Assembly (NCBI GenBank): GCA_963920765.1
Contig: OY987243.1
Location: forward strand, 1,736,001-1,800,000
Direction of reading: 5' to 3'
Length of the DNA stretch: 64,000 bases
From: Ulota crispa
Lineage: Eukaryota > Streptophyta > Bryopsida > Orthotrichales > Orthotrichaceae
Below the pieces are notes generated by a model that ran no database searches, had not been told where the DNA came from, and saw nothing but the letters and a program-made list of their open reading frames with translations. Below are positions 1 through 64,000 of this stretch, piece after piece (positions within the stretch are counted from its first letter, which is position 1; the number at the start of each line of letters is the position of its first letter). The position numbers and the translations under genes were made by a program.

Positions 1-711
1 GGAGGTGGCACATGGGCGCATTCCCGACGTGGGGGTTGGGTTGCAGAGCGGAAACTCGGAGCTGTTTTTGTTGGTGGTGGATGGACGCGGTCGGAAGATA
101 AGTGACGCTCAAGAGCTGAAGCTTCTCGTACAATGCATGGAAGAGGCAGTGAGGAATCCTGTCCTGATTAAGGTGGTGACGAGAGGGCGTGATACCGAGG
201 TGCTTGTTGCCACTCCTCTTGAGAAGGACGGGAGAGGTCGGCCCCGCGTCTTACTCAACGTCACTCATGTCCTCGACGACTTGGACATCAGCGTTTTGAA
301 GGTACTTACTGCGCCTTCCCATTTGCAACCGAACATTTTGTGCTTCCACTTTGCCCTCCTTTATCGACGTATCTAAACAGAGTAGTTTTAGGCGGCAGAG
401 CATGCTTCTTATCAGAGTAGAGAATAGATTGCCTGGAGTAGGGACTAACAAACTCCACTCTGCATTGCATTGCATTTCAGACTGATATTGGGAGGCACGA
501 ACAGAATGATGAGGGCGGCTGGGAGATTTACCGGTTCCTGGTTGCTGACGACGGATGTGAGCCTCCTTTGACGAGCTGCTGCACGCACAATCGGATCGTG
601 GACCGACTTCGACAGGTGCTGTCGGGCGCCATGCAACCTTACATTCGTCGTCCACGTACAACAAGGCTACAACAGCAGGCTGAATGGAATGGAAACAGTA
701 CAGGACATTGA
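1..711 (+). CDS. ACT-domain protein, ACR9/ACR10-like, 3' part
   Basis: Two exons are visible: the reading frame is open from base 2 to 301, a GT-AG intron spans 302-480 (phase 0), and the second exon runs 481-711 to TGA. The 176 residues seen end with an ACT-like repeat: a VATPLEKDGRGRPRVLLNVT stretch, then an ISVLKTDIGRH core across the splice junction, then WEIYRFL. This matches the C-terminal ACT repeat of plant ACR9/ACR10 proteins as I know the family, where the equivalent is IGRH followed by WEVYRFLL. ACR proteins carry several ACT repeats and are thought to sense amino acids; no enzyme activity is expected. The N-terminal part lies outside the window. The tail after the ACT core (RRPRTTRLQQQAEW) is low-complexity and probably variable. 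The family call is good; the exact orthologue is not certain. Confidence 0.8.
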
Positions 712-1965
712 CCAGTACCCAAACACAAGCTGAACCACTTCACACGTTTTGTCGGAAGAGTTGAGGTCTCAGTTGTTCAAAAAATATATATATATAGAGA
801 AACAAAAAAATGATACAAGGAGTGCAGTATGCACATTAGTGAGAGAAACTGCAACGTACTTAACCCGTGAAGTTCTTTGACCATGTTTCACCGAAAAAAC
901 ATGTGGAATGATTTATTTTGAACGCGAAGGTTGAATAAAATTTGTGAAACAAAGTCGTTGTAGAATTAACGAGAGCATTTCCTTATGCTATAGTTGAAAG
1001 ATGAAAGGTATTGGTTGCATGGAATGTGAGATTTTGGGGTTTGATGTGAGAAATAGTTATTTTGGGTCTTTCAAATGCTGAGCAGCTCTTGTGTTGGGAC
1101 TTGCCCGAGGCTTTTGCATCACTTAGTTTCCCATTTTGTATTGAGCTCTTTTAGATTGATCTTTAGAGCTGGCCATATGTCAAAAAAACTTCATAACTTT
1201 TTAAATTGAGAAATATATACTAAAAATTTGGAATCTGAAACTAGCTTCAAGAAAAGATTCATACAAAGTCTTTTTTTTCAACAATTTTTGGCTTTCTTGT
1301 ATAGTTTTCTTTTGAAAATGTGAAATATAGAAATTTAGGAGGTAGGGAAAATAATAATAATAATAATAATAATAATATATACTTTGACAAGTTTGTTTGA
1401 CACAAGGCGACATCCACCTAAAGTGAAGTAAAGGGCAATATAAGTAAAATTAGTTGCTTTCATGGATTGAAGTTGGGTCAAGGTTTGACAAGAATATAGC
1501 TTTGCCTCTCAATCTTTGAGCAAAATCTCACAATTTCAGCTTTAGTGTAGCTAGTTGTGCCTGTCTTGCCCTTTGAGCAAGCAAAGTTACATATTCCATT
1601 GTAACTATTTTTTTCTACAATGTAAAATGGTTTGAAAATCATGGCATTGGAAAGATTTTCCTTGAACAATCATCTTCTAAATGGTTTGTGGAAATATGTT
1701 CTTTATTCTATAAGTACTAGCAAGACCAAAATTGCTATCAATGTTACCATTTACCAAAATAAAACTTTAGGAGTTACCTAAGCGAGGAGGCATAGGCACT
1801 GTCTAAGCCTAAGTTTTATTATGATCCTAGATTCCTAGTTTGCTGAAATTGGTTTGTGGACTGTCGACTTAAGTAGACCATTTGTAAGATATTTTATATT
1901 ATATGAGAATGATGTTTTACAGCTTCAAGGGCATTTTGTTGTATAAATATAGCCAATTTATCCCT
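712..1965. other. AT-rich intergenic, 3' flank of the ACR-like gene
   Basis: There is no coding signal. A possible polyadenylation signal (GAATAAAA) lies near 934. A 27-bp run of ATA/TAA triplets lies at about 1350-1376. Short open frames here are AT-driven and have no recognisable protein. Confidence 0.6.
1350..1376. repeat. (TAA)9 microsatellite
   Basis: Uninterrupted ATA/TAA trinucleotide repeat, about nine units, in AT-rich intergenic DNA. Confidence 0.9.
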
Positions 1966-1969
1966 TTAA

Positions 1970-3468
1970 CCCGAAAGGACCCTAAGGACATTGACTAATT
2001 TTGGAAGCTAAATAAAACCTTACCAAATTATTATTTTTAGTAGTTTATATTTTTGATAAAATCTCTTTGAAGTTTAGTTTTAGCTTCAACAATCTGATTT
2101 TGCAAATAATTGATTATGATATTTCTATTCAAGATTTTGTGCACATGTGTTTATTGCAATCTTGACTTTATGTAATGTTGAGGGCTTTTGGGAATGAGCC
2201 TCAAATACCCTAAATCCTTGAGAAAAAATCACATTAGAAATTCATTTTAAAAAATTGTAAAGTAGATTTTGAGAAGTCATAAATTAATTGGGGTTTTGTA
2301 TGTTAGGCCCTTTGACCTTGTGTTTTTTGGTGACCAACTTTTTTAATTTGACATGTGAAAAGAAGATTGAAAGACTTCAAATCATTTTTACAATTTTAAC
2401 ACCCTCGTGATCAAACATTATAATCTTTCAATCCATAAGAGATATTGTTATGTTTTCTTTTCTAATGTGATCTCTAACATGTCTAGTTTGATTTTATATG
2501 GTTACAATTCAAAAAGAACTGATGCAACTTATCAAATTGTTGTCTTTTTGTTCAAATTAGAGCAAATTTCAAGAAGCTCAAGAAATCTAGGTTGTTTTGG
2601 GGTTAAGGACCACGCAACCATATTTTGGTCACATGGAGTGGTTTTTGGCTTATAGATTGAAATCACTCAATAATTTGGAATTTGGTCTTGAATAATACAT
2701 ATGATTACAAGATTTTTGCATCCATCTAAAAAATAACAATGGAATTGCGTATGTGAGTTGACAAATGATGGTGTTTATGCATCATGGCTTCAAAATATGT
2801 ACCATTTTTGGTCAAAGATGGATAAAAGCAACAACACCATACATCAATTATGCAAGAAGAATGTTAATTCACAATCCTAAAAATTTTCAAATTGCGTAAG
2901 AAATTTGCTTTTCTGATGCAGTATAATTGTAGTATTTGAAAATCTATTGAAATGGTGTTGTCATTTCATCTTTAAAAAGTTTCATCCTACATTCAAAGCC
3001 AATTCTTGATTGTTTTCACCAATTGGATTTTCCATAACATTTATCAACTTTTTTGTAGAATTGTTTTAGGGGAGCAAAAAATGGGATTTTTGACCCTTTT
3101 TGTCCACTTAGCTACATCTTGTTATTGCTATTTTTGTTTATTTTGTGTGAAACTAATCTTGTTGGAAAGGTGGGAAACCTTGCTTTCTAGAAATGAAAGG
3201 CTCTTTTCAATCAAAGCTTACATGAACAATTGAAACCACACAAGCATAAAACACTAAAGATTTTCCTGCATATAGCTCACTCAATCATTATAATATTTCA
3301 CCTCCACTAGTAGATCTAGCTGAAATTTTGATACATTACAACAAAGTGTCTTTTACATTGGTATGGCTGGATTATTCAAATTGAGTCCATATTTGATTCA
3401 ATTGCACATCTAAGCTTACAGCCCTGTTTTTAGTGGATTTCGTGAAAAAGGGTGTGGTCCTTAAAGGG
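1970..3468. mobile_element. TTAA-flanked piggyBac-like non-autonomous element (1.5 kb)
   Basis: The element is bounded by TTAA at 1966-1969 and 3469-3472. The left terminus reads CCCGAAAGGACCC and the right terminus, reverse-complemented, CCCTTTAAGGACCACACCC, so a short inverted repeat CCC-(N)-AAGGACC closes it. There is no transposase frame. The interior about 2040-2680 is homologous (inverted) to 21183-21735. TTAA target plus CCC-starting ends is the piggyBac signature; the superfamily assignment is inference because no transposase is present. Confidence 0.65.
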
Positions 3469-3472
3469 TTAA

Positions 3473-4528
3473 AGAAATAGATGTGAATAACTAAGTACAT
3501 CCAATTACACAAATTCTTTTCTTCCAAGGGCACTACATTTAATTACGCCACACACGTCCTTCATTGTTGCTTTGGTACACTCAAACAAAAAGTTCTTTGC
3601 TCGAAGCAGATGAGGATCCTCGCACAATAACCCATTCCAAAATGTGGAAGTGGAGTTCTTCCTTGGCAATTTGGGCAAGACACTTGGTGGAATAAACGCT
3701 ACATTATTGAAAGCTTAAAGAATAGGTAGGATATCTGTACAAAGAATTGAAGGTCGCCACCGATACACATGAAATAGGTAAATAGCGATCTGAGTACTAC
3801 TTGTTTTCTGTTCAGCCGCACCACGTGCACATAATGCTACAGCATGTGCGTGGAATTCAGATGAAAAGATCATACCCCAACCCTGTTCAAGAACCTGAAG
3901 ATATGTGCCTGGGCGCAGTTCACACGTTTTTGATTGAGCACAACGACAGAGGATTGCTACTGAGTTGACCAAACTCTACCTGTTAAGAGTCACCTTATCC
4001 TATCTCTGTACAATCACCTTCAGCTGCAGTAGTCGTTATGTCGCCAGGAAAGCAAGTAGACTAAACACACGTCGAAAGACGTTAATAACGCAGCGCTTAC
4101 ATTCCAACCACCCGCTTCAATTATAGTGATCATTCGACTCTCGGCGGGCCTTGCAGTGGAAGTAGAGACTGTTAGCCTTTCATGCAGCTTGTCAAAGCTG
4201 CCAGGCTCGTAAAAACGAACTGCCATTTTACGATGCGTTCAGTCGGAGGTGCATGATTCAGAAACAGCTACATTGCTGATCCGCCCGAGGGCAAAAGGAC
4301 GTCCCTCACGTTCGCATCTTCCTTCTTGTGTCAACTAACACTAAAAAGCCGCAATCCAAGTTAGCACTACCTTTGGCTGGCGTACTCTTGCATAGCGATC
4401 AGATCTCAATTCTGAGAAAAAGAATGTACAGACTCAAAGCGTCAAGGATACGGAACGGAGACATGGCAATTTTCCATGCTCAGTAGGCTCCCCTCCGCGT
4501 AATCCAATATTCACAAACCTTTAGGTCC
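3473..4528. other. Intergenic / 3' flank of ATG1
   Basis: Base composition rises from AT-rich to mixed after about 3590, toward the 3' end of the minus-strand ATG1 gene, so the 4000-4528 part may be 3' UTR. I see no further exon: short minus-strand frames at 3715-3972 and 4020-4226 match nothing I recognise. Confidence 0.4.
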
Positions 4529-7500
4529 TCATGCCTCAGCCTGGCGGGCGTGAGCAGCGGCAGTGCACTGATGCTGGTGGGCAGTCAGGGCATCCGCGTA
4601 TCGACGAAGGCGATGCCTGTCAATATCAGACAGTAGAAGAGGAGGCTGAATTGGTAATGCTGCAGCCTCGACCACAAGAAAGTAGAGGAGTGCAGCAGCC
4701 TTCTCGTAAGCAGAGGCTGCGTTTGTCATACTCCCCATGAACTCATCCACCTGAGACAAAAAAACGAGCCCACCACAACACAAGTTCACGTCCATGCCAA
4801 TACAGTTATGCTGCACGAAATCGATAATCAAGCATGAGGACTAGCACGCTGTGCAGTTACAGAGAACTTCTAAAATATGATAAACAAAAAAGTTCCTAAA
4901 TGAGCAGAAATACAATCGTCTGGAATGAAGTCAACAAACAGTGAGACAATCTCATGCAAACAAGACAATCTGAAGTTGAGACGCATGTTTACGTACCGCA
5001 GCAGCCTTGCCGAGGGCAAGTGCTGTTTGAAAGATAAGCTCCATGGCATCCGGCATCTCTGCAGACGCGGCATCCCATTGATCAACTCCAATAGTTTTGA
5101 AGGCAATCACAACGTTGAATTATTCTTGCGAAACAACACTGGTCTTTCACAACAGCTCCCACTCTACACCCACACTAATCCACTGAGGATAACCCTCAGC
5201 TTTGCAATGTTCCTAAGAATGGGCCAAATGAAATTTGCTTATATATCAGAAACCCAAAAAGATCAAGAGCAGCATCACATACCATCACCAATATTGATAT
5301 GCACTGTCAAGGATTCAGCCCGTTCAACAGCCAACGCGAACTCCTGTTCCATCAGGGAACATGTATTTGCAACAGATCTTTCCTGGCTTTCGACATTCTC
5401 TGCACTGCTCCTCTCTTTACTGTTGCCAACAGCGTTTTCGGAATCACCAACAATTTCTGCCCAAGTTTGACAGACTCGAAGTGCCTCCTTCCAGATTGCT
5501 AGACACACGAGTTGAATTGAAAATGACTCAAGCCCCAGCCCAGCATTCATCTGCGGATAACAGCAACCAAATGTAAGGTCCTGGTAGCCTCCAAGTACGT
5601 GTAATAAAGTCTGTAAAGGCGACAAGCTCGACAACAAACAACTGCAGATGGTACAGAAAAAGTGGATAATTGAGACGATGCCAACGATTGAAACCACAAC
5701 TCAACACTGCTGAGGAGGAATCACTAATGGATTGATAGAAAAATAAGGCAAAAAAACAAAAAAGATAAACCTCGGAAGGCACAAACAAGCATTTAGAAAT
5801 TAATTCTTGAAAAACCACGTTAACATGCCTTCTCAAGAGGCCCTCTCAAATGTCAGAAAATTTAGATTAATTTTATCCAGCCATATAGAATTATCGCTAC
5901 AGAAGGACCAACCTTCTCTGTGGCGAGGTCTGTGATGAGCCGCGCGCATCTCTGTAGGGATGAAAGTCGTGTAGGTGGATGTTGCGAAGGGCCTTCAATC
6001 TCTGATGAGCTTTGCGATGGACCTGAACTAGCACCGCTACCAACTCCTCCAGAATTCGTTATGCCCACATTCACATGGTTCGCTTTACTGGGGAACTTAT
6101 TGGTTCCTTTTCCTGCGTACTGGATGCCACCCAAATCTGAAGCGCTCATCGACATCCCAAGATTCTCCGTTGAAGTTACTGGTGCGGTCACGAGAACATA
6201 CTCACGTTCAATCGTGTCGATGGAATCTCCCAAAGCACCTGCAAACACAAGCAAAACGAGTGTGCTAAGACAGATGATGAAAGGTCCATGTATCCAGTTC
6301 AAAATACAAAAATGCATAAGACGGAATTCATCGTGGCACAATTGGATACTACGAGCTCAGAGAGCTGAGGGAATCGAGCAGACTATCGACATTATTGTAC
6401 TTCCCAGGGAACAAAAGAAAGGTTCATAAAAAGACCCTTTGCAAAATGCAAGGGAGAAAATAAACACCTTTCAATCTCCCATACGAAGACTTCTGATAAG
6501 CACGAGCAATCACGGGAGATGAAACTGAAACTCAATTAAAAAATACGTGAGAAATTTAGAAGAATCGTTAACTTAGTATCACAAAAAAACTTGATATACA
6601 TTACAGGATGCCCGGTACTGAAACATCAAAATCCCCGGAAGCTTTCACTGTCACAAAATTGGCGATAGATTTTGCTTGTTCATGCAAACAATTAAAACAA
6701 ATCATGCGCTGAGAGACCCAGAACACTGGGATGTGTGGAAAGACCTTACCGGCACCCACTATATATAAAGCCCTTGACTTCTACGATAGAATGAACAGGG
6801 GTCGATTGCTAGAACACACCATATCTAGTAGCAGATAACATAATTCCTCTGTAGACCTAAAAGTAAAAGTGAAGGTGCGGCGCCAATGGAAGTAAAAATA
6901 AAAGTAAAATGAAACTGAGCAGTGTGTCAAGTACAGCCGCATGGGAAGTTATACCTCACCTTTAGTAGAAGAGCTGGAATGATAATCAGCCTCCAAAACT
7001 GCGCTTTCTTCAGCACCTCGGTACAGGATTCTAGATCTGTCGTCAACATGATCTGCACCAGGAAAGCCCATCCGAGCTGGAGGCGAATGATCTGCATTGA
7101 ATTTCCTTCCGGTAGGAGGCAGGAATGGACTGCCGGATTGCGACGGTAGGTACATAGGAGGCCCCGGGTACGACAATTTCCCATCCACAGAGCCTTGTTG
7201 CTCATCATCCAGTGGAAATTGAAAACAATTCTCTTCAGAGTTTTCGCTAGCTTCACCAGTGCCTCCAGAAATGCTCCCCCCCGCTTGAACATCCTCTGCC
7301 TTGGGTCTGAAGGCAAAAGTGATCTCTTATACTACAATATAAATGACATAATATAATCAACACTAGGACAACACGTAATTTTCTTAGAATTAGGATGAGA
7401 AAAACTAAACTTAAAAGAGTATAAAGAATACCTCATTGCTCCCATGAAAGGGTGAGCGAAAAACTCCTCAAAAGCCAATCGTTCAACTGTCCAAAAACTC

Positions 7501-9738
7501 ACAAAGAGTCAGAGGGCATGCCTAAATAACTGCATTATCAGAAACGGTTTCGACAAAAAATTCATAGATAATTGCACTGAAAGATTTTTGACAGCTAGGA
7601 GCCTCTCTCCTTAAGCTGCACTGCAATCTAACAGCCTCCACCTGCAAGCATAACTTAGATATGTTTGCTGCTCCAAAAGACTCTACTTTGAGTGATAAAT
7701 TAGACACACCTGGGTCTCTACGCAGCAATTTGCGGCACATGTCGAGACAGTCAGGATGTAATTGGGCCGCGATGTCATCTGGAAATCGAATTTCAGTCGA
7801 CTTTATGATGTTTTGCAGCAACTGATATCCAGAAAGAAACATGAGCGCATGTTAAAATTAATATTACGAGATGCATCCCTTATTGATTCCCTCTCAAGTT
7901 ACATAGAATATAATACATGGATGCGGAGAAAAAAGCCATCTTTTTAAACGAAACCAAAAAGGCATAGCAATGACCTGAACATGGTTATTCCCACTAAAGG
8001 GTGGTCGCCCGGTCACCAACTGGAAAAGAATGGCACCTACACTCCAAAGATCTGCCTGCAAAGACCCCACGTTTAGAACACCCATATAAATAACGAGAAA
8101 CTCATCAACTTTCAGAGAATTAATATCAACCTCTAAAACTTACTGGCGCTAACCTTAGACGCAACTAACTCTAGTCACGATGTTTTACAGAGCCCTAAAT
8201 GTAGCCTGAACTAACAACTTAGCAGTCAATTAAGAAAGTGCATTAAACTGACACTTGACCAAACAAACGTTATTAGAGGTTACCCCACACAGACGCATTC
8301 ATAATCAAGAAGGTTACATTCAAGCGCAAACCTGGCAACACAATCTCCTGGCAAAAACCCAACAAACGGCTTGATGTGAACCCGTGAAACCCACGTTAAA
8401 AACCACCTTTGACAAATGGAGAAGGAATTTTCAGAAAAGAATTCTAACCTTTGCGTCGTATCTCTTTGACTGAAGGATCTCCGGAGCCATGTACAATGGA
8501 GAGCCACACAAGGTCTCCGCCATGCCCTGAGGCATAAGTGACCTGGCAAATCCGAAGTCGGCAATCTTCAGCACTGCATGATCATCGTTTGTAGATAACA
8601 GCAGGTTCTGAAAGGCAGTGAGAATCTAGCGTCAGAAACTATATGAACTCCATGCGATATTTAAAACCCTAAAGGATCAGAATTTCATGGTTCTACAACG
8701 ACCAATTTGACTGATCATGTTGTGAGAATCATAAATTGAGGTGGGGCCAGATATTATATCACTAGAAGCAGTGACGCACACCGCATGTGTTGGTTTAAAA
8801 ATTATAGTCCTTCTATGACCTATTAAAAACTGCTACAACAAATGAGCCCAATTTGGACTTCTTGGTCCCGATGGCTTTGAAATTCTGACAATAGTATAGC
8901 GAGAAAGACACTCAACGCCGGGAAATCAACGCACAGCTGAAACTAGATGACGAACCCTAAACCTTCATTCCTACACGAAAATTACAAATCCCGCCACCGT
9001 GACTGCAGAAAGTCAATTTGCCACCAACCTGAGGCTTTAGATCACGGTGAATCAAGTTATTATTCCGGAGAACCTGCAGCCCAGCTCCTGAAACAAATCC
9101 AAAAAAAACCAGGATTAAATTAGGATTCGCTTCACCTCGCAAGAGTAAAATTGGCAAAAAGCAGCACTCCTTACAACCACAATTCATACCGAGCTGCCGC
9201 ATGAAATGCCGAGCCACCGCTTCAGAAACCTTGCCATAGCGCTGAATGTACCCGGCCAAATCGCCACCAGCGCAGTACTCCAACACGAGATAGATTCTAT
9301 CTTGGCCCTGCAACAGCACCCCATCAATCAACATATATACAAAAGTAAAAAAATGATGTACCAAAAACCCCTGCATCCATGATTAGGGTTGCTCAAATAA
9401 ATAGCAACCCTACCACGTACCTCGACGATATCGTGCAAGCGGATGATATTGGGATGATCAGTGCGCTGCAAGATAGCAATCTCGCTCCGCAAGCTCTCCT
9501 GCAACTTCTTGTTGAGCCTCCCCGTGGCAATCTCCTTGATGGCCACTTGAAACCCCGGTCGCTGCGTGTGCAGAGCCTTCCACACCACCGCAAAACTGCC
9601 CGCGCCGATCTGCTGCGTCACAATGTACTCACCGATCACGCGCTTCGCCCCACCACCTCCGCCGCTCAGGTATGCCGTATTCACGTTCCCACCGAACTGA
9701 TGAAAATTCTCAGCCCCGTGTCGTCCCGCCATCGCCAA
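4529..9738 (-). CDS. ATG1: Serine/threonine-protein kinase ATG1 (autophagy initiation)
   Basis: Twelve exons: 9738-9421, 9307-9190, 9087-9029, 8607-8449, 8055-7975, 7821-7710, 7486-7432, 7306-6960, 6238-5913, 5550-5283, 5085-4997, 4750-4529. They sum to 2154 nt, 717 aa, with all GT-AG junctions in phase. The N-terminal kinase domain (about 37-301) has the glycine loop IGAGSFAVV (44-52), VAIK lysine K68, HRDLKPQN from 159, DFG 182-184 and MAPE ending at 208, with T197 in the activation loop. A serine/glycine-rich linker (about 302-500) contains EREYVLV (427-433), a candidate ATG8-interacting motif. The C-terminal region (526-717), with [19 protein letters not shown] and LVVEAAAL, matches the plant ATG1 C-terminal domain that binds ATG13. 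ATG1 starts autophagosome formation within the ATG1-ATG13 complex. The 5910/5551 intron (362 nt) was placed by comparison with the family and is the least certain junction; a second ATG at 9732 is a possible start. Confidence 0.93.
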
Positions 9739-9771
9739 ACCTCGCCCCCGCGAATCAAAAATTCAGGGAAC

Positions 9772-9774
<3 letters not shown>

Positions 9775-9818
<44 letters not shown>
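9775..9818 (-). repeat. (CT)22 tract in the ATG1 5' leader
   Basis: On the plus strand this is a pure 44-bp AG repeat; on the ATG1 coding strand it is CT, starting 36 bp upstream of the ATG. CT-rich leader tracts near the transcription start are common in plant genes and may affect expression. A role here is inference. Confidence 0.85.
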
Positions 9819-9822
<4 letters not shown>

Positions 9823-11053
9823 GGGCTTCACGGCCACAGTTCTCTCCTGTCGAGGGTGCAAATTGAGAGGGATGCTATTCTAATTCTAACTCTAAACCCC
9901 GCACTGCTGGTCAGGAATTCCGCCCATGCAATCAATTGTCACCGTGGTGGGCACGCGGGATTGAAGAGATCGTTCAAAAGGAGTTTCAATCTCGCCTCCC
10001 CGCCCTTCGTCCCTCGCGATGTTCCGTTTCGCTGCACCGACATGCATGCTCCAAGTTTGAGAATGCGTGCCCCACGGTCTTCGATGGTGCCGTGGTCATA
10101 GATAGGTGCCCCTTTGGACACGGGCTATTCCAGTCACTGGATGAAAGTCGTGGACGGAAACGTCAGTCTCATCTCCATTCGTTTAAGGGGGGGCTCCCAA
10201 TCCTGTTCCCTTTCCTCGAGCGTAGTCCTTGAGGGCAGTATCGGCACTTTTATGCTGAATATTAGAAGATAAAATCTCGGAAAACGTCGGGTTTGGAAGT
10301 TTTATTCATCTTGCTAGCTTGCCGTCCTACTTAGCAAGGCTAAATGAACAATGGTGATTTCATAAAAAAATCATATGTAAATTTGTTCCTTTTACTTTTA
10401 TCCAAATTTTACTTTGGTTAAACTTTTACTCTACTCTATTTTTAAGTGGACATAGTATTAAAAATGAATATTTATTTCCCTTGTCACCCGATGTCACATG
10501 TAAGAGTTGAATGACCAAACAATCAAGTCAATGTGTGTGTTTTTTTATATATAAATAAACTAGTTTACGTACCTGTTATACCAACGGAGGCATTAAATAG
10601 AAAATGTAAAAGGTGCAACAATAAAAAAACTTAAAAGGTGCAACTTGTTAAATAAAAAAAATGTAAAAGGTGCAGTTTACATGCATGAAATGCAACTCAT
10701 AGTTGCACTCAAACTGTTTACTTTTCATTCAAAATGAGATCTTGGGATTCATTTATAGATATAGATTAAAGCGTACCTATGTTCAATAATCATTACCACA
10801 CCAACTATAACAAGGACAACTGAAAAATAAATTTGTTTTACTTAGAATCTTGAGAAGTGAGTTTCTTTGCCTACTGCTATGAGTTAACACTTGGGTAGAA
10901 AAAGTTTAAATCTTAGTTATGTGATAGTTCATCTGTAATGACAAATTAAATATACCCAATAAATCCCACGTGATTAGCTTAAAATGAATTTACAAAATGC
11001 TCCTAACTAACACATGCCTCTACTAAAAACAACCATCCATATTAGCTACTGTA
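9819..11053. other. ATG1 upstream region, then AT-rich intergenic
   Basis: 9819-10240 is moderately GC-rich and probably holds the ATG1 promoter. The open frames there (plus strand 9379-10101, 9936-10232) are shadows of, or continuous with, ATG1 exon 1 antisense. From about 10260 the DNA becomes AT-rich with no gene. Confidence 0.5.
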
Positions 11054-11450
11054 GGGGAAATTACAAATACGGGCATGAAGATGAAATTTTTTTTTATAGA
11101 TAGGGGCACAGTTTCAAAGAATTTGTAATTTTTGTTGGTTTGAACATTGCATGATTTATATACATCACATCAAATGTTAACTAACTTCAAAAAAAATTAG
11201 AGGTCTCACCAAATCAAGCCTAAATAAGGAAATTTTAATAAATGGAATGACATTTTTTAATAAACCTCTAAGTTTTTGAAAGTGAACTAACATGTAATGT
11301 GATATGTCTAAATCAACCAATGTTCCAACCAAAAAAAATCACAAAAAATTTCAAATTCTTTTGATATTGTGTCCCTCTTTATAACTATTTTGAAATTATG
11401 CCCCTATCTATAATATTTTTCATTTTCATGTTCCTACTTGTAATTTTCCC
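11054..11450. mobile_element. Foldback MITE, about 400 bp
   Basis: The left end GGGGAAATTACAAATACGGG and the right end, reverse-complemented GGGAAAATTACAAGTAGG, start inverted arms of about 150 bp, including ATAGATAGGGGCA on both arms. It has no coding capacity. The terminus resembles that of the 52600-52911 element. A target duplication could not be read clearly. Confidence 0.7.
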
Positions 11451-11743
11451 TAAATTGTAACATTTTCAACGCAAGATATAACGTTTTAAACATATCCCAC
11501 TTGAACTTCTACATGCCTAAGCAGCCAGATTTTGATTGCACTTGATAATCAGAACTCATTATTAGAGGTTTTCAAAATTCAAAAAATAAAATATACACTA
11601 AATTAGTCTGAATGTTAGACTTTCCTTTACTATAAGCCCATTTGCATTATCAATCAAGCTTCCAATTTTCTAAAATAAACTTGCAAGACTGGTAGTTGCC
11701 TTGTTGTAATCAAATATTTATTAGCTCATTATTAATTTATTAA

Positions 11744-12639
11744 CCCCTAAATGCCCAAGGCACCCAATTTGGGTGTTCAAAAAATTCCAAGAAATTTTGA
11801 AATTCTATTGAAGGCAAAGATCTAATTGTTATAAGGTTTCATTTTTTGGAAAAGTTGCATGCTAATGTTAGCTTCAGCATTTAAATTTAACTTCCTCCTT
11901 ACCTTATTCCAATTGTTTTTGGTGGAAGTTAAACTGCAAGTATACATTTTATGTCATGAATAGTGTTGTAAATAGTGTCACAAAGCTTATGACAAGTTGC
12001 CAATTTGAAAAGATGGGCATCCATTTGAGAAAAAAGTGAATATTCCCTTAGGCAAGCCCTTGAACAATAAGGACCCTTTTACTGAAATTTTGTCTTCTAA
12101 CAAAATCTAAAAATTCTTTTGGACTAATTTCACTTGGAATATCTTTGTTATAAAAATTAGAATGCATTCACCATTGAATTTTCTTTCCTTCATAATGATC
12201 TTTGGTCAATAATTGAAGCTAAAAAACTTCTTTGTATTAGGCAGTTGCGCTTTGATAGTTGCATTGTAGGCTCATTTGTAAAATTGCGGTCATGGATTTG
12301 GAAGGGGGGCCATTAGTTTTGAAGTAACAACAATAAACACTAAAGCATCATAAGTGGTTTTTTCCCAATTTTGTATCCAAAAGTTGCCAACTTGCATTAG
12401 AAGTTTTGGGCAGCTCCAAAAAAAGCAAAAAAGTCCATACTCATTCACATTCAATCACAAATATCTTAAAATCCACGTGGCCATTTTGGATCTTTTTTGG
12501 TAGCGCCATCAAGAAGCCTTAAAGTTCAAGATTTTGTGGTTACAAAGTTGATTGGATGTTTGATAATAATCTTACAAGGAAATTTAAAAACTCCACAACT
12601 ACCTTCCAAATGAGAAAAACACCCTTGCGCATTTAGGGG
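11744..12639. mobile_element. TTAA-flanked piggyBac-like MITE (896 bp)
   Basis: TTAA at 11740-11743 and 12640-12643 brackets the element. Left terminus CCCCTAAATGCCCAAGG; right terminus reverse-complemented CCCCTAAATGCGCAAGGG. No coding frame. It abuts another TTAA-flanked element and shares the 12640-12643 TTAA with it. Confidence 0.75.
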
Positions 12640-12643
12640 TTAA

Positions 12644-12955
12644 GGTAGGAACACCCATAAGCGTTAGTGTCCCCGTAATCGTCACCTCTGAAATCTTGAA
12701 AAATCTGTGGAAATGAATAGTTGTAATAACAAGGATGTACAACATGTGAACATGAAACCTTAGTGTTGGTTATGGGTGCAATGGCATTTTGATCTTTAAA
12801 AATTCCCAATCTATTCTCACAATATCCAAATAATACATTCAAAAGTGCAAACTCATTATTTTTCTATTCCTAAAAGGATCTTATAATTTGCTAGCTGTTT
12901 ATCAATACTCATCATGTTCAAAACCCTTAAACTGAAGCTTATGGGTGCTCCTACC
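12644..12955. mobile_element. TTAA-flanked MITE of the GGTAGG family (312 bp)
   Basis: Left terminus GGTAGGAACACCCATAAGCG follows TTAA at 12640-12643; right terminus reverse-complemented GGTAGGAGCACCCATAAGC precedes TTAA at 12956-12959. There is no coding frame. Related ends occur near 40715-41096 and 55146-55495. TTAA target with purine-starting ends could suggest Kolobok or Sola3 rather than piggyBac; this is inference. Confidence 0.7.
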
Positions 12956-13003
12956 TTAATAGCAATTGACTATACATGTGGGCAAAGTGGGCAAATATGT
13001 TAA

Positions 13004-13941
13004 TCCCTAAAGGACCAACCCTCTTTTCAATTAGCACAATAGTGATTTTGGTCAAGTAACAATTTTGGTCAGGTACTTGTGATTGGAGATTTTCATATTT
13101 TACACTGAAATTTTAACAAAATGTGAGAACAAGGTTTATTTTTCATATGCACTAAATTTCATGACATTTGGAATTATGATTAAAAAGATACAGCCTAATA
13201 TGTTGTAATTTTCACTTGACAAACAGCCAGGCAGATTTTAAAATCACTTTTTTCAAAAACAAAAATTCAAAAAAGGTTCAAGAGATTTATGTGAATGTGG
13301 ATAGCTTTTAATCATTCCATTTTGATCAATGAGATGAAAATTACAAGGAGTTTTAGTTTGCGGGCAATTATGGAATCTCTACTCTAAAATAAACTTTGAA
13401 GTCCATTGATTTACTCAATTTTCAATATTTTAGAGAGAAAACAAAACAAAAAGATGTAGAGTATGTGTTTATCACAACATTATAACCATTGTGATTGGAA
13501 AGTTTCATTTCCATAATTAAGTTCTTTACAATTTAGCGGTTTGAATCATTCTCTACTTCTTTTTACTTACTACTATTTTTCCATGTGTTTTACAATTCCA
13601 AATGTTTTGAAAATTTTCAAGTATACCCAACTTGCTTTGAAGAACAAATCCAAAAAACTACAACCATTTTGGGGTTTTTTTCATACAAATACAACCTTGT
13701 GAAGTGCAGCTACTTGGATTTTTGCAAAGGCAAAAAATGGCTTTTTGTCAATTCAAACTCAAATATCTAACAATCTATAGGGTGAAAACTTCTGAATTTT
13801 TTTTCACATCTTTTGGTACTAGTCTCATACAAGATCTTACAGTTACATTTGTCAAAAAAAAAAATCTAAAATTTGGTACTTGTACTAGAATGGCAGTTTT
13901 GGAGCGGTTTTGGTGAAAATTTGAGCTTAATGATTTAGGGG
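13004..13941. mobile_element. TTAA-flanked piggyBac-like MITE, GGACC subfamily (938 bp)
   Basis: TTAA at 13000-13003 and 13942-13945. Left terminus TCCCTAAAGGACCAACC; right terminus reverse-complemented CCCCTAAATCATTAAGC. The interior is homologous to 14014-14932 in inverted orientation and to 44059-45003, for instance the segments around a GAGATGAAA motif and TAGTTTGCGGGCA. Confidence 0.7.
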
Positions 13942-14013
13942 TTAAAATGCAAGTAGAGCAATTTGGGGCCTAATCCACTGTGTTAAAGGTGGCTTGAGCT
14001 AAAAACATATTAA

Positions 14014-14932
14014 CCCCTATAGGACCAAGCCCTTTTTTTTTGCCAAAATCACTAAAAACTGTCACTTCTAGGAGGTTTAGAAAAAAGGGATTTTATGTTT
14101 TGTTTTTAGGAAATCCAACCGTAGGGTCTTGCCCCGGACTAGAAGAGGTACTTATAGTGCGAAAAAAATCAACTCATTCCAAATGGAGAGGAGTGAGATA
14201 TTTACAGCTAAAGTGAAAAAAAAAAAGGTTTTTTTCCATGCTACCCAAAAATTTCAGAAGCCTTTGACCACTCTTATAACAAAAAAATTGCTCTACCCAA
14301 AATTGCGCTTTATTTTTTCCATGTAGGAGATCAAGTTAGGTATGTGAGGGAGAATTTTTTTTAAATTGGAACTTTATAAGACATGGGAAAAAATAGTAAG
14401 TAAAAAGAAGTAGAAAATGAGTCAAACCACTAAATTGTTAAGAATTTAATTATTGAAATGAAAAACGCAAATCCCAACAGTGATAATGATGTGATAAACA
14501 ATCTACTTCCTTTGGTTTGATTTTTTTTCAAAAATATTGAAAATTGAGTAAACTAAAGGACTTCAAAGTTTATTTTAGAGTAGAGATTCCATAACTGCCC
14601 ACAAACAAAAACTCCTCATAACTTTCATGTCATTGATTGAAATTGAATGATTCAAAGCTTCTCATGAATAAAAAAAATCTAAAGAACCAATTTCAAATTT
14701 GTGCTTAAAATAAAAATAATTTCTGAAGAAGTTTTTGGGTTGCCCGGATGGGTAGTCCTCCCAAATTTTTATAAATTCATGCATAACTTCTTTGTCAAAT
14801 GTTGGAATGAAGAAAGAATTAGATGCCCACGTAGATTTTTGAATTCCCCACCTTCATTAAAAGTTTCAGAAAATCAGACAAAGTTGTTTAGCCATAGGTA
14901 CATGCCCAAAGTCCAACTTGTCCCCCAAAGGG
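14014..14932. mobile_element. TTAA-flanked piggyBac-like MITE, GGACC subfamily (919 bp), inverted copy
   Basis: TTAA at 14010-14013 and 14933-14936. Left terminus CCCCTATAGGACCAAGCC; right terminus reverse-complemented CCCTTTGGGGGACAAG. Read on the minus strand it aligns with 44059-45003, 49238-50155 and the reverse of 54227-55132, sharing GGGGGACAA, GGCATGTACCTA and a TTTTGAAACTTTT block near one end. Confidence 0.75.
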
Positions 14933-14936
14933 TTAA

Positions 14937-15197
14937 CGGTTCTTTAGAGGTTAAACTAATCTAATTGTAGTCTATATAAAAACAGTCAAGGGACGTTGTT
15001 CTTCAATTTCATTATCACAAATTGTAACTTACAAATTATTTTTGAGTTTTTCCAATCATTGATTATCCATACAATTTTTGTTTTTGAAATTCTAATTTTA
15101 CTTTTTATTTTCATTTGAGGAATCTCCTCATTTTTTATCTTTATCAGCTTCCTTAAGCTTTTGTTTCTATGTACGTAACAATAATTGGGAAGGCCTC
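14937..15197. other. AT-rich spacer between TTAA elements
   Basis: No gene or repeat is recognised. Confidence 0.4.
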
Positions 15198-15201
15198 TTA
15201 A

Positions 15202-16105
15202 CCCCTAAACGCCCAAGGGGGTAAGGGCAAAACATAAATGCATTCTAAAAAAATACTCTTGTAACTTCAATGAAGTTTGTTTCAAAAGAGAAAACAAGAA
15301 TCATGATGTTTAGGAATTATCCATACAATTACATATTCAAAAGAAGTTTTGTACTCTTATTTAATGAATTTAGAAGCATTTATCATTTAAAATTCACCAA
15401 AATTAGAAATCTTACTCATGGATTGGTATGATTGGTTAAAAATAAACATTCTATTCTAAACTTCAAAAATGCTATCTTTTGAAAGGAGGGAACATCATTG
15501 GTTTTGTGCAATAATAAATTTTACAACACTAGCAAATATTGAAGTGTTTGTCTTTGAAAAATTCTCCTGAATGGATTTTAACTTGGATTGACATGATTCA
15601 TGTTAAGTTGAAAAGTAGAATTGATTTTCTATTACAAAAAAAAAATTTGAAAAAAGTTTTTTTTGTAATAGAAAATCAAGTCTACTTTCCAACCCAACTT
15701 GAATCGTGTCAATCCAAGTTAAAATCCATTCAGGAGAATTTTTCAAAGACAAACACTTCAATATTTGCTAGTGTTGTTAAATTTACTATTTCAGGAAACT
15801 AATGATGTTCTCCTTTGAAAAGATTGCATTTTTGAAATTTACAATAGAATGTTTGTTTTTAACCAATCATACCAAATTATAAAATCTATGCATAAAATTT
15901 GTAATTTTGGTGAATATTAAATAGTAAATGCTTATAAATTCGTTAAATAAAATTCCAAAACTTTTTTTGAATGTTTAGCTGTATGGGTAATTACTAAACA
16001 TCATGATTCTTATGTTCTCTTTTGAAGCAAACTTCATCAAAGTTACATAAGTATTATTTTATAATACATCTATGTTTTGACCTTACCCCCTTGGGCGTTT
16101 AGGGG
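15202..16105. mobile_element. TTAA-flanked foldback element, inverted repeat along its whole length (904 bp)
   Basis: TTAA at 15198-15201 and 16106-16109; termini CCCCTAAACGCCCAAGGGG on both ends. The two arms (about 15202-15640 and 15664-16105) are inverted copies of each other along nearly their whole length, with a very short loop near 15653. A transcript would fold into one long hairpin. There is no coding frame. Confidence 0.85.
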
Positions 16106-16111
16106 TTAAGG

Positions 16112-19069
16112 TAATGATTGGCATCTTGGTGGTCACATTGGGCCGCTTGGGCGCCTATATGCCCAAAGTGCCCCATTGAGGTCATGGTTCATCCAATGAA
16201 GTCAATTTATAATTGGCTTTAAAAAATTATACAAAGTGATAAAAAGAACTTACTTTGTACATGTTAGTGACACTCATTGTTGCCAACATGAAGTCAAAAT
16301 AAGGATTCAAAGCCATACCATGTAATAAAGATGAAAAAAGAAAATTTGATTCTTCCATTTTTAGGTCAAAACCCCTAAAAATGGCCTAAAAAAACATGTG
16401 GGCAGACACGTCTGCCCATCTTATCCACCTAGGAGGTCCGCCTATGCTATACAGTGGCCTCCAACAAACATTGTCGACCCATCTTTTGTCGTTTAGAGGT
16501 CATGTCCTGTTATGGTATGACATTGAGGTTAATTGGCCTTATTTTTTCTTGCATTTTTTATATTTCATTCCTATCCTTAATCCCAACCAAGCATACCAAA
16601 ATTCAACCCCAAAAAATCAAAATCCAAGTTTTGATAAATTGTTTTGTGTCACAAATCAGGGTTTTACATGGTTTTACAAGAAATTTGATTGAAAAACATT
16701 GATGATAAATTTTGGAGATTTGATTGCATGGGTATAAAGGTGACATCCATATGCACATCCATATGCAAAAAACCCATGCTAAAAGAAAACCCCATAAGTA
16801 AAACAAAATTGATCTTTGAAGTGTTTAGTATGACCGGTGATATGTCCAAACATTGTAAAATAGACATTTTCTTACGATAATCAAGTTTTTTTGTTTGACT
16901 CATACATTGTGACTAAGTTTGTACCTTTGAACATGTTGTTGTGTTTTTTTGGTGAAAAGCTAACTAAAAATTAAAAACATTTATTTTACAAAATTTGGAC
17001 ATATCACCGGTCATACTAAACACTTCAAAGATCAATTTTGTTTTACTTATGGGGTTTTCTTTTAGCATGGGTTTTTTGCATATGGATGTGCATATGGATG
17101 TCACCTTTATACCCATGCAATCAAATCTCCAAAATTTATCATCAATGTTTTTCAATCAAATTTCTTGTAAAACCATGTAAAACCCTGATTTGTGACACAA
17201 AACAATTTATCAAAACTTGGATTTTGATTTTTTGGGGTTGAATTTTAGTATGCTTGGTTGAGATTAGGGATAGGGATGAAATATAAAAAATGCAAGAAAA
17301 AATAAGGCCAATTAACCTCAATGTCATACCATAACATGACATGACATTCTAAACATCAAAAGATGAACTGATATTGTTTATTGGAGGCCACTGTACAACA
17401 ACTTCAAGTTGCCCAAAGTAACAACCTTGATTGGCAAAATAACAATTATAAAAAACAATCACTATAATGTATGAAGTGAGCAGGAGTATTAAAATTTTCA
17501 TCCGTTGTACCTAGATTCGTATTAGGAACATATATTCCAAAAAGATCATCACAGAAGTTTTAAAAAAGAGAGACAACACTCACTCTAAGAAAGTTGAAGC
17601 TAAAGAGTTACTTACCCATAATTTATGTGGGATTATTTTGTTATTATTGTTGTAGTTAGTACTAATAGGTAACAAGTAGGTGTTGTTTATAGTCATTAGT
17701 TAGATGGGTGATTGCAAGAAATACTAGTATTACATTGTGTCTCCTTCCACTTGAGCGGGTGATATTAGGATCGTATCTTTTGCTTAACAAGTCTTTTTGA
17801 TTTGAGATTTCAAGGCAAAGAAAACATCAAAGTTACTGATGTTCAATAAATTTTTGGTATTTTTAAAAATTATTTTACTATTTATAATAGAATATCGATT
17901 GCATGTCTACCTAAATGGTTTTGGGGGTTTTCAGTACTGCAAATGATCAAAAATGCAAATTTTTGGCCACAAATCATGGTAGTGATTCAAGAGGCATCAT
18001 TACACAAATTTATAAACCAATTTTGCAAATCTCAAAATTTTACGCCTTGCACGTTCTCTCAAAGTGGGCATCCTATCTCCCTACCTAGATGATAGACAAA
18101 AATCTTCCTAGAAAAAATACTCTCATCACTTCAAGCCAATAAAGGAGGCCATAAATGTCCAATTTTTGTTTTATTTTTTTTGGTTTTTTTGTAATTACTA
18201 AGAATTAAAACATGGCAGCCTAGAAATTCTGGTAATTTCTGCTCCACATGCCTATGTAGTACTCCCCTCCATTTATTGGCACTATATAGTACCACTAACC
18301 ATTGACATCTTTTGAGGATCCGAATTTTTTTTCCAACCATTCATTGAATTGCCATTATTGATAGTTGGCCTTCCTAAATGACATGCCACGTGCCTTGTTC
18401 TCAATAGATTTGGGATGGGAGGGACGATTCAGATTTTCAGTGCAAGGGTGCTGTGTAGTACTTACAGTACTAGTAGCACTTCCAATATTACACCCAAAAA
18501 GAGGAATTTTGAGACAAAACTATGAAGTGTTTCTTGCAACTACCCAAATACTCAAACTACAAGTAAGGTATAAATTATAAAGATGAAGTTTTGCTTAATA
18601 TCTCATGTGTGTTTTGTATTTTTATTAACGCAATATTCATTCATTTGGGAAAAATCTCATTTTGGAGCTTTTCAATTTCTACAATATTCTAAATCTTGGT
18701 TGTCACATTGGGCTAAATTCGGTTGTAGAACAAGACAAGTGAACATACTCATGTACAAAACAAAAGACAAAGACAAATGTGACTGTCCGTCCACTCTCAC
18801 ATTTTAGGGAACTTTTAGTATTTTTGACCTAAAAAATGAAGAATCAAATTATTGTTTTCACTTTTACTAGGTGATATGATTTTAAATGTAAGTTTTGACT
18901 TCATGTTGACAACAATGAGTATCACAAGCATGTACAAAGTAAGCTTTTTTTATCATTTTTTGAAATCAACTATGAAGTGACTATGTTGGACAAACATGAG
19001 CTCATTTGGGTACCTCAGGGCTTAGGCAAATGGGCAAGCGGACAAGCGGGCAATTCAAAGTGACAATCA
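16112..19069. mobile_element. Large foldback element (about 3 kb) with nested hairpin
   Basis: Outer inverted repeats of roughly 270 bp: left about 16112-16385, right about 18805-19069, sharing AATGATTG at the tips, a CCGCTTG segment, TTTGACTTCATGTTG and ACTTTGTACATG. The interior holds a second near-perfect inverted repeat (16448-17396). The interior 17890-18550 resembles 62480-63060. No transposase is visible. Target duplication not resolved. Confidence 0.6.
16448..17396. repeat. Near-identical inverted repeat, about 410-bp arms with 127-bp loop
   Basis: Left arm 16448-16862 and right arm 16990-17396 are nearly identical as reverse complements; the translated frames on opposite strands match (shared MKNIDDKFWRFDCMG and MFYLWGFLLAWVF). 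Those frames are a by-product of the repeat, not genes. High arm identity implies a recent inverted duplication or gene-conversion between arms. Confidence 0.85.
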
Positions 19070-19910
19070 TTGTCTCAACAAAGTATTTTAACACCATAGG
19101 GTGATGGCATGATCAAGGTAATCAAAAAGGACTGCTTAGGTCTAATTTGGCCATACCCATGATACTTTTGCTATTTATGACATCTTACTAGATAGTGTTT
19201 TGCTATTTATTTTTTGGCAAGAAGTTGCTTATACTTGTAGATTAGTAGAAAAAAAAACACTTTTTCAAAAGATGCATGTTATCATGTGCAAATGAGTGAT
19301 TTTTTAAGAAGTTCCGAAACTATCTCATATTATCAAAATGAAGTAAAGGACTCATCCGGACAACAAATTTGGTTAGTAGGAATTAGGTTAATGCTAGTTG
19401 TGCAAGCTTCTATGGTCCATGAATTTAAAGTGTATTAGTCCATACATTATTAAAATTAGTTGTTATGAATTCTTTTAGGGACAGTTTCGTGCAAGTTTTT
19501 CCACATTCAATAAAGAACATTAGAAATTTGTAGTTTTTTTTAAAAAGTGGCAAAAGCATGCACATACACTTGTTTCTAGGTGCACATTTGGTCAAAATTA
19601 TGAAAATGTTCATAATTCATTTTAGGGAGCCATTACAAATTACAAGTCAAAAAAAGTCTGGATCAAAGACATTTGGGTTCTAATCACTTTTATGGTGTGA
19701 AAAAAAAACAAGAAAGTCCTTTTGATGAAAAGAACACTTTTTAAATGAATGTCTTAATGTAAGGAAAGCTTAAGAAAAATGTCTCATCATTTGCAAGTTT
19801 AATTTTTTTGCTAAACAAAAATATTCAGGACCCACTAATGGAAGCAAAATAATAGTGCTTTCCAGAAGTCCGGCAGGCCCTTTTGGGGGTACCCTGATTG
19901 TGCCATCATC

Positions 19911-20158
19911 CCATATTAGATAAATTGGAAAAAACAGAGTCCCATTTTGTACTCCACCTTAAACCCAAAAAGTTACTTTAAACCAAATTTGAAAGTATCA
20001 GTTTCAATGTGAGCCACTAAGATTTTTTCCCTCCCAAATTCCTCCTCTCAGGTGAGGCACATGTACCAAATAAAATGCTAGAGCTTGAATTAAGTTAATC
20101 ATCTTAATCCTCAAAAGTCCCAAAAATGTAATGTTTTTCCCAATTTATCTAATATGGT
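19911..20158. mobile_element. MITE, AAATTGGGAAAA family (about 248 bp)
   Basis: Ends CCATATTAGATAAATTGG and reverse-complemented ACCATATTAGATAAATTGGG. Shares its interior (CCTCCTCTCA, GGTATCA-type segments) with 20999-21789, 26773-27021 and 28039-28296. Confidence 0.7.
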
Positions 20159-20358
20159 GTTATTTATTAAATACTCTTTCAACAACATAAAATCCAAAAA
20201 TCCCAAAATTGGAATTTTCCCCAAATTACTGAGAATTGCAATATCACAATAATGATGAAATTGATAAATGTTCTAAAGTAGAAATGGCTTGTGCAAAGGT
20301 TTCTTTGTTCTAGCTTAGTTGTGTTTGGGTGTCGTATTATTGTTGCAACACGCAAGAT

Positions 20359-20713
20359 ATGTTAGAGTGGCACAGACATCCTCTTTCGGTGTGATGCGTG
20401 CACTGCCCTCGTAAAGTCATAGTTAGCGTGCAAAAGAACGTAGGTCATACGTGATAAGTACTTTGTATAGCGGTGGACTGGTGGTATTCCAACATATACA
20501 CCAAGACTAGAACAGCGCTCTCTACATGTTGAGCAAAGCGCACATCAGTTGCACGCGGCAGAAAACATCCTCATTGGCTTTAATCACATTATCAATTTAT
20601 CGTTGTTTGCAAAACGAATATTTCAAGCCCGACATAATCTTGCTATTGGCCTCCTATCCTCACAGCATCTGTACCTCAGGCTCACAAGTCACAACACAAA
20701 GGAAGAGCAATTT
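20359..20713 (-). pseudogene. gyrB exon 18 and flanking intron fragment, duplicated and decayed
   Basis: This aligns with 31648-31963 of the gyrB gene on the same strand (shared GAGTGGCACAGACATCCTC, GACATAATCTTGCTATTGGCC-like and CTCAGGCTCACAAGTCACAA segments). The copied exon 18 has a premature stop after the RALF codons, and the acceptor TGTACAG has become CATGTAG. It cannot be spliced or translated as GYRB. The collinear continuation is at 21791-22045, separated by inserted DNA. Confidence 0.85.
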
Positions 20714-20998
20714 GTATAGGGCAATGCCAGAGGAGGAGATTGCTGGTAAAAAAGTGCTGACAAGGAGTGCAGAGCCCAACGAGGAGGCGCTTTTTTACCC
20801 ACAATCCCTAACGACAAAGGCGTTGCCCGACATAAATCACAAGTAGAAAGGATGAGAAATCAAGGATGAGAGTTGTAGCCGGATGAGAAATCCGTACTGC
20901 CCAATTATGCAAGGCAACCCGCAGAATTGAGTATCACGCCGCATAACCCACCACGCAAATGAACGGCAAGATCCTAGGAGTGGTTTACAAACGAGAAA

Positions 20999-21789
20999 AT
21001 GCATTATTTGTGAAATTGGGAAAAATTGTACAGTTTGGGACTTCTGAAGGTTTCAAGTGGCCACCTAAAACCAAGCTCACAACATTTTTTTGGTACCCAT
21101 GCCCTCACCTGAGAGGAGGAATTTGCTAGGGAAAAACTCTTAGTGGCTTAGACTAAAATTAATACCTTCAAATCTGGTTTAACCCTAGACCGCCCATGGA
21201 CTTTCTTCAGTATCTTAGAGTGTGCTCTTAGATGAACAGAATGGCAACATTTTGATAAGTTACATCATTTTTTATAAATTGTAACCGTACAAATTCAAAC
21301 TGGATATGTTAGAGATCACATAGGAAAAGAAAACACAACAATATTACTTATGGATTGAAAAATTATAACATTTGATGAAGAGGGTGTTAAAACTGTGAAA
21401 GTGATTTGAAGTCTTTCAATCCTCTTTTCACATATCAAATTTAAAATTGAGGATGTCAAAAAAAATATGAGTATGTAAAGTACAACATGTGTAACCCTAA
21501 TCAATTTACGGATTCTTAAAATCTACTTTACAATTTTTTAAATTAAATTTCTAATGTGATTGTTTCTCCAAGTTCTAATGTACTTGAGGCTCATCTCCAA
21601 GAGCTCTCAATACTAGAAAGTGAAGATTTGCAATTCACACCCTTGCACAAAATCTTGAATAGACAAATCATATTCATTCATTTTCGAAATCGGATTTTTG
21701 ATACTAAAACAAGACTTTAATAAGAATAATTTTAAATAATAACCACTACATGGTACCTCCGTTTTTCCTAATTCAACGAATAACGCGTT
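20999..21789. mobile_element. MITE (AAATTGGGAAAA family) split by a nested TTAA element
   Basis: Left part about 20999-21182, right part about 21745-21789 ending in AACGCGTT. In intact relatives these parts are continuous. The insert 21183-about 21744 begins CCCTAGACCGCCC immediately after a TTAA (21179-21182) and is the reverse complement of part of the 1970-3468 element, missing one of its ends. Confidence 0.65.
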
Positions 21790-21790
21790 A

Positions 21791-22045
<255 letters not shown>

Positions 22046-22969
22046 TATATTTTTAGAAAGGCAAATATTACTCTTCAAATCTTATTTAGACTTTTTTGGG
22101 GGGCCAAAGTCTCTGCTGACTACCCCATAAATTCTAAATTTAACCGGAAGCAAGCAAAGGTTAAGGACACTGGCACGATCAACGTACCCCACTATGACCT
22201 CCCTCGACCTCCGGACACGACTCCCGTCTTGTGAGTCCTGATTATTTTTGTATAGGGAAGAAATTGAACTTGCAAGATATGAGACATTTTTTTTAAGCTT
22301 TCCTTATGCTAAGACATTCATTTAAAAAGTGTTCCTTCCATCATAAGGACTTTTTTGATTTTTTCACACCATAAAAGTGATTAGAACCCAAATGTCCTGC
22401 TCCAAACTTTTTTTGACTTGTAATTTATAATGGCTCCCTAAAATGAACTATTAACATTTTAATAGTTTTGACCATATGTGCACCTAGAAACAAGTGTATG
22501 TGCATGCTTTTGCCACTTAAGAAGAAAATTTACAAATTTTTAATGTTCTTTATTGGACGTGGAAAAACTTGCATGAAAATGTTTGTAAAAGAATTCACCA
22601 CAACTAATTTTAATAATGTATGGACTAATATACTTTAAATTCATGCACCATAGAAACTTGCACACTTATAAATGTATTAACCTAATTCCTACTAACCAAA
22701 TTTGTAGTCTGGATGAGTCCTTTACTTCATTTTGATGAAATGAGACAATTCTAGAACTTCTTACAAAATCGCTCATTTGGACATGATAGCATTCATCATT
22801 TGAAAAAGTCAATTTTTTCCTCCTAATCTACAAGTATGGACAACTTCTTGCCAAAATAATAAGAGCATAACACTCTTTAGTAAAACATAATAAATAGCAG
22901 AAGTGTCATGGGTATGGCCAAATCGGAGTTAAGCAGTCCTTTTTGGGTACCCTGATCGTGCCATCACCC

Positions 22970-24138
22970 TTAACACTCACAACAGAACACATAAAAAAGT
23001 TCTCGCCCCCGGAGCTCTGAAAACTAATTTCAAGAATATCGCCCAAACTGCTACAAAAGAAAAACCGAAGTAGTTGGTTGTGAGAATTTTCCACTGCCCA
23101 ACTGAAACTCAAGAGTATGTCAAAAATCCTAAGAACTGACTATTGGAGCCAGTTCACGAACCCACTCCACTTTCCACAAATGTGTCTTAGACACTAAGAT
23201 TCGTCCCCTCCAAACGACCGAGGAAGCTAGCGTAACAAAATTCAAAGGCTGACAATTTAGCTTTGAGTCAATGAGAGAAAGAGAGATCGAGGGACAACGT
23301 TTGGGCTTTCACAGGACTGAAGCATTCTATTGAATGCCACCCCATATGCATATATTCAACTTTTAACGTGCTTTGGAGGAAGATTTCTCAGAAATACTTC
23401 TTGCGGAGGTCTACTTCACATGACACAATCGTTCTCACATGTGACCGTAAGCATTAATATGACGTTTTGGGAGGGCCGAAATTGTCACCGAAGCTCTAAA
23501 CCCTAGTAAAGTCAAACTCGCAGACAGAGCTTTCAATTTGGCTACTCAAATTGTGCAAATTTCACAGCCTTGCGATCACAATAAAAACTATCATACAGCG
23601 AATAAATTCCATAGCAACGGTGAATGCATGACCAGTTTACCGACTTAGGTTCACCAGTTGGGCGTGCTCTTCCACTCGCCCATGCCTAAAAGCTTCCAAA
23701 ATCAGATAGTCCAGCAACTACAAACCCTCCCCTTCCATTGACATATTCAACTCGTCCGAAGTGGCTGATTGGCATACACGACCCGTTACCTCAAACTGAA
23801 GGTGGCCCCCGAGACCAAGCACATTATACAGGAACCGGAGGTCCAGGCCGAATGGGCGAGACGCATCGATCATTCCAAGTTCCAACTGCCGAGACGCTAT
23901 GTCACGATGTCGCGTTCCATGCATTTGTTGATCTCGGCGGTTGGTTCATCCGAAAACCAGATCAGTATAAATATGGCGATATCTTCAGCATCAGCCTCAT
24001 TTCCTCTACGCGCAGCCTCTTTCTCTTCCATGGTTGCTTTTCCGTTGTCAGAGCGCACACAGGCTTTGTAGGTGTACATCGTCAAGCGTTGAGGCTGGTG
24101 CAACGTCCAAGTTAATTAGATCTTCGCAGCAACCATCC
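22970..24138. other. Upstream region of the IPT9-like gene
   Basis: A mixed-composition region without a recognisable host exon. The 23700-24138 part probably includes promoter and 5' leader. An upstream open frame (23973-24071) is listed separately. Confidence 0.4.
23973..24071 (+). other. Upstream ORF resembling a plastid transit peptide
   Basis: A 32-codon frame (MAISSASASFPLRAASFSSM...) ends in TAG 67 bp before the IPT9-like ATG and is in a different frame. It is rich in Ser/Ala with few acidic residues, like a chloroplast transit peptide. It may be a regulatory uORF, or a first exon spliced to the main gene in some transcripts. Confidence 0.35.
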
Positions 24139-26075
24139 ATGGCTTCTTCGTATTCAGCGAGCTGTGTCCTGACACCGTCCCATGCCGTGTTGCGCGTCCG
24201 CGCTCCATCTCACGACGTGCTGCATTCTCGCAGCAACGCCGGCGTTCGTCCACTGAAACTGTCTTTCAAAAGGGGGCCAGGCTTCGAAAGTACAGTTGGA
24301 AAACAAGCCACCTTTCTTTGCGTTAACACCGCTTCGTCAATCTCGCTCCAAAAGGACCAACGCCCCACAACAATTGGGCCGAAGCCAAGGGTGATCCTCA
24401 TCGCCGGTCCCACTGCGTAAGTTTCACTTTTACGTCAAACACTGCTTCTCTTACGTAACATTTATAGTTTTTCTAGTTAACCTCCTGAAACTAACACTTT
24501 TTGTCGTCAGTAGGTTACTTCGATGCTGATAATACTCGGTAAAGTAGAACTCAAGCTAGCAGTTGTGATCAAGCTATGCACGTCCAATCAGCTACTTGAT
24601 CATATTTTCATGTACATTCAATAGATTTGCTTTTCAGACGAACTTGCTTATTTCAAAGCGCCAAAAGCATGGCAATTGAGTGCAGTGAGCTAAGTTGAAA
24701 TCTAGGACTGACGTAGATCATTATGAGGTTCCTGATAGGCAACTGGTAAAGTGCCGTTATCTTGAAATAGTGACGAACACGACGATTGATATACCTTTTA
24801 AAGCTTCAGCCATGGCTGACGAGGAATTCGTGATTCTAACAGGGTAGGGAAGACACGCCTCTCGATTGGACTAGCCAAGGCCTTGGGAGGCGAGATCATC
24901 AACGCGGACTTGGTGCAAGTGTACCAAGGCCTGGACGTCGGCGCCGCCAAAGCATCTCTGGAGGAACGACAAGGCATCCCGCACCACCTCCTCGACGTCA
25001 TCCCGCCCACCCGGGACTACACCTCCTCGGAGTTTCTGCTCGCCGCTAGGAGCGCAACCGAGCACATCCTGGCCAAGGGTAAGGTCCCCATCGTCGTGGG
25101 CGGAACTGGAATGTACATGCGCACGTACGTGCACTACCGGCACGACCTCACCTCTCACCCCTTCGACGGAGAACTCCACGCACAATCGAGGGACTACGAC
25201 TTCCAGAGCTACTTCTTGTATCAGCACCGCGCCGACCTGTACCCGCGAATCGACATTCGGTGCGAGCAAATGGTAAGTTCGAGCTTAAGTCTTAGTACGC
25301 AGAATCCAGCATGCTTGTGATTTGTAGTGTTACCTCTGCTTGATTCTGACAGCTATTGAACGAGTAGCCAATTCCAAGCAGGTAACTCTAGCCGTTCTAA
25401 TTACATAATAAACATGTGTAACCTTGACGTGCACCATTTCGCAGTACCTCCACTACCGTTGCAAAAATGCTTCTGTTTCTGCCAAACAAACTCACTTGCC
25501 TGTGTGTTCGGCATTGGCAGGTGCCGGCTCTACTGTCCGAGACCTCGTGGCTGATGAGCCTGGGGGTGGAGCCAGATAGCAACGCGGCCGCTCGGGCGAT
25601 TGGGTATGAGGAAGCCATGCTGCTTCTCATGGACGCTCGCAAGAACGATGGATACATGTCGGAGCAAAGATTCCTGCGGTTCTTGACCGATTTTCAGTCG
25701 AGCTCCAAGGAGCTGGTGCGCAAGCAGATTGCCTGGTTCCGGTCCGAGTCCCGGAGCGAAGTGCGGCAATTCAAGTGGATAGCAGCTGATGGGTCGCCGA
25801 TGGAGAACATGGTCGAATGCTTGGCGGAGGAGTATCAGAGGGTGCCTGGGGCGTCGACGTCACGAGTGTCTTCGGGGCAGGACTTGCGGAATGCAAGCCT
25901 GGTGGAACAGCGGCGCTTGAAGCAATACAGGGCCGCTCTCCGCGTCTACTCCAACCCTGCTGCAGTTGCCGGCACTCTTGCTTGGATCAGAAACACTCAA
26001 GCCAGAGCTGCCCTTAGCAAGGGAGCTGCCAAACTCAATGAGGTCCAGCAGTCAGTTTGTCATCGCCTCACATAA
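24139..26075 (+). CDS. tRNA dimethylallyltransferase, IPT9-like, shortened
   Basis: Three exons: 24139-24416, 24843-25272, 25521-26075; GT-AG introns, 1263 nt, 420 aa. The first about 85 residues are Ser/Arg-rich and look like a plastid transit peptide. The P-loop GPTAVGKT (90-97) is split by intron 1. GGEIINADLVQVYQGLDVG and VPIVVGGTGMYMR follow, then the IPT9-type segment DYDFQSYFLYQHRADLYPRI and the C-terminal part with ARAIGYEEAM and WFRSE. The enzyme adds dimethylallyl to A37 of tRNAs and is a source of cis-zeatin-type cytokinins. Between GGTGMYMR and DYDF only about 20 residues remain; IPT9 proteins known to me have roughly 100 there, including the ND-(x)-R-RALE-like helix. The reading frame is intact, so it is either a divergent active form or an early pseudogene. 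IPT9 is the best family match. Confidence 0.85.
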
Positions 26076-26772
26076 AAGAGAAGTTGTTCCTGTTAAAAAG
26101 ACATACCCTGGCGAGTTTTTTAAAATATGGATTCATTACGACTGGTATCGACTCCGGTCGATTTCGTGTTAGAAGTGGTGGATGTTTATGACACTCGCAG
26201 TTTTGAAGCCAGGATGCCTCGATCCGTAGAAACAATGTAAGAAAACTTGACTTCCGAAATAGTGGCAGTTTGGTGAGGATTCATATGAGACGAGTTAGTT
26301 TTTTTTTGTTTCACTGTTAGTACAAGAGACCTGTTCCTTATCAACCAGCTTTTCAATGGTGCACCATGATTTTTCAGAATGTTTTAAATGTTTATTAACG
26401 GCATCATTTATGCTATTGGAAGCAATCCGAAAAACACTTTCTGACTAACACAATCATGCAATATGTGTACAAAATGCCCTTTCTACAGTGTATTATCAAG
26501 TGTGTTTAGCAATAATTTTCAATACAAAACAATATTTCTTGCAGTATCGAGCAACCAATGCCTTGAGCAATCTGTTTGGTTGCACTAGTAATTCAATTTA
26601 CCATTCAGCAAGTGACATGCATTCATCATCCATGTATCTCTTTTGCGTTGTAGCGCACCCTCACAAACTCAAGTGACCATGAGTTTAAGCTGTTAGTTTT
26701 GGTTCGATGTTCACATTTGTGCATGATTGGAACAAACTTCACTTTGTAACATTGGCCTCCTAAGAAGACTTC
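26076..26772. other. 3' flank of the IPT9-like gene
   Basis: Probable 3' UTR, then AT-rich DNA. No gene recognised. Confidence 0.45.
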
Positions 26773-27021
26773 AACGCGTTATTAGTTAAATTGGGAAAAA
26801 CATTACATTTTGGGACTTTGGAAGGTTTTAGGTGATCACCTAAAATCGAGTTTGCAACGTTTTCCCTCTTCACCTGAAAGCAGGAATTTGCAAGGAAAAA
26901 ATCTTAGTAGCTCATATTGAATATGATACCTTCTTCAAATTTGATTTAAGGTAACTTTTTGGGTTTAGGATGGAGTAAAAATGGTACCTCCGTTTTTTCC
27001 CAATTTAACAAATAACGCGTT
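26773..27021. mobile_element. MITE, AAATTGGGAAAA family, intact copy (249 bp)
   Basis: Inverted termini AACGCGTTATTAGTTAAATT and reverse-complemented AACGCGTTATTTGTTAAATT. The interior aligns with 20999-21182 and 28039-28296. No coding frame. Confidence 0.75.
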
Positions 27022-27562
27022 CTTATTTGAAGTAGGCATAAATTATTAATAAGCATAATCCTCCATTTACCATCTAAAGGTACTCTTGTTGTGGATAACC
27101 AAGCTTGCATAAGCAACAAACCTCGAAGATTATTGGGTGTTTGATGTATATTAAAATATTCGCTTCCTAATCATTTTGGAGACAACAATTAAAAGGAAGC
27201 TCCAGTTCTTTCTCCACAAAAAAAAGTATAACAACACCTTCCAAAATAACATTTTTTTGAAAACATATACCTTGAATGTCCTCCAAAATGGTCATATGGA
27301 AGAAGATCAACAAAAGTGCCACCTTTGCACTTGTAGATAAAATCAAATACCAAAAACTAAATAAGTACAAGAACAAGAATATTTAGCAAAATTTGTGGAT
27401 ACATTGCCATATACCACACAAAAAGGTAGCAGTGAACAAACAAACCTTATTTGATCTTCCTTTGTGTAGCATTCCAAAAAACACAGAACACAAGATGGAG
27501 CAATTGCTAAGTTTATTTTCGTTTCTTTTTCATTTCTATTCATTGTTTTGGACTCCCTCAAG

Positions 27563-27933
27563 AATGCTTTATTTATTAATTTGAGAAAAAGCGTACAAAG
27601 TGGGACTTCTGGTTCTTTTTTTTATAGAGAATGTCATATTCATTGAATTGAGAATCTGTTGACTGTTTTCTAATGAAATGAAATATATATTTTCTAGAAA
27701 CACGCTCTTTTTGGACAAAAATTTCATTAACTTTTGAAATTTTAGACAAAAAAAAAAGTTCATTAACTTCTGCAATTTTGAACATAATTTCATTAACTAG
27801 GTTTAAGGTGACCTCCTTAATTTAATGAATATGGTTCCATGTGATTCATTAACATAAATTAAGATGACTATTTTGGATTAAGGTGAGGTACAAAATGATA
27901 CCATCGTTTTCTCAAATTAATGAAAAGCACTTT
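27563..27933. mobile_element. MITE, TTAATTTGRGAAAA subfamily (371 bp)
   Basis: Termini AATGCTTTATTTATTAATTT and reverse-complemented AAAGTGCTTTTCATTAATTT. CAAG flanks both ends (27559-27562; 27934-27937), a possible 4-bp duplication. The interior is the inverse of 28671-28989, for example AATCTGTTGACTGTTTTCTA and its complement. Confidence 0.7.
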
Positions 27934-28038
27934 CAAGGTCTAGGCTGGGGCTAGTTTGGATGAGTTTTAATTTTTATTAGATTTTAGTTTTGTTTTTGTA
28001 AAAAAAACTGGTTTTTGGATTTCTACCATTTTGTAGTG

Positions 28039-28296
28039 AACAACATATTAGGTAAATTGGGAAAATGGGGGTCCCAATTTGTACGTCATCTGGATCCAAA
28101 GAAGTCACCCAAAACCAGATCCAAAGGTATCAGATTTAGTTTGAACCATTTAGATTTTTTCCCTTGCAAATTCCTCCTCTTAGATGGGGGCATGTGTACA
28201 AAAAAAAAACATTGAGCTCAGATGTAAGTGATCTCCTACAACCTACAAAAGTCCCAAAATGTACCCTTTTTCTCAATTTACCTAATATGGTGTTAT
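28039..28296. mobile_element. MITE, AAATTGGGAAAA family (about 258 bp)
   Basis: Ends AACAACATATTAGGTAAATT and reverse-complemented AACACCATATTAGGTAAATT. Interior as in 19911-20158. Confidence 0.72.
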
Positions 28297-28670
28297 TGTT
28301 GCTTTAAATGACGATGCAAGGGGTTGACTCTCTCTATACAGCATTCTTCAAAGGGCAAGTTTTTTTTTGAAGTGTTCATTTGGAGGGTGGTGTCTACTCT
28401 TTCTTTTGTGCAAAATTACATGGATTTCGATAATAGAAGTGTCAACGTTTAATTTATTTGTATTCAAAAAAAATGTTTCAAATTTTGTGTAAACAAGATT
28501 TATTGCTTGTGCAAACTTGAATGATCATATTGATGGCATCCATGGACATCAAACAAGAAGGTTGTAATTGATGAGTTGTCCAAGTGAGAGAATTCAATAT
28601 CATGTCAAGATTTGGATCATTAGAATTTTTTTGAACCCTCCACAAGGCTCTTAAGATTTGACACTCTTAA

Positions 28671-28989
28671 GAGCATTATTCATTAATTTGGGAAAAGAAG
28701 GGGTTCCATTTTGTACTTACCTGAATCTGAGATTGTCACCTTAATTTATGTGGAACCATGTTTGTTAAATTCAAGAGGCCTCTTGAAACCTGCTTAAGGA
28801 ACTTTTTGTCCAAAATTTTAGATGTTAATGAATTTTCTATACAAAAAGAGCATCTTTTTGGAAGATGTATATGTCATTTCATTAGAAAACAGTCAACAGA
28901 TTCCCAATTCAATAAACATGGCGTTCTCTTCCAAAAAAGCCTGAAGTCCCACTTTGTAAGCTTATTCCCAAATTAATGAATAACACGTT
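28671..28989. mobile_element. MITE, TTAATTTGRGAAAA subfamily, inverted copy (319 bp)
   Basis: Ends GAGCATTATTCATTAATTTG and reverse-complemented AACGTGTTATTCATTAATTT. CTTAA lies on both flanks (28666-28670; 28990-28994). Opposite orientation to 27563-27933. Confidence 0.7.
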
Positions 28990-29604
28990 CTTAACATTTA
29001 TTGGGCCTAGAGTGGGTATATTAGAAGCATGTGTGAAGTGTCTCTTTCTTATATGATTTTCCTATTGTACATCACAAAAACTATGAATAGAAAATGGCAA
29101 TCTAGTACTATATCACAATTTCTTAATTATTCTCCTACTATTGTACACAATCAAAACTAAGTGTTACCCTCACAAGTACTAGGTTGAAGCTTTTAATATA
29201 GAGAAAAAGGACCATGGTAATATGTACATGTAATTGTGACCCCCTATGAAAATTGGACATGCCAATATGAGCCATGACTGTAGTCAAAGGCATAGTAGGG
29301 TGTAAGGAATTTTTGTTATCCTAAAGTACAAATTAAAACAATTAAGGAGACCCCTTGAAAGGGGTTCTTAGGGGCTTGTGGAGGGCTCATATTTTTTCTA
29401 AAGCAACCATGTTTTGTTTCATATGTGACTCCAAAGTCTAATTCCATAATGATATTTTTTACATTTCATTTGATTTTACAACTTAGACTCCACAAGGTAT
29501 AGACTGATGCTTTCAATTTCATGTGCCATAATGTATATTGCAATTAATGATGTAAAAAACCCAACAATTTGGAGGTGCTATTTTCTAGCAATTCCAATAT
29601 TTAA
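28990..29604. other. AT-rich intergenic
   Basis: No gene. The 29340-29385 part (CCTTGAAAGGGG, GGGCTTGTGGAGGG) weakly resembles arms at 46895-46930 and 47297-47340, possibly remnants of one repeat. Confidence 0.35.
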
Positions 29605-29956
29605 CCCCTAAACACTAGGTTCGCCATCAGAACTTGCCCCTCTATAATTGCTCTACAATGTTTTACAATGGTGTGACAAGTGCTCATCCATTATACTACT
29701 ATATTCAAAAGTTGCAAAAATCAACAACATGGTGACCAAGCAATATGGGACATAACACCATATCTATGAATCTTCTCACAATTTGGGTTACCAAAAAATA
29801 TGAGTGCATTTGGTGAGGCTATTTTTGGCATTCCATGATGGACCAAATATGCATGCTCACTTCTATAAAAAATTGGTTGAAAAGCAGGTTTCCATTCTAC
29901 AAGCATTTTTTTTTGTTATAGAGCGGACGTTTTTCATCCTCCAAGGCGTCTAAGGG
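29605..29956. mobile_element. TTAA-flanked piggyBac-like MITE (352 bp)
   Basis: TTAA at 29601-29604 and 29957-29960. Termini CCCCTAAACACTAGG and reverse-complemented CCCTTAGACGCCTTGG. No coding frame. Confidence 0.6.
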
Positions 29957-30654
29957 TTAAAAACAAACATCGTTTGTGCAACGCACTTTTTCAATGCAGT
30001 TCGAACAAATTCAGGGTTAACTAATATGCTTCCTAGTAACTACACCCACAGATTGAGCCCCACACCATGCCTGCTCAGGGTTTCCAAAACCTAGCTCACA
30101 TTGACCAGTTCAAATTGAGTCCAGATTGCCAAAGATCTAAAACCAAAGAACCTACTCAGTAACTCGAAGTAGTCCATCTCAAAATCACATCAGATTCGTC
30201 TTCCACAAAGAATCAAGGGAGACGGCAATGCCTGGAGTACAAATAATGTCCAGGCCTCTGACTACAAAGCGATCACAGTAGCTTTCAAACTGATATACCG
30301 GTAGTAGCACTAGCAGCTACATGAGTAAACATTGACACCTAATCTACAATTTGGTGGACATCAACCAAACCTTAAATTTCTTTTCTGCTTTCTTGATTAC
30401 TAAAATTCATTATCACCCCAAAGAAAGAGAGAGAGAGAAAGAGGGGTCGTTCTGTGCAAGAGCTGACGGTGATCTTGACGATTAAGGGCACGAGTGACTC
30501 TTGATTCTAATCGAGTAAGAGTAACGATAAATCCTAATTGTAGCTCACAGAACAAGTTTCTACAATACTGGCTGCTTGTGCACAGTAAGTCGAGATATAT
30601 GGTTGTCATCCTTATCCTGCCCACAGGTCAGTGGTGTAGACCTATTCCAGTGCT

Positions 30655-40203
<9,549 letters not shown>

Positions 40204-40714
40204 GATGCTACCCTTTCGCTCTGTGTCAAGAATTCGACCCCGGGCACTCACAATCTGACTCTGTAAGCTCCCATAAAAGTTTCACCTCGACACCAAGTAC
40301 AGCAACCTGTAAAAGACGATCCTGCTCAACAAGCCCTCAACCTCATCTTTGCAGCCAAACACTCCTTGCACACTGGTTTTCGAAGTTTTTCTTGTCCTGT
40401 CGCACTCCGATACCACACGCCTGCAACTCCAACTCTCTCCGTGTAGAATTTAAAAAACGACAGGTATGCAGCATCCCTACAAATGGCGATGCAATTCCGT
40501 GTACACCGCTCGAAAAGCTGCAATCAAATGAGCGGAGAAAGGTAATTAGGGTTTAGAGAGAATGCTTGTTGTTGGCTCTTCTTGGAGCTCAGAAACTGGA
40601 TTGAATGGCGAAGTGATGACAACGGGGCGTAGGGTTTAGGTCGGGCAGTGCCCTCCTTTGGCCCCGCGCTGCCCGATCACAGGGACCCACGGAAAACTTT
40701 TGGATACGCAGTAA
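40204..40714. promoter_or_regulatory. gyrB upstream region (presumed promoter/5' leader)
   Basis: Mixed GC composition between the gyrB start and the first transposon. No TATA box or other element is distinct enough to annotate. Open frames here match nothing known. Confidence 0.35.
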
Positions 40715-41096
40715 GGTAGGTGCACCCATAAGCGTGGAAACAAGGGTTTTGGAGTAGGTAAAACAATTGACCAACTTTGAAAAAAATATTGTAAGATAGG
40801 AAATGGAAATCAAAAATATTGGTATTAATTTCAAGATTTCAATTGCAAATATTGGTTCACAAAGATTTTTCAAAGTCTAAAATCATTGAAATTGTAAGAA
40901 TCATGTGTAAGAGATGCTAAAAAGAAGGCTTGTTGGTTCTTAAATAGTGAGATTGGTACTCAAAACCGTCATGCAATCACCCACAATCATCACTTTGTCA
41001 CTCATAACTATCACTTAAGTACCCATAACCATTTGCTTTTCTACTGACTTTGTGAGTGACGCCCATAGGGACGTCACGCCCATGGGTGCGGCTACC
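40715..41096. mobile_element. MITE of the GGTAGG family, diverged copy (about 380 bp)
   Basis: Left end GGTAGGTGCACCCATAAGCG, right end reverse-complemented GGTAGCCGCACCCATGGGCG. The flanks are TAA/CTAA rather than clean TTAA. Shares tips with 12644-12955. Confidence 0.6.
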
Positions 41097-41610
41097 CTAA
41101 CTTAAGAACCCCTAGAGGATGTTGTTTTGTATACGGACTCCCGTGTTGTATACGGATGGGGTATTTGGATAGCACGTGAATCCCATTGGAGTTGTAAATT
41201 TCAAGCCAAGTCAGAAACATAATACTAGTCAACTAGGATTTTTTGGGGAATTTTTTACATTTGTTGTGAAGTTTTTTTTCAAGTACTAAATGGTTCTCCT
41301 ACAAATACATACAACATTTTTAGTAGGCAATATCCTTTAGGGATTAAGTTACAACGTGTTTGAAAATCTTGTATTTGTAATCCCTAACTGTTCTAAGCGC
41401 CCAAGCCATTTTCACCAAAATCAAGGAGACCTACAGCTTTGATGTATTGTATCTCAGTCAACTGAATGATTCACACAAATTGACCATTGAATGGAAAATA
41501 GTAGAACACCTATTTAAATAACGGCTAGCAAATTTTGAGAACAATTGAATGTAGGAGATGAAAAATAACAACATTTGATCAAACAACATGTGATGGCAAA
41601 ATCTCATAAC
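41097..41610. other. AT-rich intergenic
   Basis: No gene or clear repeat seen. Confidence 0.35.
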
Positions 41611-43568
41611 AAGATCTCAAGATAGTGCACCAAGAAAATCTAGATTCCATTTCTATACTTGCTTCTTATTGATTCCACTAATGTTCAGCAGCTGCTCAAG
41701 CTTGCTATGGACAATTGAAGCATATTCTAACCATTGACATTTACAAAATGTATTAACCCCTAAATGTTTGAGGGTGCCACAGTGGCCAATACATGCTCTT
41801 TTTTGCATATTTGGAGATGTTGCCGTAGGAGGTTTCGGCTAAAGATTTGAGGATTTGGTACTAGCAAAAATATCATCCATTTGAGGCAATCAACGGTTTT
41901 TTTTTTATGAGTTTTGAGAGATTGAGAGTTGTTTGTACGTGACGGAGTGTACAACATATGTATTGTTTCACAGATTCATAAACCGGGAGGAGAGTTGGGC
42001 TTGAAGGTGGCAAGGTGGCCATCTACATTCCACTGTGGCATTCAGCGCGCTTCACATGGCGGGAGTTTGTGCATTCAACAAGGGGGGAGTGGCGCGTAAA
42101 GTGTGGATGCAACATGCACATTCAGCTTGGAAATAATACCGCAAAAGCTGAGTGCACCTGTAGAAGTCAAGGGTTGTCATGGTGGATGCTGCCGGCCTTG
42201 TATGGTTAGGTAGAAATTCAAAAAAAAAGGGCCAGTTCAACAATCATTGTTCAAGCTTTGTCGTGCTGCATGATGAGGGTGCAGTGCAGCAGGCCAATGC
42301 GATAGAGCGTGGGGTTCAAGTTTAGATACTTGGAGTAGTGAGAGATCCTCACCTGAAGTTGCAAAGTAGTGGGCAATTTAGCGGAAATGGTCAAGAGTAT
42401 TCTAGAATGTTGCTTGGATAAGTCCGTCCATTGCCATTGTTGATTGAAGTTGCAAGCATGGCGAGTTGCTCAAGCTATATGAGCAAGATCTTTTGCACAG
42501 GGACCAATGATTCACATATAACAATTGTCCAGACTTGGCGTGTGAAAATTATTGCAAGAGAGAAACACCTTAGTGGTGATTGCAAAACGTGATGTATCTT
42601 GCAATGGAAATTTACAAAGTCTTCATAACAAACTCAAAAAATCAGTGATAAACAAGTGATTACAAGAATGTGGGAGTTCCTAGAGAGGGCCCTTCCACGT
42701 CTTGCCCCCCCCCTAGAAAATTGATGCACACAATGGTACAAAAAATTGGAGCAATTCAAATCTAGAGGAATTATTGAATCAACTGAAGGCCAGTTCTCCC
42801 CTCTTCAATCAATAGAAGGGAGTTTCCCTGAACACACAAGTACTTGTTGTTGTAAGCCTTACCATGGATTGTGACCCCACAACTCTTTTGTGATGTAGCG
42901 AGCCCCCCTCCACTCAACCCAAATCACTGAATCACTGAGGAAAATGTTTGCCCTTGTTGTTTTCCCTCTTCTTACCCAAATGAATTGTCTTGCATTGAAG
43001 TGCCCAAATGCAACGACTCCAAGAATCATGTCGCCTTCACTGCATACCACAATTTCCCATGACATGTGTGAAGTGTGGATTGTTTCATAATCGCGCAACG
43101 ACCCACTTTCTCGCCAGCCGATCATATGACCCTGCCGTCCTTCATGCATGAAATCTACTTCCCCACCAATTTTAGAACGTACCTAAGCACAATTGGCTGC
43201 AAACGTGGCCCAACTAAAATCATAAAGTCGCTCTTCTTCCAGGTGACCCGCCCTCTCATATGCTAATCAGTGCATCCGCCACTTTCATGATCTTTCTGTG
43301 GATTCTTCCCAAAACACCTGCAAACATAGCGCAAAGACAAGGCTCCTCCATCGACACGGCTAGATTGTCAAATTGAACCCTCAAAACGCAGCTTGATTGC
43401 TCAAAGCCGGCATAGGAGTACTCTACGGCGGCTCTAAGGCGGACGCCTACGGAGCCATAGAGATGTTTAAGGGTTAAACAGAGACGTAATTTAAAATCTC
43501 TAAATTTCACCAAGAATATATCAGCGTAAAACAAAAGTTTGGAGACCATAATCCAGAATTTGATGCTG
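41611..43568 (-). pseudogene. Duplicated gyrB exon 1/intron 1 segment interrupted by a TTAA element
   Basis: 41611-41756 and 43474-43568 together align with gyrB 39781-40017 (shared CTCAAGATAGTGCACCA, TTCAGCAGCTGCTCAAG, GGAGACCATAATCC). The piece covers the end of exon 1 and much of intron 1. The coding part has changed codons and a lost donor context. The interruption is the transposon at 41757-43473. Confidence 0.85.
41757..43473. mobile_element. TTAA-flanked piggyBac-like element with GC-richer cargo (1717 bp)
   Basis: TTAA at 41753-41756 and 43474-43477; left tip CCCCTAAATGTTTGAGGG, right tip reverse-complemented CCCTTAAACATC. The inserted DNA is absent from the parent gyrB site, which proves insertion. 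The interior (about 41990-43450) is richer in GC than the other elements and has open frames on both strands (e.g. minus 42859-43149, minus 43256-43549) that I do not recognise; it could be captured host sequence or decayed transposase. Confidence 0.82.
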
Positions 43569-44054
43569 CATTCAATACTTTAAAAACCCCAAATCACTTC
43601 AAGGTTTGTGAGTAGCAAAATTAGATGTGAATGCACATATATGTAAATTATTGAGGACCATATATAGTTCTTTGGATGTTAAGTTTTAGGGTTTTAAATT
43701 GTTTTTGCTTGGAAAACAATGACCAAGGCACAATTGGTGAGGGTTGTCACAACAAGAATCAAGAACATGCTTGAACCCTTGCCAAAAAAATTTCCGCTAC
43801 CACAAAGCAAAAGGAAGCTTACAAGCAATATTGACTGGTTGGACCATGTAAGACATTGCTTACCATCATGCCATGTATAGTGTTTCACCCAATTGAAGCT
43901 CTTGAGGCACTTGTACAACATTTGGCTTGCCTTGCCATTACTTCACTTGCATGTCTTCATAATTGTAGTTTATAGCAAGATCAATAAATTTAAATCCAAT
44001 GCGTCAAAGAAGCTTTTGAAATCATGTGAGAACACTTTTGGTCTTTTAGGGCGT
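43569..44054. other. AT-rich intergenic
   Basis: No gene recognised. Short frames on both strands at 43694-44126 are unsupported. Confidence 0.35.
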
Positions 44055-44058
44055 TTAG

Positions 44059-45003
44059 CCCCTAAAGGACTAACTATCCCCTTGGGGGACAAATGGATTG
44101 CGGGCATGTACCTACAGCTAATTTAATTTTTGTGATTTTTGAAACTTTTATTGAAGGTGGGGATTTCAAAGATCTAAGTGAGCATCTAATTTTTCCTTCA
44201 TTATGACATTTATTGAAGTAGTTATGCATGAATTTCTGAAAAAAGGAGAAGGTGGGTAGCCTAAAAAAAAATCAAATTTGCAATTTTTTAAAATAAAAAT
44301 CTGAATTTCATTCTTTAGATTATTACATATATGGAAATTTTTTAATCATTCAATTTTGATTGATGAGATGAAAGTTATGAGAAGTTTCAGTTTGCAGGTA
44401 GGTATGAGACTCCCAAACCTCCATTCTTTTTGCCCCTTGTAAAATTTGTTGCTTTCCTTTTTTGAGCTCTTTGTGTATTTTTCTTTTTTACTTTTGTTTT
44501 CCAAGTTGTAGTAGACTAAGATTCCTTGATTTTTACCATTTGGATCAAATTAATTCAGATTTTTGAATTTTACATAAATTCTCCAATGTTTCTTAGTGTA
44601 TATGCAAATTTCATGGCCTTACGGCATTGCAAGATTTTACAAAGTATGATCCACACCTCCAATTCATTTGAGAATTTTCCCACATTTACCTAACTTGGTC
44701 TTCTACATGGTAAAAATAAACCTGAACTTTGCGTAGAGCAATTTTTTGATATAGGAGCTATCAAAGGCTTTTGAAATTTTGGGCAACAAGGAAAAAAAAA
44801 AAATTTCACTTCAGATGTCAATATCTCACTCCTCTACTTCTAGAATGAGCTGAATTTTTTCCCACAAGTACCTCCCATAGTCTAAGGCAAGATCCAATGG
44901 TTGAATTTCCAAAAACACTTTTTTTCCAACCTGTCTACTTATTCCCCCAAAAGTGTCAGTTTTCAATGATTTTCAAATAGAAAAGGGCTTGGTCCTTTAG
45001 GGG
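44059..45003. mobile_element. piggyBac-like MITE, GGACC subfamily, flanked by TTAG (945 bp)
   Basis: Left tip CCCCTAAAGGACTAAC, right tip reverse-complemented CCCCTAAAGGACCAAGCCC. Both flanks read TTAG (44055-44058; 45004-45007), in place of TTAA. Because TTAG is not a palindrome, the identical flanks are good evidence for a 4-bp target duplication. Interior homologous to 14014-14932 (inverted). Confidence 0.75.
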
Positions 45004-45007
45004 TTAG

Positions 45008-48000
45008 GGGTTAACAAAGATTTAATGTGGATAGTTTTTAAGCTATTTTTGAGTAGACTCTTAATTGATTTGAGAGCTTTGTTTTGTTTACAATTTTTTC
45101 AAGTAGATGTTGAACCCTATACAATTTAATAGGCCACCTCAATGCAAGTCATGATCAAATTATTGAAGTATCCACCTAACATAATGACCTAAGTGATCAT
45201 AGAAAATTATTCAAATGACAATAGCAAGTTGCTTCAAGAATAAGTAACTTTTATATGTCTTTTACTCCTTTTAGGTTTTTTTTTGTTAAGGAGTAACCAT
45301 ATGTATGTATCATCCGTGCAGCACCACAATAATCTTGGATGCAATCTATGTATCTGAATTGGTTAGAAAATCATCTTTTTGAAAAGAAAAGAAAAATCTA
45401 GAGCTACATGAAGTTTTTAAATAATGGAGAAATAATAAATAAGATGGTAGAAAAAATCAAATGGTTGCTAAAAATTATGGAAGATAATTCAAAAGAACTA
45501 GAAAAACAAATTTACATGAAAAACTAAGATGTTTTGTATGTATTACTGATATTGCTAGATGATGGATTGTCTTTGTTTATAGACATTTGATATCAATTAG
45601 TAAATTGGTAACATACCATAATTTGATAGGGTGTGATTGGTGATTGGGATTAATAACAAAATTAGTGGCCATTACCATTTGATAAATAAGTTGAGATAAA
45701 CACAGTAAAATGCAAATTCTCTTCTAAGTATAAACCTTTTTATGGCAATATTATTAGTTTTTCCTTATGAACTTGATAGCATCTACTTCATGTGATTTTC
45801 ATTAAGTTCATATTAAATGTTGTCAATTATAAAAAGGCTCGATACAAGAAAAATAAATACACAACAAGGTTTATTATACTAACTTATTTCTTCCAAATCA
45901 AAAGCATTTCAATAGAGTGGAGTAAATATTTCATTATTTGTTTGTGATGGTTGTTCATTCAATCCAAAGTGACAAAGCTATATATGATTATAAAGTCACA
46001 TTTGAATATATTGGCTTTATTCTCTCCTAGCAATGAATGTATTGAAGTTGAATTTTTTTTATATACTAAGCCCGATTTTAACAAGAAATTATAGTTTTCC
46101 AAATTTGTAAAAACAACAAGGACAAAGCAATGTACTTTCACCATAATTTGAATTTATTGATTTTTACAGTTTTTTTTACGAAGGTATCTTTTGCAAGCTA
46201 ATCTTTGCTATAATTGTCACAATTTTAAAATGTTGAAACCACACACACTTCTAGGAAGCAAATGGTTCAGATATCATATCAACTACAAAATATATTTAAA
46301 GAACATGGGGTTTTCACAAGCAAAATGGATTATAACCATAAACATCATATTCTCAACCAACCATGCTTTAAATTTTTAATTTTGAAAGCACAACAAAAAA
46401 ACGAACCATGGTTAAACAAATGATATCCAGAGTAATATCCCTTAAATGCATTAAATCACTAAATTATTATGACTTTCAACATGGTTCTTAAAATTTATCC
46501 ATTGTTTAATTTTAAATATCTAACAAGCAATTAAAGAAATTTAAAATATACTATCACAAATTATATAACAAGTCAAAAACTATTTATAAGTTTATTTAGA
46601 AATTATGATTCAATGAAGGTAACAATTTATAGTTGATAGTTGAATAGTGATTAACATAACATCATCAAATAAGAAGAATGGTAAAGTGCAACTTAATAAT
46701 GAATGACATGATTCCAATTTAAAATACATTTTGAACATGTAAATTTATCCTATTGATAATTTGTAATGTACTCCATATTTTGAAAATTTGTAAAATTATC
46801 TTACATAAAAGCAATTTCACTTATCTCATTCTAATATATATTTTGGAGTCTTGTCACTTTGCCCTAATGCCTCAAAAAAACTTGCATACATTAGCAAAGT
46901 TTTGAGCCTTTCAAGAGCCCCCTACTTTGTCTCTAAAGGGGTCTTACAACACGCACTTACTACAACAAACAAATCACTAATACCCTATTTTTGCTCACCC
47001 TTTGAATTCAATGCAATCATGAAAACTATATTATTATGTTATCCCTATTGAACCAAAATTATGGTTACAAATGTACAACATGACCATAAATTCTACTTTA
47101 CACTGTTTGAATAGATGAGTCACTAAGTACTTGGATAGTAAGTAGTGAGTACATTTACACATTTTATGAGTACAATGCCTTTTTGTATCATTTTGGATTG
47201 TGCATGTGGCTTAGGTACTTCTGTAAAGGTAGCCATGGGTATGAGTGCCCTTTTCTTGTACTCACTAGGCAATTAATAGCTTGGTTTGTCAAACCTTAGG
47301 GGGCTCTTGGAGGGTTCAAAACTTTGCACTCAAAGTAAAGACTTTTGACATGGCCTCTCACTTGTCCAATACAACATGAACAAATATTTAGCATTTTAGA
47401 AGACTGAATGCTTACAATTATAATACAATATCTTCAACCAAAAAATTCCTATGCCAACAAAAATCATAAGATTTAATAATTTGTATGCACTCTCCTATTT
47501 CTAAGTAGTGATAATTTTAATTTGATCATTTGATCATTGCCTTAAAAAAACGATCCACAATTTACTTATTGGTTATATATTATGTAGTTATAGTAGATAT
47601 GCATCCATGTTTTTGTTTATAATGACCAAAATAGGTGGGTGAGTAGGTCAAAATTTACAATGTTGTACATTTCAATTCTTCCAAGTAAAAAATTCTACAA
47701 AATGGATTAGTTCCTTTGCGTAATCATGTGTCATGATACTAGAAATAGCACTTAAGAGAATGTACAAAATGGTCACACAACTTTTTTAATGCAAAAATGC
47801 ATTGAAATTTGTTTCTTCTAGTTCTTGTTAAAGCTTGTCTGTTTTTAAGTCTCACCAAGGTTTAGAGCTTAGATAAGCAGAGTCAAATTTGACTTATTGT
47901 AAATACCATTGTACGTCCGTCAAAATGAAAAAGTCATTTTAATGAGGATCCTGATGTTTTTTAGGATTTAACATTTGCAATCACAAAAGGTATTTTATAG

Positions 48001-48676
48001 CATTTCAACATTTTTATGAAGCTAGAGTATAGAGAACCTTGAAAGGTGAATGGGACAACCCATAATTGGACATGATTAAACTTTGTTATATTTTACTTTG
48101 AACTTTAAGCTGGTATGTGCACAACCTGTTTTTATCAATTGTAATGGTAAAAAGAAAAATAGATAAAATCAAATTAAAATGAATGGAGGAATTTTGAAAT
48201 ACAATTTCTTTTTATAAGTTTTATCAATGGTCCTTGTTGCCATCGTAAGTAGAGGTTGCTTGTGACCTTATTCCTAATGCCAAAGCTTTAGTACAACTAT
48301 TGATAATCAAGCCAAATTAGAGTTGTGGCTAAGCTAGATTATACCCTCAATTGTATTATTAGTTATAAAATGTAAATAGATCTAAACTTTTATAGTCAAC
48401 TTATAGTAGAATATTTAATAGTAACTTAATGGTGCAGCTAGTAGTGACCAAGTTTGATGGATTGACATGGTTATTTAAGATTGATTTGTGTACACATGCA
48501 CAGTCATGGTTGTACTACTTATTTATTCACAAATCAACTTTTGAATATATGGTTTGATATGCTCTTAATATGGCCATTATCATTGTTGTCATGGAAACTG
48601 TGCTTCCAACCACAATTGAATTATATCCAAGCTAAAAATAGCAAAACCTGATTATGGCTAGCAATGATCATCTTTC
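45008..48676. other. Long AT-rich gene-free stretch
   Basis: No coding signal. A diverged inverted repeat joins about 46895-46930 (AAAGTTTTGAGCC...AGAGCCCCCT) to 47297-47340 (its complement), the likely ends of a decayed element of about 440 bp. Confidence 0.4.
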
Positions 48677-48679
48677 ATG

Positions 48680-49015
48680 AATTTTATTATTTTATTATTT
48701 TATTATTTCATTATTTTATTATTTTATTATTTTATTATTTTATTATTTTATTTTATTTTTTATTTTTTTTATTTTTTTATTTTTTTTATTTTTTTATTTT
48801 TTTATTTTTTTTATTTTTTTATTTTTTTATTTTTTTTATTTTTTTATTTTTTTTATTTTTTTATTTTTTTTATTTTTTTATTTTTTTATTTTTTTTATTT
48901 TTTTATTTTTTTATTTTTTTATTTTTTTATTTTTTATTTTTTATTTTTTTATTTTTTTATTTTTTTTCTTTTTTACTTTTTACTTTTTATTTGTTGTTTA
49001 TTTTTTTATTTATTT
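48680..49015. repeat. T/A low-complexity repeat, (TTATT)n grading into (T7-8A)n
   Basis: About 330 bp of ATTTT-type units with variable T runs. Phe/Leu/Ile-rich translations in two frames are artefacts of this composition. Confidence 0.92.
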
Positions 49016-49237
49016 TGTATAAATATCCACTTTCTAGTTGCAAACTTCTGCTGCAATTTAAATATGGTTGAGCTTAGTTGAAGCTTTATGCTTCTAGTGC
49101 AGATTACAACTATTTTGGTAAACTAAGTCATATTATTTGCATATATTGTTGAATATAAAACATAAAAACATAGATGTTTTTCTTTGTGTTTTGGATATTT
49201 TATTGATGGAAATTTATTTAACAACATCATTGTTTAA

Positions 49238-50155
49238 CTCTTAAAGGACCATTGTTCCTACGGGGGACAAATGGGATTTTAGGCAGGTACCTACGGCCTC
49301 AATTTTTGTTCTGATTTTTTGAAACTTTTTGTGAAGATAGGAAAATACATAAGCTTTTTGGGAATACAATTTTTATTCCAGTCAATGCCATGGAGCAAAG
49401 GTTATGACCAAATAAGCACAAAGTTGGGGAGTCCGGGCAGCAAAAACTTTTTACAAAAACTTAATATATATTTTTTAATTGTTTTTCTCATAGATTATAT
49501 ATTTTTCTACATCTGAAGCTTTGATTCACTTCATTTGGACTAGATATGAGAAAGTTATGGACAATCTTGTTTTTCTTGCAATTCAAGCATCTTCTTGAAA
49601 AAATAACTTATAAACTTCATTTTTGAATGTAAGCTTAACAAATTTTCAAAAAAATTGTTGGAGAGGGTGCAATTTTCTTTCTAGAACAATCTCACCATTG
49701 GGATTATTGCATTTCAATTCCATTGCCGGGTTATTAGCAATTTAATTTTTTATTCAATCTCACACCTCCTTCTACCTAATGTTTTTTTAAAGAATGAAAA
49801 TGAAATATTTTGTTTTGATTTTTTTCCCAAGATTCTTAACTCAAATTTCCACCATAAAAAAATAAAGTTCCAAACTCTAAGGTGCAAAAAAATTCAGTTA
49901 AAAAAGTTCAAAGTCAAATAATCTAATCATGCAAGGTGCAAAAAAACTTGTTTTTCTCACTTTAAATGCAAATATTTTCCAATTTGTGTGGTCAAAGTTC
50001 TTGAGTTTTGTATGACACATTCTTATACTAGTCTAGTACAAGATCCTATGGTCAAATATGCAAAAAGACTAGTTTTCAAACTTTTTTACTTTTTGCCATA
50101 GAAGTGGTAGTTTTAAGTGACTTTTGACAAAATAAAAGCCATGGTTCTTTAGGGG
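49238..50155. mobile_element. TTAA-flanked piggyBac-like MITE, GGACC subfamily (918 bp)
   Basis: TTAA at 49234-49237 and 50156-50159. Left tip CTCTTAAAGGACCATTG followed by CGGGGGACAAATGGG; right tip reverse-complemented CCCCTAAAGAACCATGG. Interior aligns with the reverse complement of 54227-55132. Confidence 0.72.
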
Positions 50156-50159
50156 TTAA

Positions 50160-51489
50160 GTGTTTTATTGGAGCTCTTTCTCTCGACATGCTAGAGAATA
50201 CTATGAGTTATTTTTTTGGTTAAAATACATGATATCATAAGTATATTGTATATACTTTACTTTTCTAGCAATGTATTTGAGCCACAATTGAGGTGACATG
50301 TCCCCTCATTTTGTGATGCATAATTTTGAGTATATAAATGTTGGAGGGTTTGCAAAAAAAGGTTATACTTTTAGTTAATTAATGTTTGATGGATATCCCT
50401 CTTTGTGGTATTATGCATAAAATAAACCAAAAAGCACGGTCCATACTAATGTTTATTTTAAAATCTTTATTTTCTGTTGTGATTGTTAGTTGCTCTTTGG
50501 TAGTTGGTTTTTCTATAAAAAAACAAGAAAAGTCTTTCTATGGCATTAATCTACATCTCTAACATTTTTATCTTAGCACAATCTATACTTGAATTTTCAA
50601 ATCCACATTTGTTATGATTTTTGATCACTTGTTAAGTTTTCATTATATTTTTAAATTTATTTTTTCCTTTAATATTATAGAAACTCCATTGTGAACTCAC
50701 TTTGAGGGTTTTAAGCCAAATAGAGTTTTATCTTGAATAAAGAGCAACCTTAAAGCTCTAAATCATATATTTAAAAAAACTGAATTGCCTTCTATCGAAT
50801 TGGTTTTGAAAGTTTAGAAAACTCATGTTTTCACAAAATTTAGGGAAATAGTTAATGTATATATCCAAAACTTCATGTGAACATATTTTTTTCAAAATTA
50901 TGTTTTTTTAGGTTTTTTATATCTTTAAAACTTAGCCTTAAAGATTCAAAAGATCAATTGGCTTTTTTACAAAATACTTGATAAATGCTTTATATAAATA
51001 GTTCTTGCCAAAACATCCAGACTTTTTGTTTCAATTTGTAGATTGCACAACTGTACTCCACCCTATTGGTTAATACTTTTAAGGTATATATCGAATTCAG
51101 AAAATTATCATGTGACAAAAAAATAAGAAGTACAAAATTTGGTTTATAAAAATTCAATCACAAATTGCAAAAACCTTCGCTGTGTGCATATGGATTTTAT
51201 TGGTTGAAATCAATTGTGTGAATCATAAATGTAATATTATTATTATTCTAAAATGTTGGCCACGTTTTGTAAAAAAGTGTAATATATGCAATTTATTTTA
51301 AACTGCTAAAATATCGATCTCATGCTTGAGACCTCTAACATGGTTGATGTCTCCTACAACGTTTCAAAGGTAAATATTTTATCATTGGACCTTTTGCTTA
51401 AGATATGGTTGTAACATTAACATGCGTTCATTTGGTTAATTAATTTGTTATCTGGCTATAGATGGTTATTACAATTGCATATTAGGTCC
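50160..51489. other. AT-rich intergenic
   Basis: No gene or defined repeat seen. Confidence 0.35.
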
Positions 51490-51496
51490 AAATTTA

Positions 51497-51895
51497 GGGA
51501 ATTAGCATTGTGACACCCCAAATTGTTAACGAGACACTTCATGTGAGCATGAAATGTGATTTTTAATGCTGATTTTTTTATCTGAATAAAAAAATTTGTT
51601 TCACCTTTATCATTCAAGTATACTCAAAAAAAAAAGAAGTGTGTTTACATTTCAAATTGAAAATATAGGACTTTTGAGTTATTTAAAGCAAAAACACATC
51701 AAAAAATAGTATTGGTGCAATAATATTTCCACAAAAATTTGTGTTTGCCATGCTTTCTTTGAAGGAAGTGGTAATGCAGTGATTGAATGAATGATGGACC
51801 ACTTGAAAAAATCAAAAATAGCACTGAATGATCAAATTTCATGCTCACATGGGATATCCAATTAGCAGTTTAGGGTGTCGCTGTAGTACTTCCCC
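51497..51895. mobile_element. MITE with about 70-bp inverted ends (399 bp)
   Basis: Left end GGGAATTAGCATTGTGACAC, right end reverse-complemented GGGGAAGTACTACAGCGACA; both then continue to CATGTGAGCATGAAAT. AAATTTA flanks both sides (51490-51496; 51896-51902), a possible 7-bp or 8-bp duplication. Superfamily undecided (hAT- or Mutator-like). Confidence 0.7.
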
Positions 51896-52599
51896 AAATT
51901 TATTGCCTTCTCTCATTTTGACAAATTTTGTTACATGCGTTTTTGGCTTGCTTTCAATTTGTCACAACATTTTAAAAAATGTTTCACACTTCTAAAGATT
52001 TGCTTAAAACATTGCAGAAGCATGTGCTTTAGTGTTTTGGCAAAAATGATGTGTTCAACATAATTAGGCAAAAGTCAAGTTTGGTGAGAACATGGGCAAC
52101 TATGCACTTTGCTTATCCTTTGTCCACAACAATGCTAGCGTGCAAGCCTCAAGCGGCAAGCTTGTGAGCCTTGAGCATGAATACCATGAGCTTGTGAGGC
52201 TTGAACTTTAAAACTTTCAAATATCATAAATCAACTTCATATTTCTTTAAAAAATTAGTAAAATTCAAACAAAAAATTCTATTTATAAAAGATTTGGGGA
52301 TCTATGACCAGGGACATTTTTTGTACCTACAATTGTGGAAATGTGAAATATTTTGTTAAAAGTCAATTTGGTGATAATATTGTATGAATAATAAATTCAA
52401 AGTTACAAAGTGAGTTATGAGCTTCATGTACAACCATTCAAAAGATGGATCATTGAATAAATGAAATATAAGAAAATGAAATAATGTAATTTACAAACAC
52501 ATGTAAAAAGAAGGCCTTCCTCTCTAGGCTCATTCTAAGCTAAACTAGAAGCATCCTTTTTGTTGCGGTAAAATACAGAATATATGACTATTTAGATAA

Positions 52600-52911
52600 G
52601 GGGAAATTTCATGAATATCCCAAAAGTTTGCAATATTTTCATAGATATCTTGCTTTTCCAAAAATATCACAAATACCCTTGGATAAAAAAGTTTAGGCGT
52701 TTACTTTGTTGTGCATGCCACTTCCTTGCTTCCTTTGTACGCATGCATAACAAGAAAAAAGTAGTGTGCGCACAAAGGAAGAAAGGAAGTGGCATGCATA
52801 ACCAAACAGACGCCTAAGTTTTTTGTTCCAAGGGTATTTGTGATATTTCTGAAAAAGCAAGGGTATCTACAAAAATAATGCAAACTTCAAGGGTATCCAT
52901 GAACTTTTCCC
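52600..52911. mobile_element. Foldback MITE with perfect 9-bp target duplication (312 bp)
   Basis: TTTAGATAA lies at 52591-52599 and 52912-52920. The arms are inverted over most of the length (GGGGAAATTTCATGAATATC versus reverse-complemented GGGAAAAGTTCATGGATACC; GTGGCATGCA inner arm). A 9-bp duplication fits a Mutator-type MITE. Confidence 0.85.
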
Positions 52912-52920
52912 TTTAGATAA

Positions 52921-54222
52921 TTATTGAAATACAACATTTGTACAAAAGCAATCTCATCCAATATTTGCTCTAATTTTTCATATGAAATCTACACTAAAGA
53001 AGAAGAGGGTTTTGAATATCAATATATAGAAATTTTCAACTTGTACTAAAGGAGAGAAAGTTTTTACAAAAAACTAAATTGTTCATTCAATTATGCCAAG
53101 CTAAAAGAGAGTGCGTATAAAATTACATTCCTTCTTGTTAGACTAGGAGACATTGTGAAATGTACATAAAGGCATGTCAATACTTGAACCACTTGATGAC
53201 CAATTGGGTTTCAAAATAGACATTGAAATCAAACTTAGAAGGAGAATATACACTCTAAAACTATAATATAGATTCTAGAACTTCATATCTTGTTCTATAG
53301 AATTAATAAGTGGAACCAATTGTAGGAGTTCATCAATTTTAGAGATCTTATCTTCTTCTACATAAACTGAAGACTCAACAAAACAAGATCACACATGAAG
53401 AGGGTGGTTAGAAACTTTTGTGTTTTCAACAATAAAATATTTAGGAAGATTAAATTGAACGTTGAAGCTAAATTCAGCTTAGAACCTCTTCCAAAAACTA
53501 ACCTTAAAACATTTGAAGTTGTGCCTTCCACAAAGTTTCAAGCTTCTTGAAATTTTTTGGACACCAAAATTTAGTGCTTTGGGCATTCAAGTGTAAACAG
53601 TAAAAATTACAATGAAGTTCAACCTACCCAAAAAAAGAAAAAGCTTACCAATGTGAACATGGTGTGAAATGCAATCATTTCTAGTATATCTTCAAAGCAG
53701 CTATAACAATGACCAACTTGCAAGTTATTCATATCACCCACTAGCACTAGATTTACCTTCTTTAAAATATATTGAAGCAATCATGTTAGAGGATGACCAT
53801 GACATTTCTTGCATATGAGGGTTGAATAGCCAAAATTTGGCTAAGTTTATGTTTAGTGGTTATTAAATAATGATATGGAGGTGGCTCAACGGACCACTGA
53901 GAGCCTAGTCATCCCTAACTAAACTCCTAGAGATGCATCCAACCACCCTCAAACTGCTAAAATGAATGATCAACCACTTCCCAAATTGCTAAATGAATGA
54001 TTGGCCACCCCCAAAATTCCTAAAATGAATGCCTTCTATGATGTCTTACCAGCCATTTTTTTAGTTGCCACCTCTGACAGATTTTGGCCCATGACAGGCC
54101 TTCCCTCAAAATATAACCCAATGTTGTGAGGACAACACTGCAATAAGTGGCGACCATAAAAAACCCTATGTCTTACATTCGCAGCTTGAGCAACAAAAGT
54201 GGCTAGGTACACCTCCAACAGC
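52921..54222. other. AT-rich intergenic with degenerate palindrome-unit remnants
   Basis: No gene. 53880-54220 carries GAGCCTAGTC, CCAACCACC and CCACCCCC segments resembling single decayed units of the 55890-57240 array. Confidence 0.35.
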
Positions 54223-54226
54223 TTAA

Positions 54227-55132
54227 CCCCTAAATCCCTAGGGCCTTTATTTTGTTAAAAGACACTTAGAACTGCCATTTCTATTGCAAAGAGTAAGAAA
54301 GTTTGAAAATGGATCCTTTTGCATATCTAACCATAGGATTTTATACTAGAATAATGTAAGAATGTGAAAACAAAAATTCAAAAACTTTGACCGCACATAT
54401 TGCAAGATATTTGCGTTTAAAGTATAAAAAACAAACTTTTTTGTAGCTTGCATGATTAGATTATTTGACTTTAAAATTTTTTCACTTAAAATTTTTGCAC
54501 CATAGAGTTTTGAGGTTTATTTTTCTATGGTGGAAAATTGAGTTGAGAGTCATTGGAAAAAATAAAAACAAAAAACACATTATTTTCATTCTTAAAAAGA
54601 ACATTAGGTACAAGAAGGTATGAGATTCAACAAAAGCCTAAATTGTTAATAACTTTGTAATGGAAGTGAAATGCAATTTTTCCAATGGTGGGATTGTTCT
54701 AGGAGGCAAACTTTGCCCTGTCCATCAATTTTTTTTGAAAAAATGTTAAACCTGCATCCAAAAATGAAGTTTATAAGTATTTTTTCAAGAAGATGCTTGA
54801 GTTGCCCTAAAAATAAGATTGTCCATAACTTTCTCATAGCTAGTTCAAATGGAATGAATCAAAGCTTTAGATGTACAAAAAATATATAATCTATAAAAAA
54901 AAGCTTAAAAAAAAATAGTTTTTGTAAAAAAAAAATTCTGCCCAATCTCCATAAATTTTTGCTGAACTAGGCATATCTTTTGCTTTTGGGCATAGATTGG
55001 AATAAAAACTATATTCTCTAAAAACTAAATTGTTTTCCTATCTTCAATAAAAGTTTCAAAAAAACAAGACAAAATTGACGCCATAGGTACCTGCCCTAAA
55101 CCCCATTTGTCCCCCGAGGGGACACTCAGGGT
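54227..55132. mobile_element. TTAA-flanked piggyBac-like MITE, GGACC subfamily (906 bp)
   Basis: TTAA at 54223-54226 and 55133-55136. Left tip CCCCTAAATCCCTAGGG; right tip reverse-complemented ACCCTGAGTGTCCCCTCGG. Interior aligns with the reverse of 49238-50155. Confidence 0.7.
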
Positions 55133-55145
55133 TTAAGGATTTAAG

Positions 55146-55495
55146 GTAGGAATACCATAAACAATTGCTCTCCAATTATGGCAAAGTAGACTAAGCTGAA
55201 ACCATCAAGAGTTGGCTATAAAATAGATTTCAAAAAGATGTTATTACCTTGCATTTGATTGGTTCAAACTAGTTTTGGAACAAGGTTCTAGAGGTAGCCG
55301 TTTAAGGTGCACCTGTGAAACCGAAATAGGTCAAAATCAAGAATCCACATTTATATTGCATAAAATGTCCATTCTTGGATAATTGTTTTTGCACTCTCTC
55401 TTATCCTTGTTTTTGCACAGCTTGAGCTTAATTTCTCAAGAAATTACCCACATCTTACAAGCAAGAGGGGTTTATTTTAACATTTTATGATAGTT
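55146..55495. mobile_element. MITE of the GGTAGG family (about 350 bp)
   Basis: TTAA then GGTAGGAATACCATAAAC on the left; right end reverse-complemented GGTAGAACTATCATAAAAT next to TTAG. It lies only 9 bp from the preceding TTAA element. Confidence 0.5.
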
Positions 55496-55889
55496 CTACC
55501 TTAGTGGCCAAAAACAAAACTCCTAAGGGTGTGCCAACCATCTCCAAAGTGCACAAATAAATGCCCTTTATTTTTATTATTTGTTGTGATAAAAAATTGG
55601 AGGCAAATGGGCACAAACCAAGACCTTATTTTTGGATGAATAAGCTCTTAGAGTGTGCCCAACCATTTCCAAGTTGCACAAATAACCTTAGTTTATCTTC
55701 ATTTTTATTGATGGTGGAAAACTTAGGGTTGGCTAGGCACACCCCTAGGAGCTTAGTCCTCCAAGAGTAAGCTCCTAAGGGTGTGCCTACCTATCTTCAA
55801 AGCACATAAATTATGCCTGGTAATATTTAGAATTATATAGTTGCAAAAATGATGGCAATCAAGGACACCCCCTTGAGCACATTCATGAA

Positions 55890-57240
55890 ACAATGTGCTC
55901 CTTGGGGTGGATCCAACGGTCCCTATTTTTCACAAATTCATGCCTTGTATGAACATTTTTCATGAATTTGTGAAAAATGGGGACGGTTAGGTCCACCCCT
56001 AGAAGCATCCTCTTGGAAGACGATGCTCTCGGCACTCTACCCAACCATCCCCATTTTTCACGAATTCATGCCTTGTATGAACTTTTTTCATGAATTTGTG
56101 AAAAATGGGGACAGTTGGGTGCACCCCTAAGAGCATCCTTTTGGAAGAGGATGCTTCCAAGGGTGTACCCAACCGTCCCCATTTTTCACAAATTCATGCA
56201 TTATATGAACAATTTTCATGAATTCGTGAAAAACGGGGATGGTTGGGTCCACCCCTAGATGCATTCTCCTAGAAGAGGATGCTTCTAGGGGTGGATCCAA
56301 CCGTCCCCATTTTTCAAAACTTCATGCATTATATGAACAATTTTCATGAATTTGTGGAAAATGGGGACGGTTGGGTCCACCCCTAGGAGCATCCCCTTTG
56401 AAGAGGATGCTCCCAAGGGTGTACCCAATTGTCTCCATTTTTCACAAATTCATGCCTTAATTGAGCATTTTTCATGAATTTGTGAAGAGGATTGTCCTAG
56501 GGGTGGATCCAACCGTCCTCATTTTTCACAAACTCATGCCTTGTATGAATATTTTTCATGGATTTGTGGAAGATGGGAACAATTGGGTACACCCTCGGCA
56601 GCATCCTCATGGACAAGGATGCTCCCAAAGATGTACCCAACCGTCCCTAGTTTTCACAAATTCATGCCTTGTAGTGACAGTTTTTCATATAATTGCGCAA
56701 ATCCAGTTGGGCACAGTTGGGCACAATCCTAGTAGCACCTTCTTGGATGCAGATGTTAATAGGGTGTGCCCAACTGTCTCCATTTTTCCCAAATTCATGA
56801 AAAATATTCAGACAAGGCATGAATTTTTGAAAAATGGGGACGATTAGGTACACACCCGGAAGTATCCTCTTCCAAGAGGATGCTTCTAAGGGTGGACCCA
56901 ACCGTCTCCATTTTTCACAGATTCATGAAAAATGTTTAGACAAGGCATGAGTTTGTGAAAATTGGGGACGGTTGGGTCCACCCCCAAAAGCATTTTTGTC
57001 CAAGAGGATGCTCCTAGGGTTGGACCCAATCATCCTCATTTTTCACAAATTCATGAAAAATGTTACCACATGTCATGAATTTGTGAAAAATTGGTATGGT
57101 TGGGTACACACCTGGGAGCATCCTCTTCCAAGAGGACGCTCCTAAGGGTGGACCCAGCTGTCCACATTTTTCACAAATTCATGAGAAATGATGATATAAT
57201 GCATGAATTTGTGAAAGATGGAGACGGTTGGGCACATCAC
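55890..57240. repeat. Tandem array of about 11 palindromic units (period about 128 bp)
   Basis: Units recur at about 55915, 56040, 56168, 56297, 56425, 56508, 56635, 56767, 56897, 57023 and 57151. Each unit holds two palindromes: CCGTCCCCATTTTTCACAAA facing its complement across a CATG core, and CCACCCCTAGGAGCATCC facing its complement across TCTTGGAAGA. The spacing is 125-132 bp, except one 83-bp step. Open frames within are repeat artefacts. Confidence 0.88.
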
Positions 57241-57439
57241 CAAGACCTCATTCTTCTAAGAATGAGCTGGGGGAGGTGTGATGAACCATCTCTCACTAGT
57301 AGAAAACTCCTTCCAAAACAACAGAAAACCAATAGTTTCTTGTTGATTTGGGCACTTGCCCACGCTAATTGACTAATTTAACAGAATTCTGTAAAAAACT
57401 AAATACTTTCTGTTGATTTGGACACCATTATCTAAATCA

Positions 57440-58330
57440 ACAAAAAATTTGGAATCTTTCAAAGATCTTTTGGGAATTTTTTGTGAATCTTTAAGAATCT
57501 TCAAGAATCTTTTGGGAATCATTGAGAATCTTTTCAAGATTTTTAAGAATATTTAAGAATCTTTTTGAGATTTTCGAATCTTTGAGAATCTTTTAGGAAT
57601 CTTCATGAATCTTTGGAAATCTTTCGAAATCTATTCAAGTTTTTTTGGAATCTTTGAGAATGTTTGAGAACAATTGAGAATCTTTGAGAATCTTTTTAGA
57701 ATCTTTGAGAATATTTTGGAATCTTTGGGAATCTTTTCAAGTTTTTTTGGAATCTTCGAGAATGTTTGAGAACAATTGAGAATCTTTGAGAATCTTTTTA
57801 GAATCTTCAAGAATCTTTGGAAATCTTTGAGAATCTTTGAGAATCTTTTAGGAATCTTTGAGAATCATTTGGAATCTTTGGGAATCTTTTCAAGTATTTT
57901 GGAATCTTTGAGAATGTTTGAGAACAATTGAGAATCTTTGAGAATCTTTTTAGAATCTTTGAGAATATTTTGGAATCTTTGGGAATCTTTTCAAGTTTTT
58001 TTGGAATCTTCGAGAATGTTTGAGAACAATTGAGAATCTTTGAGAATCTTTTTAGAATCTTCAAGAATCTTTGGAAATCTTTGAGAATCTTTGAGAATCT
58101 TTTAGGAATCTTTGAGAATCATTTGGAATCTTTGGGAATCTTTTCAAGTATTTTGGAATCTTTGAGAATGTTTGAGAACAATTGAGAATCTTTGAAAATC
58201 TTTGGAAATCTTTTGAGAATCTTTTTTGAAATTCAAAAAACCTTTGAAAATCTCTAAGAATTTTCAAGAACCTTTTTGGAATCTTTGAGAATCTTTTTAA
58301 AATCTTTATGAAATTTGTTAAAGTACTTCA
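57440..58330. repeat. GAATCTTTGA-type repeat with 254-bp higher-order period
   Basis: Dense imperfect repeats of about 10-12 bp (GAATCTTTGAGAATC). A larger unit beginning ATCTTTGGGAATCTTTTC recurs from 57721 to 57975 (254 bp apart) with near identity. Minus-strand frames rich in Phe-Ser-Lys-Ile are by-products. Confidence 0.85.
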
Positions 58331-59164
58331 AAATACTTATAGAAATAGAATCTCTTAGACTGAATTAGAGTCCTTTAGGAATCTTTTTGTAAATCATCAA
58401 AATACTTTCAAAAAAACTATCACAATAGTGTAGGTTTGTTTTTGAAATCTTTCTAAAATCTTTTTGGTCCTCATTAAAAAATTTTAAAGTTTTAAAAAAC
58501 AAAAGAAGTTTTCAAAAAAAAAGAATCTTTTAGAAGTTTGAGTGTACATTGACTGGTTTTATTTTCTTTACTTTTCGCAATATGGTAAGATTTAAACTTA
58601 GCAGCCTTTAAAGTCAAGTAAAAACATGACCATAATAACAAAAAACTCAATAATTTTTTGTTGATCTAGATACTTTTGGACACAACTTCACTAATTCAAC
58701 AAAATTTTATATAAAAAGTACAACATTTTGTTGTTTTAAATACCAAAATTTCTTTACAAACAAATATAAATGATGCTCCTCAATTCTTTGAAGAAATCAT
58801 ACATGTCCCTTAAGGATTAAAAGTACCAAAAATATCTTTGTGTTACATGATAACTAAGTATAGAGTTTAATGCAAATTCTTACAAGAAACCAAAGGTGTT
58901 TTTTACTTTTCAAATAACACAAGGATATATTTAACATTTCAAAATAGAAGAGTTATTTTAAAAAATTTTCCAAAATAATAGGAGTATAATTGATATTCCT
59001 ACAAAAAATAAGGACTATTTTTTATGTTTCACATATTTTTGGTGTAAACTTGATATTTTGAAAGACTTAAAGGGTATTTTTAGTAATTTTCCTTCTATTA
59101 CTAACCAAATGAATTAAAAAAAAAAAATCTTATAAAATATTTTTATAAGCTTTAAAAGATGGGA

Positions 59165-59570
59165 ATTGATATGTGTACCACACCCTTCCAAGTACTTTAC
59201 CACACCACGAGGTAAATTTTAGATTTCTACCATCAAAAAGCTAAATTTGAAAATTTTGAATTCAGATTTGGGCTTAGAAACCATGGTATTGTCTAGAATC
59301 ATAAAAAAAGTTGCAAATCAACAACACCCAATGAAAAAGTTTAGTTAGGGAGAAAATTGTTAATTTTACTTTTGTTTGTAAAAAATGATAAGCTTTTTCA
59401 TTGGGTGTTGTTGAATTGCAACCTTTTTTATGGTCCTAGACAATATCATGGTCTCTAAGTCCAAATTTGAATTCAAAATTCTCAAACTCAAATTTTTGAT
59501 GGTAGAATCTAAAATTTACCCCAAGGGTGTGGTATAGTAGTTCAAAGGGTGTGGTTCACATATTAATGCC
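59165..59570. mobile_element. Foldback MITE nested in the CACTA element (about 405 bp)
   Basis: Arms of about 180 bp: GTACCACACCCTTCCAAG / CCATGGTATTGTCTAGAATC / CAACAACACCCAATGAAAAA on the left and their complements on the right. No coding frame. Confidence 0.75.
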
Positions 59571-60164
59571 CTTAAAAAATATCCAAAACTATTCAAAAGT
59601 CAATAGAATTTTGATTTTATAATTGCAAGGTTTTAGTTCCGTAACTTTTCACGACTTCATGTTATTTGAAGCTATCAAACTATGGAGGCTATTTTAACAA
59701 AATAAGGTTCTTTTTACAAAAAAATTAGCACTAAATAATAATTATTAATGAATCCAACCTTTGCCTGCAACAATCCTTATGAGATTTGTGAATTCCAAAA
59801 AAAATTTATAAACAAAATCAAAAGGATGGAAATAAACAGTTTATTTAAAATTTCTAAATACCTTCTCTGATTTTAGCTCATAACTTTTGATAAAAAGATT
59901 GAAATCCAAAAAAAAAATTTGGAGGTGAAAGTAAAATACATTTACCAACTATTCTTAGTTCTAAATTTTTTGAAAAAAAGTCCTTTAATGGGCGGAAATA
60001 GCCTCCAAAGTCTACTAGATTACTAAAGATATGAACATTTAATGTACAAATAGAATCATGATACTAATGTGTACATGTGCATTTGCACATTCTCTAGTGG
60101 TTTTGAGAATGTGCTAAGGTTGTGAAGTGTGAGAGGAGAGGTGGAGGGTTCAAACCCCGCTACC

Positions 60165-60297
60165 AGCAGCTGCCCAGAAGCTCGGGCAGCTGCTTGGAAG
60201 CTCGGACAGCTGCCCAAAAATTTGGGCAGCTGCCTGGGGGCTTGGGCAGCTGTTCGGAAGCTTGGGCAGCTGCCTGGAAGTTCGGGCAGCTGCTTAT
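60165..60297. repeat. GC-rich 20-bp tandem repeat GGGCAGCTGCCTGGAAGCTT (about 6 copies)
   Basis: Each copy centres on GGCAGCTGCC-type palindromes. It stands out against very AT-rich neighbours. A GGTTCAAACCCC stretch lies just upstream (60148-60159). Confidence 0.85.
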
Positions 60298-60605
60298 CTC
60301 CTAAAAATTTCACATTTTCGTAAAATAAAAACAAATTCTATGAAAATAATAATTTAAAAATGAAAAGAAATAGAATTGAATAACATAAAATATGTAATAG
60401 AAATTAACAACAAATTAACAAAAATCTGTAAATAATCAACATAAAATATGTAATAGAAATCAACAACAAATTAACAGAAAACTATAAATAATCAACAGAA
60501 AATCAACAGAAAAGTACTCAAATCAACTTGACCAAATTCACAGAAAAAATCAACAGTTTTTGGTTGCTATTCTGTTGATTTTGTGCTGAATTTTCTACTA
60601 GTGTC

Positions 60606-62479
60606 TTATGTGCACAAATACTTGTTCTATATTTTTAATTTTTGTATGGTTGAAAATTTGGTAGTTGTTGGGTACACTTCTAGTAGCATAGTTGTGGAGC
60701 TTAGTTGTTTACAACTTAGCTTCTTGGGGTGTGCCCAATGACCCTTAATATTCAGAAATGAATGCTTTATATGTATTTTTTGTGTTTGTTGGTTGAGAAT
60801 TGGTGGTCACTAAGTGCACCTTCGAGAGCCTAGTTGTCAATGCCTAAGCTCTAGGAGTGCGTCTAGCCACCCTTTAGTCTTGTTTTTTAAATTATTTGAT
60901 AGCATTAGTACGTATTTGTTAATTTGTAGACTTCTAGAAACACTTTGCAACTTCTATACTTGTTGTCACTTGTTAGAATCACAAGTGTCCTTTTTTTGAT
61001 CATTTTTTTCATCACTTAATTGGATTTCTTTCTTATATAGAGTTCTTTGTAGATTTAGAGAAATGTTTACTTTGGATTGTTGTCATATTTTTGATAGCAG
61101 TAATGCAAAGCGACAAATTGTTTTGCTACTTCTAAACAATTATAATCTCATGCACTTGCTCAAATATTATGTGATTTTAGGATATGGTGTTAGGCTAGAT
61201 TACAATCCCTTGTTGTTTTGTTGTATGATAATTGGTATTAGATTATCCAAAGTGTTTGTCCATTCCAAGATGTATAATTCTTTATAATTCTTTTACTTTA
61301 ACACTGAACTCTTTTGTTTTGGATTCAAAGCTATCTATTGATGCTATTGCAAATATTTTTGTGGGTGAGTCATTTGATGATGGCATTTTTTTGTTGCATG
61401 CCCAAGAATTTGTGATGTCAATATGTGGTGATTTGATTGCAATTGTTCAACTTGTTTGATGCATATATTACATTGGATTCAAAAATTGGCTTGCTTCCAC
61501 TACAAAAGTTCATTGAGTTTTTGCATGTTTTTGAGCTAAAACATTGTGGAGTGAAACTAATAAAGAAGACGTGGTATACAATACTTGTAGATGTGTTTAT
61601 CTCATTCATGTTTTGGGTATGCAAAGTTATTTTAAGCCATGATTATTTCAATTCCTCATTTAGTGGTTTTTTCTTGTTCTCTTCCTTCGATGTAAAGGCT
61701 TTGTTCTTTTCATCAATATGTGTAGCAAGAGATTGTTGTTATTTCTTAGACTACGTTTTATGGAAGTACCAAGGAATCATTGTTGAGGATGAAATGAAGG
61801 ATGTTGATGTAGCTAACATCATGCAAGCAAGATCAAAGGAGAAAGCTAAGAAATTTTATGTGAAAATGATGGAATTTGTAGCTATTGCAAATTCAATCAA
61901 TAGCCAAAGTTGTCTTGAAGAGATTTGACATCAATATTAATAATCTCTTGTTTTAGTGCATCACGCGTTTCTTAATTCATCCCTAAACTACATACACTGG
62001 CCTTGACATAGGTTGAAAAGCATTGTAACTTAAGTAGGATACTTGGAATGATGCTAGACAAGCTTCACTTGTTGCCACGCGCCACACAACATCATACCAA
62101 ATGCCCAAGTTCTTCAAATAATGCAATTTGTTAGTGCCATCTTCTTATGCTAAATGGTTTCCACTAAAATCAATGCAAGAAGAGAAATTGAAGACTTTCA
62201 TAAGCAAATGTGATTAATATACTAAAGTAGGTTGCATTTTTATAACTTTAAATCTACATTAAAGGTAAGGAGATGAAGTTTTTGTATTTCAAGGTTGTTG
62301 TGTGATGGTTATGGATGATTGCAAGAAACACTTGTCCTATTTCTTGTCCCCTTCACCTCCTGCAAGTGCTTTTTGGCTTGTAACTTTTGCGCAGCAAGTT
62401 CTTTTGAGCTGAAATTTTAGAGGAAGGTAGATGTCATAGTTACAAACCTTCTATAATTTTTGCATTCTTTTATAATTAT
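60606..62479. other. AT-rich region with unidentified open frames
   Basis: The plus strand 61300-61928 has longer frames than the surroundings (61232-61459 and 61437-61928, the latter 163 codons), with no introns, no recognised domain and ordinary amino-acid composition. They could be a decayed transposon or captured gene. I assign no function. Confidence 0.3.
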
Positions 62480-63605
62480 TTTACTATTTTTAAACAGCCC
62501 CCAAATAGGTGTTTACCTTGGCCATTTTGGAGGTTTTGAGTACTATTTTGGGTCCAAAAAAGCGAATCTCATGCCACAAATCAAGGAAGTTGTTCATCAT
62601 AGAGCATTACATGGATTTGTAGAAGCATTTCATAAAATATTAAATTCCATGCCGTGCACACACCCTCAAAGTGCGCGTCCTTTCTCAAATGATTGGTGAA
62701 ATAAGAAAAACTTCTTACAAAAACCACTTGCAACATGTGAAGCTACTCAAAGAGGTAAAAAATGGCCATTTTTGTTTTTATTTTTTTGATTTATTTTACT
62801 ATTTTCTAAAAAGCAAAAAAAAAAATTATCTTTTTGTTGGTAATTTCTGGCCCTCTATTTGTGTGCATAACTTTTAGAATAAATTTTTTCTAAGTCTGAA
62901 TATTCACAAATATGCTATTTTAAGTGCTTTACAAATTTTCCGTATTTTATTTTATTTAAAAAAAATTATTCCAAAAGCTCGGTAGTACTACTAGTACTAC
63001 AAGTACTTAGGGTGTTTGAGACAAAACAATGAAGTGTTTCTTGCAACTACCCTTATTTGATTTTCTTTAAAACTTTGACAATATGATCACAATGTACTTC
63101 ACATAGTTTTTGTTTTTACTAAGAAGCATTTGCAAGATTATGGCACAGCTGTTGTAATTTATTCTTATTTTGCTGATTCTAAGGTTGATATTACAAGGCT
63201 TTGCAAAATTTATCTTATGTTGGTAATGAAAGAGTAGATGGGTATAACTTGACTACATTTGACTTTGTCTTTTGATACCTCTTGCAATATGAGTCCCTTA
63301 TATTTTATCTTCTTTAATTTGATGTTTTTATTTTATTTTTTGTGTGTATAGTTATTTATTAATTGCATGGTTGGTTTGTTAGACACAAAATTTGTATTTA
63401 TCCTCTTGGTGAAGGACCTGAAAGAGGAACAAAATTGCCATTTCACTTTTGAACACATAGGGACAATGGAAAAAGTAGGCTTGGACATTGCATCGGATGA
63501 CAATTTCATGAATTTCACATGGACAAACAATTTAGCCATGCATGGCATTAGACCATGGCTCATAAGACCATTTTGTGAAAGATCCCAAGTTCATTTAGCT
63601 TCTCA
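62480..63605. mobile_element. Diverged relative of the 16112-19069 foldback interior
   Basis: 62480-63060 shares ordered segments with 17890-18550, the clearest being GAGACAAAACAATGAAGTGT / TTTCTTGCAACTACCC. The downstream open frame 63367-63609 (80 codons) has no recognised domain. Ends not located; the copy may run beyond. Confidence 0.4.
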
Positions 63606-64000
63606 TTGAAGCCGTATCGCTTGAAAGGGATGTTCTTTTGGATTGCACAACCTCAGCTAGTAGTATTACTAGTTGTATTGTTGTATTTTTTGTATCCTTC
63701 TTTTTGTTCTCAACTTAATTTTGCTTAATGGTTTCTATTTTGTTTACAAGTGCGGTGGTTACTACTTGTTTTAGTATAGACCATCATATTTGGAATTAGA
63801 GGAAAATGAAGACATTTTTGTTGTAATATTGAAATTCATGATGCAGACCTTTTCCGCAATAATAGATAAAGAGGAGCCACCTTTAATAGTAACTACATAA
63901 GATCCAAATGCTATCCATGAATTATCTTAAAAATTAGCATAAGATTTTAAATTTAGTAAATAAGTCTTCATCCTTCATCATTCTATTAAAATATAATGTA
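63606..64000. other. AT-rich window end
   Basis: Nothing supportable seen. Confidence 0.3.

Follow-up and report, generated by a model that had tools for sequence, protein, structure and literature searches.

The window, by which we mean the whole 64,000-bp stretch of moss DNA analysed, carries a series of intervals bounded by TTAA or, in one case, by TTAG, and the 11 intervals that were accepted cover 10,558 of its 64,000 bases (16.5%). The initial annotation had listed nine intervals as TTAA-bounded, and all nine have TTAA immediately outside both ends; the TTAG flanks that it gave for a further interval, the 945-bp element at 44059-45003, were confirmed on both sides. An 896-bp non-coding piggyBac-type element at 11744-12639 has tips that are identical at 15 of 16 positions. 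The 938-bp non-coding element at 13004-13941, with TTAA on both sides, belongs to the CCCCTAAAGGACCA group, as does the 937-bp element at 14014-14950, which aligns in reverse to 44059-45003 with 73-76% identity over ~345 bp at each end. The latter had been placed at 14014-14932. Its left end was retained, and its right end was moved to 14950, where TTAA again forms the border, as homology with the elements at 44059 and 49238 passes the inner TTAA and makes 14932 an internal position. The 904-bp element at 15202-16105 is palindromic, with tips agreeing at 16 of 16 positions, and matches its own reverse complement, being 86% self-complementary from end to end. The 918-bp element at 49238-50155 and the 906-bp element at 54227-55132 represent one family, the second as a reverse copy (80% identity over 907 bp). 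TTAA also bounds a 352-bp element at 29605-29956 and a 1717-bp low-copy insertion at 41757-43473.

Tips resembling CCC(C)TAAA had been described for these intervals. Such tips are present at most ends, while those at 55132 (ACCCTGAG), 49238 (CTCTTAAA) and 13004 (TCCCTAAA) are weaker; with these three exceptions in strength, the elements have the terminal inverted repeats starting CCC(C/T) that are expected of piggyBac. TTAACCC...GGGTTAA pairs spaced 200-2000 bp apart occur nine times in the window, a count in which some ends are paired in more than one way. In simulated sequences, 100 for each of Markov orders 1, 2 and 3, the means were 0.61, 0.34 and 0.28, respectively, and no sequence among the 300 had more than 4.

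The interval 1970-3468 had been annotated as a single element; its TTAA borders hold, but it consists of two. A 633-bp element at 1970-2602 on the forward strand, with TTAA on both sides, is nested in and interrupts an outer piggyBac-type element at 1962-3468, which is flanked by TTAT and TTAA and belongs to a family of ~0.86-0.9 kb. Bases 2608-3468 of the outer element align at ~80-82% identity with copies in four of the transposase loci described below (L014, L019, L022 and L027). The inner element sits in the TTAA inside the outer tip CCCTTTAAGGACC, and its joined flanks restore CCCTTTAAGGACCACGCAACC, close to the tips of other copies. The 633-bp element has a partial copy on the reverse strand at 21183-21720, with 79% identity over 526 bp (21202-21720). 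The nested piece previously noted at 21183 is accordingly kept as the tip, CCCTAGACC, of a reverse copy of this family; its second end was not found, and the homology stops at about 21720. The joined flanks of 44059-45003 (site TTAG) read GGGCGTTTAGGGGTTAA, resembling an element end, with an outer TTAA at 45011-45014. This element sits in the apparent tip of another element, whose other end was not found. Across the genome, TTAACCCTTTAACCC, which is what one tip landing inside another should leave behind, was counted 255 times and its reversed control 4 times, and these counts fit the idea that TTAA-containing tips may act as insertion targets.

The tips are abundant across the genome. The tip TTAACCCCTAAA was counted 30,972 times against 77 for its reversed control, and the extended tip CCCCTAAAGGACCA and the sequence TTAACCCCTAAAGGACCA reached 8,876 and 7,555 copies, respectively, each against a control of 0. 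TTAA stands in front of 7,555 of the 8,876 exact CCCCTAAAGGACCA tips (85%). Among 100 TTAACCCCTAAAGGACCA places listed, neighbouring tips less than 2 kb apart were convergent in 17 cases, divergent in 1 and on the same strand in 3, and 11 of the 17 convergent pairs are 895-932 bp long. The sequence CCCCTAAA resembles what we take to be the plant telomere unit, and the tips could in principle be degenerate plant telomere repeats (CCCTAAA), that is, interstitial telomeric DNA. This explanation can practically be dismissed, as no tandem CCCTAAA pair is present in the window on the strand searched, the homology spans whole 0.9-kb units and not the tips alone, neighbouring tips converge, and the extended tip is present in the numbers given above. 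From the TTAACCCCTAAA count alone, with two ends for each element, we arrive at a rough estimate of ~15,000 elements, or roughly 14 Mb at 0.9 kb. The window holds nine TTAACCCCTAAA tips, corresponding to ~141 per Mb against a genome mean of 113 per Mb; as a rough extrapolation from this one window, the genome share may be near 13%.

One empty site gives the length of the target-site duplication. The forward-strand segment at 39775-40022, with a single TTAA at 39923-39926, is a paralogous empty site for the insertion at 41757-43473: it aligns to the joined flanks over 248 bp with no gaps once the element and one TTAA are removed. At this one empty site found, the duplication is thus the 4-bp TTAA that had been assumed, a single copy standing against the two around the element. 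Together, this gap-free site and the tip counts reveal the TTAA target-site duplication typical of the piggyBac superfamily. In the 49238 family, ten places including the window copy were fetched, and by eye eight of the ten have TTAA on both sides; the exceptions are L030, with one side changed, and L038, with both sides changed. PIF/Harbinger elements, which produce a 3-bp TWA duplication, were also considered and are ruled out by the 4-bp TTAA at the empty site.

Two of the intervals, 29605-29956 and 41757-43473, are weaker than the others and might represent other repeats or segments lying between chance TTAA sites, although we judge this unlikely. The longer one is low in copy number, with one other near-full copy (C6:889685, 81% identity), yet it has the clean empty site. 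The shorter one belongs to a family with 2,875-2,891 first-look candidates, 40 of which were scored, and most of the matches listed stop inside the interval. In the 652-base query that included its flanks, TTAA occupies positions 147-150 and 503-506; five of the matches listed begin at 146-147 and four finish at 506-507, so that nine have a boundary no more than 1 bp from the outer edge of one of the flanking TTAA sites. None of the other matches listed begins before 142 or finishes after 515, and none extends more than 9 bp beyond that edge. Both intervals are retained as TTAA-bounded elements.

The window's assembly comprises 274.8 Mb in 157 contigs. On its plastid contig (C157), rbcL is followed by tRNA-Arg(CCG) and then by a frame that appears by eye to be accD-like. 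Nuclear transfer of rpoA is characteristic of mosses. A PF01000 match was located in a 360-residue frame, by eye a plastid-type rpoA, on the chromosome-size contig C2, and two weak matches were located on C5; the profile gave no match on the plastid contig, which was assumed to be complete. Taken with the plastid genes, this placement of rpoA points to a plant host that is probably a moss; a liverwort, considered at first, was discarded in view of the rpoA match.

The search for a DDD transposase that the initial annotation had proposed was carried out on this assembly with the profile PF13843 (DDE_Tnp_1_7), scoring 116 of 528 first-look candidates. It returned at least 120 matches, the best with an E value of 1.3e-73. 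Stops are carried by 110 of the 120 matches, and 10 are without an internal stop. None of 14 control genomes matched, a result of little weight since the controls named are prokaryotes. Fourteen distinct element frames longer than 300 aa were scanned against Pfam, and ten of them match PF13843 with values from 1e-25 to 4e-67 (L011, L012, L017, L020, L021, L022, L026, L027, L028 and L045); the other four, in L012, L013, L014 and L022, have no Pfam match. PDB searches with the L022, L012 and L017 frames matched only 6x67, presumably Trichoplusia ni piggyBac (the record itself says 'Transposase'), and piggyBat 9c0f, with E values of 4.1e-20 for L022 to 6x67 and 2.6e-24 for L017 to 9c0f.

All three catalytic D positions of L017 align with piggyBat. 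The three D motifs are complete in 4 of 12 frames (L011, L014, L017 and L045), the third D is replaced by N in L022, and the other seven frames are cut short or changed. Cys/His-rich C-terminal tails were recognised by eye in L011 and L026, and Pfam scans of three frames, with E values of up to 1 admitted, gave no zinc-ribbon match. Among the twelve core frames, 63 of the 66 pairs align at E 1e-5 or better; these frames are 25-84% identical, and therefore several transposase lineages coexist. Open sequence also precedes the DDE match in some elements, with ~315 codons upstream of it in L020 and, in L013, a frame of 539 codons that lies immediately upstream. A short IAKLLGW-like motif is common to the frames upstream of the transposase in some element lineages, and the four such frames scanned have no Pfam match better than E 0.2.

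Kolobok and Sola3 also use TTAA, and since the TTAA duplication is common to both, the window elements could belong to one of these groups and depend on its own transposase. We consider this very improbable, as PF13843 is present in elements that have these ends: ten of the 14 frames match it and the other four match nothing in a scan that used no Kolobok- or Sola-specific profile. Within that same scope, no match to a Kolobok, Sola3 or Harbinger enzyme, whose presence in an autonomous copy the initial annotation had named as evidence against a piggyBac origin, was obtained from the 14 frames.

The piggyBac assignment also draws on the ends of the transposase-bearing elements. We examined 24 transposase loci. 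In 13 of them, two TTAA-bounded ends could be assigned, at distances of 5.0-6.1 kb, and the other 11 are without two clear ends. Among the first 20 loci (L009-L028), 12 have both ends, 5.0-6.0 kb apart, those of L011 being assigned by eye; L018 has a right tip that departs from the CCC type. L019 and L022 have a right end only, the ends of L021 and L025 are uncertain, and L015, L017, L024 and L028 have no assignable TTAA-bounded ends. Of the last four loci, L042 spans 6.1 kb between ends that match, L043 has one tip, and L044 and L045 each have a tip on either side, the two differing from one another. The tips of L043 and L044 start CCCCTAAAGGACCAAG, the sequence that also opens the right end of 44059-45003, although a neighbouring MITE could supply them.

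The element at 11744-12639 can be aligned with each end of L012, a transposase element of 5.7 kb; the identity is 84.6% across 560 bp at one end and 70% across 147 bp at the other. In a subterminal comparison that omitted the first 16 bases and scored 520 end pairs, the control maxima were 130 for 520 shuffled pairs and 126 for 1,560 ordinary TTAA sites. The two ends of 11744-12639 scored 412 and 261, above both maxima. The right end of L011 likewise exceeded the controls against one end each of the elements at 54227 (202), 13004 (184, its right end), 44059 (156, a right subterminal match) and 49238 (150), and thus five of the ten window elements tested have subterminal sequence in common with a transposase element. 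The element at 14014 scored 127, below the shuffled maximum and above the TTAA-site maximum, the element at 1970 scored 120, below both, and those at 15202, 29605 and 41757 did not score above the controls. Because the subterminal scores of these five do not stand out, their assignment rests on tips, TTAA borders and copies. The tips of 15202-16105, for example, agree at 15 of 16 positions with an L011 end and at 14 of 16 with an L012 end; an agreement of 14 of 16 was also seen at 1 of 60 ordinary TTAA sites, in a control set that may include unlisted element tips. In the 49238 family, scoring 40 of the 3,783 candidates yielded 41 matches, and the 40 other genome matches listed are 79-88% identical. 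The combination expected of a MITE (short, non-coding, uniform, high in copy number and with the ends of an autonomous element) is found in the 49238 family and in 11744-12639 relative to L012. The interval 41757-43473 does not present it and, given its low copy number, is not a typical MITE.

Taken together, the window intervals are almost certainly non-autonomous elements of the piggyBac superfamily, comprising MITEs and larger deletion derivatives of 5-6 kb DDD-transposase elements, and no evidence contradicting this class was seen in the analysis. The piggyBac-like reading of the initial annotation is upheld by the presence of PF13843 in longer elements that share these ends, and is revised in that there are several families, related to at least two transposase lineages, instead of one. 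Full 5-6 kb elements elsewhere in the genome would encode the DDD transposase, which is predicted to bind CCCYTAAA-type ends, excise the element and insert it at TTAA. Each insertion would duplicate the four bases TTAA or, rarely, perhaps TTAG. Internally deleted copies that keep their ends would be mobilised in trans by these transposases and may have spread in this manner to tens of thousands of ends, and the system may be active at present. Tips such as CCCTTTAA contain a TTAA of their own; an inserted element would therefore itself become a target, and copies could enter one another's tips.

What stands out here is the scale of the piggyBac population and the nesting of tips within tips. 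A broader proposal, to which we give slightly less than even credence, is that the piggyBac population of mosses is old, diverse and greatly expanded (cores 25-84% identical in one genome, with possibly about a tenth of the genome as derivatives), is partly self-nesting because its tips supply TTAA, and has largely been missed by plant TE annotation. The plant TE pipelines in wide use are built to detect five TIR superfamilies that do not include piggyBac, and given this, piggyBac-type elements may go unlabelled in moss genomes. A plant genome in which transposase matches exceed 100, fall into several lineages and are accompanied by tens of thousands of ends would constitute a native plant counterpart of piggyBac. 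It could supply ends and enzymes that evolved in a plant, as well as a case in which to examine how a transposon specific for TTAA attains high copy number.

Land-plant piggyBac is already on record, and the moss elements add to a known kind. The group is best known from animals, and its insect member is a familiar laboratory tool; for land plants, where the initial annotation called it rarely discussed, precedents exist in the available portions of two sources: PiggyBac is among the superfamilies in all taxonomic groups studied, with land plants named among them (PMC4438587), and is named among angiosperm MITE superfamilies (PMC10004981). An excerpt on a fern gives 1,230 PiggyBac fragments, amounting to 0.00% of the assembly (PMC6890710), and in the accessible text of PMC10619864 the word occurs only as 'piggybacking'. 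Moth piggyBac is described in passages of PMC5505980 as an excision tool yet to be tested in P. patens, and plant engineering with it as an excision tool is mentioned in part of PMC10905368. No report of a native bryophyte piggyBac was found in the literature searched, which consisted of titles, abstract openings and passages and had most subscription journals and Repbase outside it, so that this is weak evidence of absence.

Compared with known systems, the moss elements resemble T. ni piggyBac (6x67) and piggyBat (9c0f) in their homologous DDE domain, DDD motifs, TTAA duplication and CCC tips, and the L018 and L027 tips read CCCTAGA, like what we take to be the T. ni piggyBac tip. Unlike these two, they have long open stretches upstream of the DDE domain (L020, L013) and very many derivatives of 0.35-0.9 kb. 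Their length of 5.0-6.1 kb contrasts with the 2,472 bp of a well-defined piggyBac element in the available text of PMC10813416, which also gives CCCTT as the most conserved 5' motif of animal piggyBac. That text places TTAG among the minor target sites of animal non-TTAA insertions, as in the moss, where, unlike in the animal cases, the TTAG lies inside the apparent tip of another element. Finally, like the angiosperm PiggyBac MITEs in the consulted part of PMC10004981, these are short non-coding piggyBac-type elements of plants; they differ in their moss host and in having transposase-bearing relatives identified in the same genome.

Several of the piggyBac transposase (PF13843) matches in the assembly occur in pairs, with equal or near-equal partners in opposite orientation and 15-109 kb between them. 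These pairs, located at C7:18203169/18223004, C10:676128/785346 and C2:36765124/36779670, may reflect recent duplication or else palindromes of the assembly. In the 5' part of the transposase elements at loci L009, L014, L018, L020, L021 and L022, upstream frames displaying kinship across element lineages were observed, and several of them share an IAKLLGW-like motif. None of the four upstream frames scanned had a good match in Pfam; the upstream frames may correspond to an N-terminal exon or to a second ORF.

Within the window, the partial piggyBac copy at 21183 sits inside a structure spanning 3.9 kb (19098-22970), whose inverted arms of ~740 bp are 86% alike, possibly representing another DNA transposon with long TIRs. 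Other repeats include an inverted repeat at 16450-17395, with arms 95% alike over 422 bp and a spacer of ~103 bp, and an array with a period of 128 bp at 55833-57279, the units of which also exhibit partial self-complementarity.

Elsewhere in the assembly, a second match to the RuBisCO large subunit (C97:118173-118940) was identified on a contig other than that of the first, within an open frame of 964 codons. In the window, a 202-aa frame at 25467-26075 matched IPP transferase (PF01715) below threshold, scoring 22.2 bits where the cut-off is 23.6 (E 1.2e-4); this frame may be one exon of a gene for a tRNA isopentenyltransferase.
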